DNA of 64,000 nucleotides from Asaia platycodi JCM 25414 (lineage in GTDB: Bacteria > Pseudomonadota > Alphaproteobacteria > Acetobacterales > Acetobacteraceae): positions 372,001-436,000 of the forward strand of contig NZ_BAKW01000001.1 of NCBI RefSeq assembly GCF_000614545.1. Reading direction: 5' to 3'. The position numbers were made by a program, and so were the translations under genes. Numbering within the stretch: the stretch's first letter is position 1; every line of letters begins with the position of its first letter. Below the pieces are notes generated by a model. That model was given only the letters and a program-made list of their open reading frames with translations. It searched no databases and was not told the origin of the DNA. Of this stretch, positions 1-64,000 are shown one piece after another.

Positions 1-911
1 GCCCAGCTTGGCAAACATCTGCATATGCAGGCTGTAATCGGCCATCGCGACGGGGTTGTCTTCGGGTGCGACGAAATTCAGGCCCACGAAACGCGCATCG
101 TCATGAACAAGCTGATAGCCTGCATCGAGCTGGGTGAAGACCTGCGCGGGTGTCATGGTGCGTATGGCCTGAAACAGATAGCGCACGGTGACGGCGCAGC
201 CGGGATGAGCGGCTGGCGTGTCGCATTGCAGGATGTCGCGCGCATCATGCTCCATCTCATCCGTATCGTGTCGCGCTTCCGCGACCAGACGGGGGCGCTC
301 CTCCGCAAGGGCTTCATGGGCAGCAGCAAGGTCGAGATCGTGCAGCGGGTGCTGGTCGCCTGCTTTGACCATGGCGCCCAGTCCCGGTGAGATCATGAGT
401 TCGAGATAGACGACATGATCGGCGGCGGCCTGATCGCGCGCCTGGGCCAGCATCGCCCCTGATGGGCGGCGAGCACAGGAGCGAAGCGCCCAAAAGTCGA
501 GAAAAAGTGATCGTGACCGGAGCGATCTGTCGGGGAGGGTACGAAATCATGCATCGAGAGAGAATCGATCATGACAGCCCGTGCGTCGTCATGGGCCCTG
601 AGCTGGGAGACAGGGATGTCGCCCGGTGTGGCGAGGCGGCATTTTGTGGGGAGAATGCGCCCCTGTGCAAGCGACGCGCAGAGCCCGTCTTCACCGGCCC
701 AGTCGAGAAAGCTCTCGGCGGGGATGGCGCCTGCCAGATGATTATGCAGATCGCCCCCTTTCGGGAAGCTGCGCATGAACAGGGTCAGGCGGGTCGGATC
801 GCTGCGAATATGATCGAAAACACGCGCCGTCGCCTGAGCCTCGGGCGTTTCAGCCTGAGCAGACAGGATCGGGAAAGCGACGAGAAGAGCGGGTAAAAAG
901 CGGGGCACCAT
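1..911 (-). CDS. Exported adenosine deaminase-like hydrolase, C-terminus outside window, one frameshift
   Basis: Predicted metal-dependent hydrolase that deaminates adenosine to inosine. The start at 911 gives a signal peptide (MVPRFLPALLVAFPILSAQA), so the enzyme probably acts in the periplasm or outside, like ADGF-type adenosine deaminases; an in-frame ATG at 947 would bury that signal. The motif GDLHNHLAGA about 55 residues in is the family's first zinc-binding HxH segment. Near 462 the frame breaks inside CAGGGGCGATG; adding one G restores HQGAMLAQARDQAAADHV and an open frame to base 1. The C-terminal half with the remaining metal ligands lies beyond the window. The family call is good; preference for adenosine over a related substrate is inferred. 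Confidence 0.75.
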
Positions 912-1133
912 ATCGCGGAACGTGACGAAAGCCGTCCGCTTTTGCAAGCATCCCTGCGGGGATGAGAGCGCTTTTAACTGGTATTTATTGTTTATGCCGC
1001 AGTCGGCTAGCGAACCGTACCGGGGCGGGTGGAAAGGCCGGCCCCGCTTCTCGAGAGAAGCCGGTGCCCGGCCTGATCCGGGGCGTCAGGGCGGGGCGGA
1101 AACCACCCTCGACCGACCGACGCCCTGAGCGGC

Positions 1134-1412
1134 TTACTTGCCGGTCAGCGCGTCCTTGACGTTCTTGGCCGGGGAGTAGCTGAGCTTCTTGGAAGCAGCG
1201 ATCTCGATCGTCTCGCCCGTCTTCGGGTTGCGGCCCTGGCGGGCTGCCGTCGAGCGGACCTGGAACTTGCCGAAGCCCGGAATGGACACTTCGTCACCCT
1301 TGGTGGCGGCGTCGATGATGCTGGCCCAGACCGTGTCGAGGGCGGTCTTGGCGTCGGCCTTGGTGCCACCGGTAGCGGCGGCGATGCGGTCGATCAGATC
1401 AGTGGATTTCAT
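1134..1412 (-). CDS. hup: DNA-binding protein HU
   Basis: Small nucleoid protein of 92 residues, the usual HU length. It carries the HU core GFGKF (residues 46-50) and the arm RNPKTGE (61-67), whose proline intercalates into and bends DNA. The start at 1412 is chosen because AGAGGA lies about six bases upstream and the protein begins MKSTDLIDRIA as HU proteins do; a longer in-frame extension to 1568 has no HU similarity. Monocistronic and divergent from xdhA. The sequence fits HU rather than IHF because the family-specific IHF alpha/beta features are absent. Intact. Confidence 0.95.
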   Translation of the reverse strand: MKSTDLIDRIAAATGGTKADAKTALDTVWASIIDAATKGDEVSIPGFGKFQVRSTAARQGRNPKTGETIEIAASKKLSYSPAKNVKDALTGK

Positions 1413-1600
1413 TGTGATCCTCTTGCGTTTGGAATGGCCGTGGAGCCTTAGGCGCAGTTCGAAGCGAGAACAAGGCAGGAAATGCAATATTCCTGATTGT
1501 TCTCTGACGTCGAATCTCCCAATCATACAAGAGTTTAAGGAAATGGCGAAGGGGTCGACCCCTTTCATTCCTACGCTTTCCGCTTTTTGAAGGGGTCTTC

Positions 1601-3118
1601 ATGCGTCAGTCGATACGGTTCTATATGGGGGAGCGCCTCGTCAGTCTGGCCGACGTCGCCCCCGACCAGACCCTGCTCGACTGGCTACGTCATGAGGGCC
1701 GCACAGGCACGAAAGAGGGATGCAACGAGGGCGATTGCGGCGCCTGCACGGTGATTATCGCGCGTTTGAGCCAGAATCGCCTGGTTCTCAAAGCCACCAA
1801 CGCCTGTATTCAGCTCATGCCAATGCTCGACGGTGCGGCCTTGTTTACCATTGAGGATGTCGGCCATGCGGCCGCGCTGCATCCCGTTCAGGAGGCGATG
1901 GTCAACCTCAATGGCGCGCAATGCGGCTTCTGCACGCCGGGTTTTGTGATGTCGATGGTCGCGTATCGCAATGCAGACGGGCGATCGGATGACGATGCCG
2001 CGATTGATTCGGCGCTTTCCGGCAATCTCTGCCGCTGCACCGGCTATGCACCGATCGTGCGCGCCATGAAACAGGCTCTCGCTGCTCCAGACAGTCCTTT
2101 CGAGACAGCACTTTCAGGCCTTGGGGCAAGGCTCGCGGCGCTGCAGGACGGCGGAGATGTGTCGATAGAGACGCCGCGTGGCGCGATTTTCCTGCCTGCC
2201 AGCGCGGACTCGCTGGCCCTTTATCTGCATGACCATCCTGAAACGCTGATCGTGGCAGGGGCTACCGATGTTGGCCTCTGGGTGACCAAAGCCATGCGTT
2301 CCCTGCCGCGTGTGGCCTTTATCGGACAATGCCCCGATCTGATGCGGCTCGAGCGCGATGATGAAGGGCTCCATGTCGGGGCGGCGGTCACCTATGACGC
2401 TGCACGTGAAGCACTGGCTGCCCTGCTGCCTGATTTCGGGGCGCTTATCGGGCGTATTGGCTCGACACCCATCCGTAACAGCGCGACGCTTTGCGGTAAC
2501 ATCGCCAATGGCTCGCCCATTGGTGACGGCCCACCGGCGCTTATTGCCGCCGGGGCCATGCTGCATCTGCGGTGTGGTGTCGAAAAACGCGTGATCCCGC
2601 TTGAGCGCTATTTTTTGGCCTATGGCAGGCAGGACCGGCGGAAAGGCGAGTTCGTCGAGGCCGTCAGCATACCACCGCTCGCCGGGGGCACCTTCTATCG
2701 AAGCTATAAGATCTCGAAGCGCTTCGATCAGGACATCTCCGCAGTACTCGCCGCTTTCGCGCTGCGTTTCGATGAGGAAGGGATCGTGCTGGAGGCGCGC
2801 CTGGCTTTCGGAGGCATGGCGGCAACCCCCTCTCGGGCCGCACGCGCCGAGGCGGCTCTGGTCGGCGCCCCTTGGAACGAGGCCACGCTCGAAGCAGCGC
2901 GTCTGGCATTGACAGAGGACTTCACTCCGTTGAGCGATATGCGTGCCAGCGCCTGGTATCGTCAGACAGTCGCCGCCAATCTGCTGACGCGTTTCTTCGA
3001 GGAAAGTCAGGGTGAGACCACGCGCCTCGCCAAAGCTGGAGGCTCGTGCATGTCTGACCCGATCGCTTTGGAAGCGCTGCCTTCCTCCGTTTCTGTGCCT
3101 GAATCGACCGTGACATGA
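1601..3118 (+). CDS. xdhA: Xanthine dehydrogenase small subunit (2Fe-2S and FAD)
   Basis: Electron-transfer subunit of the cytoplasmic molybdenum enzyme that oxidises hypoxanthine to xanthine and then urate. 505 residues. The N-terminal plant-type ferredoxin domain has CNEGDCGAC (Cys41, 46, 49) and the second cluster domain has QCGFCTPGF and NLCRCTGY. Residues of about 190-370 form the FAD-binding domain (VAGATDVGLW, TPIRNSATLCGNIANGSPIGD), followed by the CO-dehydrogenase flavoprotein C-terminal domain. The ATG at 1601 follows GAAGGGG. The stop overlaps the xdhB start by four bases (ATGA), indicating translational coupling. Intact. Confidence 0.95.
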   Translation: MRQSIRFYMGERLVSLADVAPDQTLLDWLRHEGRTGTKEGCNEGDCGACTVIIARLSQNRLVLKATNACIQLMPMLDGAALFTIEDVGHAAALHPVQEAMVNLNGAQCGFCTPGFVMSMVAYRNADGRSDDDAAIDSALSGNLCRCTGYAPIVRAMKQALAAPDSPFETALSGLGARLAALQDGGDVSIETPRGAIFLPASADSLALYLHDHPETLIVAGATDVGLWVTKAMRSLPRVAFIGQCPDLMRLERDDEGLHVGAAVTYDAAREALAALLPDFGALIGRIGSTPIRNSATLCGNIANGSPIGDGPPALIAAGAMLHLRCGVEKRVIPLERYFLAYGRQDRRKGEFVEAVSIPPLAGGTFYRSYKISKRFDQDISAVLAAFALRFDEEGIVLEARLAFGGMAATPSRAARAEAALVGAPWNEATLEAARLALTEDFTPLSDMRASAWYRQTVAANLLTRFFEESQGETTRLAKAGGSCMSDPIALEALPSSVSVPESTVT

Positions 3119-5409
3119 AGCATGAAAGCGCCGTGCTGCATGTCACCGGGAGGGCGCTCTATATTGACGATCTCCCGGAGCCCAAGGGGCTTTTGCATGT
3201 GGTGCCGGGCTTGAGCGAGAAGGCTCACGCACGCCTGATCTCGATCGATCTTTCTGCCGTACGTGCGCTGCCGGGCGTGGTGCGCGTGCTGACTGCGAGC
3301 GATATTCCCGGCGAGAACCAGACCAGCCCGGTTCATGCCAATGACGAACCGCTTCTGGCGCAGGATCTGGTTCAGCATGTCGGCCAGCCAATCTTTGCGG
3401 TCGTGGCCACAGAGCGCTCCATTGCCAGACGGGCAGTGAAGCTGGCGCGTATCGTTTACGAAGAACTGCCCGCCATTCTCGATATCGATAGCGCGAAAGC
3501 CAATGGCAGTGCCGTCGTCTGGCGCCCGCTCACCATGGCGCGTGGCGATGTGGAGCCCGCGCTCGACAATGCGCCGAGACGGCTTCAGGGCAATCTGACC
3601 ATTGGCGGCCAGGAGCATTTCTATCTCGAAGGGCAGGTGGCGCTGGCCCAGCCCGGCGAAGCAGGCGAGATGCGTCTGTGGTCCTCCACGCAGCATCCCT
3701 CCGAAACGCAGCATCTTGTGGCCAGCGTGCTGGGGCGGCCGCATCATCTGGTCACGACAGAGATCAGGCGCATGGGGGGCGGATTCGGCGGTAAGGAATC
3801 GCAGGCCAATGGCTGCGCCTGTCTCGCCGCGCTGGCGGCCGAGCTGACCGGGCAGGCCGCCAAGATGCGCCTCGATCGCGATGATGACATGGTCATCACC
3901 GGCAAACGCCACGATTTCAAGGTGGCTTACGATGTCGGCTTTACCGATCAGGGCGATATTCTGGCTGTGGATATGGAGCTCGCCGCGCGATGCGGCTGGT
4001 CGGCCGATCTTTCAGGCCCGGTGACTGACCGCGCCCTGTTTCATGCCGATAACGCCTATTTCTACCCCGATGTGCGGTTTCGCTCGCTCGCTCTGAAGAC
4101 CAACACGCAGTCCAACACCGCATTTCGTGGTTTCGGCGGGCCTCAGGGCATCATCGCCGCCGAGCGTGTGATCGAGGAAATTGCCTTTGCCACGGGCATG
4201 GATCCGCTCGATGTGCGTCTGCGTAATGTGTACGGCACGGGCGAGCGTAATGTGACGCCCTACCACATGGTGGTCGAGGACTCGATCACCGATCTGGTGA
4301 TGAGCCAGCTGGCCGAACGCTGCGATTATCGTGCGCGCCGACAGGCTTTGCGCGACTTCAACCTTGCGAGCCGGAATCTTCGAAAGGGTATCGCCCTCGT
4401 TCCGGCCAAATTCGGCATTTCCTTTACCGCGACCCATTACAATCAGGCCGGGGCGCTGGTACATGTCTATACCGATGGTTCGGTGCAGGTGAATCATGGC
4501 GGTACGGAGATGGGGCAGGGGCTGCACACCAAGATGGTGCAGATCGTGCGGCACGAATTCGCCCTGCCTGCTGAAAGCGTACGCATTACCGCCACCACCA
4601 CGGGTAAGGTGCCCAATACCTCGGCCACGGCAGCGTCTTCGGGGGCCGATCTGAATGGCATGGCGGTGCTCGATGCGGTCAGCCAGATCAAGGGACGCAT
4701 GGTCGCTTTTGCCGCAGAGAAATGGCAGGTGGCGCCTGAACGGATCGTCTTTGCCCCAGAGGGGGTCAGGATCGGAGAGGAGATCGTCTCTTTTCGTGAT
4801 CTTGTCTGGCAGGTCTATTTTGCCCGCATCTCGCTCTCGGCCAGCGGGTTCTACAAGACTCCCAAGATCTCGTGGGATGCGGCGACAGGAAGGGGGCGGC
4901 CCTTCTATTATTTCGCCTATGGCGCCGCCTGTGCCGAGGTAACGCTCGATCTGCTGACCGGCGAGAACACAATTGATCGTGTCGATATCCTTCATGACGC
5001 CGGAGAGTCGCTCAATCCATCGATCGATATCGGCCAGATCGAAGGCGCTTTCGTGCAGGGGGCGGGTTGGCTGACGACGGAAGAGCTGGTCTGGGATGGT
5101 CAGGGTAGGTTGCGCACCCACGCCCCGAGCACCTATAAAATTCCCGCCTGTTCGGATCGACCGCGCATTTTCAATGTGGCGCTGCTTGAAGATGCGCCTA
5201 ATCGTGAGGCAACGATCTACCGCTCGAAAGCTGTCGGTGAGCCGCCCCTGTGCCATGGCGTGGCCGTGCTGCACGCGCTGTCTGACGCGATTGCGAGCCT
5301 CGATGCCTACCGGTCCTGCCCATCGCTCGATGCGCCCGCAACGCCTGAAACGCTGCTGCGTACGATCATGCGTGTTCAGGCGCAGCGTGCCGATGGAGCC
5401 TCCGCCTGA
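3115..5409 (+). CDS. xdhB: Xanthine dehydrogenase molybdopterin-binding large subunit
   Basis: Catalytic subunit of xanthine dehydrogenase, 764 residues, intact. The N-terminus has the aldehyde oxidase/xanthine dehydrogenase a/b hammerhead (TGRALYIDDLPEP). The molybdopterin-binding part shows RMGGGFGGKES, FRGFGGPQG and GGTEMGQGLHTKM, and the C-terminus has VGEPPL, where the Glu is the family's catalytic base. It starts within the last codons of xdhA and is followed 38 bases later by xdhC, so the three form one operon. With adenosine deaminase at 1-911 and adenine deaminase at 11669 it suggests purine catabolism. No pathway-specific regulator is visible beside it. Confidence 0.96.
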   Translation: MKHESAVLHVTGRALYIDDLPEPKGLLHVVPGLSEKAHARLISIDLSAVRALPGVVRVLTASDIPGENQTSPVHANDEPLLAQDLVQHVGQPIFAVVATERSIARRAVKLARIVYEELPAILDIDSAKANGSAVVWRPLTMARGDVEPALDNAPRRLQGNLTIGGQEHFYLEGQVALAQPGEAGEMRLWSSTQHPSETQHLVASVLGRPHHLVTTEIRRMGGGFGGKESQANGCACLAALAAELTGQAAKMRLDRDDDMVITGKRHDFKVAYDVGFTDQGDILAVDMELAARCGWSADLSGPVTDRALFHADNAYFYPDVRFRSLALKTNTQSNTAFRGFGGPQGIIAAERVIEEIAFATGMDPLDVRLRNVYGTGERNVTPYHMVVEDSITDLVMSQLAERCDYRARRQALRDFNLASRNLRKGIALVPAKFGISFTATHYNQAGALVHVYTDGSVQVNHGGTEMGQGLHTKMVQIVRHEFALPAESVRITATTTGKVPNTSATAASSGADLNGMAVLDAVSQIKGRMVAFAAEKWQVAPERIVFAPEGVRIGEEIVSFRDLVWQVYFARISLSASGFYKTPKISWDAATGRGRPFYYFAYGAACAEVTLDLLTGENTIDRVDILHDAGESLNPSIDIGQIEGAFVQGAGWLTTEELVWDGQGRLRTHAPSTYKIPACSDRPRIFNVALLEDAPNREATIYRSKAVGEPPLCHGVAVLHALSDAIASLDAYRSCPSLDAPATPETLLRTIMRVQAQRADGASA

Positions 5410-5447
5410 TCGATTTCGATCTCATTCATGCCTGGCAGCGTCAGGCT

Positions 5448-6209
5448 GTGGCCGTTCTGCGCGTGGTCGTGGCTGATGCCAGAGGCTCGACTCCGCGCGA
5501 GGCGGGTGCCTTCATGCTTGTTACCGAGACGGCGCAGACAGGCACCATTGGCGGTGGTCAGCTCGAATGGGAGTCTCTGGCCCGCGCGCGCCAGATCCTG
5601 CGTGGCGAGGCCGGGCGCGAGGAAAGCCGCTTCGTTCTGGGACCGCAGGCCAATCAGTGCTGCGGCGGCGTGGTGGTGGTCCGCTACGAGCCGGTTTTCG
5701 ATCTCGATGCCGAATTGCGGGCTATCAGGGCGCAGCGTCTGTCCTGGCCGGTTCTGGCGGTGTTCGGGGCAGGTCATGTGGCGCGCGCGCTGATGCAGGC
5801 GGCGTCGTTGCTGCCGCTGTCCCTGCGCTGGATCGATCCGCGGGCAGAGGAATTCGGCGCAGTGCCCGAAGGGGTGCGGGTCTGCGTGACCGATCAATGG
5901 GAGCGTGAAATCGCCAGCCTGAAACCCGGAGACGGGGCGCTGATCATGACGCCCAGCCATACGCTCGATGCGCTGATCGTTGCCGCCGCTCTTGAGCGAA
6001 GCGATCTCGCCTATGTCGGGCTGATCGGCTCACGCAGCAAGAGGCGGCGTTTCGAGGCCGGGTTTCGGGATATCGGGCTCAGCCAGGCGCAGATTGACGC
6101 GCTGGTCTGTCCCATCGGGGCGCAGGGCCTGCGTGACAAGCGTCCCCAGATCATCGCCGCCTTTGTCGCGGCAGAGCTGGCCGCCCGGTTGGTCTGTCGG
6201 CCCGAATAG
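5448..6209 (+). CDS. xdhC: Xanthine dehydrogenase accessory protein XdhC
   Basis: Maturation factor that binds and inserts the sulfurated molybdenum cofactor into XdhB. The N-terminal part has ARGSTPREAGAFMLV and NQCCGG, the XdhC cysteine motif; the C-terminal part is a Rossmann-type domain (VLAVFGAGHVARAL, YVGLIGSRSKRRRF). The GTG at 5448 is the first standard start in frame, but homologous-looking residues (LIHAWQRQAVAVLR) continue upstream to 5406, where only CTG is available right at the xdhB stop. The real start may therefore be CTG at 5406, or a base may be missing there. Third gene of the xdh operon. Confidence 0.9.
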   Translation: MAVLRVVVADARGSTPREAGAFMLVTETAQTGTIGGGQLEWESLARARQILRGEAGREESRFVLGPQANQCCGGVVVVRYEPVFDLDAELRAIRAQRLSWPVLAVFGAGHVARALMQAASLLPLSLRWIDPRAEEFGAVPEGVRVCVTDQWEREIASLKPGDGALIMTPSHTLDALIVAAALERSDLAYVGLIGSRSKRRRFEAGFRDIGLSQAQIDALVCPIGAQGLRDKRPQIIAAFVAAELAARLVCRPE

Positions 6210-6281
6210 GGCAAGGTGAGGAGCGGTGAGGGTTCGGTTGCGTTTCTGCGGCGACAGCCCGACGGCATAAGGAGGAATTTC

Positions 6282-6957
6282 ATGACCGGACCCGGCCCGA
6301 TACGCGGCATCCTGTTCGATATGGATGGCGTACTGCTCGATAGCGAAACGCTCTCGCTCGATGCGTTTGTCTTGGCGGCGCGGGATCTGGGGCACGACAT
6401 GCCCATCGGGTTTGCCCGTCAGATGATCGGTCTCCCCGGCGATGCCTGTGCGCGTCTTGTGGTCGAGACATATGGGCCTGAAGTCGATCTCGGGGCGCTG
6501 TTTCGTGCGCAGGACCGCCATATGCATGAACTGGTCGAAGCGGGTGGCTGATCATGAAGCAGGGCGTAGTGCCGCTTCTCGATTATCTCGATGCGCGCAA
6601 GCTGAAGCGGGCCATTGCAACCTCATCGAGCCGCGCGCGCACCGACGCCATCTGCGTCATGTCGGCATCTATGAGCGTTTCGATGCGATCGTCACGCGTG
6701 ACGATGTGACACGTGGCAAGCCTGACCCCGAGCCTTATCTGCGGGCCGCCGCTGCGATCGGTATCGATCCGGCCTATTGTCTGGCGGTGGAGGATTCCCA
6801 TAACGGGGCCCGCGCCGCTCATGCTGCTGGTATCAGGGTAATCGTCGTGCCTGATCTCATGGCTCCAAATGAGGAAATCATCGGCAAAGCGCATGCGATC
6901 ATGGACGACCTTCATGAAGTGCGCGACTTCATCGAACGCGCCGATAGCGCGGCCTGA
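6282..6957 (+). CDS. HAD-superfamily phosphatase (beta-phosphoglucomutase/GS-like), two frameshifts
   Basis: Haloacid dehalogenase-type hydrolase acting on a small phosphorylated metabolite; the exact substrate cannot be told. The N-terminus holds motif I, LFDMDGVLLDSE (nucleophile Asp in DMDGV). Motif II falls in ATSSSR and motifs III/IV in GKPDPEPYL and VEDSHNGARAA. The ATG at 6282 follows a strong AAGGAGGA. The frame breaks near 6545 and near 6640, each repaired by one added base (EAGGLIMKQG and TDAHLRHVG), giving one protein of about 225 residues, normal for the family. It lies 72 bases behind xdhC and may be in the same transcript. Confidence 0.85.
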
Positions 6958-6977
6958 CCGGCGCGGTACCGGCCGGT
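6957..6977. terminator. Possible terminator hairpin behind HAD phosphatase
   Basis: ACCGGC and GCCGGT form a six-base stem around a nine-base loop directly after the HAD stop codon, between that gene and the convergent feo operon. No clear T-run follows, so the call is tentative. Confidence 0.35.
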
Positions 6978-7062
6978 TGCTCTGCACGGCTTTCTCCACA
7001 TGCCGGATAAAGAGTCTGTCCCTGAAGTGCTCCTCGTAACCTGCTTAGCGCCGTCAATGGGG

Positions 7063-7251
7063 CTAGTGACAGCCCCCACCTTTGCAGCCGTTACAGCCAT
7101 CGCAGCCTTTCTTCGAGGCGCTGTCGGGTGCGGTTTGTCGGGCGATCCCGAGCCGGGCCTTGAGGCGCGCCGCGTGAATGGGGAAGAGCCTGTTCAGCCA
7201 GAAGAGCAGGGCAATCACAACGAGGGTGATGACGATCAGGCTCTGGATCAT
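7063..7251 (-). CDS. Small membrane-anchored Cys-rich FeoB-associated protein
   Basis: 62-residue protein with one N-terminal membrane segment (SLIVITLVVIALLFWL) and a C-terminal cysteine cluster KKGCDGCNGCKGGGCH. Proteins of this shape (FeoB-associated Cys-rich or FeoC-position proteins) lie downstream of feoB in many Proteobacteria and are thought to assist ferrous iron transport, perhaps by binding metal; the mechanism is not established. Its ATG overlaps the feoB stop by four bases (ATGA), so it is the third gene of the feo operon. Intact. Confidence 0.85.
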   Translation of the reverse strand: MIQSLIVITLVVIALLFWLNRLFPIHAARLKARLGIARQTAPDSASKKGCDGCNGCKGGGCH

Positions 7252-9118
7252 GATGGGGTTCCTGTAAGGGCGCGTGTCACATGATAGGTAAGCAGCGCCG
7301 CCACATAGGCAAGGCCAAACAGATACGCGGCAGCACCCAGAACGACCTTGAGTGAGCGTGTCTCGCGGCGCATCACGGCAAGGGTCGAGATGCATTGCGG
7401 CGCGTACACATACCAGGCGAGCAGCGAGAAAGCCGTTGCCATGCTCCAATGCGCGCTGAGCAGGGGCATGAGCTGGCTAGCCGCCGTGTCGTCATTGGCG
7501 CCCAGCGCATAGACGGTGGCGAGCGCGCTGACCGCGACCTCTCGCGCCGCAAGGCCCGGGATAAGCGAGACGCAGATCTGCCAGTTGAAACCGATCGGCG
7601 CAAAGATCGGCAGCATCCAGTGGCCGATCATGCCCGCCAGACTGTAATCGATAGCAGCCCCTGTCGCGTTGGCTGGCGGCGAGGGGAAGCTCGACAGCGC
7701 CCAGAGCAGAACGTTCAGCGAGACGATGATGGTGCCGACGCGCGAAAGGAACATGACGGCGCGCTGCCACAGACCCAGCGCCACGCTTTTCAGGTTCGGC
7801 CTGCGGTAGGGAGGCAGCTCCAGCATCAGCGGATGTTCGTCTGATTCCACGCCACGCGTCATGAGGCGTGCTGCGATGATGCCGCTGACGATGGCCACGA
7901 AATAGAGACCGAACAGAACCAGCCCCTGTAACCCCAGAAAGCCCAGCACGGTACGATGCGGCACGAAGGCCGCGATCAGCAGCGTGTAGACAGGGAGTCG
8001 CGCTGAGCAGGTCATGAGCGGTGCGATCAGGATCGTCACCAGACGGTCGCGCGGATTCTGGATGGTGCGTGCCGCCATGATGCCTGGAATGGCACAGGCA
8101 AAGCTCGAGAGCAGGGGAATGAAGGAGCGCCCGCTCAACCCGGCAAGCGCCATGATCCTGTCCAGCAGAAAGGCTGCGCGTGCAGATAGCCGGTTTCTTC
8201 AAGCGTCAGGATCCAGAGAAACAGGATCAGGATCTGCGGCAGGAAGACAATGACCGTGCCGGCGCCTGCGATCACACCGTCTGCCAGCAGGCTGCGCAGC
8301 AGCCCCTCAGGCAGGGGCGAGACGATCAGCTGACCCAGAGAGGCGATCCCCGCCTCGAGTGCGTCCATGATCGGCTGTGCCCAGGCGAAGACCGTCTGGA
8401 ACATGAAGAACAGCACAACCAAAAGAATGATCGGGCCCCAGACCGGGTGTAGAAACCAGCGGTCGAGCCGGTCGGCCATTCGGTCGTTCTTGAGCACCGA
8501 TTCATTGGTGAACCGTAATATCAGCGCGCCGACCTGAGTATGCAGATCGACCCCTTCCGGCAATGCGGGGGGGAGCGGAAATTCGGGCTTTTCGAGCGCG
8601 TCGAGCAGATGGGTCACACCGCTCTTGCGCAGGCTGATGGTCGGTATGATCGGCACGCCAATGGTAGCAGCGAGGCCGGGTACGTCGATCTTGAGACCTA
8701 TACGGGCGGCTTCATCCATCATGTTCAGCACGACCAGCATGGGTCGGCCGAGCTGGATCAGTTCAAGCAGAAAACGCAGATGAAGGCGCAGATTGCTGGC
8801 CGAAACGACGCAGATGATCAGATCGGGTTGCTTCTCGACCGCATGGCGCCCCATGCAGACATCGCGAGTAACGTCTTCATCGGGGCTCGTGGCGCTCAGG
8901 CTATAGGCGCCGGGCAGGTCGAGCAGTCTGATGGAGCGGCCCAGCGGAGTGGTGAAACGCCCCTCCTTGCGCTCGACCGTGACACCGGCATAGTTGGCGA
9001 CTTTCTGCCTGCTGCCGGTCAACTGGTTGAAGAGCGAGGTTTTGCCGCAATTGGGATTGCCGACGAGGGCAGCCCTTAACGGTTTTGTGGCCGTTTCCGG
9101 CGGGGCGACAGCATGCAT
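7248..9118 (-). CDS. feoB: Ferrous iron transporter FeoB, one frameshift
   Basis: Inner-membrane Fe2+ permease with a cytosolic G-protein domain. G1 is GNPNCGKT (residues 20-27), G3 is DLPG and G4 is NMMD. Gate-type hydrophobic segments follow (PIILLVVLFFMFQTVFAW, IVFLPQILILFLWI) with the FeoB core signatures LEETGYLARAAFLLDR and SFACAIPGIMAAR once repaired. The break lies near 8182, where TATCTGCACGC needs one G to read YLARAAF. Total about 620 residues, typical for a short FeoB. FeoA lies six bases upstream and the Cys-rich protein overlaps the stop. Confidence 0.93.
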
Positions 9119-9124
9119 ACTGCG

Positions 9125-9364
9125 TTAAAGATCATGCTTGAGTGTTATGCGCGAAGCTTCGCCGCGGCGAAGGGCAAAACAGGTAGATCCCAGACGCACT
9201 GCGATAGGGTCATGGCCGACCGGCCCCGTCGCGACGATTTCGACCGGCGCACCGGGTATGAAACCCAGCTCACTGAGGCGCGTCGCGATTGGATCGTCCT
9301 TCATGCGTGCGATGACCTGACTGATGATCGCGTGAGCCCCTTTAGGCAGGGTGTCGAGTGTCAT
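9125..9364 (-). CDS. feoA: Ferrous iron transport protein A (SH3-like)
   Basis: Small cytosolic SH3-fold partner of FeoB. The pattern MTLDTLPKGAHAIISQV, LSELGFIPGAPVEIV and FALRRGEASRI is typical of FeoA. I choose ATG 9364 (79 residues) because AGGTGGG lies eight bases upstream and the family starts at this point; the in-frame ATG at 9400 lacks a good ribosome-binding site and overlaps a palindrome that looks like an operator. First gene of feoA-feoB-Cys-rich protein. Confidence 0.9.
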   Translation of the reverse strand: MTLDTLPKGAHAIISQVIARMKDDPIATRLSELGFIPGAPVEIVATGPVGHDPIAVRLGSTCFALRRGEASRITLKHDL

Positions 9365-9399
9365 GGGTAGGCCCACCTGAGCAAGATCGTGGCGTTCCA

Positions 9400-9414
9400 T
9401 GAGAACGCTTCTCA
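9400..9414. promoter_or_regulatory. Candidate iron-regulator operator before feoA
   Basis: The 15-base palindrome TGAGAACGCTTCTCA (six-base arms, three-base centre) lies 36 bases before the chosen feoA start. It matches the outer bases of Fur 7-1-7 sites (TGAnAAT-n-ATTnTCA) only in part. Operator function in iron repression is inferred from position and symmetry. Confidence 0.45.
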
Positions 9415-9487
9415 GTTGCCTAGATAGGCCTTCACGAATTCTTAGGGAAGAGGGACGCGTATGAAACCTTTGCAGGAAGGACCTGTG

Positions 9488-9751
9488 TTACCGGCTTTTG
9501 CGATGGCTAGGGTCTTTCTCATAGGTGCAAGCGATCTCTATGGCGGTGACGATTGCCGCTCGTGCCTGGGGGCTGTTCTGCCAGCAAGTAGCGCCAAGCT
9601 GGGTCGCGATGCGCTGGCATAAGGCCTGCGCTGTTTGCGGGGCCAGCTCTTTGAGGCTTTGGATGCCGCATTCTTCGAGGCGTTGCAGAACAGTGGGGCC
9701 GATTCCGCGGGCTGAGAGAAGGAGTTTACGTTCCGTTTCGTGAAAAGGCAT
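9488..9751 (-). CDS. Helix-hairpin-helix protein, Cdd1-like
   Basis: 87-residue protein with a helix-hairpin-helix signature (LLSARGIGPTVLQRLEECGI, then SLKELA), the fold of small Cdd1/pathogenicity-locus proteins. These hairpins bind DNA non-specifically in other proteins, but no function is established for this family. The start at 9751 has AGGAG about ten bases upstream. It lies alone between the feo operon and a divergently transcribed oxidoreductase. Intact. Confidence 0.7.
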   Translation of the reverse strand: MPFHETERKLLLSARGIGPTVLQRLEECGIQSLKELAPQTAQALCQRIATQLGATCWQNSPQARAAIVTAIEIACTYEKDPSHRKSR

Positions 9752-9998
9752 GCAGGCAAGGCTCCTGTGACAGGGTATGCCGACAGCATACGATCAAGTT
9801 AAGGAGGAGATGGCAGGTATCGTATCTTGTTTCTCATTACATGACGTAATTTTTCGTAGATGTTACCGCTGATATTATTTTCAGGTAATTTTTTGATGTA
9901 ATAAAAAATAACATGAATGTGTGCTTGCATATGCTGAATCGTGATAATAGGTAACCGGCTTCTGCTTGTTGACCATATGGGCAGTTCTTTCCAAAATC

Positions 9999-11574
9999 AT
10001 GACCTCAGCCGAGGGCGGTGTCTTGTCTGATAACGTATCGAATACATCCCACGATGTGCTGATCATAGGCGCTGGCCTTGCCGGGCTTACGCTGGCCCGG
10101 CAATTGCTTGATGCTGACCCTGCGCTCGATATCTGTCTTGTGCATAATCGCCGGTTTCCAAATCCCGAGCGTATCCACAAGGTCGGTGAGTCCACCGTTG
10201 AGATCGGTGCATTCTACCTGGCTGAGATCGTCGGTTGCGCGGCACATCTGCAGACCGAGCATCTTCGCAAGATGGGATTGCGCTTTATTCAGACCCAGGG
10301 CACGACACAAGAAGATCCTTATCGCGAAATCGGTCTGAGCTATTATCCGTATCAGGCGACCTATCAGATTGATCGTGGCAAGCTCGAAAATCACATTCGG
10401 AACACACTCGGCGCGTCGGTCACTCTCATCGAGAATGGCCGTGTGCTGGATTTCGATAGAAATGATGGCGTGAGTACGGTCTCTATCCGGGATCACGACG
10501 GGGCCATTTCAACGCGATCAACGCTGGGTTGTCGATGCGTCCGGTCGCGGTCGCGTGCTGATGAAAAAATTCGGTTTGCAGAAAAGCGCGAATATCAACC
10601 ACTCGGCAGTCTGGTTTCGCGTTGAAGGCAAGGTCGATATCAATGACTTCCTGGCTTCTTCCGATGCGGAAAATTCGTTCGCTCATGCTGGCGAGCGTGC
10701 GCGAAGCACAACGCATATCATCGGGAAGGGGTACTGGGTCTGGATTATTCCTATCAGTGAGCAGACGACCAGCATAGGCATCGTGTTTGACAATGCCATC
10801 TTCAAGCTTTCGGAACTGAGTTCGCACCCGCTGGCGATGGGATGGCTGCAGCGAAACGAGCCACGCTTTCATGACTATCTGCTGGAGCGCGATTTCGGCG
10901 TTATCGATTTTGTCATGCTGCGCAATTATTCCTATTTATCGGAGCAGTTTCTCTCCGAGGATGGCTGGGCCCTGACGGGCGAAGCTGCCGGTTTCGTCGA
11001 TCCGATGTATTCGAATGGCACCGACATGATCGGTCTTGCCAATACGATGATCACGAACGCCATCACAAAACCTGACGGCGTCAAAATGATCGAGCAGATG
11101 AATTACGTTCTCAGTGAGGCCTATGCTGGCTTTGTTGACACGCACCGTGACTCGTATCGTTTCTTCAACGACTGGAACTACGTTTTCGTCAAGACGAACT
11201 GGGACGCGAGCTTTTATTTCCTGTTCATGTGTGTTCTGTTCATGAATAGAAAGTTCGAGGACATCGCGTTCATTCAGTCGATCCATGAGAAGATCAGCGC
11301 TTTTTACGCGTTGCATCACGAAGTTATGGATTTTCTCAGGCAGGACGGAGCGGTCTCGAGCGATTATCGCCTCCCGGAATTCATCAATCTGGCGGGCACG
11401 GTCCAGGATTTTGCAAACCGGACGATCATAAGTCCGGATGCCTCAGATGATTGTATCCGCGAGCGGCTCGACCAGAACATGATCATTCTGAGGGAGTTGG
11501 CTGACTCCATCATGCATTCCAGAAAATTCGATGAAAACTTCTCTCAGATGGGGCAACGCCTGAATGCAGCCTGA
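9999..11574 (+). CDS. Flavin-dependent halogenase-like FAD oxidoreductase, one frameshift
   Basis: FAD enzyme of the tryptophan-halogenase-like superfamily. The N-terminus has the dinucleotide motif VLIIGAGLAGLTLARQL. HKVGESTVEIG holds the Lys-x-Gly-Glu arrangement of the halogenase catalytic lysine region, and YWVWIIPI contains the WxWxIP motif that sets flavin halogenases apart from monooxygenases. EDGWALTGEAAGFVDPMYSNG is the second FAD contact. The frame breaks near 10520, joining DHDGAIST to RWVVDASGRGRVLM; unlike most breaks here, removing one base or adding two is needed. Total about 525 residues. ATG 9999 is the best standard start; TTG 10023, behind GAGGGCGG, is an alternative. The substrate is unknown, and no carrier protein or flavin reductase lies nearby. 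Confidence 0.7.
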
Positions 11575-11668
11575 CCGGCTGCGTCTGATCTCCGCTGCAG
11601 CTCCGGCAGTCGGTTTGTAAGGCGTGTTGGCACGTCCTATATTCTGGGTTTGATCCGGCCGGGAGTAT

Positions 11669-13372
11669 ATGATGCGCCATCTTATCGAACAGCGAATTCA
11701 GCAGGGTGGTGGCAAGGCGCCTGCCGATCTCGTCATACGTAATGTCGGGCTGTTCGATCTTGTGACAGGAGAGATTCTGCCTGGCGATATCGCTATCTGT
11801 GGCGATCGTATTGTCGGTACGCTCGACCGTTACGAAGGCAAACGTGAGATAGATGGTACCGGCAAAATTGCGGTGCCGGGCTTTATCGACACCCATCTGC
11901 ACGTTGAATCCTCTCTCATCACGCCTTTCGAGTTTGATCGCTGCGTGCTGCCGCATGGCGTGACCACCGCCATCTGCGACCCGCATGAAATGGCCAATGT
12001 TCTGGGCGGCGCCGCGTTCGATTATTTTCTGAACTGTGCCACGCGCACGATCATGGACCTGCGGATCAATCTGTCGAGCTGCGTCCCTGCGACACCTGTC
12101 GAAACTTCCGGGGCCATTCTCGATGCGGCGTCGCTCGTCGCCTATCGCGATCACCCCAAGGTCATCGGGCTGGCCGAGTTCATGAATTTTCCGGGTGTGC
12201 TCACCGGCCAGCCTGATTGTCTCGACAAGCTCGTGGCCTTTGCCGGCGGGCATATCGACGGTCATGCGCCGTTGCTGCGTGGCAAGAAACTCAACGGTTA
12301 TCTCTGCGCGGGTATTTCAACGGATCATGAAGCGACCGCAGCAGAGGAAGCGTTGGAAAAAATCCGCAAGGGCATGACCATCCTCATTCGCGAAGGCTCT
12401 GTCTGCAAGGATCTTGAAGCGCTTGCCCCGCTTCTGACGCCGGAGACGTCACAGTTTTTCGCCTTTTGCACCGACGATCGCAATCCGCTCGAAATCGCTC
12501 ATGAGGGTCATATCGATTTCCTTATCCGCAAGGCGATCGACCTTGGGGTAAAGCCGCTTGCCGCCTATCGTGCCGCTTCGCTCTCGGCGGCGCGTGCTTT
12601 TGGTCTGCGCGACCGCGGTCAGATCGCGCCAGGTATGCGCGCCGATATCGTGCTGCTTGACGATCTGGAGACCTGCCAGGTGGCTCAGGTCTTCTCGGCA
12701 GGGCGGCTTGTTGATGATGCGCTGTTCGATAGCCGTGACATCATCCCTCCTACCGGATATGGCTCCATCAGACTGGCCGCGCCAATCACCGAGCAGGATC
12801 TGGTCGTGAAAGGCGCAGGCGATCATCGTGCTGTAATCGGTATTATTCCGGGGCAGATCATCACTGCGTTCAGACGTTTCGATTTGCCGACTGCCGATGG
12901 CCGCGTCTTGCCAGACGAGACGCAGGATATCGCAAAGATCTGTGTCATTGCCCGTCATGGCAAGAACGCGAATATCGGGCGCGGTTTCGTGCAGGGCTTC
13001 GGTCTGAAGGAAGGGGCCTTGGCCTCCTCAGTCGGTCATGACAGCCATAATCTCTGCGTCGTTGGCATGAGCGATGCCGATATGGCGTTGGCCGTGTCGC
13101 GGCTGACAGAGCTGGGCGGCGGTTTTGTGGCTGTCGATGGCGGCAAGGTGATTGCAGAGTTGAGCCTGCCGATTGCGGGGCTGATGAGTGATCAGCCTTT
13201 CGAGACCGTGCGTGACAATCTTGAAGCCCTGCGTCGGGCAGTTGGCGGTATGGGTGGCACGCTTGAAGAGCCATTCCTGCAACTGGCTTTTCTGCCTTTG
13301 CCCGTTATTCCTCATCTCAAGATCACCGATCTGGGATTGATCGATGTCGACACCATGACATTGGTGCCCTGA
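11669..13372 (+). CDS. ade: Adenine deaminase
   Basis: Metal-dependent amidohydrolase that deaminates adenine to hypoxanthine, which can then feed XdhABC. 567 residues, intact. GFIDTHLHVESS and TTAICDPHEMANV carry metal ligands of the adenine deaminase family, CTDDRNPLEIAHEGHID is another conserved block, and the C-terminal adenine deaminase domain includes GHDSHNLCVVGMSDADM and LGGGFVAVDGGKV. ATG 11669 follows GGGAG. It is transcribed alone, 94 bases behind the halogenase-like gene and convergent with the OprB porin. Confidence 0.95.
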   Translation: MMRHLIEQRIQQGGGKAPADLVIRNVGLFDLVTGEILPGDIAICGDRIVGTLDRYEGKREIDGTGKIAVPGFIDTHLHVESSLITPFEFDRCVLPHGVTTAICDPHEMANVLGGAAFDYFLNCATRTIMDLRINLSSCVPATPVETSGAILDAASLVAYRDHPKVIGLAEFMNFPGVLTGQPDCLDKLVAFAGGHIDGHAPLLRGKKLNGYLCAGISTDHEATAAEEALEKIRKGMTILIREGSVCKDLEALAPLLTPETSQFFAFCTDDRNPLEIAHEGHIDFLIRKAIDLGVKPLAAYRAASLSAARAFGLRDRGQIAPGMRADIVLLDDLETCQVAQVFSAGRLVDDALFDSRDIIPPTGYGSIRLAAPITEQDLVVKGAGDHRAVIGIIPGQIITAFRRFDLPTADGRVLPDETQDIAKICVIARHGKNANIGRGFVQGFGLKEGALASSVGHDSHNLCVVGMSDADMALAVSRLTELGGGFVAVDGGKVIAELSLPIAGLMSDQPFETVRDNLEALRRAVGGMGGTLEEPFLQLAFLPLPVIPHLKITDLGLIDVDTMTLVP

Positions 13373-13385
13373 GCGCATGGTCCCA

Positions 13386-13402
13386 CCCCGGTTTGACCGG
13401 GG
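13386..13402. terminator. Hairpin between ade and oprB
   Basis: CCCCGGT and ACCGGGG form a perfect seven-base stem with a three-base loop in the 41-base gap between two convergent stop codons. It lacks a T-run but is placed to end both transcripts. Confidence 0.55.
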
Positions 13403-13413
13403 CGGAACAGGGG

Positions 13414-14899
13414 TCAGAAATTTGTCGTCAACTGGCCACCCAGAATGGCGGCATCCTTGAAAGTGGTCGTGGCACCGGGGTGCTGCAGATACTGAAAGTC
13501 GAATTGCAGCGCGGTCGCGGGCAGGAGGTGCACGCTGTAGAAGGCTTCGTAAACCTGCTCCCAGTTCTGCACCCCATAGACATTGCCCCATTGGTTGGAG
13601 ACAAACGGCAGACCCAGCGCCACTGAAGATTGCTGCTGCAGACGGATCGAGCGGCTCATGTTCATGTGCTGGAACATGATGCCGACCTGATCGAGTGGGC
13701 GGTGCCAGGGGGTACCGCTTTGCAGCAGGCCGATCCATTCATGATCGCGCATGGCCACGACGTTGCCTGGGCATAGCCGACGCCACCGATCACGATCAGA
13801 CCGTCGGCAATGCCCTTGCCGCTCCGCACCAGCATCTGATCGAACATTACCCAGCTCGACCACATGCCGGATTCCTTGCGGGCACCCAGCCCGCTGGCCT
13901 GATACGACCCGCCATACCGGTCTTCGTAGAGATTCGGATAGCGCGAATTGTCGTAGTAGAAACCGATCTTGTAATGGCCGAGCAACTTGTCCTTGCCAAA
14001 GGCAGGATCCCAGCCGGTTTCGAATTGCGAGCTGAGTTTGCCAAGCCCATCCTGGGCCAGTGCCCAGCCTGACACGCCGCCATTGAAGGCGTGTGGGCTG
14101 ACGGCGAAAAGCCTCCCATGATATAGGTCCGCTCGGTCGGTCGCACGCGCAGCACGGCGCCGATATTGGCTGAAGGCCAGTCACGACCGCCGGGCGCATA
14201 TTTGCCTGGTGCGAAATTTCCGCAGACGCTGACATTCATGAAGTTGCAGGCCAGCGCATCGAAATCGAAAAACGTTCCGGTCGGGATCACACCGGCCGAA
14301 AGAATGACCCGGTCATGCAGAAAGGTCTTGTCGGCATACATCGAGACGAGATGGGCCACGACATTGCCGCGTGAACCGTAGATCTGCTCGGGGTTGGAGA
14401 CGTAATCGCCCAGCGTCGAACTGAAATTGCGCCCATGACCGTTGACCACCAGAAGATGGGTCCAGAAGCCCTGAAAACCCGCGAGCTTCTGCCAGTCGAT
14501 ATCGAGTTCGGCGGCAACCTGACCGGCCAGCACGTTGTCACGCGTGCGGCCGCCGGTCACGTTGCCCATATATTCTTCATTCAGCGCGATATTGAGAAAG
14601 ATGCCGCGCTTTTGCATCCAGCTCTGCGCCCCGCCCCAATCGCCGAAAAGATGCGGATTGCCATATAGGGAAGGCACAAGCGGCCCGATCGGTACGGCGC
14701 CCTGTCCTGCGATCGGGAAGCCGATTGCGGTGTATCCACTACTGTCGAGCGTCTTGGCGGTTTCCGACTGTGCCCGGGCAGAGGGTGCCTGAATCGTCGC
14801 CAGTAGTGCCGTCGTGAAAGCAACGCCCAAGCCACGTCGTGTCTTTCGGCGCGCTTCAACAGGGCGCGCAGAGGGAAGGGCGCCGTCTCTGATGGGCAT
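13414..14899 (-). CDS. oprB: OprB-type carbohydrate-selective porin, two frameshifts
   Basis: Outer-membrane beta-barrel porin for sugars. The start at 14899 gives a signal peptide ending APSARAQ. The mature part has family hallmarks: LFGDWGGAQSWMQKRGI, NVTGGRTRDNVLAGQ, DWPSANIGAVLRVRP and FGKDKLLGHYKIGFYYD. It ends in an aromatic residue (GGQLTTNF), as outer-membrane barrels do. The frame breaks near 14085 and 13765; each needs one added base (HAFNGGVSGWALAQD and YAQ/GNVVAMRDHEW). About 495 residues. It lies 217 bases behind nagA on the same strand, so it may serve amino-sugar uptake, though OprB in acetic acid bacteria usually takes glucose and related sugars. Confidence 0.88.
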
Positions 14900-15115
14900 C
14901 AAGTCAGGTTTGGTCGTCACGTTTCTCAATCCAAATAACCATCGGGCGAAATAATCATCGGGTCGACGCCTCTCTGGCAGATCTGCCGAAAGGGGCGCCG
15001 ATAATGGTGATGGCATTAACAGAAAGACATGATGAAAGGACACGGATAAAGACTACAAAATTCCGTGTTACGTTGTTACAAAAACGATGATAGAGTTGAG
15101 CGTATTATAACGAGA

Positions 15116-16233
15116 TCAGTCGCGAGCGAAGGTTTTTCGCCCTCCCACCCAGACTTCTTTCACGGTGAGGGTGTGATCGAGAACCACCATATCGGCCAGC
15201 TTGCCAGTTTCGATAGCGCCCCGATCGGAAAGTCCCAGATAAGCCGCCGCGTTGGTGCTTACGAGACGACTTGCTTCGGGAAGAGACGCTCCATGGGTCA
15301 CAGCGTTGCGCAGGGCCTGGTCTAGGCTCAGCACGCTCCCGGCGAGAGAACCATTGGGCAAGCGCACGACCCCGCCTTCGATCAGGACTTCCTGTCCACC
15401 AATGTGCTGGGGCCGTCAGGTTGACCCGCACCGCGCATGGCATCGGTGACGAAAAGCAATCGGTTGCGCATGAGACGGGATGCGAGGCGGAAGCTGGCAG
15501 GGTGGACGTGATGTGCGTCGAAAATCATCTCGGCATAGCTCGCGTCATGGCACATCAGCGCTGTGACGGGGCCGGGTTTGCGCCCTTCTATGGGAGACAT
15601 CGCGTTGAACAAATGCGTACCACCTGCAATGCCGCCGCAGGTGCAGATGCTGGCAATCGCCCCCATCGTCGTTTCGTAATCGGCTATGGTGTGACCGATG
15701 CTGATACGCACATCGGCTCTTGCCAGGCTCGCAATGGCAGTATCGGCATGGTCGAGTTCCGGGGCGAGGGTAACGACCCTGACACAATCGAGAGCGACGA
15801 TTTCTGCAATTTTTTCAGGAGAGGGGGCGATAGCGAAGGGGGGTTGGGCACCGAGCTTGTGAGGGCTGACAAAGGGGCCTTCGAGATGAGCCCCATGAAT
15901 ACGCGGCCCCCCGGCGCTGGGGGTTTTCATCACCTCGGCCACCGCTTTGAGGGCGACGATGACATCTTCCCAGGGGCGGGTGATGGTGGTTGGCAGGATG
16001 GTCGTTGTGCCATGACGCATATGATACTGCGCGAGACACCTTATTGCCTCGGCGCCGTCCATCGTGTCCGCGCCATCGCCGCCATGCACATGGCCGTCGA
16101 TAAAGCCGGGTAGAATATAGTCACGCCCGGAGGTATCTCCCGCTTCGATCTCGCGAATATGGCTGTCGAAATGAACGGTGCCCGGCAGAAGGCGATCGGC
16201 CAGAACGATCTGGCCTGTCAGAGTCTGTGTCAT
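15116..16233 (-). CDS. nagA: N-acetylglucosamine-6-phosphate deacetylase, one frameshift
   Basis: Cytosolic amidohydrolase that converts N-acetylglucosamine-6-phosphate to glucosamine-6-phosphate and acetate. PGFIDGHVHGGDGAD is the metal-binding start, HLEGPFVS holds the metal-ligand Glu, GHTIADY and THLFNAMSPIEGR are conserved, and FVTDAMRGAG contains the catalytic Asp. Near 15405 one base is missing; repair joins PDGPST to IGGQEVLIEGGVVRLPNG and runs to AGSVLSLDQALRNAV and the true C-terminus. About 372 residues. It starts four bases behind nagP and is the last gene of nagK-nagP-nagA. Confidence 0.94.
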
Positions 16234-16237
16234 GAAA

Positions 16238-17517
16238 TCAGTCCTGTTCGGCCAGCCCGACGCGGCCGTAGCGACGCGAATAGGCCATGATGATCAGATA
16301 GGCAGGGATAACGATCATGGCGAACATGCCCTGAAACCCGAAGACGGGTTTCAGCCATACGTAGAACTGCGGCACGATCGCGCCACCACTATAGGACATG
16401 ACCATGACGGCAGAGGCCATGGCCGTCATGTGACCGGCGCCGCGAATGGCGATGGGAAAAATGGTCGGCATGATCATGGCGTTGGTGACGCCGAGAAGGG
16501 CCACGCAGAACACTGAGTGATAACCTTGGGTCAGAACTGCCAGAATGGTCAGGACACAGCCTACAGCACAGGAAAGCTGCATATAGACTTCCTGCCTGAT
16601 GAAGCGCGGCACGATGATGAACCCCATGATATAGCCCAAGAGCATGCCGGTCAGGGTGAGGGCAGTGAAAAACTTCGTCTCGTCCAGCGGCAGGCCGAAG
16701 CCCTGACCGTAGGTACCGATGGCGTCGCCTGCCATGACCTCGATACCGACATAGAGGAACATGGCGATGAAGCCGAAAACGAGATGCGGTTTGAAGAAGC
16801 GATGCTGAGAGCCTTCGCCGGAGGTGATGACAGGCGCTTCGAGATTGGGCAGGGGGGCGAAGGCGACGACGATGGCGATCAGGACCAGTATCCCTGCCAT
16901 CCCGAGATAGGGGGCATAGAGCGCCTGAACGAAATTATTGAGCAGCGCCTCGCGCACGGCAGGGTCAGTCGCTGATTGCGCTTTCTCGGCAACGGCGCCG
17001 ATATTGCGCATTACGAGCAGCCCAAGCACGATCGGCGCGAGAATACCTGCTGTCTTGTTGCAGATGCCCATGATCGAAATGCGCTGTGCGGCCCGCTCCG
17101 GTGGGCCGAGAAGGCTGACAAGCGGATTGATCACGACCTGCATGAGAGAAATACCGGCACCGAGAATCAGCAAGCCCGTCAACGCTCCGGGATAGATGCG
17201 CCAGGAAACGAACTGGCCGAAAACGGCAACGCCAGTGCAGAGACGAGCACGGAAAGGGTAAGGCCTTTTTTCAGACCGAGCCTGCTCGCAATCAGCGAGG
17301 TCGGAATGGAAAAGAGGAAAAAGGAGAAATAAAACGCAAGCGGAATGAAGAAGGCGCTGAATTCGCTCAATGAAAAAGCAACACGCACGAATGAAATGAG
17401 CGGGCCGTTCAGCCAGGTGACAAAGCCCATGGCAAAAAAGATCAGCGCGGCGACAGCCAACGCAGAATAACCATAGGGGCCAACTAATTTGTTTTGGGTA
17501 CTGCGGACCTTAATCAT
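16238..17517 (-). CDS. nagP: Sugar MFS transporter, NagP/GluP type, one frameshift
   Basis: Inner-membrane proton symporter of the fucose/glucose-galactose/N-acetylglucosamine permease group, with about 12 membrane segments. FAMGFVTWLNGPLI and VINPLVSLLGPPERAAQRI are conserved blocks of that group, the second just before NKTAGILAP. ATG 17517 has GAGGAC nine bases upstream; TTG 17526 is less likely. Near 17213 one T is missing (TTTTCGG), so that PFSASSFPG should read PF-FGQFVSWRIYPGAL. Its place between nagK and nagA points to N-acetylglucosamine as substrate; the family alone would allow glucose, galactose or fucose. Confidence 0.88.
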
Positions 17518-17543
17518 GATGTGCAAGTCCTCAAACAGACAAG

Positions 17544-17566
17544 GTTTATTATTTTAGAAAATAAAC
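17544..17566. promoter_or_regulatory. AT-rich palindrome before nagP
   Basis: GTTTATT and AATAAAC are exact inverted seven-base arms around nine bases, in the gap between nagK and nagP. As an RNA hairpin the all-AT stem would be weak, so a repressor site is the better reading. Similar AT-rich elements lie before nagK, before the ROK regulator and between nagB and the TonB receptor. Confidence 0.4.
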
Positions 17567-17574
17567 TATGTATA

Positions 17575-18481
17575 TTATAGGTAGGACGCTCCAATCAGGC
17601 CAGCATCATCGCCCAGCTTCGCTCTCACAATAATCGGAGTATCTGTTTTATAGAGGCACTTCTTTCGGACAGCCTGGTCCAGCGCCGTGATCAGTTCTCC
17701 GACCGTACTTAATCCGCCACCTGCAGGAACACAGCTCGCGCCGGTAATATTGATCACGATTGCCAAAGCGTCTGAAAGAAGGTCGATATAGCGTGTCACG
17801 GTGGTTTGATATGAAGGTTTCCCTGATAACCAGCCGTTGATAATCTCGCGACTGGAGCAGGCCTCCCCGCAAAGCCAGAGATGAAGTTTCTCGAGTCCTC
17901 TGGCCCCACCGATCGTATCAAGGCAGCCCGATTGCCCGCATCCGCAAGGAAGATAAGGATAATCCCGATCACTGCGGCGCAGAAAAGGGCCATGCCCCCA
18001 TTCACCGGTAAGCCCCTGTCTCCCGACGACAAGATTGCCTTGCTGGACGAGTCCGCCACCCACGCCCGTTCCGAGTATGATGCCGAACACGTTATCCTGT
18101 CCTTTGGCTGCTCCGGTTCTGCCTCGGCAAGCGTAAAGCAATCGGCGTCGTTCGCGATGCGCACCGGTAAACCGAGCTTTCTGCTCATCAGCGGGGCGAG
18201 AGAAACGTCGTTAATGCAGGGTATATTCGCGGCAGTGCATCGAGCCGTTATGGGGTCCTGCAAACCGGCAAGTGAAAGATGGACAGCCGTAACAGGACTG
18301 CGCGATTCACGGAGGAGTTCCGAAAATGCCTCAACAAAGCGGTCCAGATCGTGACTAGGCGTTGATATCTGTCTGCGCTCTACAAGGTTGAGATCGTTAT
18401 CGACCAGGCAAGGCGCATATGGGATCCGCCGATATCGGCGCAGAGCAGCGCCGGAGCAGTGAGATTTTTCCTCGTTGGCAT
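17575..18481 (-). CDS. nagK: ROK-family N-acetylglucosamine kinase, two frameshifts
   Basis: Cytosolic sugar kinase expected to phosphorylate imported N-acetylglucosamine (or glucose). The N-terminus has the ATP phosphate-binding motif ALLCADIGGSHMRLA. Further on are LPVRIANDADCF (catalytic Asp), FGIILGTGVGGGLV, and the ROK zinc motif CGCGQSGCLDTIGGARGLE. The start at 18481 follows GAAGG. Near 18408 one base is missing (RLA-LVDNDLNLV) and near 18115 another (AKGQDNVFGIILGTG). About 300 residues, normal for the family. First gene of nagK-nagP-nagA, so N-acetylglucosamine is the likely substrate, inferred from the neighbours. Confidence 0.88.
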
Positions 18482-18524
18482 CGTGTACCTTCGATTGTAT
18501 TTCGTTCTTGATTCTGGGTCGGAT

Positions 18525-18558
18525 ACTTAATTCAGGTAAGTTAATTTAATTATTTCAT
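18525..18558. promoter_or_regulatory. Candidate operator before nagK
   Basis: Contains ACTTA and TAAGT as inverted arms (18525-18541), followed by TTAATTTA and TTATTTCAT (18550-18558). TTATTTCAT is the reverse complement of ATGAAATAA at 18762, in front of the divergent ROK regulator. It lies about 45-80 bases upstream of the nagK start. A shared ROK operator is inferred. Confidence 0.35.
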
Positions 18559-18747
18559 AATCTTCCCTGAACATATTGCGTTCGTTGACTGTATAGGGTC
18601 ATGCAGCATTCGCTTTTCTCACTTGGGCTTATGGACAGATTAACGCTCGTGTCGCTAGTATGAAATCTGACTCCTGAGCCAAAACACTGCAGGATTGCTT
18701 CGGGTAGTGCGCTTTTCGGGCGCAGGATGAGACCGTAGAGTTGTTCT

Positions 18748-18772
18748 ACTTAATTTAGCAAATGAAATAAGT
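18748..18772. promoter_or_regulatory. Candidate autoregulatory operator at ROK regulator start
   Basis: ACTTAATTT and AAATAAGT form near-perfect inverted arms and end one base before the ATG at 18774. No ribosome-binding site precedes that ATG, so the message may be leaderless or the true start lies further in. The position suggests autoregulation by the ROK protein. Confidence 0.4.
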
Positions 18773-18773
18773 T

Positions 18774-19908
18774 ATGTTCTCGACAGGCCACCATCGAATA
18801 TTGAGTGTGCTCAGCCGTTCTGGCCCGCAAAGCCGTACCGACCTTGCCCGGATTCTTAATCTCAGCAAGGCCAGCGTCACGGCGCTGGTGAGGGAGCTGA
18901 TCGAAAAGAATATCCTCGACGAGCGCGAGCGTGTCTTCGGCTTTGGTCGCCCGGCCATCATGCTGGGGCTGCGTCAGGACGCCGCCAGTTTCATAGGAAT
19001 TTCCCTGCAAGCGGATCCGGCACATGTAGTGCTGACCGATCCGCACGGCGGCGTACATAGAAGCTTCACGATGCCTCTCGTTACCGATGTCGAGGCCTGT
19101 CTTGCGGCCATGGCTGGAGCGGTGAAGGAAATTCGCAACGATTATCCTGAGGGAATCGGTGAACTTGCCGGGATCGGTGTTGTGATCGCGGGGATTGTGT
19201 CGGGTAACAGTCAGGTCTGTGTGGCTTCTGCGACACTTGGCTGGAAGGATATCGATATCGGTAAGCGGCTCGCAGCGATGACCGGTTTGCCGGTTTTCGT
19301 TGAAAACGACGCCAATGCGCTGGTCATCGGTGAACAGCTTTTCGGCAATTCCGGCGAATTCAAGGATTTCAGTCTCGTTTTTGTCAGCGAGGGTATAGGC
19401 GGCGCCACATCATCAATCGGCGTCTGCACCGAGGTCATCATGGGGAGCAGGTGAGATTTCGCATTCCCCCATCGCAATTGATCGTGAGGCTCTGCCGTGC
19501 CGTTGCGGCAATCGCGGCTGTCTGGAGACAGTCGCTGCCCTTCCCGCAATTCTGGGAGCGGCGCGACGGGCAGGTTTGCCGGATGAGATAGAGCAGATTG
19601 TCGATCTCGCCACAGATGGCCAGCCGGAGGCTCTGGCCATACTTCATCGGGCGGGAACGGCGCTTGGCGTTTCGCTCTCTCAGATTATCCAGCTCATCGA
19701 TCCATTACGAATAGTCGTCAGATTGGATCCACATCTTGTGGAAAGCGTTTTTGCGAGGGCGCTCAGGCAGGCGGTAGAGGCGCATGTGCTGCGCCGTGAA
19801 AGCTACGAGACCGAGCTGGTGCTCGGCCCCTTGCATCCGAATGATTTTGCGACGGGAGCGGCAAGTCTTGCAGCGCAGCGCTTCCTGTTTGGCAATACCA
19901 GTCTCTGA
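18774..19908 (+). CDS. ROK-family transcriptional repressor (NagC/XylR-like), two frameshifts
   Basis: DNA-binding regulator with an N-terminal winged helix (RILSVLSRSGPQSRTDLARI then SKASVTALVRELIEK) fused to a ROK sugar-binding domain. That domain has VFVENDANALVIGEQLFG, the glycine-rich SEGIGGAHIINRRLHRGHHG and the zinc motif CRCGNRGCLET. Near 19406 and in the G-run near 19443 one base is missing each. About 378 residues, the usual NagC length. It is divergent from nagK and leads cutC and the hexosaminidase gene, so it probably represses the locus until an amino-sugar (phosphate) binds. The inducer is inferred, not visible. Confidence 0.88.
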
Positions 19909-19925
19909 AATCAGAAGCTGGATTG

Positions 19926-20680
19926 ATGAGCCGCAGCGGAATGCTCCGATCGCCCGACGATGTCAGTCTGGAAATCTGTGTCGATGAGGCGCAGGGGCTT
20001 TTTGCTGCCCAGCTCGATTGCGTAGCGCGCATCGAGCTTTGTGCAGCACTTGCTCTGGGGGGGCTGACCCCGTCACCCGGACTGATTGCCCTGGCCAGAA
20101 CGCCGCGCGTCCCGGTATTTGCGATGGTCAGGCCACGCGCCGGGAATTTCGTTTTTTCTCCCGATGAGGAGAAGCAGATGCTCTGCGACATCGCGGCTCT
20201 GCGTGAGGCTGGGCTCGCGGGTGTCGTTCTCGGGGCGGCTCTCCCTGATTCGCGGCTCGATGTGGCGATGCTGGGCCGTCTTTCCCAGGCCTGCGGCCCT
20301 CTGCGTCGCCAGTTGCATCGGGTTTTCGACCTTGTGCCCGATCCGTTCGAGGCGCTTGAGGAGGCGATCGCGCTGGGCTTCGAGCGTATTCTTACCTCAG
20401 GACTGACTCCGAAAGCGCCGGATGGTGTCGAAATGCTGCGCGCCTGCGCGAGCGAGCGGCAGGGCGTATCGATATCATGGCAGGGGGCTTTGTTCGTCCT
20501 GATAAAGTTACTACAGTTTCTAAAATATCTGGGGTGAAATCCTTCCATGCCTCTTGCCGCGAAAAATCAGCGGTGCAGGATGAGCGTCTGCTTCATTTCG
20601 GATTCGCAGTGGATCACGCCGTGACATCGCCTGTGGAGATCAGGCTTCTGCACGAGGCCGCCTGCGCAGCCCAAGGCTGA
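19926..20680 (+). CDS. cutC: CutC-family TIM-barrel protein, one frameshift
   Basis: Homologue of CutC, a cytosolic TIM-barrel protein once linked to copper homeostasis; its real biochemical role is unsettled. Conserved blocks: SLEICVDEAQGLFAAQ, RIELCAALALGGLTPS, VFAMVRPRAGNFVFS, AGVVLGAALPDSRLDV, HRVFDLVPDPFEALE and GFERILTSG. Near 20462 one base is missing; repair gives GRIDIMAGGFVRPDKV, the expected family motif, and the protein ends at 20680 (about 251 residues). It lies 17 bases behind the ROK regulator and 32 before the GH20 gene, so it is embedded in an amino-sugar operon, which hints at a carbohydrate-related job. Confidence 0.85.
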
Positions 20681-20712
20681 GAACCGTTTCAGGACAAAGA
20701 GGATCGAACCCC

Positions 20713-22911
20713 ATGTTCCTTTCGCATGTATCAATTCGTTCCGGTTTTGCACTGAGTGCTTTGCTGCTCGCCTGTGCCGCCACCGGAAGGGCGCAAGCGA
20801 CCCCTTTGACGCCGGTCTTCATGCCACAGCCCGCGCAATCGACATTGAGCGGACAGACGACAGGACTTGCAGCACTGCCCAAAGTGGTATGGGCGCACGC
20901 ACCATCCCCCCTGCTCAAACGGCTCTGGCCCGTTTCGAGGCAAGACTGGAGCAGATAGGTGTCGTTCCGGGCGCAGAGGCTACGAAAGGCGGCGTCGTGC
21001 TCAGGATCAAGGTAGGAAAAGACCCGGCCTATCTTTCGCTCGATGCTCGTGAAGGATATGCGCTCGATGTGTCCTCGAAAGAAATCGTTCTGACGGCCGG
21101 GGGGCCCACAGGGGTAATCTACGGTTTCGCCACGCTTTTGCAGATGATCGATACGCATGGCGCTGTGCCGGTTCTGGCGCAAGGGCATGTTGATGATGCG
21201 CCGAGATTCAAGTGGCGCGGGCTGATGATCGACGTGTCGCGCCATTTTCAGTCGCTCGATACGCTCAAGCGCCAGCTCGATGCCATGGAGTTGACCAAGC
21301 TCAATGTGATGCATTGGCATCTGAGCGACGGTACGGGTTTTCGCGTCGAGAGCAAACGCCTGCCGCTCCTGCAGCAGGTTGGCGGGCACAGCAGATATTA
21401 TACGCAGGCTCAGGTGAAAGAGATCATCGCGTATGCCGCCGATCGCGGCATACGGATCGTGCCTGAGTTCGATGTGCCTGGTCACACCCTGGCTATCCTG
21501 ACCGCTTATCCTGATCTTGCGGCACAGCACCCTGTACCGACGGTTCAGGACTGGCAGCAGGATTGTCGGGTGGCCTCAAGCAATGACGACGTGACGACCC
21601 ATTGCACGAAACACCCCGACCTCAATATGGCGGCCATGGACCCGACAAACGACAAGGTGCTCGGCTTTGCCCGAACGCTTTTTGGCGAGATGGCGGCGCT
21701 CTTTCCTGATCGCTATTTCCACACTGGCGGTGACGAGGTCGTGGCACGGCAGTGGAGCGATAATCCGCAGATTGCCGCCTATATGAAATCTCATGGTTTT
21801 GCCGATGCGCCCGCGCTCCAGGCAGCGTTCACTGCAGAGATCGAAAAGATCCTGAGCGCCGATGGCAAGATAATGATGGGGTGGGATGAGGTCAGCGAGG
21901 CGCCTATTCCGAAAAATGTGGTGGTCGAGGCCTGGCGTGGTTCCAAATGGGTCGGAACGGCCACAAGGCTTGGTCACCCGGTTGTGGTGTCCTCGGGCTA
22001 TTACCTCGATCTGTTGACACCTTCATCGAAGCATTATGCGGTCGATCCTTACGACACACGTGCAGATGGTCTTGCCTTCAGGGTGCCTGGAAAGGGTGAG
22101 AAGCCGGTGAACGCGGCGTTCATGCTCGATCCGAATGCGCCGGCTCTCGATGAGGCTCAGAAAAAACTCGTGCTCGGGGGTGAGGCCCCACTCTGGACCG
22201 AAATCGTTTCGGATGAAATGGTCGATGAGAGGCTCTGGCCGCGCTCAGCCGCTATCGCGGAGCGATTCTGGTCGCCTCAGTCGGTTGCCGATGCAGATGC
22301 GCTCAATCGCCGCTTGCCTGAGATATTGAACACGCTCGAGCATTTCGGTCTTCAGGCTTCGGATCATCAGGCCCGCATGATTGCTCGTTTGACGCCGCAG
22401 AACATCGTACCTCTGACTCAGCTTGTCGCGTTGACCGTGCCAGTGCGCAATTACGCCATCAACCGTCTTGCCGATCGCAAGGGCGAGGCCATTCTCATCT
22501 CACCAGCGGCCATCGCCTCTGCAGATAGTTTCGAAGGTAATGCGTTCAATGCGCTGGCAGCACGCTATGCAGCGGGTGACCGGGGTGTCGCGGGCGTATT
22601 GAAGGAAAAACTCGCGCGTTATGAAGCCAATGATAGGGCCTTTCAGGCACTGCCGGGGCCTGATTGCGTGAATGAAGTCAAGCCGATTTCGAGCCAGATT
22701 GCCGCTCTGTCAAAGCTCGGCCTCGAAGCGCTGCAGTCGGGTGAGAAAGGGCGCGCATGGCAGGATCATGCTAATTCCCTCCTAGCGGAGCAGGACAAGG
22801 CCTATGCGGCGAGTGCCGATCATGAAGCTCGAATCATGTGGCGCAGCGCCCGGTGGACTGCTCATCGCGATCGTTCCCGGTATCCGGTCGCTGGTCTCAG
22901 TCGCGAAATAA
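20713..22911 (+). CDS. Exported beta-N-acetylhexosaminidase (GH20), frameshifted
   Basis: Glycosidase releasing N-acetylglucosamine from chito-oligosaccharide ends, with a signal peptide (MFLSHVSIRSGFALSALLLACAATGRAQA), so periplasmic or outer-surface. The GH20 barrel shows FKWRGLMIDVSRHFQS, MHWHLSDGTGFRVES, PEFDVPGHT and YFHTGGDEV, where the Asp-Glu pair is the catalytic dyad. The six-C run near 20907 lacks one C, splitting signal peptide from enzyme. Near 22830 the frame appears to shift again: the expected end GGLLIAIVPGIRSLVSVAK stops at 22911, just before a terminator hairpin, whereas the other frame runs on through the hairpin to 22991. Last gene of the ROK regulator operon. Confidence 0.9.
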
Positions 22912-22919
22912 CAAGACGG

Positions 22920-22944
22920 CATCGGAGTGATTTTCTCTCCGATG
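22920..22944. terminator. Terminator behind GH20 gene
   Basis: CATCGGAG and CTCCGATG form a perfect eight-base stem with a nine-base loop, nine bases after the repaired GH20 stop. It separates the convergent GH20 and nagB genes and supports the stop at 22911. Confidence 0.6.
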
Positions 22945-22987
22945 TCGCTTCGGTATTGTTCTCGCATATAGCCCGAAGGGGCGAGTA

Positions 22988-23753
22988 TTAGCCTTCCTGA
23001 TAAAGGGCCAGACTGCGTGTCTTGGCGCTGAGTGCGGAAGCGCTGTCCCCATCGAGAATTACCGTACACTGCGCGTGGAGCCGAATGGCCGAGGCGCTGA
23101 CCTCAGGCCCGACCGCGCCTTCAAGCGCTTGGCAATAATCGCAGCCTTTGATTTCCCCAGAGCCAGAAGCATGAGGTGGCGCGCTTCGAGAATGGTGCCG
23201 ACTCCATGGTGAGTGCGCGTGTCGGAACATTGTCGGGATTGCCGCCGAACATGCCCGCGTTCTGGATGCGCGTCTTCTCGTTGAGGGTGACGCAACGTGT
23301 GCGACTGTCGAAAGGCGAGGGGGGCTCATTGAAGCCGATATGCCCGGTATCGCCGATGCCGAGCAGTTGCAGGTCTATGCCTCCGCTGGCCGCGATCGCG
23401 TTTTCATAAGCCAGGCACTCGGCATCGAGGTCGGACGCATCACCGGCAGGGAGGTGTCCGGCGCCCGGCCTGATGTTCACATGGCTGAAAAGCAGTGAAT
23501 TCATGTAGTCATGATAAGAGCGCGGGTCGGCAGCACTCAGCCCGACATATTCATCGAGGTTGAAGCTGGTCGTGGTCGAAAAATCGAGGCCTTCCTCACG
23601 GTGCATCATGCAGAGATCGCGATAAACCCCTTCCATTGTGCGCCCTGTAGCCAAACCCAGAACAGGATGGCTGCCCGCGGTCATCAGGGAGGCTATTTCA
23701 TTTGCGGCGAATCGTGTGGCGGAATGCGGGTCTGGCATGATGATAAGGCGCAT
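22988..23753 (-). CDS. nagB: Glucosamine-6-phosphate deaminase, two frameshifts
   Basis: Cytosolic isomerase-deaminase converting glucosamine-6-phosphate to fructose-6-phosphate and ammonia, the last step of the amino-sugar pathway. It has VLGLATGRTMEGVYRDL (phosphate binding), TSFNLDEYVGL (catalytic Asp), YHDYMNSLLFSHVNI and LGIGDTGHIGFNEP. The start is set at MRLIIMPD (23753). Breaks near 23207 (ALTMGVGTILEARHLMLL after adding G) and near 23132 (AIIAKALEGAVGPEV) each need one base. About 256 residues, matching the family. It is monocistronic, convergent with the GH20 gene and divergent from the TonB receptor gene. Confidence 0.94.
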
Positions 23754-24078
23754 GAAAAGGCATGATCCTGTCAAAGGGACGGAGGAAAACCTCAGGTGAG
23801 GAAGAGCGTTCTCTCCCATCTAAAAAACCTCAATTAGTTTATCGAGTTAAATTAAATAAAACACCTCTGTTGAACACCGGATCGTGACTGGTATTGGGAT
23901 ATTTGATGGAAGAAAGCCAAATTTGGAAGAAATCATTTAATTTCACGAATAAACAATTGCGATAGCGAAACGTGCCGTTTAACGTCTCTCAATACGGTGG
24001 AATAAGGCGGTGAAAAACAACATCTTCCGCTGACTCTACGTCTCAACCAAATTGAAGCCCAACCGGCGGGAGTTGACC
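23754..24078. promoter_or_regulatory. Divergent control region of nagB and TonB receptor
   Basis: 325 bases without a gene, AT-rich between 23830 and 23950. GTTTAT (23837-23842) faces ATAAAAC (from 23856) around an AT-rich centre containing TTAAATTAAATAA, similar in composition to the elements before nagP, nagK and the ROK regulator. Promoters for both divergent genes must lie here; I could not assign -35 and -10 boxes reliably. Confidence 0.35.
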
Positions 24079-26516
24079 ATGCGACATATGAGACGTGATC
24101 TCTTTCTATTTTGTTCCGCATTCGCAATGAATTATATGACGGGCACTCTGTCGGCGCTCGCTGCGTCGCCGGCGGAGGGCGATCATAAGCCTGTCTCGTC
24201 CGGCACAGATCCGGCAACGCCACCGAGGGATCCGTTTTGGGGGCTAATCCGCAGGCGGAGGAAATTTCCGTCAAGGCAGCGGGGCGGCACGCCGATGGCA
24301 CCAGCAACACGACACCGGGTGGTGGTCTCATGCCAAGGCAGACTGCGCCGCGCTCGCAGAGCGGCGTGACGCGCGACTTCATCGCCAAGCAGGCCCCAAC
24401 GGGCAATATCTCCTCAATGATCGCCAATCTCCCGGGCGTGGTTTACGCCAATCAGAGCCCTCTTGCGACGGCAGGCGACAACATTACCATGCGCGGCATG
24501 AACCAGAGCCAGATCGGCTATTTGTTCGAAGGGGCGCCTCTGGCCGATCCTATCAATTACGAACCGTACACGGCCATGCTGGTCGATACTGAAAATCTCG
24601 GATCGGTCACGGTCTCTCAAGGCTCGCCAGATCTGAACGCGCCGACATTCAACGCGGTGGGCGGCCAAATTTCAGCAACAGCGCTGAACCCGTCTCATAA
24701 ATATGGCGGGTTCATCAATCTGATGGGCGGCAACAAGAGCGCCAACAAGGAGTTTCTGCGTCTCGATACGGGTGATATCGGCCGTTCGGGCATTCGGGGC
24801 TTCGTGTCACTTTCTCATCAATCCAATAACAACTGGCGCGGCCCGGGTGGGCTGAAGCGCTACCACGTCGATGCGAAATTTCTGAAAGAGTGGGGCGAGG
24901 GTAATTCGGTTACAGCTGTGTTCGGTTTTAACCGCCAGGAACAGACACCTTTTCGCTCACCCACAGCGGCCCAGTGGAAGCAATGGGGTGAGGGGCTGAG
25001 CTACAGCGATCACTATACGCCGGGCGATGCCAGTTATTACAAACTGCAATTGAGCAATCTGAATTCGCTCGATGTTGTGGTGCCAACCCATTTCACTCTG
25101 GCCCGCGGTCTGAAGCTCAGCGTCACACCCTATTTTGTGCATCAGCACGGTCCGGCCGTGGGAGGGGAGAATATTCCTGCTTCGGGCGGCACATTCGGCA
25201 CGCAGGTGTATGGTAATCTGAACCAGCCCTACGTCACCGGTGGCAAAGTCACGACGGTTGCCGTGGATCCCTGGAACCAGAAGGTGGGTGCGGTCAACAC
25301 GTCGCTTGACTGGACCTCAGGGCACAACACCTTATCGGGCGGCTACTGGTACTCCTACGCCACGCATGAGGAGCACTCGACATTTGCGACGGTCGATTTC
25401 TCGGGCAAGGCAGCTAACTCCTATGGCGCTTATGGCATCAGGGTGCCGGGTGGAGCGCTGCTGAGCGGGTATAATCTGAACTTCATGCAGCAGACCAATG
25501 CGCTTTTTATCGCCGATACGCTCAAGCTTGTGGATGACAAGCTGACACTCAGCGCAGGGTTCCGTACCGTTATGGTGTCGCGTCAGGGCACGAATGATGT
25601 GCCGGGAGCCGACCCGTACAAGACTGCACGTAACTATTTTGCCCCGCTGCCGCAGGTAGCGATCAGCTATTCTCTGACCTCCAGGGACCAGATTTACGTC
25701 AATGGCACGACCTCCTTTCGCGCGCCTGCCTCGGTGCAGGCCTATAGTCAGATCTTCGATCCGAATTCCGTTGGGGCGACGTCGCAGCCCGGAAATCTGA
25801 AAGGGGAATACGGCATTGGCGAGGAAATCGGCTATCGTCACAACGGCACCTTGATCCATTTTCAGGTCTCCGCCTTCAACATGAATCTGACCAATCACCA
25901 GGTCAGCTCGACGTCTTATATTCCGGGCACGAACACGCTGGTTTCGACGCCTATCAATGTCGGTGGTGAGACCATACGCGGCATTCAGGGAGAGCTCGGC
26001 CTCACGCCCTGGCATCACCTCAGCCCTTACGTATCGGCACAGTATCTGCACGCGACAACCGATAACAATCTGCCGGTCTCGGCAACCAACGCAGCGGGGC
26101 AATCGGTCATCGATTATCTGCCGACTGCGGGTAAGACCATGGTGGCGACGCCCCATGTCACGGCGTCGGTCGGGTTGGCCTATGACGATAACAAGCGGTT
26201 TTTTGGCAATTTCAGCCTGCGCTATATCAGCTCGCAATTCTCCAGCTTCATGAATGATCAGCGCATGCCGGCCTATGTGCTGTCTGATATTACTCTGGGC
26301 TACAGATTGCCGCATGTGCCTCACCTGAGCGGACCGAAGATTCAGCTCAATCTGGTGAATGTCGGCAATAATCTCTATCGCTCCGCGCCAGCAAGTTTCG
26401 TGACCAGCGCCAAATCACGAACGGGAATTTACGGTAATACGACCAAGGCGGGTTCGCCGATCTATCTCGTCGGCGGTAATTTCGCGGCGCTCGTCTCACT
26501 CTCGACAGGGTTCTGA
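24079..26516 (+). CDS. TonB-dependent outer-membrane receptor, one frameshift
   Basis: Active outer-membrane transporter energised by TonB. ATG 24079 follows GGGAG and gives a signal peptide (FLFCSAFAMNYMTGTLSALA). A TonB-box-like stretch QAEEISVKAA precedes the plug domain (GNISSMIANLPGVVYANQ, ITMRGMNQSQIGYLFEGAPL). The barrel follows and ends in Phe (AALVSLSTGF). The G5 run near 24240 lacks one base, which separates signal peptide and plug. About 812 residues. Together with the following BadF kinase and the neighbouring nag genes it probably imports chito-oligosaccharides or another N-acetylglucosamine glycan; iron siderophores cannot be excluded from sequence. Confidence 0.88.
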
Positions 26517-26556
26517 CACTGGCGTGAAGGTCGAGAGACCACGCTTGACTCGATGC

Positions 26557-26582
26557 GCGCGCCGGAGAAGTTCCGGGCGCGT
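26557..26582. terminator. Possible hairpin behind TonB receptor gene
   Basis: CGCGCCGGA and TTCCGGGCGCG pair with one bulge around a short loop, between the receptor gene and the kinase gene. It may be a partial terminator or an mRNA-stabilising stem. Confidence 0.4.
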
Positions 26583-26608
26583 TTCAACGGTTTAAAAACG
26601 GAACCAAC

Positions 26609-27561
26609 GTGCGGAAAACCGAGATAATCGCCATTGACGGTGGCGGTACGAAAACACTGCTCTTGCGCGTGCGCCCGGATGCAACGATCGCCCTTTGCCG
26701 CAAGGCAGGCGGATCGAACCCTTTCGATGTGCCGGATTGGCGCAGTGTGGTGGCCGGGTTGATGGCGGACCAGCAGGCAAATCTCGCCGCCGCAGCCTTC
26801 GGCATGGCAGGTTTTGGCGAAAGTGGCCGTCTGAGTCGCGAGCTCGAAGAGACCCTGGCCTCGTTATGTCCGTCCCCCCACAGTATTCACAATGACGTCG
26901 ATATGGCCTGTCGAGGGGCTTTTCTGAACCGGCCGGGCATTCTGCTGCTCTCAGGCACTGGATCGATGGCCTGGGGCGTGGGCGAGGATGGCGAGACAGC
27001 CCGTGTCGGTGGCTGGGGTAGCTTGTTCGGCGATGAGGGGAGTGCCTACTGGATTGGTCGTCTGGCATTAGCCCGGTTTTCGCACTGTCTGGATGGGCGG
27101 GTGGAAAATGAGAGCGGCTTCGTGTCGCGCTTTTCTGCCTTCAGGGATGGCCGGAGGAAACAGCGCTCTGCAGTGCCGCTCTTCAGGAATGGTATGCCAA
27201 TCTCGGTGAGGTGCGTCCCAGCGTTGCAGCTCTGGCTGTAGAGATTGGGCGCTTCGCTGAACAAGGCTGCGAGGTCTCTCAAGATATTGTCACCCGGGCG
27301 GCACAGGCTCTCGCACGCCATGTGCACGCCCTGCGTCACAGGCTGAACGGGCAGACTCTGCCGTGGAGCTATGCGGGTGGCACCATGCGCAATGCAATGT
27401 TGCGCGAGGCTCTGGCTCGGGAGTGCGGCGCCCCTCAGGCGCCGGGTCTGCCTCCAATTGGTGGGGCCATACTTGTGGCGGCGGACCTTGCTGGCTGGAA
27501 AGTTGACTCGCATTTCATCGCGCAGCTTGCAGCGTCGCTCGAAACTGCAGGGCTGAGCTGA
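26609..27561 (+). CDS. BadF/BcrA-type N-acetylglucosamine kinase family protein, one frameshift
   Basis: Actin-fold ATPase of the family that includes eukaryotic-type N-acetylglucosamine kinase and bacterial glucosamine kinases. IIAIDGGGTKTLLLRV is the phosphate-1 motif, FGMAGFGESGR and ILLLSGTGSMAWGV are conserved, and GGWGSLFGDEGSAYWIGR is the hallmark of these kinases. Near 27147 one base is missing; repair gives PEETALCSAALQEWY and the frame runs to 27561. About 317 residues. The start is GTG 26609. It lies 92 bases behind the TonB receptor. It probably phosphorylates glucosamine, N-acetylglucosamine or anhydro-sugars released from glycans; it is unrelated in sequence to the ROK kinase of the same locus. 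Confidence 0.82.
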
Positions 27562-27615
27562 GGACTGTCGGCTGGCTTCAGGCGTGTCCGTGCGTCTATG
27601 CGGGAGTGTTCTTTC

Positions 27616-27654
27616 AGCGGGCTCCACCAGCTGAAATGGCCGGTAGAGCCCGCT
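27616..27654. terminator. Hairpin between convergent kinase and GH3 genes
   Basis: AGCGGGCTC and GAGCCCGCT are exact nine-base arms with a 21-base loop in the 160-base gap between two convergent genes. Confidence 0.5.
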
Positions 27655-27721
27655 CCGAGAGGTTATTCCGATAAAGGTTCGGTGCCTGCGATCGTGGTGT
27701 CCCTAATCAGTGTCGGGCTGA

Positions 27722-29927
27722 TCAGGCTTCATCGGTGGCTGAGTGTGCGACACGAAGCTGATAGCTGCCAGGCGTGACGTGCCAGCGATTATCCCTCTGA
27801 GAGAAACGGGCGATCGTCTGTAGGTCGACAGGAATCGCGACGTCACGGCTTTGATGTGCCGGGACGGTCACGCGCTGCCAGCCAACCAGACGCCTCCCGA
27901 TGCCCTGTCCTTCAGCATAAAGCTGAACCACATCGCTTCCATCGCGATTGCTGTCATTACGTACCGTCAGCGTGGCGAGGGGCGTGCGATCCGCCTTTAC
28001 GACAAAATGATCATAGGTGAAGCGGGCGTAAGACAGGCCGTGGCCGAACGGGAACAGGACCTTCTTTCCTGCGCGGGCAAACCAGCGATAGCCGACATCG
28101 GCGCCTTCATCATAAGCGATCGTGAAGGTGGTTGGACGTCCCTCCGTGAGAGGTGGAGCCACTGGCAGGGCGGGACGAGGCAGGTCGTTTTCCGAGAGCG
28201 GGAAGCTGAGAGGCAGATGGCCCGAAGGATTGACATCGCCGAACAGGATCTGGGCGATGGCCTCGCCACCGGCAATGCCGGGATACCAGGCCTGAACCAC
28301 GGCACGTACCTGACCCAGCCAGGGCATCAGCACCGGCCCTTCGGTTTCGAGCACGACTGTCACATTCGGGTTGGCACGGGCAATTGCGTGATCAGCTTGT
28401 TCTGAGCGTCAGTCAGTGAGAGACTGGCGCGGTCACGCCCTTCGGTCGACCACTGGGCAATGAATAGCACCACCGCATCGGCCCGCTTCGCCGCCCGCGC
28501 AGCTTCCCTCAGATCGGTCTCTTCGGTAAAGGAGATGGCTGCCTGGGGTGCCAGACGGCGCATGAAAGTGAGCGGCGGAGACGGATCCCAGACCCGCTGC
28601 GACATGATCTCCGATCCCTGCTGCGGGATCGCATTGCCACCGAAGGGCAGGACCGTGGGTGAGCCGCCCCCCGAAATCACCCCCTTATCAGCATGCCCAC
28701 CGATCACCGCGATCGATCTGGTCGTTTTGGCCAGAGGAAGAGCTGTCTTGTCGTTCTTGAGCAGAACGATGCCTTGTTGTGCGGCTTCGAGTGCCGTCTT
28801 GTATCCTGCGGCCCGGTCGACCGGCCTCTTTTCGATGGGTTGCTCTGCTCCGGTGGCGAAAAGACCGTAGAGAATTGGGCGCGCCATGGCTCGCAATGCA
28901 TCGTCAGAGACCACGGAATCCAGTTGTCGAGGGGCGTAAAACGCCAGGCCGAATAACGTGCCATCCTTGACGGCATCGGCGATGCGTTTTTTCGTCGCTG
29001 CCGACATCGGGGAATCCTGCAACATGCCGGTCCCGCCAAGCCCGATCGCCGTGTCTATCTCGGCGCCAGATTCCTGGTTCAGTCCGGCTTCGGCAGAGTT
29101 CTTCGTGCTGTGGACGGCGCCCCAATCTGACATGACATAGCCGGGATAGCGCCACTGGCGGCGCAGGATGTCGTTCAGGAGCGGCTTGCTCTCGCAACTA
29201 TAGGAGCCCCAGACCATGTTATAGGCGCACATGACTGCGCCGGGCTTGCCAAGGCGCAGGGCAATATTGAAGGCGAGCAGGTCGGATTCCATCGCGGCGT
29301 CGCGTGGAATAGAGACGTCATATTGCGTGCGACCGGTTTCGTAATCGTTGAGAGCAAAATGCTTGATGGTCGCGACGATATGGTTCGACTGCGCGCCTTT
29401 CGCATAAAAACCGGCAAGGCGGCCAACCAGAAGGGGATCTTCGCCAAAATACTCGAAGTTGCGGCCGCCCCGCGGGTCGCGTGTCAGATTGGTGCCTCCA
29501 GAGAGGAGGATGTTGAAACCGCGATCGTGCGCATCGCGCCCGACCGAACGGCCGAGGGCTTCGAGCAGGGCCGGGTTCCATGATGCGGCGCTCGCGAGCG
29601 CCGCAGGATAGGCCGTGCTCTCATAGCGCGCATCCTGAACGCGGGCGCGACGCCGATCGTGCCATCGGTTTCGGTAATGGCGGCGATGCCTTGTTCGGGC
29701 ATGGCGGGCGACCAGGCTGCAGAATGCTGAGCGTCGCCTGCATCGGCAGGGTTTTGCATCAGTTCGGGAATATGGGTGACAATCAGCGCCTCGAGTTGGG
29801 GGCGACCAAGCTTGGCGAGCGTGACATCGACCCGCGCGTCGAGAGCGGATCTGGCTTCAGCATAGCTTGAAAGGGGGAGGGCACAGAGCGTAGTTGCGAG
29901 CAAGCCCGCCTTCAAACGCGATGACAT
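27722..29927 (-). CDS. Exported GH3 glycoside hydrolase (beta-glucosidase-like), two frameshifts
   Basis: Periplasmic glycosidase with signal peptide MSSRLKAGLLATTLCALPLS; the start at 29927 has AGGAGAAG upstream. The N-terminal GH3 barrel includes RDPRGGRNFEYFGEDPLL, TIKHFALNDYETGR and GYVMSDWGAVHS, in which Asp is the nucleophile. The second GH3 domain has GIVLLKNDKTALPL and IAVIGGHADKGVISGGGS, and a C-terminal fibronectin-like domain follows (PFGHGLSYARFTYD). Breaks near 29645 and 28385 each need one base. About 735 residues. Family members cleave beta-glucosides or, less often, beta-N-acetylglucosaminides; this one lacks the KH(F/I)PG-type motif of NagZ enzymes, so beta-glucosidase is more likely. 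Confidence 0.9.
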
Positions 29928-30250
29928 GATCTTCTTCTCCTGAGGTACTGCGAGAAATAAAAGGCTCTTGCAGCTCGTCAAGCCAGATCCCCCCGTATTC
30001 CCTGGAGCTGGGTAAAGAAGAGAGTCGCTGACCAACCTGATATTTCTATAGATAATAAAGATGATAAGGTTTCTATCCTCACGATAATTTTTCTATATCA
30101 TATCTATTCATTGAATATATACTGAGTTTTCTATTTTCCGACCACGCTTCGGTATGAATCCCGTTGAATATTTGTTCCCTACAAAAAACAATTGGACCCT
30201 AATGGCATAACGTCTAGCATCACTGACGAGGCGATTGGTGGAGGGTACTC
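29928..30250. promoter_or_regulatory. AT-rich divergent promoter region, GH3 / nitrilase
   Basis: 323 bases with no gene. The centre (about 30040-30190) is clearly AT-rich and must hold the promoters of both divergent genes. I found no convincing palindrome or conserved box. Confidence 0.4.
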
Positions 30251-31041
30251 ATGCGTGTGGCGCTAGGGCAGTTGGTAGTGTCGACCTCATGGGAGACGAA
30301 TCTCGAGCGGTGCCTTTCGCAGATTGCCGATGCTAAAGCGGGCGGTGCTCGACTTGTCGTCCTGCCGGAGGGGATACTGGCGCGCGATCCGTCAGACCCG
30401 GACCATGTTTTGCGCACCGCACAGCCACTGGATGGCCCTTTCGTCTCCGGACTGCTTCCTGCGAGCGAGGGCATCATGCTCGCCTTTTGCGTCAATGTGC
30501 CAGACGGTGCAGGACGTTTCCATAACACGCTGGTGGTCATGCACGATGGCACACTCATTGCGCGCTATCAGAAGCTGCATCTTTACGACGCTTTCGCCAT
30601 GCAGGAATCCCGGCTGATCGCGCCCGGTCATGAGTTGCCACCCGTTTTGACGCTGGACGGCATGAAGATCGGATTCATGACCTGCTACGACGTGCGCTTT
30701 CCTGAAATCGCGCGTTACCTGGCGCTTGCAGGTGCCGAGATCCTGGTTGTTCCGGCTGCCTGGCTGCGCGGGCCGGGGAAGGAGCGTCATTGGGAATTGA
30801 TGCTGGCGGCGCGTGCGCTCGAAAATACCTGCTTCGTGCTGGGAGCAGGAGAATGCGGCCCGCAGAATATCGGTAACAGCATGATCATCGATCCGCTGGG
30901 TGTCGTCATCGCGGCTCGCAGTGTGTCACCGGGCTGGTGATCGAGACACTCGACCTGGCCCAGTTGCAAAAAGCGCGACGTGACCTGCCAGTCCTGCAAA
31001 ACCGCCGCTTTGCCGCACCGAAATTGATGGATGCGCCCTGA
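30251..31041 (+). CDS. Carbon-nitrogen hydrolase (nitrilase family), one frameshift
   Basis: Amidase of the nitrilase superfamily with its Glu-Lys-Cys triad visible: VVLPEG, YQKLHLYD and MTCYDVRFPE. The sequence resembles deaminated glutathione amidase and related omega-amidases, which repair or hydrolyse small amides in the cytosol; the exact substrate is open. Near 30934 one base is missing after VSPG; repair gives LVIETLDLAQLQKARRDLPV, the usual C-terminus of the family, ending at 31041. About 263 residues. Monocistronic, divergent from the GH3 gene. Confidence 0.87.
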
Positions 31042-31158
31042 TATCAGGCGCTGAAACACCGATGTGGGGTAATTTTTCGTTCTGCGCGAGACACAGCGCT
31101 TTGAAGATGAACTACAGGTCTGGAATGACGTCACCGATAAGGCTTGCCCTGCATGCGT

Positions 31159-31199
31159 GTCACCTTCGTCGGGCTTCCCGATTTTCACGAAGCGGTGAC
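31159..31199. other. Nested hairpin in 327-base gap before aldehyde dehydrogenase
   Basis: GTCACCTTCGT (31159-31169) pairs with ACGAAGCGGTGAC (31187-31199) with a two-base bulge, enclosing a second small stem CGGG-CTT-CCCG (31170-31180). The gap 31042-31368 holds no other gene. The structure could end the nitrilase transcript or be a leader element of the dehydrogenase mRNA. Confidence 0.35.
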
Positions 31200-31368
31200 C
31201 TCGCGCGAGGGTGAGTAACCCTGTCCGGCAATTCGTGGTTCTCTCACTATCGATGTTAACTGTAACGTCAATTTTGTTTCGAGGCGGTGCTCGCGGAGGC
31301 TTTTCCGGTCTTCCTGCGGTGCGAAATGCACCTGAACTTGCGTCGCCATCAGCAAGAGGATCGTCGTC

Positions 31369-32874
31369 ATGTCCGGCTTGAAGGCTGCTCCCCCGTTCCG
31401 CGAACGCTATGGCAATTTCATCGGGGGGCAATGGCGCGAGCCGGTTTCCGGCCATTATGTCGACAACCATTCTCCCGTAGATGGTCGTGTGCTTTGTCAG
31501 GTGCCTCAGTCGACCCCGGCAGATATCGATCTTGCCTTGGACGCCGCCGAACAGGCGCGTGCCGCCTGGGGCAAGACTTCAGTTGCTGATCGCGCTTTGC
31601 TGTTGCTCAAGGCTGCCGACCGGATGGAGGCCAATCTTGACCTTATAGCCCGCGCTGAAACCTGGGATAACGGCAAGCCCATCCGTGAAACGCTCAACGC
31701 CGATATTCCGCTCGCCATCGATCATTTCCGCTATTTTGCGGGCTGTATTCGGGCGCAGGAAGGCAGTCTTGGTGAGATCAACGACACGACGGTGGCCTAT
31801 CATTTTCATGAGCCGCTCGGTGTCGTTGCACAGATCATCCCGTGGAATTTTCCTATCCTGATGGCAGCATGGAAACTTGCCCCGGCGCTGGCGGCGGGAA
31901 ATTGCGTGGTGATGAAACCTGCCCAGACGACGCCCGCCAGCATTCTGGTCGTGCTCGACATCATCGGCGATCTGTTCCCGCCCGGTGTGCTGAATATCGT
32001 CAACGGCACGGGGCGTGACGTGGGCGATTATCTCGCCAAGAGTTCGCGCATCGCCAAGGTGGCATTCACGGGTTCGACGGGCGTGGGCAAGACCATCGCG
32101 CATGCGGCGGCAGAAAGCCTCATTCCGGCGACGCTCGAACTAGGCGGCAAATCGCCCAACGTCTTTTTTGCTGATATCATGGATAGCGATGATGCCTATC
32201 TCGACAAGGCGATAGAAGGCTTTGCCATGTTCGCGCTCAATCAGGGGCAGATCTGCTCCTGTCCGAGCCGCGCTCTGGTACATGAATCCATTTTCGACCG
32301 CTTTATGGAAAAAGTGCTTCCGCGCGTTCGGGCGATCAGACAGGGTGACCCACTTGATCCCCAGACAATGATGGGGGCGCAGAATTCGCAGATGCAGCAG
32401 GATAAAATCCTGTCCTATATCCAGATCGGCAAGGAGGAAGGCGCCAAGGTGCTGACGGGTGGTAGCGCTGCAAAACTGGGTGAAGGCCTGGAAAACGGTT
32501 TTTATATCGAACCAACAGTCTTCAAGGGCCATAACAAGATGCGGATTTTCCAGGAGGAAATCTTTGGTCCTGTTCTGGCTGTGACGACGTTCAGGACGGA
32601 AGCAGAAGCGCTTGCCATCGCCAACGATACTGAGTTCGGTCTTGGCGCTGGCGTCTGGAGCCGGGATTCTAATACTTGTTATCGCATGGGGCGCGGCATT
32701 CAGGCCGGCCGTGTCTGGATCAATTGCTATCACGCCTATCCGGCTCATGCGGCCTTTGGCGGCTACAAGAAATCGGGTATCGGTCGCGAAACCCACAAAA
32801 TGCTGCTCGACCATTATCAGCAGACAAAAAATCTTCTGGTGAGCTACAGCGAAGAAAAGCTTGGCTTCTTCTGA
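31369..32874 (+). CDS. NAD(P)-dependent aldehyde dehydrogenase, AldB/ExaC type
   Basis: Cytosolic aldehyde dehydrogenase of 501 residues, intact, probably oxidising acetaldehyde or other short aldehydes. [19 protein letters not shown] and [11 protein letters not shown] line the cofactor site, [12 protein letters not shown] holds the general-base Glu, and GQICSCPSR carries the nucleophilic Cys; the second Cys after it is typical of the AldB/ExaC group. EEIFGPVL and [12 protein letters not shown] are further family motifs. ATG 31369 is preceded by AGAGGA. It stands alone and ends at a strong shared terminator. In acetic acid bacteria such enzymes serve ethanol and acetaldehyde metabolism. Confidence 0.93.
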
Positions 32875-32982
32875 TGAGCAATACAGAACGGTGAGATCGC
32901 CCCCCAAGCGACCAATATGGAGCGGGGGATGATAAACGCTCTGAGTTCGAAGTAAGCTGCTGCGAATGCATGCAGAATGCGT

Positions 32983-33008
32983 GTTGAGAGGGAGGTGTCC
33001 CTCTCAAC
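32983..33008. terminator. Strong bidirectional terminator
   Basis: GTTGAGAGGGA and TCCCTCTCAAC form a perfect 11-base stem with a four-base loop between the convergent aldehyde dehydrogenase and Hint-domain genes. Confidence 0.78.
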
Positions 33009-33017
33009 ATAGAAAAT

Positions 33018-34959
33018 CTAGAGCGCGTGCCGCTCTTTCTGAATGTTCGTGCTGGTCACGGCGGAAATGAATAGGACCACGGGCTCATTGAGTTCGGCCT
33101 TTCCCAGCGGAATGAGCGCTTTGCTCTTTGTCCAGCGTTGGGTCTGGGCTTCGATATCGTTCCAGCCGGTTCTGGCCCCGGATATGCTGTTCGGGTGGAT
33201 ATCGAAACAGTCTTCCGGTGTGAAGATCTGGATGCCTTGCACCAGCACCCCCAGTTCACGACGATCATCCAGAAATGGACCGATTGTGTCGCAGGGTCTG
33301 CGCGTCGGCGCTTTGAGATAAACAGCCTGCCCCTTCGGATGAAAACGGAACACATAGCCATCATCGCGCGTGCGTAGGGGCAGGATAGTCTGTCCGTCTA
33401 GCGTTTCGAGAGCGATTTCCTCAGAGGGGCAGGAAGGACGAGCGCTGCATGTGGGTGCACCGCAAAGTGCGGCTAATCGGCGCCAGACCGGCTCGACGAA
33501 GTCCTGATCCGTCATGAGCGGCGCTGCGGCGTCTTTCTGCCAGGAGCGCGATTTTCCGGGTTCAACAGTTGGCGATATCTTTGTCTGGAATCCGAAAATG
33601 AAACGGTTGCCGGTATCGAGGTAGCTTTCGCTCAGGGCGCCGTTAGCGAAAATCAGGCCGTGACGTGCCAGTTCAATGTGATGATAGCTGTAAGTGGAGA
33701 GCGTTTCTTCGTAGGTGATCGAGTGCCCATTGACCAGCATGCGCGCAGGAATGAGGCCACCGTCGAGAAAGAGGCAATGCTCGGGGGTCACAAACAGGTC
33801 TTTGTGAGGCAGCGCATCGCCGAGCGCACCGGCACGGATGCGCACAGGGTAACCTGCGAGATCCCTATAACGGGTTGTGCGCGTCGTGCAGAGCCCTGAA
33901 CCCGCCCAGATAATCTTTTCAGACACGATTGCGCTGCCGCGAAGAACGAAAACCTCGTCGCCTGCGCTCAGGGTTTCGATCGGCCTATGGCCCTGCGGTG
34001 TAGCGATGAGTGTGCCGGGAAGATAGCAGATTTCGGGCACGGCTGTGCCGTATTCGCGCTCGTCATACCAAAGATCTGTGGAGGCATTACCTGCCGATTG
34101 TACAGCCCCGCTGCCGTTCGGCCCCTTTGTCACAATATTGAGCAGGCCTCCCCCGGTTGTAGGATAATAGGTCCATCTGGCGTTGGCACCTGCAGGATTT
34201 TGGGAGAAGATCCAGAGCTGTCCTTGCTCGTCCGTGAACGCCAGAATACCTGCGCCGAGAGTCAGGCCATACCCGCCGGATATCGGAAAGGTCGCGACGA
34301 TTTTTCCCGTCGTCTGGGTGCCATCAGCGGATTGGTAGGTGAAGCTGCGATTGGTATAATCGACGAAGAGCTCCCCCTGTGCGGGATTGACCAGTGAGCC
34401 GCTTTGCTGAGATGTGCCCAGTTTCGTTGGATCCCCGCTGAGATAGCCTGTCCATTTCATGATATGTACTGGGGGTGATTGAATGGCGTATTTCTGTTCA
34501 CTTAACCAAAGATCTGACGAGGCTGCGCCATTTGTCTGTATGGCGCCGCCACCCGGATTGGTTACGACAACATTCAATATGCCGCCGCTCGTGGCATAAT
34601 AAGTCCAACGTGAATTGGCCGCAGCGGCATTTTGCGAGAAGATCCAGAGCTTTCCCTGCTCATCGGTAAAGGCAAGTGTGCCGCCCCCCAAGGCTGTGTT
34701 CGAAATGCCGGGCAGCGAGAACGTCTTGTCGATTGAGCGTCGTGATGGTTCCGTCGGCAGCCTGATAGGTGAAACTGCGATCATCATAATTGACCGTCAG
34801 GCGCCCCTTATCGCCACTGAACAAAGAGCCTGATGTCGTGCCGCTTGTTGCGAGATCCGTTGGTCCGGAGGAAAGGTAGCCGTCCCAAATTCCGATATTC
34901 TTTCCTGTTTCGGTGCTGGCGAGCGTGTCGCTGGCCTCCTTCGTCGTATCGACCTGCAT
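33018..34959 (-). CDS. Tandem-repeat protein with C-terminal Hint domain, one frameshift
   Basis: About 646 residues. Two similar units of about 135 residues (34485-34887 and 34047-34454) each run from WDGYL/WTGYL through DDRSFTYQAADGT and TLAFTDEQGKLWIFSQN to DLW. A Hint_2-type domain follows: the first Cys is in EICYLPGTLIATPQGHRPIE, the TxxH motif in FVTPEHCLFLDGG, and YHHIELARHGLIFANGAL and SESYLDTGNRF are typical of this domain. About 200 residues come after it. Hint domains in hedgehog and inteins self-cleave; whether this group does is unknown. The start at 34959 has AAGGGAGAG upstream and there is no classical signal peptide. The break near 34728 needs two bases (or loss of one). Monocistronic, with an AT-rich promoter region. 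Confidence 0.72.
34047..34454 (-). repeat. Second repeat unit of the Hint-domain protein
   Basis: Encodes about 136 residues similar to the unit at 34485-34887; shared blocks include RSFTYQSADGT, LAFTDEQGQLWIFSQN, ARWTYYPTTGG and STDLWYDE. Confidence 0.75.
34485..34887 (-). repeat. First repeat unit of the Hint-domain protein
   Basis: Encodes about 135 residues after frame repair, with RSFTYQAADGT, LAFTDEQGKLWIFSQN, SRWTYYATSGG and SSDLWLSE. Its length is close to the 408 bases of the second unit, which supports two missing bases at the break. Confidence 0.75.
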
Positions 34960-35690
34960 GCTGTCTCTCCCTTCCTGCAATTTGGGCGCGGTGCGTCGAC
35001 GATATTCAAAGGCATGGCCCATATACCGGTCGATCGATAGTAAGTCGCTTGGAGTCGACAGAAGATCGATCAAGTAGTTCCAGTATTAACCGTCATAAGC
35101 ACGATATGCTCTGATATTTATCCTGATCTATTGTCTAGTTTTCTATCTGATAACCAAGAGCTCTTCCTCTGGAAGAAAAACAGATGCCAAGAAACCGAAT
35201 TCTGGTTCATGGTGTTCAACTAAAAGTTAAAGTTGTGGTGGTTCATGCATGGTGCAATGCAGTGTCATACTGCGCCACGACTTGGTTGGGCCGAGACAAG
35301 CGCGTCCGAACGCTATTTTGCTCTGTTCAGACGAGGTAAAGCGGGTATTCCATTCGTCCTCTCGAAGTGATGAAACTTCAATTACAGACTGAAAATGAAG
35401 CTTTTTTGCCTGGTGCCAGGTTGGCAAGGACGTCGGCGCGTGCGTCGCCCTTTGCTGAGAATCAGACGGTCTCATTCTGTTTTTGCGGAGTCACAGGTGC
35501 AAAAAACTGGAAAATTCTTGCGATCACAGACAATTGACCTGCGTTGATCACAGATGCGTGTGGTTTGGTCTGAGCAAAGTCAGAGGATCTGGCCCTCGTG
35601 AAGAACGTGGACGGGTCTGAATGGACGTGAAGGATCGGATTTTGGGCTGCCTCGAGAGGTGCATGAACTGGATGGTGGGGAAAAGTTTTA
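34960..35690. other. 731-base gap without a recognised gene
   Basis: Lies between the divergent Hint-domain and LysR genes. The stretch 35080-35230 is AT-rich and is the likely promoter region of the Hint-domain gene. A direct repeat GATCACAGA occurs at 35522-35530 and 35546-35554, 24 bases apart, upstream of the LysR gene. Open frames on both strands here show no family motifs. Confidence 0.4.
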
Positions 35691-36632
35691 ATGAAGAGTT
35701 TGAATGAGCAGATCATCAGGAAAATCAAACTCAGATATCTACATTTTATCGATGTTATCTGTGAGACGCAGTCGCTTGTGGCGGCAGCGGCGAAACTGAA
35801 TGTGACACCTGCAGCACTGTCCAAATCCTGCCTGGAAATCGAGCGCATTCTCGGTGTACAGCTTTTCATCCGCTCGCATCACGGCATGCAACCGACCGAT
35901 ATCTGCACGCTGGTCGTGGAATCGAGCCGGTCGATCGGTCATGAGCTCGATAAGCTTGTCAAAATGGTCAATGAATACAGGGAAGTTGAAATGGGCACGC
36001 TGACGATTGGCGTACAGGCCATGGGTCTGGAGGCGCGCATCATGAGTGGTGTGTCGGCCATCAAGAAAGCCAGCCCGGATCGGACCATTCGCATCACTCA
36101 TCGCGAGCGCAACACGCTGATCGAGATGCTCAACCGGCGCGAACTCGATATGATTTTCATCGATTCCTTCCAGATGGACCGTCATAGCCATGTTTCGTTT
36201 CTGCCCATGCTGCATGCCGGTTGCGTTGCCGTATCGCAGCACGGAGCAAGGTCTGTGCGAGAAATTGTGGAAAACTGGGGGGTATATCGAGAGGATCTCT
36301 GGATACTGCCGCAGAAGGGAATCGCCATGCGCGACAGGTTTGATGCTCTACTCTATTCCCGTGATCTGGAGCCACCGCCGCAGTTGATCGAATACAACTC
36401 CTATGGCGGTTTGCGAGATCTTTTCGTTCATAGTGGCGGCTGGGGCATTATCCCGTCCTACGCACTAAACCTGGCCAAGGGCTACATTGACGTGCAGTCC
36501 TCCTACGACACCATGGACGAGATGCAGCTCGAAAGCGGTTTGGCCTGGCTCGGCGCGTTCCCCCAGAAAAAATATGTTGAGGAAGCCATTGCTGTTTTCG
36601 CCGATGGAGGGAAGGAAACGCATCAGGCTTGA
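35691..36632 (+). CDS. LysR-type transcriptional regulator
   Basis: 313 residues, intact. The N-terminal winged helix (residues about 14-73) has LRYLHFIDVICETQSLVAAA, LNVTPAALSKSCLEIERILG and LFIRSHHGMQPTDI. The C-terminal substrate domain follows (GTLTIGVQAMGLEARIM, LDMIFIDSF). It resembles the GbpR/galactose-binding-protein-regulator branch. The ATG has GGTGGGG upstream. Its neighbours are the Hint-domain gene (divergent) and the S10 peptidase gene (convergent); the target genes are not evident. Confidence 0.85.
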   Translation: MKSLNEQIIRKIKLRYLHFIDVICETQSLVAAAAKLNVTPAALSKSCLEIERILGVQLFIRSHHGMQPTDICTLVVESSRSIGHELDKLVKMVNEYREVEMGTLTIGVQAMGLEARIMSGVSAIKKASPDRTIRITHRERNTLIEMLNRRELDMIFIDSFQMDRHSHVSFLPMLHAGCVAVSQHGARSVREIVENWGVYREDLWILPQKGIAMRDRFDALLYSRDLEPPPQLIEYNSYGGLRDLFVHSGGWGIIPSYALNLAKGYIDVQSSYDTMDEMQLESGLAWLGAFPQKKYVEEAIAVFADGGKETHQA

Positions 36633-36705
36633 GTATCATTGAAGCCTGATGCGTGACGTCTCCTCAGCGCGAGACCGTCGCATGGAGGGTATCCAGGCTG
36701 CGTCT

Positions 36706-36737
36706 CCCATCACGGTGCTCTTTGTCACCGTGATGGG
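36706..36737. terminator. Strong bidirectional terminator
   Basis: CCCATCACGGTG and CACCGTGATGGG form a perfect 12-base stem with an eight-base loop, between the convergent LysR and S10 genes. Confidence 0.78.
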
Positions 36738-36745
36738 GGAGGGTC

Positions 36746-38245
36746 TTATTTCGACGTATCGCTGTAAAACGTGCTGACATCACGCGTTAGCGCGGCGCGG
36801 CTGGCAGGGCGGGTGTAAAGCATATGGCCGCCTTCATAGAGATGTAGCGCGATACGGTCAGCACCGACCGGGATATGGTCCTTGGTCCAGCGCGTCGTGC
36901 CAAACGGGCAGGCCATATCGAAATAGCCATTGGCAATGAAGATATGCAGGCTGGGGTCAAGCGCCAACATCTTGCGCATAATACCGACCTGATCGGTCAG
37001 CTGTGAGCCGGAGCTGGTAAATTTCCAAGCACCATTCACGTCCATGCTCAGCAGATCATAGGTGAGATCTGTCTTGTAGCCGAGCTCATTGGCCAGATAG
37101 CCGCTATAGGCATTGCCATAGGCGCGCCCGAAGCCGGACAGCGTCATTTCCGGGCTCTGGCCATTCTCGATGCCATCGGCATAGGGATCGGGGATCGACT
37201 GGGTGAAATCGTAAATGCCGTACAGGCGGCCATCGCGGCTGCGCACGTCATGCGCAAACGGGTTGGGCTCGCCCATTTCCTTGGTGATAGTTTCTACCGG
37301 CAGGCCGGTGCGAGCGGCGAGATCGGCGTAGAATTTCTTCGCGTCATCTCCCTTGGGCGGGGCATTGGCGATGGTGGTCAGATACGGGCCGAGCGCATAG
37401 TGATAGGCTTCATCCACCGCCTGCGGCGTCAGCTTGCCGGTTTGCGACAGATGCGAAGCGATGAAAGTGGGTAGCGCCATGGCCGAGGCCATCGGGTTGT
37501 TCGTGTTGTCCAGAAACTGCATCTGGATGGCGGGTGAGATCATCACAATGCCATTGACGATGAGGTTCTGCTGTTGCTGCAACGCATCGGCCACCTGTGC
37601 CGAGCGAATGCCACCGTAGCTCTCGCCCACCAGATAATGCGGTGAACCCTGACGCCCGTTTTCGCCAACCCAGAGCGCAATGGCCTTGGCAAAAGCCTCG
37701 CCATCCTTGGTCACGCTGTAGAATTGCTCAGCGGCTTTTTTCGGGTCTGTCGGCTGGGAGTAGCCCGTGCCCACGGCATCGATGAACACCATATCGGTGG
37801 CAGGCAGCCAGCTATCGGGGTTATCGGCCAGATGGGCACGCGCGCCATCTTCCGGGTGATCTGCCGGGAATTGCAGCACGCGTGGGCCAGCGGCACCGAG
37901 ATTCAGATAGGCCGTGCCCGCGCCGGGCCCGCCATTGAAGAAGAACGAGACCGGGCGCGTCTGGGCATTTGCCCCATCCTTCGTATAGGCCACGTAAAAG
38001 ACCTTGGCGGAGGGCTTGCCCTCCTTGTCACGCAGCGTGACCGTGCCTGCATGGGCGGTATAGGCAATGCTTTGGCCGCCTGCGGTCAGGTGATGCTTGG
38101 TGATGGAATCTGCCGGCAACAGGGCCGCCAATCCCTCCTTGGGCGCCTCGCTCTTGGCAGGCTCAGCCGCGTGTGCGGCGGGGATAAGGGGAAGGGCGAA
38201 GCAGGCAGAAGCCAGCAACGCCGCAGCAAGAGTCTTGCGCGACAT
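36746..38245 (-). CDS. Exported S10-family serine carboxypeptidase
   Basis: 499 residues, intact, with signal peptide MSRKTLAAALLASACFALPL and cleavage near AAHAAEP, so periplasmic. The serine carboxypeptidase fold is visible: FFFNGGPGAGTAYLNLGAAG (oxyanion region), YLVGESYGGIRS (catalytic Ser), ANGYFDMACP (catalytic Asp) and EGGHMLY (catalytic His). Family members remove C-terminal residues from peptides at acid pH, which suits an acid-producing bacterium. The start at 38245 has AAAGGA eight bases upstream. The first 369 bases, with promoter-proximal sequence, recur as a truncated copy at 50454-50822. Confidence 0.92.
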   Translation of the reverse strand: MSRKTLAAALLASACFALPLIPAAHAAEPAKSEAPKEGLAALLPADSITKHHLTAGGQSIAYTAHAGTVTLRDKEGKPSAKVFYVAYTKDGANAQTRPVSFFFNGGPGAGTAYLNLGAAGPRVLQFPADHPEDGARAHLADNPDSWLPATDMVFIDAVGTGYSQPTDPKKAAEQFYSVTKDGEAFAKAIALWVGENGRQGSPHYLVGESYGGIRSAQVADALQQQQNLIVNGIVMISPAIQMQFLDNTNNPMASAMALPTFIASHLSQTGKLTPQAVDEAYHYALGPYLTTIANAPPKGDDAKKFYADLAARTGLPVETITKEMGEPNPFAHDVRSRDGRLYGIYDFTQSIPDPYADGIENGQSPEMTLSGFGRAYGNAYSGYLANELGYKTDLTYDLLSMDVNGAWKFTSSGSQLTDQVGIMRKMLALDPSLHIFIANGYFDMACPFGTTRWTKDHIPVGADRIALHLYEGGHMLYTRPASRAALTRDVSTFYSDTSK

Positions 38246-38301
38246 GCAAAGTCCTTTCGAGTTTGGAACAGTATAACAGTCTCGAAAGGCGGTGCAATGC
38301 G
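37933..38301. repeat. Source copy of 369-bp segmental duplication
   Basis: Covers the 5' end of the S10 gene and 56 bases upstream of its start. It aligns without gaps, with scattered base changes, to 50454-50822. Confidence 0.85.
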
Positions 38302-38485
38302 GGAAGGTCGATGAGGCCTTACCGAGCACAGGACGACACAGTAAGGAGCCCAGAAGAGCTTACAAGCGCCGGAGGATTGAACGATGACGTTGAGTATGAT
38401 GCGAGCGTATTGCTTAGCAGCCAATCAGAGGGATACGGCATGCTCCCTTGATGCACTCGCCGGATCTTCGGCCTTTTTGCCGATG

Positions 38486-39811
38486 CTAGAGATAATAACC
38501 GAAAACGATCAGGAAGGCAGATTTGTATCGGTTGTCGCCACCCGAGCCCGCTCCATTGGTGAACTGGCCAGCTCCAATATAGGGATCGTTGCGGCTCAGA
38601 TAGAATTCGGACCACACCCGGAACCGGTTGGTCGCCTTGTCTGACCAGTAAGCGCCCAGGCTCAGTCTTTGAGTGTTGGGCGCGTGAGGGGTGATATCTT
38701 TCCAGACATCTGCATAATTGACGAAAAGATTGAGTTTAACCGGGAGTTTCCCTGTATCGAGCGATCTCGCAACTTCTGCAAATAGAATAGTAGTGCGGCT
38801 CGCGATGTTATAAAGTGAGTCATAATCGCCAACTGTCACAAATCCATTCGAGTAGGGGTTGTTGAGGCTCATATCCTGACGCACCCCCTGAAGCTTGAAA
38901 CGCCATGGTCCGGTCTCACGTTTCAGACTAAGGGAGAAAGCGCGGCGCTGTCCGCTTCTGCGCGTGTCATGATTACGGATCGTGGAGAGCCAGATTGACC
39001 CGGTAAGCGTGAAATTTCTGTCTGTGCCAGAAGCCGTTTGATAGCGCACGCGTCCGACTGTCATGTTGCGCTCCGTATTATCCGACCCGTTATCGATCGA
39101 GGCGCCATTTTTGGCGATGTTGACGGAATAGCGGGCACTGCCAGCACTGCGCCCGACCGCATTGGGGGCAATTGTAGGGAAAAAACCGGCGTCGAATGAC
39201 CATTTGCCGGCAGTGTGGCTTGCGACGAGACCAGGATTATAGACCTCCTCAAGCCCGTAGATGAATCCAATGCTGTTCAGGAATGACGATCCCCACCAGC
39301 GGTCGTCGAAGGGAACCGGAGCAAGGCCGACGCTGATTTTGGTCGAACGGGTAATGTTGGCCCCGACATAGCCATATAAAGGAAAGCTGATCTCTCCAGG
39401 GTAGTTCTGGTAACCCGCGTTTTTGCCGTAAAGAAAGCTGCCCCCATAAAGTCTGTATTGGGCAGCACCGAAAATAACCGGCGTATCGTAATCGGCAGTC
39501 AGTATAAGCGTGTCATAAGACAGGTGACTAGACGTGCGATCCTGACCTCGCTTTCCACGATCATTGAATCGCAAATCGTAACGTCCCCGGATAGCGACCC
39601 CTAGTGACAGGGCGCCGTGCTGCTTTTCGGTCGAACGCGAAGGTGTTTTTACTTGCCTGCTGCCCTGGCGCAGCGAGACCGGGTTGCTGGTCTTCGCAAC
39701 AGAGAGATATTCTACCGATCCTGATTGTCGTATCAGAGCTCCTGCGGGCAGGTCCTGCAGCGAAAGGCGTGTCAGATCGGCAAAAAGCAGAAGGCTTGCT
39801 GCGACGGCCAT
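38486..39811 (-). CDS. Putative outer-membrane beta-barrel protein
   Basis: 441 residues, intact. The sequence alternates polar and hydrophobic residues through most of its length, is rich in Tyr, Phe and Gly, and ends in aromatic-hydrophobic residues (FLIVFGYYL), all marks of an outer-membrane barrel. The N-terminus MAVAASLLLFADLTRL could be part of a signal sequence, but the cleavage site is unclear. I do not recognise the family; a porin-like uptake role is inferred from its place downstream of the bet genes. A terminator lies upstream (39926-39965), so it is probably transcribed at least partly on its own. Confidence 0.6.
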   Translation of the reverse strand: MAVAASLLLFADLTRLSLQDLPAGALIRQSGSVEYLSVAKTSNPVSLRQGSRQVKTPSRSTEKQHGALSLGVAIRGRYDLRFNDRGKRGQDRTSSHLSYDTLILTADYDTPVIFGAAQYRLYGGSFLYGKNAGYQNYPGEISFPLYGYVGANITRSTKISVGLAPVPFDDRWWGSSFLNSIGFIYGLEEVYNPGLVASHTAGKWSFDAGFFPTIAPNAVGRSAGSARYSVNIAKNGASIDNGSDNTERNMTVGRVRYQTASGTDRNFTLTGSIWLSTIRNHDTRRSGQRRAFSLSLKRETGPWRFKLQGVRQDMSLNNPYSNGFVTVGDYDSLYNIASRTTILFAEVARSLDTGKLPVKLNLFVNYADVWKDITPHAPNTQRLSLGAYWSDKATNRFRVWSEFYLSRNDPYIGAGQFTNGAGSGGDNRYKSAFLIVFGYYL

Positions 39812-39925
39812 ACCGGATCAATTGCCTCTCGGGTATTCGGTGACACCGTTACTCTGCAAACACCGCCGGAAACCGGGATTTTCAGTCGAGCGTTTCATGG
39901 TGTTGTCAGAAATGGCGGGCGCGTT

Positions 39926-39965
39926 TGCCTGTCCCGCCTCAAGTTCTTTAGCATCGGGACAGGCA
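39926..39965. terminator. Terminator behind BBP2 barrel gene
   Basis: TGCCTGTCCCG and CGGGACAGGCA form a perfect 11-base stem with an 18-base loop, 19 bases after the stop of the barrel gene on the minus strand. Confidence 0.7.
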
Positions 39966-39983
39966 GGGGCGCGTCGTTATTCA

Positions 39984-41453
39984 TCAGAACGACCAGATCG
40001 CATCGCAAGAGAACCAGAACATATTGTTGGTGCCGTTGCGTACTACCGGGTCGGCCACTGTTGCCGAGCGATTGAAAGGACGTGTGCCGTTGAGCGATTT
40101 ATCGAGGCGGATTTCAGGCCTGATCGTGAATTGTCCCAGTCTAAGGCGTTTGTTCACGAAATCCGGCCTGTAGGTCACTCCGGCAGTTAGAGCGCCGTAA
40201 GTGGTGGGGGGCGCAATGTAATAGGCATAAGGACGATTTCTTATCGCGTTGAGGTTCGACGTCGTGCCCTCATAGGAAGCGATGACGGCTCCCGTATTGT
40301 CACGAAAGACCTCACCCCGGAGATTGATCCTTAGCGATGGATTGAGGTCCCACGACATATAGGTAATGAACCCGTAGAGATCGTCGCGATTGGCATTGTC
40401 ATGCATATAGATCGTGTCGAGCATGACACTCAGCCTGTCGTTGAAATGATAGGTGAGCAGAAAATCGCCGTTATATTGCATCAGGTTGTTGGCAACCCGG
40501 CCCATACCGGCGCTTACCCAACCTTCCGGGGAGGTGACAGGACGGCTGTTGTTTCCCTGTGGCCCGAAATGTCCGATGAGATGCCCGTCCAGCTTGCCGT
40601 TCATGAGATGGGAAAAAGAAAAGCCGACTGTGCCTTTGGGTCTGTTATTATTGCCTGCATTGCCGAAGGTCGTGGAATTGCCCGCGTCGATACCGAGAAA
40701 CAAGTCGATTTTATCACTCAGATGGGTCGTGGACATCACACCGACTGTTTCAAAGGGCACGATATAGTCGGCGGCATAGCTGTACGTGTAAAATGGCCGG
40801 GTGAGAGCGGAAGTCCCTTCCGTTCCGAGCATGCCGAACATCTGCCCCAGCTGAAAATCGATACCGCGCGGTATGATCCATGGAGTATGGACATCGATAT
40901 GCGATTGCAGGGGCACCAGCTGGTAGAGGCCCGTCAGTATGCCGTCGGCCATGCCAATTGTCGGTATGAAACGGGAATCTGAACCATACATCAGTTCGAC
41001 CATGAAGCCGATGCCATAGCCGGATCCAACGCTGGTTACCGGGTGAGAAACAGAGCCGACGATCTGGTTCAAAACGACCGTATTGGCCCGATCCGTATAG
41101 AATTGCGCGAAATTCCTGCCGGATTTTGTCCAGGGATTTGCGGCAATTCCGGCCTCTACGGTCATATGGGCAACCAGGCCGTCCCAATAATCGGCTTTCG
41201 AACCAGAGGGCGTGGTCGGGGGCGCCTGTCTTTCTGACCCCGACAAAGGGTGGATGGGTGCCAACTCGGCATTTGAGGGTGTTGATGCAACCTGTTTTTC
41301 GTCGCGCGAGCTCCTTCGGGAAAAGCCGGCGGTGCCGGGTGTTTCGTCTTTGCCGGAGGAGGGGGACTCAGCCCAGCTTATCTCCGGAAGGAGGAGTATC
41401 CCTGCAAGCAGGGATACTCCCGACCATCGTCTCATCGTGCGATTGACGCTCAC
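39984..41453 (-). CDS. BBP2-type outer-membrane beta-barrel protein
   Basis: 489 residues, intact, with signal peptide (LLAGILLLPEISWAE). The barrel resembles the Porin/OmpL-like BBP2 family: DYWDGLVAHMTVEAGIAAN, FYTDRANTVVLNQI, FMVELMYGSDSRFIPT, GIDFQLGQMFGMLGTEG, FYTYSYAADYIVPFETVGVM and a final Phe. Residues of about 30-85 form a Ser/Pro-rich linker. It begins 13 bases behind betA, so it is part of the bet operon, and may admit choline or betaine through the outer membrane; this is inferred from gene order. Confidence 0.8.
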   Translation of the reverse strand: MSVNRTMRRWSGVSLLAGILLLPEISWAESPSSGKDETPGTAGFSRRSSRDEKQVASTPSNAELAPIHPLSGSERQAPPTTPSGSKADYWDGLVAHMTVEAGIAANPWTKSGRNFAQFYTDRANTVVLNQIVGSVSHPVTSVGSGYGIGFMVELMYGSDSRFIPTIGMADGILTGLYQLVPLQSHIDVHTPWIIPRGIDFQLGQMFGMLGTEGTSALTRPFYTYSYAADYIVPFETVGVMSTTHLSDKIDLFLGIDAGNSTTFGNAGNNNRPKGTVGFSFSHLMNGKLDGHLIGHFGPQGNNSRPVTSPEGWVSAGMGRVANNLMQYNGDFLLTYHFNDRLSVMLDTIYMHDNANRDDLYGFITYMSWDLNPSLRINLRGEVFRDNTGAVIASYEGTTSNLNAIRNRPYAYYIAPPTTYGALTAGVTYRPDFVNKRLRLGQFTIRPEIRLDKSLNGTRPFNRSATVADPVVRNGTNNMFWFSCDAIWSF

Positions 41454-41466
41454 GACACACGCCGGA

Positions 41467-43125
41467 TCAGTTCTCGTGTTCGGAGGCTATGTAATAGGGC
41501 GCGGTCGAGCGGGGCAGCGGTGCTTTTCCGCGCATGAGATCGGCGATTTTCTCCGCGATCATGATCGTGGGCGCATTCAGATTGCCCGTGGGAATGATCG
41601 GCATGATGGAAGCATCCACCACACGAAGGCCTTCCATTTCGTGAACCCGTCCCTGATGATCGACGACCGCCATGGGGTCGGTGCCCATCTTGTTGGAGCA
41701 GGATGGATGATAAGCCGTCTCTGCATGAGCCCGGACGAAGGCATCGATATCGTCATCCGATTGCAGATGCTGTCCCGGAGAAATTTCCCGGCCGCGATAG
41801 GGATCGAGGGCGGACTGAGCAAAGATCTCGCGGGTGATTCGAACGGCAGAACGGAATTCCCGCCAATCCTGCTCATGCGCCATGTAGTTGAACAGAATGC
41901 TGGGGTGTTGGTTCGGGTCTTGTGAGGTGACCTGAATGCGGCCCCGGCTCGGTGACCGCATCGAGCCCACATGCATCTGGAAGCTATGTTCGGTCACACC
42001 ACCGGTGCCGTTATAGCTGATTGCAACCGGCAGGAAGTGGTATTGGAGATTGGGCCATTCGAAGCTTGGCTCCGACCGGATAAAGCCACCGCCCTCGAAC
42101 TGGTTGCTGGCACCGATGCCGGTCCCGAGGAAGAGCCATTCCGCGCCGATCGCGGGCTGGTTGATGGTTTTCAGAGCGGGAGCCAGTGAGACAGGCTGGG
42201 AGCAGGCATACTGGATATACATTTCCAGGTGGTCCTGCAGGTTCTGCCCGACGCCGGGCAAATCCTTAACCACCGGAATGCCGAGGGCGCGCAGAATTGC
42301 GGCGGGGCCAACGCCTGAACGCTGCAATAGCTGGGGTGAGGCGATGGCGCCGCTGCACACGACGACTTCGCGCCCGGCATTGGCGCTTTCTCTTTCGCCC
42401 TTGCGCAGCCAGGTTACACCGACAGCACGGTTATTGGAGAACAGGATACGGTCAGCGACCGCATGGGTCACAATGGTCAGATTGGGTCTCGAGCGTGCCT
42501 GATCGAGATAGCCGCGTGCCGTGCTGGAACGACGCCCTTTTCGTGTGACCGTACGATCCATCGGGCCGAAGCCTTCCTGACGATAGCCATTCAGATCGTC
42601 CGTGCGGTTATATCCTGCCTGCACGCCAGCCTCGATCATGGCGCGGAACAGAATATTATTGTCGTGGCTGGGGGTCGTTACCTGCACCGGGCCGCTATCG
42701 CCATGATAGTCATTGCCGCCGATATCGCGGCTCTCTGCCTTCTTGAAATAGGGCAGGCAGTCGAGATAGCTCCAGTCCGACAGACCGGGGAGCGACGCCC
42801 AGTTATCGTAATCCATGGCATTGCCGCGAATGTAGCACATGCCGTTGATGAGGGAGGATCCTCCAAGTCCCTTGCCGCGACCGCATTCCATGCGCCGATG
42901 GTTCATATGCGGCTCGGGGTCTGTGAGATAGGCCCAGTTGTAGCGTCGACCCTGCAGCGGATAGGCGAGCGCTGCGGGCATCTGCGTGCGGAAATCGAAG
43001 CGGTAATCCGGGCCGCCAGCCTCAAGGAGCAGCACGCTCACATGGGCATCTTCGGTCAGGCGCGTAGCCAGCACATTACCGGCAGAACCGGCGCCTACGA
43101 TGATGTAGTCGTATTCCTTGGCCAT
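41467..43125 (-). CDS. betA: Choline dehydrogenase
   Basis: Membrane-associated FAD enzyme of the GMC oxidoreductase family that oxidises choline to betaine aldehyde. 552 residues, intact. The N-terminus has [17 protein letters not shown] (FAD binding), then [20 protein letters not shown], and the second GMC signature [16 protein letters not shown]. The C-terminal catalytic His region is [18 protein letters not shown], and [16 protein letters not shown] closes the FAD site. It follows betB by 58 bases and is followed by an outer-membrane barrel gene. Confidence 0.95.
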
Positions 43126-43183
43126 AATCTTCGTACTCGTCTTGGTTTTATTTCAGTTTTGCAAGTGTCGGCGTGATCTGCGA

Positions 43184-44652
43184 TCAGAATACCGAGACAA
43201 AGGGAGCGAGCTCGACCTGTATCGATTTCACCTGGGTATAGGCGAGCAGGGTCTGAATACCGTTTTCACGTCCGATGCCGGATTGCTTGTAGCCACCGAC
43301 AGGCATCTGGGCCGGACTCTCACCCCATGTGTTGATCCAGCATATACCCGCCTGCATGGCGTGGATGACGCGATGGGCCGTAGCGATATCCTGGGTGACG
43401 ACACCCGCAGCGAGCCCGAAACTCGTGGCATTTGCACGGGCGATGACCTCGTCTTCGGTCTCATAGGTGAGGATGCTCATTACCGGCCCGAAGATTTCCT
43501 CCTGGACGATCTGCATGGTGTCGGTGCAATCGGTAAAGACCGTTGGAGCAACATAGGCACCACGGTCGAATGTTGCGCCCGTCAGTCGATGACCCCCAGC
43601 CAGAACCGTGGCCCCTTCGACTTTGCCTGCTTCGATATGCCTCAGGACGGAGTCCATATGGCAAAGCTCGTTAGCGGGCCGAAATTGGTTGCGGGATCCA
43701 TTGGATCGCCTGCGCGAATGCGCGCAACGCGCTCAACGACCGCAGCCTCGAACGCCTTTTTAAGCGACGCAGGAACGAAGACACGCGTTCCGTTCGTGCA
43801 CACCTGACCCGAACTGTAGAAATTCGCCATCATTGCTATATCGGCAGCACGGGCGATATCGGCATCTTCCAGAATAACCAGCGCCGATTTGCCGCCAAGC
43901 TCCATCGTCACGTCCTTGAGGCTTGAGGACGCCGCATCGGCCATAACTTTTTTGCCGGTCTGGACGCTGCCCGTGAAAGACACCTTGTCGATACGGGGGT
44001 CTGAAGTCAGCAGGCTGCCCACTTCTCTGCCTGACCCGACGACGACGTTGAAAACACCATCGGGGAGACCGGCTTCAGTATAGATTTCTGCGAGTTTCAG
44101 CGCGGTGAGAGGGGTCACTTCGCTCGGCTTGAAAATAACCGCATTGCCAGCAGCGAGCGCGGGCGCCGATTTCCAGAGCGCGATCTGGATGGGATAATTC
44201 CAGGCCCCGATTGCGGCGACAATGCCGAGCGGCTCACGTCTGGTGTAGAAGAAGCTCGTCTCACGCAGGGGCGCCTGAATGCCCTCAATGGCAGGGGCCA
44301 GACCCGCATAATATTCGAGAACATCCGCGCCGGTGACGATATCGACCGTGCTGGTTTCCGAGAACGGCTTTCCCGTATCGAGACTTTCCAGTCGGGCAAG
44401 CTCATCGTTGCGCTCGCGCAGAATGGCGACAGCCTTGTTGAGAATACGCGACCGTTCGACGGCTGTCATTGCAGCCCAGATCTTCTGTCCTTTTTCCGCG
44501 CTGGTTATTGCCGCATTTATTTCCTCTGCGCCTGCCACCTGCACGCTGGCGATAACGTCACCTGTCGCAGGGTTGACCGTTTCGATTGTGCGCCCGGTGC
44601 TCGTTTGGGCATGTGTGCCGTTTATGAAAAGCGGCTCGCTCTGCGTGGTCAT
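43184..44652 (-). CDS. betB: Betaine aldehyde dehydrogenase, one frameshift
   Basis: Cytosolic NAD(P)-dependent dehydrogenase forming glycine betaine from betaine aldehyde. [20 protein letters not shown] and [13 protein letters not shown] mark the cofactor site, [16 protein letters not shown] contains the general-base Glu and [15 protein letters not shown] the nucleophilic Cys, the BetB form of that motif. [12 protein letters not shown] and [13 protein letters not shown] follow. Near 43657 one base is missing; repair joins NFGPLTSF to [14 protein letters not shown]. About 490 residues. Its ATG overlaps the repaired betI stop (ATGA). Confidence 0.94.
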
Positions 44653-45277
44653 GATTTTTTCCGTTTAGTGAGGTTTGCGGATGGGCCGCGATCGGGTGAG
44701 GGGAAGTGCTGGTCGATGAAATCGAAAGCGAGGCTGAGAGCCTGCTCCGTATCGAACTGCCCTCCGGCGAGCGTGCCACGAAGCCAGAGGCCATCGATCA
44801 GGCTGCAAGGCCGGTTGCGGCATTGCGTGCGCTTTTCCGGTCCATCTCTCGCCCGAACTGATAGGCGAGATTAGAGTGCAGACGCCTGTCATTGGCACGC
44901 TGTAATCTTTTGAATTGAGGGTTGTTCAGGCTGGCCGACCAGAAGGCGAGCCAGCTGCGCATGGCTGTTGGACTTGTCTGGCTCGGGGCGAAATTGCCGT
45001 GAACGATGGCCCTGAGCTGAGTTCGCGGCGTTTGATCCCGCGCGTGGATGCAATGGAAAAGAACGGCCTCGCGCAAATCCCTGAGAATCTGACGCATGGC
45101 TGCCTCAAGTAATCCATCCTTGTTGCCGAAATAGTGTGAAACAATACCTGCTGACAGACCGGCTTCCGTTGCGACGGAGGAAAGTGTGACGTCACTAAGG
45201 CCGCTATCCTCGATTACCTTGAATGTGGCGTCGATTAGCTGCTGGTGTCTGACAGGCTGCATTCCAACTTTCGGCAT
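44649..45277 (-). CDS. betI: TetR-family choline-responsive repressor BetI, one frameshift
   Basis: Repressor of the bet genes that is released by choline. The start [19 protein letters not shown] (45277) has GGGAGGTGGAG upstream and is the canonical BetI N-terminus; a longer in-frame reading to 45346 would cross the operator. The helix-turn-helix is [20 protein letters not shown]. Near 44805 one base is missing, after which [11 protein letters not shown] and [15 protein letters not shown] restore the family C-terminus. About 208 residues. First gene of betI-betB-betA-barrel gene. Confidence 0.93.
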
Positions 45278-45308
45278 GTAAGCTCCACCTCCCGAAAGAT
45301 TTAATTTG

Positions 45309-45322
45309 ATTGAGCGTTCAAT
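45309..45322. promoter_or_regulatory. Probable BetI operator
   Basis: ATTGAGCGTTCAAT is a palindrome with five-base arms (ATTGA/TCAAT), close to the ATTGAACGTTCAAT-like sites described for BetI in other Proteobacteria. It lies 31 bases upstream of betI and between betI and the divergent BCCT transporter gene. Confidence 0.7.
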
Positions 45323-45485
45323 AAAGATAACCAAGATGTAATTCAACCCTGCGTTCGAGTCTGCCCGGTCACAACTGGCGTGATGAGAATAACAGGAGCG
45401 TTGAGAGGGACACTCGGTATGGCGGTCTGTATCCAGTCAGGGGACTGGCAGCTTGATCTGAGCAGAATAGAGATGGAGCACTCAG

Positions 45486-47043
45486 ATGACGTCCCAAGTT
45501 GCGTCATGTATGAGATCGAAAAAAATGAGTGTTAACAGGCCGGTATTTTTTATTTCGGCGGTTATCACGACGCTGGCAGGGCTGGCGTGCATGCTCTGGC
45601 CGTCACAGAGCCGGACCGCGCTCGATCTGACCCAGTCTGTTGTCGTGGGCGCGTTCGGCTGGTTCTATATGGTGCTCATTGCCGTTTGCATGGGTCTTGT
45701 CTGCTGGCTCGCCTTTTCACGTTATGGCGATGTGCTCTTGGGGGAACCGGGGTCGAAACCGGCGATCTCGACGCTTTCATGGTCGACGATGCTGTTTTCA
45801 GCAGGGATAGGCATCGCGCTCATCTATTATGGTGCGTATGAGCCGCTCGATCATTATCTGAAGCCGCCGCAAGGGCCTGCAGCCACGGTGGAGGCCGCGC
45901 ATGGGGCTATGGCCCTGACCTTCCTTCATTGGGGGCTGCATGGCTGGACGCTCTATGCAATGGTCGCGACGACCCTTGCCTATTTTGCCTATTGCAAGGG
46001 TCTGCCGCTTGCCTTGCGCTCACCGCTGGTGGCGATCTTTGGTGATCGCATTAATGGCAGCCTCGGCGATCTGGTCGATTGTCTGGGTGTGCTCGCCACC
46101 ATGGTGTCAATGGTGACCAATGTCGCATCGGTGCGCTTCTGGTGCATTCGGGCTTCATCACCTGTTTGGCATCCCGATGACCATGCCGGTCCAGATCACC
46201 ATTACAATCGTCATGATGATGGCCGTTGCGGTGACGGTTGTGGCGGGAGTGGATAAGGGGATCGCCCTGCTTTCAAACGTCAATCTGGCTATTCTGTGTG
46301 GTATCCTGCTTTTCGTTCTGAGCACCGGTCCCACGGAGCATATTTTTCAGGGGATTGTGCAGAACACGGGCGATTATTTGGCCTCCTTTATTCCATCGAC
46401 GTTCAATATGTATCTCTATGGTCATGCTGAGAAATGGATGGCGGCCTGGACGCTTTTTTTCTGGGCGTGGTGGATTGCCTGGACACCCTTTGTCGGCCTG
46501 TTTATCGCGCGTATTTCCAAGGGGCGCACAATCAGGCAGCTTGTGCTTGGTGTCACCTTCATCCCGCTTGGTTTCACCCTCGTGTGGCTCGCGATTTTCG
46601 GCAATACAGCGATCGATCTCGTCAGGAGTGGCGCGGGTGCCGTGCTGGTCGATGCTGTCCAGAACGATCCTCCGATGGCGCTTTATCGTCTGCTCGAAAC
46701 CCTGCCTCTGAGCGATGTTATTGCCACGGTCGCGGTATTCGCGAGCTTCGTGCTGTTTCTGACCCCGGTGAATTCAGGCGCCTTCATGATCGCCAGCCTG
46801 TCGATGCGCGATAGTGCGCCGGATGAGGATGCGCCGGTCTGGATGCGTCTCGTCTGGGTTGCCGCTATCGCAGTGATCAGTCTCGGGCTTCTGATCGCCG
46901 GCAATTTCGACGCCATGCAGATGGCTGTCGTTCTTTGTGGCTTGCCCTTCTCCATTGTGCTGACGTTCTACATGATCGGCCTAGTCCGGGCGCTTCGATC
47001 AGACGAAGCTGCCCGTATCCTGACGTCAGAGGTTGGGGAGTAA
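45486..47043 (+). CDS. betT: BCCT-family choline/betaine transporter, two frameshifts
   Basis: Inner-membrane secondary transporter with about 12 helices. STMLFSAGIGIALIYYGAYE and FLHWGLHGWTLYAM are BCCT signatures; FFWAWWIAWTPFVGLFIARI and SKGRTIRQLVLG form the conserved helix 8 block with the Trp residues that bind the quaternary ammonium group. Breaks near 46127 and 46155 each need one base, restoring VTNVxIGALLVHSGLHHLFGIP. About 520 residues, lacking the long C-terminal tail of E. coli BetT. Its divergence from betI over a BetI-like operator makes choline the likely substrate. Confidence 0.9.
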
Positions 47044-47054
47044 CAACCCGGTTG

Positions 47055-47091
47055 GGACGATGGTTTTCGCGCTTTGCGCTGACCATCGTCC
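47055..47091. terminator. Terminator behind BCCT transporter gene
   Basis: GGACGATGGT and ACCATCGTCC form a perfect ten-base stem with a 17-base loop, 12 bases after the transporter stop, between convergent genes. Confidence 0.68.
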
Positions 47092-47181
47092 TGCTATCAG
47101 CCATGTCTTGAAATGCGCCGGAGGATATTTCCGCACCCTCGTGAGCCTGCTGATCTATTCGCGTCGAGATGTACGTTTCTG

Positions 47182-48430
47182 TCACGCGCGTTCTGTATGC
47201 AGCGTTTTCGCTATGTTGCGGAGCTGGGTCAGGAATCGTTCCTGCAACGCGCTGGGCAACCAGCCCTTGCGCGTAAAGACACCGATCGTGCGTATGGTGT
47301 CGGGGATCTCGGATTCGATAGGGGTGAGCAATCCTGCCGCCATTTCGATGGCGATCTGATCGCGGGAAAGCAGGGTCAGAAAATCGCTACGTGTCAGAAC
47401 GCCACGTATGGTTGTAACCGACGCGCATTGTATTGGTGCCTTGGGGCGCTCGATACTGGCGCGGTCAAAAATCTGCTGCCACCGTTCGAGAAGATAGGAT
47501 GTGTGCGGCCCGACGATCCATGGGTATTGGGCGAGGTCTTCAAGGCTGGGCCTGCGTCCTGCGAGAGGGTGATCAACTCTGCCGATCACGGCGATACGAT
47601 CGCGCAGGAGAAGCTCCTGACGCAGTTCGGGAGGGGGCTCTTCGCGCAGGGCACCGATAACAAGATCGAGCACGCCGTTGCGCAGGGCGGAGAATAACTC
47701 TCGGGCCGAGCCGTCGACGACATTCATTCGTGCAAGAGGCGCAGTGCGCGCCAGTTCCGCCAATGCGACCGGTAGCAGCATGGAGCGCGCAAGCGCCATG
47801 GCACCGATTGAAATGTGATCTGCCTGGCGCGTCGCCTCACGCACGCAATGACGAGTTCATTGATGCCGAGCCTGAATTTTCTGGCCATAAGATGACCGGC
47901 GCGGGACAGGGTAAGAATACGTCCGTTTTTCTCCATAAGCTCGATCTGGCTCAGCATCTCGAGCGCTTTCAGAGGGCGGAGAATGGCGGGTTTCGACAGA
48001 TCGCCCATACGGCTGCCGCCGCGATGCCGCCTGTCTCGGAGAGCAGGAGGAGCGCCTTGACCTGCACGAGGGTCAGATGATTCTCCGGCCGGTTTGGGCG
48101 GCGAGGACCAACGCTGCTGCTTTTTAAGCCATCGCCGAGATAATCGAGCGCACGGCGAAAGCGGATGACAATTTTCTCTCCCTCCCGCGTGAGTCTCAGC
48201 CCGTGAGGCAGGCGTTCGAAAATCCGGACAGCGAGTTTTGTCTCAATGCTGGCTATGCCTTGGGTGAGGGCGGGCTGTGAGAGATCGACCGCCGATGCGG
48301 CAGCGCTCAGACTGTTTTCCTGCGCGGCGATAATCACGGCGCGGATATGGCGCAAATTCAGCTCGGGCACGGCCTGACTGCTCGTCACGACACGGTGAAC
48401 GGAATCTGTCCCTGAAGGGTGATCTGCCAT
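47182..48430 (-). CDS. LysR-type regulator with two winged-helix domains, two frameshifts
   Basis: About 416 residues after repair, longer than the usual 300 of LysR proteins. The first winged helix (about residues 25-85) has LNLRHIRAVIIAAQENSLSA, DLSQPALTQGIASIETKLAV and RLTREGEKI. A second, similar unit follows: LTLVQVKALLLLSETGGIAA, LSKPAILRPLKALEML and LTLSRAGHLMARKF. Then comes the LysR substrate domain (ISIGAMALARSMLLPVALAE, LDLVIGALREEPPPELRQEL). Breaks near 48007 and 47846 each need one base. It is divergent from the PEP carboxykinase gene over 126 bases and may regulate it. Confidence 0.8.
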
Positions 48431-48556
48431 GTACCCCGCTCTAAAGACTGAGAGAAGACGGTGCGATGGAAAACAAAATCTTATATCGCATCAGAAATTC
48501 GAATTAGGTTTCTTTGTCAATATCGGCTTGATTTTCTTCATACAGGGAGAAAATCA

Positions 48557-50386
48557 ATGCATATTGATGGTAAGCGTCGAGGAAATACGCGGGAAAATAC
48601 GCTGCACATTCCTGCGCATGTGCGTCTCTGGGTTGAAGAAATTGCCGCCCTTTGCGAGCCCGACCGAATATATTGGTGCGACGGAACGCAAACTGAATGG
48701 GACCGGATTGCCACCGAACAGGTCGCGCGCGGTTCGATGGTGGCGCTCAATCCCGAGCATTATCCCAATTCCTATCTGGCGCGCTCCGCCCCCAATGACG
48801 TGGCGCGCACTGAAGGCCGGACGTTTATCTGCGCTGCTTCGAAGGAAGAGGCCGGGCCAACCAATAACTGGATAGCGCCCGAAGAAGGCCGCGCTAAGAT
48901 GCAGGCAATTTTTAAAGGCTGTATGCGCGGGCGCACGCTCTATGTCGTGCCGTTCTGCATGGGACCGATCGAGGCAGAAAACCGGGTTATTGGCGTGCAG
49001 GTGACTGACAGCGCCTATGCGGTTCTCTCCATGCGCATCATGACGCGTATTGGCCGTGACGTGCTTGAAACCCTCGGTGAGAACGAGTTTTTTGCCCGTT
49101 GTATCCATTCTGTCGGCGCGCCGCGCAGCAAGGGCGAGCCGGATACAGGCTGGCCGTGCAACGATGAAAAATGGATCCTCCATTTTCCGGAAAGCCGTGA
49201 GATCTGGTCATACGGTTCAGGTTATGGCGGCAATGCCCTCTTGGGTAAGAAATGCCTTGCGCTGCGTATTGCCTCCGTCATGGCGCGCGATCAGGCTGGC
49301 TTGCCGAGCATATGCTCATTCTCAAGGTCACATCGCCGGAAAACAAGGTTCATTACATCGCGGGTGCCTTTCCGAGTGCCTGTGGCAAGACAAATCTCGC
49401 CATGCTCGATTCCACCTTGCCGGGATGGAAAGTCGAGACACTGGGTGATGATATCTGCTGGATGCGCGTCGGGGCCGATGGGTATTTCTACGCCTCCAAC
49501 CCGGAAACCGGATTTTTCGGTGTGGCCCCCGGCACGAGCGAAAAAACCAATCGCAATGCCATGCAGACCATGCGGGCCAACAGCATTTTCACCAATGCAG
49601 CCCTGACCGAAGAGGGCACGGTATGGTGGAAAGGCATGACCGATACACCGCCTCAGGGTCTGACAGACTGGCGTGGTCGCCCATGGGATCCGGATTCCGG
49701 CCCCGCCATGCATCCGAATGCCCGTTTCACGGCGCCTATCGAGCAATGCCCGTCCCTCGCTGAGGAATGGTGCCGCCCCGAAGGCGTCAGACTCTCAGCC
49801 ATTCTGGTGGGCGGACGCAGGGCGAGCGCTGTGCCGCTGGTGACTGAAGCCTTCAGCTGGGAACATGGCGTGTATATGGGCGCGACCCTCGCCTCGGAGA
49901 GCACGGCGGCCTCAGAGCACGATCTCGGAAGCCTGCGCCGCGATCCGTTCGCGATGAATCCGTTCTGTGGATACAACATGGGCGATTATTTCGCGCACTG
50001 GCTGAGCTTCGCGCAGAACGAGCAGGTCGACAAAGCCCATATGCCGCGCTTCTTCATGGTCAACTGGTTCAGAACCGATGAAAACGGCCGGTTTATCTGG
50101 CCTGGCTTTGGCGACAATATTCGTGTGCTGAAATGGATTGTCGAAAGATTGGAAGGCTCAGCAGAAGCGGTCGCCACGCCGGTTGGCAACGTACCCGCTG
50201 AAGGCAGCTCGATCTGGATGGTCTGGCCATACACGAAGACGATCTGGCCCCCCTCATGACGATTGATCGTGAAGCGTGGCGGAAGGAGGCAGAAGCGAAC
50301 AGGGATTATCTGGCTGGTTTGGGCGCGCGCGTTCCAGAGCGCTGCATGAGGAGCAGGATGCCTTGGAAAATCGCCTGAGCCCCTGA
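48557..50386 (+). CDS. pckG: Phosphoenolpyruvate carboxykinase (GTP), three frameshifts
   Basis: Cytosolic gluconeogenic enzyme making PEP and CO2 from oxaloacetate with GTP. The GTP-type signature is clear: [20 protein letters not shown] (substrate site), [13 protein letters not shown] (P-loop with the reactive Cys), LGDDICWMR (kinase-2 motif) and [15 protein letters not shown]. The start MHIDGKRR (48557) has GGGAGA upstream. Missing bases near 49302, 50207 and 50340; repair of the last two gives [17 protein letters not shown] and [16 protein letters not shown] ending at 50386. About 610 residues, the usual length. Most alphaproteobacteria use the unrelated ATP-type enzyme instead. Confidence 0.94.
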
Positions 50387-50439
50387 GAAAGGCGCGCTGC
50401 GCTTCGGCGCAAAGCGACCAAAGTAAGGCTAAGAGGCTA

Positions 50440-50766
50440 TTAATTAACTGAGTCATTGAAGAAGAATGAGACCGGGCGCGTCTGGGCATTCGCATCGTCC
50501 CTAGTACAGGCCACGTAGAAGTCCTTGGCGGAGGGTTTGCCCTCCTTGTCACGCAGCGTGACCGTGCCCGCATGGGCAGTATAGGCAATGCTCTGGCCGC
50601 CTGCGGTCAGATGATGCTTGGTGATGGAATCCGCAGGCAGCAGCGCCGCCAATCCCTCCTTCGGCGCCTCGCTCTTGGCGGGCTCAGCCGCATGAGCAGC
50701 GGGGAGAAGGGGAAGGGCGAAGTAGGCCGAAGCCAGCAACGCCGCAACAAGTGTCTTGCGCGACAT
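50440..50766 (-). pseudogene. Truncated duplicate of S10 carboxypeptidase
   Basis: Encodes the signal peptide and first part of an S10 peptidase nearly identical to the intact gene at 36746-38245, up to TRPVSFFFN, then runs into unrelated sequence and stops (NDSVN). The catalytic Ser, Asp and His are all absent, so no peptidase activity is possible. The signal peptide remains, so a short exported peptide could still be made. Several substitutions relative to the source (for example VFYVAYTKDG to DFYVACTRDD) suggest relaxed selection. Confidence 0.85.
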
Positions 50767-50822
50767 GCAAAGTCCTTTCGAGTTTGGAACAGTATAACAA
50801 TCTCGGAAGGGGGTGCAATGCG
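50454..50822. repeat. Truncated copy of 369-bp segmental duplication
   Basis: Aligns colinearly without gaps to 37933-38301, in the same orientation, 12,521 bases away. Neither end shows the inverted repeats of an insertion sequence. Confidence 0.85.
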
Positions 50823-51018
50823 CGAAGCGATCCAATTGGAATGTGCATATGACGCGCCCAGCTATACCGTTTCAAGGCGAGCCAGCCGTCTCTTTTATTG
50901 AATGTGTGAGTATTGTAGTAATTAGTGATAATACAGCGCTTTGTCGGTAAAAAAAGGTTTTTGAACGCCGTTTCGTGGTGCGGTGATAGTGCAAGGCAAT
51001 AGAGTTTGGAGGCTGGAT

Positions 51019-51867
51019 TTGAGCGATAATTTTTTGATCGGGGATCTTGTCAGGCCAAAGAGGTCGGTGGCCGAACAGGCAACAGCGGACGAACAGAGAT
51101 GGATTTTGGGGCCTGATTTCATGCGTGGCCGACCTGCATTGATACTGGATTGCGGCGACCCTGGCTCCGGGCGCCAGGGAGGACAGGTTGCTTATAGACG
51201 GAAAAACGGGAAGTGGTTTGAACATGGATGGTCAGTCAATTTTGATCAATTTGAGCTCGTTGCCAGACCAAAAGAGAGTGCGATGCTTAATCAATTTGAG
51301 ACGTGGAAAAAGATAGATAGGCGGCGGAGCATTCAACTAAAAAGGACGAAGAAGTGTTTCATTAGCATTCAATGGGCTGCTGACACATCGACTAGTGATC
51401 CTGATACGCCCGTAATGCACATCGATCTTCCACTGTCAGTATCGGGTTTGGGCGCCTATATTCGCGAAGCTCTCTCGAAAACCAGTGATCACAGTAGTCA
51501 GCGCATCGATGGGTCTTTTCCTGATGGATATCTTGATGCGATTAAGAGGCGATCTGCTGAAAACGCAACGGTCGTTTACAACGAATTGTTTCGCAAGCAT
51601 AAGCTCGAGCCTATGAAGTTGGCTTCAATCAGAAGTCAATTGTGGATTGACCAACTCGCTGATTGCTACCGAATTCATCCAGGTGTTTCATATGGAGGTT
51701 CTGACGCGCACGTCTTACTATCCGGTAGTGATGAACAACTGGGAAAAGTCGTGACTGACGTTTTCGATAGGCCGTATATGGCTGAGAAAAAATACTGCGA
51801 GACGTATTCCTACCTCTCGAAAATTATGCCTTATCTGGATCAGGCAATTATCGATGCAGAATTCTAG
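51019..51867 (+). CDS. Orphan hypothetical protein of lower GC
   Basis: About 282 residues; I do not recognise a family. TTG 51019 is favoured because GGAGG lies six bases upstream; GTG 50983 would add 12 residues without a ribosome-binding site. The protein looks cytosolic: no signal peptide or membrane segment, mixed charged residues, an N-terminal part rich in Gly/Arg (GRPALILDCGDPGSGRQGGQ) and a more helical C-terminal half (DAIKRRSAENATVVYNELF). The codons are visibly richer in A and T than the neighbouring genes. It lies beside a truncated duplication, which suggests acquired DNA. Unlike many neighbours it has no frameshift. Confidence 0.6.
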   Translation: MSDNFLIGDLVRPKRSVAEQATADEQRWILGPDFMRGRPALILDCGDPGSGRQGGQVAYRRKNGKWFEHGWSVNFDQFELVARPKESAMLNQFETWKKIDRRRSIQLKRTKKCFISIQWAADTSTSDPDTPVMHIDLPLSVSGLGAYIREALSKTSDHSSQRIDGSFPDGYLDAIKRRSAENATVVYNELFRKHKLEPMKLASIRSQLWIDQLADCYRIHPGVSYGGSDAHVLLSGSDEQLGKVVTDVFDRPYMAEKKYCETYSYLSKIMPYLDQAIIDAEF

Positions 51868-52240
51868 CACTTGTCAGGTCCAGAGTTCCTGCAAAGTGCC
51901 AAGGTGTTCCTAACAAGATACCCGTGGCGATACGCCCGCCATGGACTGGTGTCCGCCATCTCGTAGCGTTCAGGCGGTATGACTGGCCGCAAGCTTCTGT
52001 CTCGAAGTTCTTTTTGAAAGCGGCCTGAGGTGTTGCCTCGGTCACAGAAGACGTAACGCGATGTGCCAGTGCCTTGAGAAGCTTCACATGAGGTAGTTGA
52101 CGATATTTTCCGTCACCGATTGCGTGGCGGTGTTTTGCTTCCAAGGTTTACTGACCCGGTCAGCCGCTTTCTAGCCCAAGGAGTATCTGAGAAACGGGCA
52201 GTAGCGGTTTACAGAGTTCATCAGCACAAACACTACGGTT
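51868..52240. other. 373 bases without a convincing gene
   Basis: Lies between the orphan gene and the terminator of the malic enzyme-fumarase operon. A minus-strand open frame (51848-52144) has no recognised family; its end (HGGRIATGIL, FAGTLDLTSARIL) faintly recalls the C-termini of IS5-type transposases, too weakly to annotate. Confidence 0.3.
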
Positions 52241-52300
52241 AAATAAAAACGGGATGAAAGGGGCTTCTGCCCCTTTCCGGGATGCGGGGCAGAGCCCCGC
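52241..52300 (-). terminator. Tandem terminator of the malic enzyme-fumarase operon
   Basis: Two consecutive hairpins follow the fumC stop: GCGGGGC/GCCCCGC (52284-52300, loop of three) and AAAGGGGC/GCCCCTTT (52257-52276, loop of four). Read on the minus strand, the second is followed by a T-rich run (complement of AAATAAAAAC at 52241-52250). Confidence 0.85.
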
Positions 52301-52306
52301 TTTCCC

Positions 52307-53709
52307 TTACTTCCCCTTCAAGTTCGGTGCCAGCATGGTGCGCGGATCGACCAGACGGTCGAAGTCGGCCTCGCTTACCGCGTTCAGGGCCAGGGCAGCC
52401 TCTTTCAGCGTGCAGTCATGGTCCATAGCGTGATGCGCGACTTTTGAGGCCGTGTCGTAGCCGATGGTGGGGGCAAGGGCTGTCACCAGCATGACGGACT
52501 CTGCCACATAGCGCTCGATGCGAGCGAGATTCGGCTTGGTGCCTTCAATCAGGAAGGTGCGGAAATTCTCGCTGCCGTCATGCAGCAGGGTGATGCTCTG
52601 CATGATATTCTGGATAATGAGCGGCTTGTAGACGTTCATTTCCAGCAGACCACCGGCACCACCGAAACCGACCGCCACGTCATTGGCCATGACCTGCACA
52701 GCCAGCATGGCCAGAGCCTCGGCCTGGGTCGGGTTGACTTTGCCCGGCATGATGGACGAGCCAGGCTCGTTTTCGGGCAGATGAAGCTCGGCAAAGCCGG
52801 CGCGCGGGCCGCAGGAGAGAAGGCGGATGTCGTTCGCGATCTTGTAGAGCGCGCCTGCCGTGGTGCGGAGCGCACCCGAAAAATGTACGAGCGCATCATG
52901 CGCGCCTTGCAGGGCAAATTTGTTTTCGCCGCTGATGAAGGCCGCATCGCTCAGGCGCGCGATCTCAGCGCAGGCGCGACCAGCAAAGGGGGCATCGGTA
53001 TTGATGCCGGTGCCGAGTGCGGTGCCGCCAAGAGCGAGAGGTAGAGACCTTTCTCGGCTTCCTGAATGCGGGCGATGTTTTCGCGCAGCATACCGGCATA
53101 GCCGTGGAATTCCTGACCCAGCGTGACCGGCACGGCATCCTGCATATGGGTGCGGCCAATCTTGACGATATCCTTCCACTCTTCGGCCTTGGCCTCGATG
53201 GATTCCGCCAGGCGGGTCAGGGCCGGAACCAGTCTGCGACGGCTGCCCAGAACCACAGCCACATGCATGGCAGTCGGGAAATTGTCGTTGGACGATTGCG
53301 ACATGTTGACGTGGTCATTGGGGTGAACCGGGCGCTTGCTGCCCAAAGCCTCGCCGGAAAGCTGGCAGGCGCGGTTCGAAATGACCTCGTTGATGTTCAT
53401 GTTGAACTGGGTGCCTGAGCCGGTCATCCATACATGAAGCGGGAACATGTCGGCGTGCTGACCGGCCAGGATTTCATCACAGACCGTAGTGATCAGCCTA
53501 CATTGCGTCTCGCCCAGACGACCGCTCTGATGGTTGGCACTCGCGCAGGCGCGCTTGACGATGGCATAGGCCTCGATCATCTCGCGTGGCATCAGCTCGC
53601 GGCCGATGCTGAAATAATGAAGCGAGCGCTGCGTTTGCGCGCCCCAGAGTTTGTCGGCCTGAATGGCGATTTCGCCGAGGCCGTCGCTCTCGATCCGTGT
53701 GTCGGTCAT
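52307..53709 (-). CDS. fumC: Class II fumarate hydratase, one frameshift
   Basis: Iron-independent TCA-cycle enzyme interconverting fumarate and malate. Motifs: [59 protein letters not shown] (catalytic His region) and [17 protein letters not shown], the fumarase/aspartase signature with the flexible catalytic Ser. Near 53038 one base is missing; repair gives [18 protein letters not shown]. About 468 residues, the usual length. The start at 53709 lies one base after the malic enzyme stop, so the two are co-transcribed. Its disruption as it stands would break the TCA cycle, which favours sequencing error. Confidence 0.95.
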
Positions 53710-53710
53710 G

Positions 53711-55360
53711 TCAGATCTTCTCATAAACACAATATTCGGGCGTCCAGACGAGAGACTGGATGCGGTCATGCAGTTCCTCGTCACTGAAATGAGGACATAC
53801 GCCATCTTCACGCGCCTGTCTGGCGGAAGCTTCGGCAACAGCCAGTGCGACCTTTCGCATTTGCGTGACTGGCGGCAGCAGATTGCCGTCCGGGTTGCTG
53901 CGCAGTGGGGAAAGCGAAGCAAGCCCCCGTGCCGCAGCCATGAACATGGCATCCGTCACGCGTGTGGCACCGGTTGCCAGTAGGCAGAGCCCGAGACCGG
54001 GAAAGATATAGGCATTATTCGTCTGGTCGACACGATGTGTGCGGCCATGCAGATCGAGCGGCGGAAAGGGGCTGCCGGTGCTGACCAGCGCGCGTTCCTC
54101 CGACCAAGCATGATGTCTTCCGGCGTGGCTTCCGAATGCGAGGTCGGGTTCGAAAGGGGGAAAATGATCGGGCGTTTGCAGTTTTCGGCCATCTCGCGCA
54201 CCAGAGCCTCGGTGAAGAGTCCTTTGACGCCCGACACGCCAATCAGAATGCTGGCCTTCGTTTCCCGAATGACGGTTTCCAGATCGGTGCCACGATCGCC
54301 CCAATCCTTGCGCGAATAAAGCTCCTGCCCGGAGTTGCTGCCCTTGCGCCCTTCCGTCAGCAGGCCCTTGCGGTCGAGCATATAGAAACGCGCCAGCGCT
54401 TCTTCTTCCGTTGCGCCTTCGTCACGCATGACCTGAAGCAGCAGGTTGGCAATGCCGACACCTGCCGAACCGGCGCCGAGCATGACAATGGTTTCGTCTT
54501 TCAGCTTGCCGTCATGCGCGGCATTAGCGCTCAGAATGGCCGCGGTGGTGACGGCTGCCGTACCCTGGATGTCGTCATTGAAGGTGCACAGCCGGTCGCG
54601 ATAGCGTTCGAGAAGAGGGGCCGCGTTGACGCCGCTGAAATCTTCCCAATGTAGAACAACATGCGGCCAGCGTGTCTGAACGGCGGTTACGAAACGTTCG
54701 ATGAAGGCGTCGTATTCCGCGCCCCGAATACGCTCATGGCGCCAGCCGATATAGGCCGGGTTTTGCAGCAGGTCCTCGTTATTGGTGCCGGTGTCGAGCA
54801 GGATCGGCAGGGTCTGGTCAGGCGAGATGCCGGCGCAGGTGGTATAGAGTGAGAGCTTGCCGATGGGGATGCCCATGCCGCCTGCACCTTGATCGCCAAG
54901 GCCCAGAATGCGCTCGCCATCGGTGACAACAATCACGCGCACATCGTCATAGGCGGGGTTCGAGAGGATATCCTCCATCGACTCGCGCTCGGGATAGCTG
55001 AGGAAAAGCCCGCGCGGCGCTGCCAGATTTCCGAAAAACGCTGACAGGCTTCGCCAACCGTTGGCGTATAGACCAGCGGCAGCATTGTATCGATCTTGCG
55101 GGTGAGTAGCGCATAGAACAGCGTTTCGTTCGTGTCCTGCAACTCGCGCAGATGCACATGGCGGGCGAAAGGCGAGGGCAGGGCATCGAGAAATTTCAGC
55201 GCCGCCTCGACCTGCTCATCCAGAGATTGGACGGCATGCGGCAAATGCCCATGCAGCTCGAAGGCATCGCGCTCATCCGGCTGAAGGCCAGACCCTTGTT
55301 CAGAAAGGGGTGATCGAGCAGATCCTGCCCCGAAAGGGCAATGGAGAGCGTTTTGGTCAT
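53711..55360 (-). CDS. maeA: NAD(P)-dependent malic enzyme, three frameshifts
   Basis: Cytosolic enzyme decarboxylating malate to pyruvate. About 551 residues, the single-domain MaeA/SfcA type without a phosphotransacetylase tail. Motifs: [71 protein letters not shown] (metal-binding Asp residues), [18 protein letters not shown] (cofactor site) and [18 protein letters not shown]. Breaks near 55282, 55018 and 54103 each need one base. The start at 55360 is the first Met before the conserved region. First gene of mae-fumC. Confidence 0.94.
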
Positions 55361-55707
55361 GGGCCTGTCTCCAGACATGAAGCTTGTGGTTTCACGGGAA
55401 ACCGCTGGCCGGGAAGTGAACCACATGCCTCCCAACGATGCGAGATCCCCTGAACCTAACGTGATCAGCTGCAGGCTCCGTATGCGCGACGTCTGCCGAA
55501 GCTTCACGGGGAACACGATGTACGCAGGCCGCCTGCAAAGGTCAGTCAGCGCAAGGCGCTCTGCCAGGACACGATCGCGCCAGATTCAGCATGGCGCGTA
55601 TCGCCATGGCATGAAGAGAAAAGGCGCAGGACGCAGCGCCGTTGCGTCACCGACGCGTGACTTGCTTGGAGAGCATCAGCCGGGCAGGCTGGACCACAGG
55701 GTCGATT
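55361..55707. other. 347-base gap before malic enzyme
   Basis: Lies between the P1 peptidase stop and the malic enzyme start and should hold the promoter of the malic enzyme-fumarase operon. GTCAC and GTGAC flank a six-base centre within TGCGTCACCGACGCGTGACT near 55645. No gene seen. Confidence 0.35.
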
Positions 55708-56784
55708 TCATGCCGGGGGGCTGTGTCGCGCTATAGACGCCACGCGCCACGCGCGGGCGAGCACATCGGCAGCGATGCTGCCAAGTCGCGCGACAAGCAG
55801 GGCACGCCCTTCTTCGGGCACCTTCCTGAGGCCTGTCGTGAGCGCAAAGATCGTGTCGCCGTCGAAGGGCGAATGAACGGGATGAATGGCGCGCGCCAGT
55901 CCGTCCTGCGCCATCATGGCAATCCGCTTGAGCTCATCCTGCGTAAGCCTGGCATCGGTCGCGATGCAGGCCAGCGTGGTATTTGCCCGTGGCTGCGGGT
56001 CTAGTTTGGTGCCGCTCAAGTCTTCCGGCGCAATTCGCGACGGCGATACGCCAAGACCGCCGAACTCGCTTTCCTGTTCGAAAGGGGCCGCCCAGAAATG
56101 TTTTTCATGCGGCAGGGTGACAGAACCCAGACTATTGGTCGCCACGATGGCGCCGATTGTATAGCCGTCACGGCTCACCCAGGAGGCCGTACCGATACCG
56201 CCCTTGAGCCGACCGGCCATGGCGCCATACCCCGCGCCGACCGTCCCGAGCGTTACACTACGCCCGGCATGGCGCACGGCTTCCATACCGAGGGCCCGAT
56301 AAGGGGGTGTCTCGCCCCAGGATTTATCGCCACCATTATCGAGATCATAGAGAATAGCCGCCGGGACGATCGGTGAGACAGGCACGCCCTCAACCCGCTT
56401 CATGGCAAAACCGCGCCCTCTGGCGCCGAGCCATGCCGCCACCCCATCGGCGGCGGCCAGCCCGTAGACCGAGCCGCCAGAGAGGGTGAGGGCATCGATT
56501 CGATGCACCAGATTCCAGCCATTCAAGGCATCGGTCTCGCGTGTGCCGGGGCCGCCGCCGCGCACGTCAACCGCGCAGGGGGCAGGATTATCGGGCAGAA
56601 TGACCGTCACGCCGGTGCGTGTTTCTGCACTCTGGGCCTGTCCGACGGTCAGCCCCTCAACATCGGTCAGGCTGTTTGAGGCGCCGACATGACCCTCGCC
56701 GTGAGCTGTCGGGGCGGCTCGTGTCGCATCGGAAAGAACGAGACCGGTCACGAGGCTGGAGAGCAGGAAATCACGACGCTTCAT
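55708..56784 (-). CDS. P1-family (DmpA-like) peptidase with Tat signal
   Basis: 358 residues, intact. The N-terminus MKRRDFLLSSLVTGLVLSDA is a twin-arginine signal, so the protein is exported folded. The P1/DmpA fold is indicated by LTDVEGLTVGQAQ, GVTVILPD, CAVDVRGGGPGTRETDAL, IDALTLSGGSVYGLAAADG and RANTTLACIATDA; in this family autocleavage just before the Thr/Ser of such a motif creates the N-terminal nucleophile. Members act as beta-peptidyl or D-amino acid aminopeptidases. It follows the PLP decarboxylase by 205 bases on the same strand. Confidence 0.88.
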   Translation of the reverse strand: MKRRDFLLSSLVTGLVLSDATRAAPTAHGEGHVGASNSLTDVEGLTVGQAQSAETRTGVTVILPDNPAPCAVDVRGGGPGTRETDALNGWNLVHRIDALTLSGGSVYGLAAADGVAAWLGARGRGFAMKRVEGVPVSPIVPAAILYDLDNGGDKSWGETPPYRALGMEAVRHAGRSVTLGTVGAGYGAMAGRLKGGIGTASWVSRDGYTIGAIVATNSLGSVTLPHEKHFWAAPFEQESEFGGLGVSPSRIAPEDLSGTKLDPQPRANTTLACIATDARLTQDELKRIAMMAQDGLARAIHPVHSPFDGDTIFALTTGLRKVPEEGRALLVARLGSIAADVLARAWRVASIARHSPPA

Positions 56785-56989
56785 GAGACAACCGACAACA
56801 ACAGGAAGAGGGAGCCCGAAACTAGGGCATCCTTCCCGGTGAGGGAACTCGCGGTTTTCGGGTCTGTAGAGGCCGTTGAATGGCGCGGCCGCGCCGAAAA
56901 CAGCAAAGGCGCCTCGCGGCGGAATGTTCCGGTCGCGGGCGCTTCGTGTTCCGATCGCAACGCCTCGGGAAGAGGCAGCCCTTTCGGGC

Positions 56990-58123
56990 TTAGATGTAAT
57001 GCTCGCTCAGCGGAGCGAAACCATTGAAGCCGGTCGAGCAATAGGTGGTGACATAGGCGCCGGTTGTCAGCAATTCGATGCGGTCGCCTGACGTCAGCGC
57101 ATGCGGCAACAGCACGCGGTTCTTCTCATACATGATGTCCACGCCATCGCAGCTCGGACCGGCCACGACGGTTTCACCAGTGGGCAGGCCATCATGTGGC
57201 GTGCGGAAACGATAGCGGATCGCCTCGCCTTCGGTCTCTGCCAGACCGCCAAAGCGACCGATATCGAGATAGACCCAGCGTGGGTCGCTCTCTTTGCCGC
57301 CACGGCGGCTGACGAGTACGACTTCGGTCGAGACAACGCCTGCTTCTGCCACCATGAAGCGGCCCGGCTCGATCAGCATTTGCGGCAGCGCATTGCCGAA
57401 ATGCTCGGTCATGGCGCGGCCGATGGCGAGACCGAACTGCTCGATCTCGGGAATGTCGTCGCGATAACGTACCGGGAAGCCGCCGCCGAGATTGACCATT
57501 TTCAGGTCGATGCCTGCTGCCGACAAATCCGTGAACAGCATGGCGACCTTGGCAATGGCCGCTTCATAAGCGGCCGTGCTGGTCTGCTGGCTGCCGACAT
57601 GGAAGGAGAGACCATAGGGCTCCAGCCCGAGATCAACGGCCTGAAGCAGGAGGTCTTTCGCGTGGGCAATTGTCGTGCCGAATTTGCGCGAAAGCGGCCA
57701 GTCGGCGCCTTCATTCTCAACGGCCAGACGGCAGAACACGCGCGAGCCGGGCGCATGCTCGGCGAGTTTGGCCAGCTCTTCTTCGCTGTCAAAAACGAAG
57801 AGATCGACGCCCAGACCGAAGGCTTCACGAATGGAAGAGACCTTCTTGACGGTATTGCCGAACGAGATCTGGCTGGCCTGCGCACCGGCAGCCATGCATT
57901 GATGAATTTCGCCGATGGAGGCTGCGTCGAAAGACGAGCCCAAGCGCACCAGACGCTCCAGGATGGGCGCGGCCGGATTGGCTTTCACGGCATAATAGAT
58001 ATGTGCCAGAGGCAGGGCATCACGCAGGGCGTGATAACGCTCTTCGACGTGGTCGACATCAACGACCAGGCAAGGGGTAGCCGGCTGCTGCTCGGCAAGA
58101 TAGCGGACAATTTTCGGAGTCAT
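56990..58123 (-). CDS. Fold type III PLP decarboxylase (ornithine/diaminopimelate type)
   Basis: 377 residues, intact. IYYAVKANP holds the PLP lysine (Lys47), SFHVGSQQ the ring-contact His, MVNLGGGFPVRY the glycine-rich phosphate site, and VAGPSCDGVD the active-site Cys donated across the dimer. The length and GPSCDGVD point to a eukaryotic-like ornithine (or ornithine/lysine) decarboxylase making putrescine, rather than a diaminopimelate decarboxylase. It is cytosolic. The 432 bases upstream (58124-58555) hold its promoter and a tentative small open frame. Confidence 0.9.
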   Translation of the reverse strand: MTPKIVRYLAEQQPATPCLVVDVDHVEERYHALRDALPLAHIYYAVKANPAAPILERLVRLGSSFDAASIGEIHQCMAAGAQASQISFGNTVKKVSSIREAFGLGVDLFVFDSEEELAKLAEHAPGSRVFCRLAVENEGADWPLSRKFGTTIAHAKDLLLQAVDLGLEPYGLSFHVGSQQTSTAAYEAAIAKVAMLFTDLSAAGIDLKMVNLGGGFPVRYRDDIPEIEQFGLAIGRAMTEHFGNALPQMLIEPGRFMVAEAGVVSTEVVLVSRRGGKESDPRWVYLDIGRFGGLAETEGEAIRYRFRTPHDGLPTGETVVAGPSCDGVDIMYEKNRVLLPHALTSGDRIELLTTGAYVTTYCSTGFNGFAPLSEHYI

Positions 58124-58196
58124 GAGTCACTCCTCCCGAAATCCGCCCGAATCTCCACGGGCGGAATTGTTGCGAAACGGTCGAACGGACCGGCGA

Positions 58197-58313
58197 TCAG
58201 GACGAGGCTGGTTGCTCAAGAAAGAGCAGGATCAGCCCGATTGCCAGAACGCTTGACGTCGTTGCGTAACCTACAGAGGGCCAGTGGCACGTGCGTTGCT
58301 GCGTGGGGCGCAT
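58197..58313 (-). CDS. Tentative 38-residue membrane peptide
   Basis: Short open frame in the gap between the decarboxylase and yihY. Its second half is one hydrophobic segment (VLAIGLILLFL) followed by EQPASS. No good ribosome-binding site is visible (only a G-run about 13 bases before the ATG). It could be a leader peptide or small membrane protein, or chance. The rest of 58124-58555 shows nothing recognisable. Confidence 0.22.
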   Translation of the reverse strand: MRPTQQRTCHWPSVGYATTSSVLAIGLILLFLEQPASS

Positions 58314-58555
58314 ATGGGACCAAACCCCCCCTCATGCAACTAAAAAATGGACCCCAATTCTTTTTTCTGCACTGGACGCATGGTCACGCCGCCGTAACGC
58401 GAAACGCGGTGCAACGTTTCCGCCGCCACCGCGTCATGCTGGTATCATGCGCCTTGCGTAACTATAGAGAGGCAGCGACAGATCATGTGTCCCGGGGTGC
58501 ATCAATGATGCATAGCGGGGGCAGGGATCGAGCCAACCAGAGGAAGGAATACTGC

Positions 58556-59718
58556 GTGGACGAAACCCCCACCCTACGAAGCCAGATGTCACAGGAAGCG
58601 GCAGAATCGGGCGGCGCGGTCGAAGCACGGAAAGTCTCTGGCGACCATGCGGCGCATGGTGAAGCTGCGTCGGGCCTATCGGAAGGGGACACTGTCGAGG
58701 CGCTCGGTCGCGAAGCGCCGGGCACAGGGGCGAAAAGTCCTATCCACATGCCGTTTGGTGGCTGGAAGCTCGTTTTGCGCCAGACGCTGAGCAATCTCGG
58801 GTCCAGCCAGACGAGTCTCTCGGCGGCAGGCTGCGCATTTTACGCGACGCTCTCTCTCTTTCCGGCTATCACGTCGCTGATCTCGGTCTATGGGCTGGTT
58901 TTCGATCTGCAGACCGTTGAACCGCAACTCAACGTGTTGCGCAGTCTGTTACCCCCGACGGCCTTCGAGCTGATCGCCTCGCAGATCCACACCCTGATCG
59001 GTCAACCTCATGCCTCTCTGACCATGGGCTGATCTTTTCTATCTCGATTGCGCTCTGGTCGGCTTCTGCCAGCACCAAATCAGTGCTGTCGGCGCTGAAC
59101 CTTGCCTATGATGTTCTGGAGACACGCGGTTTTTTCCGGTTCCAGTTTCTCGCGCTAGGGGTCACATTCGGGGCGGTAATCGGCGCGTGCCTTACGCTAG
59201 CACTGATGGTCGCCTTCCCGGCTCTGGTCGATTACCTGCCCGATCTGCTCAATCGCTTCGGCTTGCGCAATCTCCCACCCGAGATCCTGTATCTCACCGA
59301 TTATCTGATGAGCTACAGCACCCGTTATATCGTGCATTTCGGCGCCCCTGCCTTGATGCTGCTCTTCGTATTCATCGCGGTCACGCTGCTGTTCCGATAC
59401 GGCCCCTGCCGCGACAAGCCCGACTGGCGCTGGATCGTGCCGGGTTCGCTCGTTTCGACCCTGCTATGGGTGCTGACATCGCTTGCTTTCTCCTATTACG
59501 TCAGTCACTTCGCGAGCTACGGATCCACCTATGGCCCCCTCGGTGCTGTCGCCGCCATCATGATGTGGTTCTTCGTGGGCACCTATGTCGTGCTTTTCGG
59601 GGCTGAGCTGAATGCTGGTCTTGAAGACCGTATGAAAGGCTTCAACCCCAAAGTCCCCGGGCTTACCCGCGTTCAGGCAACAGCTGAGCCGTCGGAAGCG
59701 GCGGCCTCCGAGGTCTGA
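58556..59718 (+). CDS. yihY: YihY/UPF0761-family inner-membrane protein, one frameshift
   Basis: Polytopic inner-membrane protein of unknown function (formerly labelled ribonuclease BN). After a hydrophilic N-terminal tail of about 70 residues come the family blocks LSAAGCAFYATLSLFPAITS and ISIALWSASASTKSVLSALN, DKPDWRWIVPGSLVSTLLWV and GTYVVLFGAELNAGLED. The start is GTG 58556 because GAGGAAGGA lies just upstream; the same frame stays open far back across the antisense of the decarboxylase gene, which is not coding. Near 59031 one base is missing (LTMG-LIFSISIAL). About 388 residues. Confidence 0.87.
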
Positions 59719-59754
59719 GCTGGAGCGGAGCAACGCAACATTGTCTGGAATGGA

Positions 59755-59788
59755 AAAAGGGCGTGAACCGAGAGGTCCACGCCCTTTT
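59755..59788. terminator. Strong bidirectional terminator
   Basis: AAAAGGGCGTG and CACGCCCTTTT form a perfect 11-base stem with a 12-base loop and A/T tails on both sides, between convergent yihY and rlpA. Confidence 0.88.
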
Positions 59789-59837
59789 CAATGGCGAAAC
59801 AAGAGGGGGGCTCTCTTCTGAGAGGCAGCCTCGTTTT

Positions 59838-60479
59838 TTACTTGTGACGGCGTGAGTGGTGCGCGGCCGGCGCCTTGCTGGCATGAGGGGTTACAACCGG
59901 CGTGACGGCATCTAGAGCCTGCTCGTTGGTATCCTCAGCCTCGGCTTCGGCCACTTCGAGCGGCTGATCTTCCGCAATCGTCGTATCCGACGGAATGGGC
60001 GCCAGCTTCACATGCGCAGTGCCGCTTCCCAACATGCCGATCTCTGCGGCTGCTGCATGAGACAGATCGATGATGCGGCTGTTGAAGGGACCACGATCAT
60101 TGACAGTTACGATGACGGACTGGCCCGTATCCTCGTTCTGCACCAGAACCTTCGAGCCCATCGGCAGGGTCGGGTGGGCTGCTGTCAGGGCATGGCTGTC
60201 GAGCCTCTCGCCACTGCTGGTGCGATGTCCTACCAGACGCTTGCCGTACCAGCTTGCGACCCCGTGCTCTGACCACGCGAGTACATTATGACTGGCAAGG
60301 GCGATGCGATGGGCGCGACGAGCAAGAGCCAGCTTGACGGAAGAAGCCCAAGGAGCGTGTTCCGCAGAGGGGCCTGTAATCGTGGTGACATCGGTCTTGC
60401 CAGTCGCATGCGCGCTATGCTTCGGCGCAAAAGCCGTGCAAAGCAGAGCCAAACCTCCGATTCGGGCGCGGAGACGCAT
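59838..60479 (-). CDS. rlpA: RlpA-like septal ring protein (DPBB domain)
   Basis: 213 residues, intact, with signal peptide MRLRARIGGLALLCTAFA starting at 60479 (an in-frame ATG at 60533 adds 18 charged residues before it). The double-psi beta-barrel domain is HGVASWYGKRLVGHRTSSGE, LTAAHPTLPMGSKVLV and VTVNDRGPFNSRIIDLSHAA, which holds the Asp/His site of RlpA-type lytic transglycosylases acting on peptidoglycan at division. There is no SPOR domain; the C-terminus is acidic and then His/Arg-rich. No lipobox Cys is evident. Confidence 0.88.
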   Translation of the reverse strand: MRLRARIGGLALLCTAFAPKHSAHATGKTDVTTITGPSAEHAPWASSVKLALARRAHRIALASHNVLAWSEHGVASWYGKRLVGHRTSSGERLDSHALTAAHPTLPMGSKVLVQNEDTGQSVIVTVNDRGPFNSRIIDLSHAAAAEIGMLGSGTAHVKLAPIPSDTTIAEDQPLEVAEAEAEDTNEQALDAVTPVVTPHASKAPAAHHSRRHK

Positions 60480-60806
60480 TTTTCTGCGTTCCGTGGATCT
60501 GAAAGTACGCGTTCTGCTTTTGGAGGATTTCACGACAGCTAACAGCCTTTTGCTCAGTAACTCCGAACGATCGAATGCCCCGACAAGCCGGGACGGCGAG
60601 GAGCGACCCTAACACGATCGGCCCGGAACGCGAAATCGTGATGTGTATCCGGGTCTTTTTATGAAACCACACCCGTTAGAAAGAGAGTGCCGTCTGTTTC
60701 CTGTCCACCACAAAAACGGAGAAACGCGGCAGGAATGAGGCGTAATCTCGCCCTCTGAAGCGGGAAGGCTTTTACGGCCCAAGCGAAAGTGCTACGGGCT
60801 GCACTC

Positions 60807-61262
60807 ATGATTCGCCCGATGATTGCCGTGCTCAACGGCCCCAACCTCAACATGCTCGGTATGCGCCAGCCGGAAATATACGGCCATGCGACCTTGGACG
60901 ACCTTGAACAGGTCTGCATTCAGGCTGCCGAGCAGCTCGACGTCGCCATCGATTTTCGTCAGACGAACATCGAAGGCGAACTCGTTTCCTGGATTCAGGA
61001 GTGTCGAGGGCGGGCGCGTGGTATCGTGATCAACCCGGCGGCTTACGGCCATACGTCCATCGCACTTCTGGACGCGTTGCTCGCGACGGGGCTGCCGACG
61101 GTCGAGGTCCATATCTCCAATATCCATCGCCGCGATGCCTTTCGCCATCATACCTATACCTCTCAGGCCGCCATTGGCGTAATCTGCGGGTTTGGCGTGC
61201 GTGGCTATGCCATGGCATTGCGTGCACTTTATGACATGATCGAAGACGAGGACGAACGATGA
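60807..61262 (+). CDS. aroQ: 3-dehydroquinate dehydratase, type II
   Basis: Shikimate pathway enzyme, 151 residues, intact. AVLNGPNLNMLGMRQPEIYG holds the active-site region, INPAAYGHTSIAL and VEVHISNIHRRDAFRHH (catalytic His) are type II signatures. ATG 60807 is chosen; ATG 60819 is two turns nearer to the conserved core and also possible. The stop overlaps the accB start (ATGA). The order aroQ-accB-accC is common in alphaproteobacteria including acetic acid bacteria. Confidence 0.95.
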   Translation: MIRPMIAVLNGPNLNMLGMRQPEIYGHATLDDLEQVCIQAAEQLDVAIDFRQTNIEGELVSWIQECRGRARGIVINPAAYGHTSIALLDALLATGLPTVEVHISNIHRRDAFRHHTYTSQAAIGVICGFGVRGYAMALRALYDMIEDEDER

Positions 61263-61707
61263 GCCGTATGCTCGTGGACGCAGATGCCATCCGGGCATTG
61301 GCTGACATCCTGACCGAAACCGGTCTGACCGAAATCGAGGTTGCCGAAAAGGACAACCGCATCCGCGTGGTGCGTAGTGCTGGCGGCCAGATCGTTCATG
61401 CTGCGGCCCCGGCGCCTGCAGTGGCGGCTCCTGTAGCGGCTGCGGCCCCGGCACCTGTCGATGCCGCCAATCATCCGGCGCTGTGAGCAGCCCGATGGTC
61501 GGCATCGCCTATCTGACGCCCGATCCGGCCGCACCGCCTTTCGTGCACGAAGGCCAGAGCGTGACCGCCGGTCAGACCATCATGCTGATCGAGGCCATGA
61601 AGACCTTCAATCAGATCAAGGCGCCCCGCAGCGGCACGCTGACGCGCTTCCTGGTGGCCAGCGGCGACCCGGTTGAGTTTGGCGAAGCTCTCGCCATCAT
61701 TGAATAA
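61259..61707 (+). CDS. accB: Biotin carboxyl carrier protein of acetyl-CoA carboxylase, one frameshift
   Basis: Carries biotin between the carboxylase and transferase parts of acetyl-CoA carboxylase in fatty acid synthesis. The N-terminal part (LVDADAIRALADILTETG, EVAEKDNRIRVVR) is followed by an Ala/Pro-rich linker and the biotinyl domain with MLIEAMKTFNQIKAP, where Lys is biotinylated. Near 61483 one base is missing; repair reads NHPAL-VSSPMVGIAYL. About 149 residues. The gene is essential in bacteria with type II fatty acid synthesis, so a true frameshift here is very unlikely. Confidence 0.95.
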
Positions 61708-61733
61708 GCATCATTGACTGAGTCTGGGGCCAG

Positions 61734-63080
61734 ATGTTTTCCAAGATCCTGATCGCCAATCGCGGCGAAATCGCGCTTCGCATCCTGCGCGCCTGCCGTG
61801 AACTGGGCATTGCAACGGTTGCCGTGCATTCCACGGCAGATGCCGACGCCATGCATGTCCGACTGGCGGATGAGGCGGTCTGCATCGGGCCGCCATCCTC
61901 GCGTGAGTCCTACCTGAACGTTGCGGCTATTCTCTCGGCCGCCACGATCACCGGCGCCGAAGCCATCCATCCAGGTTATGGCTTCCTGTCGGAAAATGCC
62001 GATTTCGCTGAAACGGTCGAAGAGCACGGCTTCGTGTTCATCGGGCCGACGGCTCATCACATCCGTACAATGGGCGACAAGATCATGGCCAAGACGACCA
62101 TGCGTGAGCTTGGCGTGCCGCTTGTGCCGGGTTCCGATGGCGCCTTGCGTGATCTCGCTGCTGCCCGCGAAGTGGCTGCCCAGGTCGGCTATCCTGTCTT
62201 GATCAAGGCAGCCGCCGGTGGCGGCGGTCGTGGCATGAAGGTGGCGCAGAGCGAAGCCGAGATCGAAGAAGCCTGGTCGGTGGCGCGCACCGAGGCGCGT
62301 GCTGCCTTCGGCAATGACGAGGTGTATCTCGAGAAATATCTCGACAAACCACGTCATATCGAGCTTCAGATCATGGCCGACACGCATGGTAATGTCGTGC
62401 ATTTCGGTGAGCGCGACTGCTCGCTTCAGCGTCGTCACCAGAAGCTGCTCGAAGAGGCTGGCTCGCCCGTGCTGACCGCAGAAGAGCGTGATGCCATCGG
62501 CGAGACGGCGACCGCCGCGCTCAAGAAGATGGGCTATCGCAATGCCGGCACGCTGGAATTCCTGTATCAGGATGGTCAGTTCTGCTTCATTGAGATGAAT
62601 ACGCGCCTTCAGGTCGAGCATCCCGTGACCGAAATGGTCTGCGACGTCGATCTGGTGCGTGAGCAGATCCGCGTGGCTGCTGGGCAGGCTCTCGGCTACG
62701 AGCAGTCGGACGTGACCTTCAGCGGTCATGCCATCGAGTGCCGTATCAACGCCGAAGATCCCGAGACCTTCATGCCGAACCCCGGCACGATCAAGGTTTT
62801 CCACGCGCCGGGCGGGCTCGGTGTGCGTATCGATAGCGCTATCTATGCCGGTTATCGCGTGCCGCCTTATTACGACAGCATGATTGCCAAGCTGATCGTT
62901 CACGCCCCGACGCGCGCCGAAGCCATTGCGCGCATGCAGCGTGCGTTGGATGAATGCGTGGTGGATGGCGTGAAGACGGTCATTCCGCTTCATCGCAAGA
63001 TTCTGGCCGACCCACAGTTCCAGAAGGGTGACTACACGATTCATTGGCTGGAAAAATTCGTCGACTCGCTTAAGAAATAA
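61734..63080 (+). CDS. accC: Biotin carboxylase subunit of acetyl-CoA carboxylase
   Basis: ATP-grasp enzyme of 448 residues, intact, that carboxylates biotin on Acc[21 protein letters not shown] is the N-terminal biotin carboxylase domain, [15 protein letters not shown] is conserved, [18 protein letters not shown] is the ATP glycine-rich loop, and [34 protein letters not shown] and [13 protein letters not shown] complete the active site. It starts 26 bases behind accB in the same operon. A long open frame on the opposite strand is a shadow of this gene. Confidence 0.97.
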
Positions 63081-63105
63081 GCAAAAATAACAAGGAAAAG
63101 TCCCG

Positions 63106-63675
63106 ATGTCGGTCTGTGTTGAAACCTTCGTTCTCACCTGCCGCTCGGGCAGCGTGCCCCATGTCGTAGCGGCGCTTGAAGCGCATCTCGTTGGGCGCGC
63201 CGGTTTTCTCGGGTGCTGGACGACCGAACTCGGCAATCTGAACGAAGTGGTCGTGATGTTCAGCCCCACCCCGGCTGATCTGGTCTGGCCCGGTAGTGAA
63301 GCCGGTGTGGAACGCATCGATCGTCAGGTCTGGACACTGATTGCCGATACCAAGCCGTCCCCCGGCACTTATGGCGGCGTTTATGAATCACGCATCTACG
63401 ACATCCTCCCAGGTTGTGAGGCTGACGTTGCCGCGTTGATGGCAGCCGCCGTTCCCGCGCGCGCCGCTATTTCGCCGGCTTATGCCGTGATGATGTCCAA
63501 TGACGGTCCTGCACGCCTCGCCCATTTCTGGCCATATGGCGATCTTGCCGATCGTGCCGAGAAAAGGAAAGCAGCCGTCGCCTCAGGCGCATGGCCGCCG
63601 AAAGGCATTCTCCCTCTGCTCGGAACGATGCGTAACGCAATCCTGACGCCTGTTGCTTATTCGCCGAGTACCTAG
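63106..63675 (+). CDS. NIPSNAP-like ferredoxin-fold protein
   Basis: 189 residues, intact. Two similar halves are visible; the second, GGVYESRIYDILPGCEADV, matches the start of a NIPSNAP domain, and the end of each half returns to a hydrophobic strand. Such dimeric alpha-beta barrel domains occur in proteins of poorly known function. The start at 63106 follows AAGGAAAAG. It lies 25 bases behind accC and is probably co-transcribed. Its role is unknown. Confidence 0.6.
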   Translation: MSVCVETFVLTCRSGSVPHVVAALEAHLVGRAGFLGCWTTELGNLNEVVVMFSPTPADLVWPGSEAGVERIDRQVWTLIADTKPSPGTYGGVYESRIYDILPGCEADVAALMAAAVPARAAISPAYAVMMSNDGPARLAHFWPYGDLADRAEKRKAAVASGAWPPKGILPLLGTMRNAILTPVAYSPST

Positions 63676-63772
63676 GCCCCGTCCGACGGGACTCCTGCCG
63701 GTCTCCCGCTAACGGGCCGTTGCTTGCCGGAACCCTATTTGACAAGATGAGAGGGGCAAACGCCTTTCCGGG

Positions 63773-63808
63773 GCTTGAAGCAGGGCCCCATCGAACCCCG
63801 CTTCAAGC
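63773..63808 (-). terminator. Terminator of the S41-like peptidase gene
   Basis: GCTTGAAGC and GCTTCAAGC are exact nine-base arms with an 18-base loop, five bases beyond the stop codon of the leftward gene at the window edge. Confidence 0.6.
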
Positions 63809-63813
63809 GCGCC

Positions 63814-64000
63814 TCAGTCGGGTCTGGCTTCAGCCTGTCCCGTAAAGGGCTGCGGCACCATCGGGGCGACGGGCTGTTTTTCAAGCAGGGTTTGAAGCGT
63901 CTCCAGAGCCTTGTCGAGTTGCTGGTCCTGGCCATTGAAGGTTGCGACCGGCATGTTTTCGACGGTGATGTCGGGCTCGACACCGTGGTTTTCGACCAGC
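63814..64000 (-). CDS. C-terminal end of S41/tricorn-like protease, truncated by window edge
   Basis: Only the last 61 residues are in the window. VENHGVEPDITVENMP followed by DQQLDKALETLQTLLEKQP matches the extreme C-terminus of tricorn-type and other S41 serine peptidases, where a (G)xxPDI-V-N-P motif precedes a helix. A Pro/Gln/Ala-rich tail and a TGA at 63814 follow. The catalytic part lies beyond 64000. Confidence 0.65.
   Translation of the reverse strand, partial: LVENHGVEPDITVENMPVATFNGQDQQLDKALETLQTLLEKQPVAPMVPQPFTGQAEARPD

Follow-up and report, generated by a model that had tools for sequence, protein, structure and literature searches.

The breaks in reading frame that divide genes across the studied stretch of an Asaia draft genome are very probably consensus errors of the draft assembly (about 96%, judging from sequence comparison) and almost certainly not a real biological feature. 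The stretch, here called the window, comprised 64,000 nt of a 453-kb contig in an assembly of 3.15 Mb and 35 contigs, probably that of the acetic acid bacterium A. platycodi JCM 25414. Open reading frames of relatives were aligned onto the window, with gaps at most 24 nt apart summed and 45 nt at either gene end left out of junction calling. A. siamensis (G004), A. krungthepensis (G005) and G006 (probably A. bogorensis) served as clean relatives. The betaine/PEPCK island of the window is absent from A. siamensis and the reference there was A. prunellae JCM 25354 (G001), itself one of three suspect drafts together with the genome under study and G007 (probably A. astilbis JCM 15831). Contig-wide counts were restricted to 82 genes intact in the controls, and two control genomes were scored likewise.

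Broken genes in the window

Alignment to the three clean relatives, and to A. prunellae in the island, yielded 74 merged frame-change sites, 27 of them supported by at least two of the three clean relatives. Comparison with close relatives' genomes had been proposed as a check by an earlier first-pass annotation, and it upheld that reading: 21 of these 27 multi-relative sites were -1 against every supporting relative, one was uniformly -2 (10499-10510) and five were of mixed length (3070-3093, 14936-14947, 19950-19962, 22827-22828 and 55377-55385, at least two relatives each). A further 37 sites were backed by one of the three relatives, with 16 showing -1 and 21 other lengths, and the remaining 10 were all -1 events in the island against A. 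prunellae. When ten A. prunellae frames were aligned, five island genes carried all ten -1 events, and betA and three other frames displayed zero frame changes. The frame at 31135-32874 showed -5 and +4 close to its start, again compared to A. prunellae. Tallied from the relatives' frames, about 26 genes (those at 17575-18481, 27663-29948 and 30251-31050 and accB being counted against A. siamensis alone) together held some 40 junctions, in close agreement with the roughly 40 frameshifts, nearly all one base short, in 24 genes that had been read from the letters.

Among the broken genes of the first 35 kb, a HAD-family hydrolase gene (6282..6957, + strand) carried two -1 events, both seen against all three clean relatives, with a Pfam match to HAD_2 on the 3' piece. 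Single -1 events were found in a feoB-like gene for ferrous iron transport (7248..9118, - strand; three relatives; FeoB_N on one piece), an amidohydrolase gene (15115..16233, - strand; two relatives; Amidohydro_1 on one piece) and an MFS transporter gene (16238..17538, - strand; two relatives), in which MFS_1 was matched on the larger piece with no match on the smaller. An OprB-family porin gene (13414..15043, - strand) had two -1 events against three relatives and OprB on both pieces. A TonB-dependent receptor gene (23997..26516, + strand; TonB_dep_Rec) was broken by a -1 near its 5' end (24190-24197; three relatives), and a GH20 hexosaminidase gene (20712..22911, + strand; three relatives; Glyco_hydro_20) by a -1 near its 5' end as well as at its C-terminus (22827-22851), where the change reads as either a single -1 or two. 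Two genes were of another class. The FAD-dependent halogenase-like gene (9999..11628, + strand; the label is that of the first-pass annotation) carried the -2 at 10499-10510 against A. siamensis and A. krungthepensis, with weak FAD-binding Pfam matches on its 5' piece and no match on its 3' piece. In a Hint-domain gene (33018..34999, - strand; Hint_2), three relatives, including the suspect draft G007, indicated a net -2 at 34738-34740. These two genes and, tentatively, the GH20 C-terminus had been singled out as exceptions to the loss of one base; the first two belong to a minor net -2 class that is also present in alaS, and the GH20 C-terminus reads as -1.

Towards the 3' end, the five broken genes of the betaine/PEPCK island included the following three. 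A betB-like aldehyde dehydrogenase gene (43184..44652, - strand; one -1; Aldedh on both pieces) and a BCCT-family, betT-like transporter gene (45486..47046, + strand; two -1; BCCT on both pieces) were compared to A. prunellae only. The gene for a GTP-type PEP carboxykinase (48557..50386, + strand) had three -1 events that put PEPCK_N and PEPCK_GTP on different pieces, and the A. prunellae copy is open at a DNA identity of 92.6%. Beyond these, fumC, encoding a class II fumarase (52307..53952, - strand), was broken by one -1 at 53037-53041 against three relatives, with Lyase_1 divided over two pieces. The malic enzyme gene (53711..55479, - strand) held three -1 events, each against three relatives, that spread the malic and Malic_M domains over three pieces, together with an additional cluster near 55377 where the relatives conflict. 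A peptidase family S58 gene (55676..56784, - strand; Peptidase_S58) had one -1 near its 3' end against two relatives, and a BrkB/YihY-family membrane protein gene (58523..59718, + strand; BrkB on both pieces) one -1 against three relatives. The probable accB, coding for the biotin carboxyl carrier protein (61259..61707, + strand), carried one -1 against A. siamensis only; its short pieces had no Pfam match and it is named from accC directly downstream. The first-pass annotation had named both accB and fumC as hit.

Direction, spread and sequence context of the losses

The control-intact genes of the contig held 70 events, of which 61 were -1, 7 were -2 and 2 were +1. Under the same filter the two control genomes had no -1 among 7 events and one among 8, respectively, at about one-tenth of the event density of the Asaia draft; without the filter, the -1 share was 124/149 in the draft compared to 5/57 and 2/30. 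The -2 class exceeds what pairs of independent -1 events would give. Losses were spread evenly over the contig (chi2 P = 0.74) with per-gene counts near Poisson, at a rate of 0.62 per kb of aligned contig or about one per 1,600 coding bases. A local patch of poor sequence in the window was ruled out (0.67 per kb vs 0.60 in the remaining aligned contig). Non-coding sequence (10.9 kb) gave a -1 to +1 ratio of 16:11, which has the expected direction and is not significant.

The loss rate was no lower in conserved genes, reaching 0.93 per kb in those at least 90% identical to A. siamensis. Codon-position constraint was similar in the two groups of genes, with a third-position ratio of 3.70 in 46 broken genes compared to 3.27 in 36 intact ones, and in-phase nonsense codons were as rare as in the controls.

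Anchored losses favored G/C runs of two to three bases followed by C. The frequency of losses in runs of at least 2 was 16 times that at single bases. Of 40 anchored losses, 33 were G/C, and 29 of the 31 losses in G/C runs of at least 2 stood before a C (P = 2.4e-5), as did 9 of 10 in the sister drafts (P = 0.024); the controls had 0 losses in 11,817 runs of this kind. Runs of 2-3 held 30/40 anchored losses in the studied genome and 10/25 in G001 and G007 together, and when losses were counted without anchoring, 50 of 124 fell outside any run. Long homopolymers as the main cause were ruled out, since anchored losses lie mostly in runs of 2-3. The runs named by the first-pass annotation were right in part. 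CCCCCC is present at 20906 and the relatives put the gap at 20915-20921; GGGGG is present at 24239, yet the gap was placed at 24190-24197. Nearest to 462 and 17213, where GGGG and TTTT had been given, the four-base runs on the + strand read CCCC (position 456) and AAAA (position 17220).

Essential genes and sister drafts

In the same assembly as the window, dnaE and alaS were broken, several synthetase-like matches had shortened open frames, and rpoB, rpoC, gyrA and ileS were whole. The alaS of this genome also carries a -2. Six essential genes were split in 10 of 18 gene-genome combinations across the three suspect drafts compared to 0 of 30 in G002-G006, with A. prunellae gyrA scored as split from its two pieces. 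In each suspect draft dnaE had a single gap, one -1, and alignment of the three clean genomes with A. siamensis gave 0 gaps in this gene.

The sister drafts, A. prunellae and G007, were like the studied genome in -1 bias (40/48 and 18/21 events in control-intact genes, respectively), following-C context and broken essential genes; they differed in showing about half its event rate, other positions and a weaker run preference. No event was common to any two of the three suspect drafts within 10 nt. There were 0 events in 8.0 kb of genes at least 90% identical in A. prunellae and 0 in 6.7 kb of genes at least 86% identical in G007, with 2-3 expected in each. Acetobacter persici JCM 25330, from a neighboring accession series, gave too few events to carry weight, with -1 in 3/8 (reference L035) and 3/6 (reference L023); between the two references themselves -1 made up 1/3 and 0/0. 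A 16S family search, intended as a non-coding test, found no match in 8 Asaia genomes and was uninformative. The available text of a 2015 paper shows that a sister draft had already been suspected (PMC4596401), and the consulted part of PMC8156966 gives 3482, 3583 and 3774 CDS for three JCM drafts vs 2896 in the similar-sized A. bogorensis.

Assembly error, decay and recoding

On the most probable reading, roughly every 1,600 coding bases the sequencing and base calling lost one base, sometimes two, and in most cases a single G or C from a run of two or three bases that precedes C on the same strand. Assembly then retained the error, so that genes whole in the living bacterium look split. The first-pass annotation had reasoned that true decay would give both signs and spare essential genes, and both arguments gained from the wider data: the -1 bias (61 vs 2) runs along the entire contig, and both dnaE and alaS are broken. 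On the side of decay, the loss of one base from a short run is a genuine type of mutation. Real pseudogene formation, by deletion-biased mutation in a host-associated Asaia undergoing genome reduction, has a precedent in insect-associated Asaia, for which PMC8092202, in the part consulted, reports genome reduction and many pseudogenes; many frameshifted genes are common to both. The six large essential genes also hold fewer events than expected in the studied genome (3 in 20.3 kb vs about 12.6, P = 0.0015). The draft differs, however, from those insect-associated genomes in its one-sided sign, its struck essential genes and its lack of a nonsense excess, and constraint alike in broken and intact genes and a rate that does not fall with conservation further make such decay very improbable. 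A mixture of mostly errors and a few true mutations, with the halogenase-like gene and the Hint gene as candidates, is unlikely, though less so. The net -2 sites in these genes, against two and three relatives, would suit it, as would the greater divergence of the halogenase-like gene (71% identical to A. siamensis), but -2 also occurs in alaS and in 7 of 70 events and therefore looks like a second error class.

Programmed or tolerated frameshifting, in which the organism reads through the shifts, would fit the common sequence context and the continued constraint on the genes. It is scarcely credible given that no positions are common to the three drafts and G002-G006 have open frames for all six essential genes; known transcription slippage, moreover, requires long A/T runs. 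We give just as little weight to a real lineage-specific mutation process that, in the type strains of three plant-associated Asaia, takes one G/C out of short runs ahead of C and is tolerated by recoding. Were such mutation and recoding true, dnaE, alaS and the other split genes would stay functional.

For assembly error, the favored explanation, the Ion Torrent PGM is a somewhat probable platform, with a partial fit. The literature found on the strains and the platform is silent on which instrument produced these drafts. According to the consulted portion of Bragg et al. (2013; PMC3623719), PGM high-frequency indel errors of all types occur about once per 1-2 kb and cause frame-shifts in assembly; strand-asymmetric indels, at 7.4% of testable sites, are single-base, mainly C/G deletions, with 82% in homopolymers of length 2-3. 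The Asaia losses resemble this subset in single-base C/G deletions (61/70 net -1, each one gap) and in run length (30/40 anchored losses in runs of 2-3). Our 0.62 per kb compares with a published rate that covers all high-frequency indels, not the strand-asymmetric subset, which lowers the odds of PGM. Insertions are common in that account and rare in the Asaia draft, and the following-C preference was measured in the Asaia drafts, with 'GGC' missing from the main text of PMC3623719. The verdict of artefact is independent of the PGM identification.

The affected drafts appear to be type-strain references. False breaks can inflate CDS counts and probably depress completeness scores, and in comparative work on Asaia they can mimic pseudogenes, missing operons and split genes. 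The context of a G/C run of 2-3 before C offers a way of testing other drafts for this error without reads.

One-base losses in the window and along its contig

Merging the frame-changing gaps in alignments to relatives left 74 sites in the window. At 27 of these the change was reported by at least two of three clean relatives (A. siamensis CCM 7132, A. krungthepensis NRIC 0535 and G006, probably A. bogorensis NBRC 16594), with 21 all −1 (net loss of one base against the relative), one all −2 and five mixed. A further 37 sites differed from one of the three only (16 of −1, 21 of other lengths), and these calls are less reliable because 21 of the 37 have lengths other than −1. The remaining 10 came from comparison with A. 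prunellae JCM 25354 over an island (39.9-50.8 kb) absent from A. siamensis; all were −1 and spread over five genes, with betA of the same island whole. The Hint gene carried a net −2. We count about 40 junctions, spread over about 26 genes, which agrees with the first-pass annotation of about 40 frameshifts in 24 genes, nearly all lacking one base. A Pfam search on the separate pieces of split genes placed both sides of a junction in one family for PEP carboxykinase (PEPCK), betB, betT, fumC, malic enzyme, the OprB porin and BrkB.

Within 41467-50386, choline/betaine genes (GMC oxidoreductase, aldehyde dehydrogenase, BetI-type regulator, BCCT transporter) adjoin the GTP-type PEPCK. A PEPCK piece as query matched 3 of 30 genomes, namely that of the window, A. 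prunellae (97% at the amino acid level) and one genome of the same class (59%), a distribution that suggests lateral transfer. In each Asaia genome searched (G000-G008), the family of the Hint-domain protein (33018-34999) had 9 to 28 matches.

The window covers positions 372001-436000 of contig 35 in a 3.15-Mb, 35-contig draft with 85.9 completeness and 3.3 contamination, and A. siamensis CCM 7132 was the closest named genome in the scan. Inner events were counted along the 453-kb contig in 154 genes with at least 70% identity to A. siamensis, and 124 of 149 were −1. The 82 of these genes that are intact in the clean controls held 70 events (61 of −1, seven of −2, two of +1; 0.68 per kb). The one-base losses are not peculiar to the window, at 0.67 per kb inside it (29 events; 19 of 31 genes affected) and 0.60 per kb in the rest of the aligned contig (95 events; 66 of 123 genes). 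They were uniform over eleven 25-kb bins (p 0.74), with near-Poisson counts per gene, and in classes of rising identity to A. siamensis their rate was 0.76, 0.56, 0.65, 0.49 and 0.93 per kb.

Essential genes, sister drafts and gene decay

The state of six large essential genes (dnaE, alaS, rpoB, rpoC, gyrA, ileS) was compared across eight Asaia genomes. Split genes made up 10 of 18 gene-genome combinations in the three suspect drafts, with 2 of 6 in the window genome (dnaE and alaS), four in A. prunellae and four in G007, and 0 of 30 in G002-G006. Completeness of 85.9 against 99-100 in G002-G006 would fit broken marker genes. The sole dnaE gap in each of the three suspect drafts was one −1, with no gap in the alignments of three clean genomes to A. 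siamensis, and alaS of the window genome carried both a −2 and a −1. Neither gene should be missing from a living cell. The look-up showed no second alaS in the window genome, and weaker synthetase-like matches had shorter open frames there than in clean genomes (for example 432 versus 657 codons and 480 versus 614-622). A second dnaE-family homologue with an open frame in the window genome is presumably the error-prone DnaE2, which is not known to substitute for dnaE.

Counting only genes intact in the other control genome, −1 made up 0 of 7 events in A. krungthepensis (83 genes) and 1 of 8 in G006, a single 3.198-Mb chromosome (85 genes), compared to 40 of 48 in A. prunellae and 18 of 21 in G007. 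Unfiltered shares were 74 of 104 in A. prunellae and 30 of 51 in G007, while the two controls had 5 of 57 and 2 of 30. No two suspect drafts had events within 10 nt of each other (63, 50 and 49 shared genes); the defect is common to the three drafts in kind, not in position. CyoA (two loci in the window genome, one of them in two pieces; one copy in G007), contig G+C (59.0% and 57.9%) and genome size were compared with passages on Asaia strains (PMC8156966; PMC4596401), and they point to A. platycodi JCM 25414 for the window genome and, from the CyoA copy and G+C, to A. astilbis JCM 15831 for G007. In a draft of a neighbouring accession series, Acetobacter persici JCM 25330, three net −1 were seen in about 7.5-8 kb, a very small sample.

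Gene decay was weighed on codon positions and stop codons. The ratio of third- to first-plus-second-position substitutions was 3.70 in 46 broken genes and 3.27 in 36 intact ones, and in-phase nonsense codons numbered 5 in 21,725 (broken) and 7 in 12,448 (intact), with 24 in 49,288 and 16 in 36,234 in the controls. On both measures the broken genes show no sign of decay. The frame breaks are almost certainly a sequencing and assembly artefact, as the first reading had held, and have no biological mechanism, given the one-sided −1 bias, the split dnaE and alaS, the lack of decay signs and the like pattern in the sister drafts.

Several points fit this reading less neatly. Where about 12.6 events were expected in the six essential genes of the window genome, there were 3 (p 0.0015), with none in rpoB, rpoC, gyrA and ileS (14.2 kb together; contigs 32 and 24) versus 0.62 per kb on contig 35, which contains the window. 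Coverage, and with it the error rate, may differ between contigs. In the sister drafts, two or three events were expected in the most conserved genes and none occurred, the −2 class (7 of 70) was more frequent than pairs of independent −1 events would explain, and non-coding sequence had no significant −1 excess.

Sequence context and platform

Among 40 anchored losses in the window genome (three matching bases on either side), 33 affected G or C, and runs of two or three accounted for 30. The loss rate was 16-fold higher in runs of two or more than at single bases (p 5e-16). In 29 of 31 losses from G/C runs of two or more, a C followed the G run (or the complement), a context found at 58% of all G/C runs of that length (p 2.4e-5). 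Of 25 anchored losses in the sister drafts, 10 were from runs of two or three, and C followed in 9 of 10 (p 0.024); the controls had four, all at single bases. When gaps were not anchored, 50 of 124 −1 events fell outside any run, part of which may be misplaced gaps.

As described in sections of Bragg et al. (2013; PMC3623719), high-frequency Ion Torrent PGM indels occur about once per 1,000-2,000 bases, are mainly single-base (29% in homopolymers; most commonly A/T insertions or C/G deletions) and cause frame-shifts in assemblies. Strand-asymmetric sites there (7.4% of 12,107 testable) lie to 82% in runs of two to three, with C/G deletions dominant. Set against those sections, the losses resemble the asymmetric subset in run length and base, and their rate would agree with that of all high-frequency PGM indels together; the fit is partial, however, because insertions are rare here and the asymmetric subset alone would be too rare. 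The literature passages on the strains named no platform, and we put Ion Torrent PGM at slightly better than even odds. A passage in PMC4596401 had already cautioned that the draft of A. astilbis could contain many errors or else reflect a high mutation rate.

An Asaia PKS gene is described in part of PMC8776678 as likely split into two genes; if that description drew on these drafts, the split might stem from the same type of error. The finding calls for caution on these Asaia reference drafts and provides a context test for like errors elsewhere.
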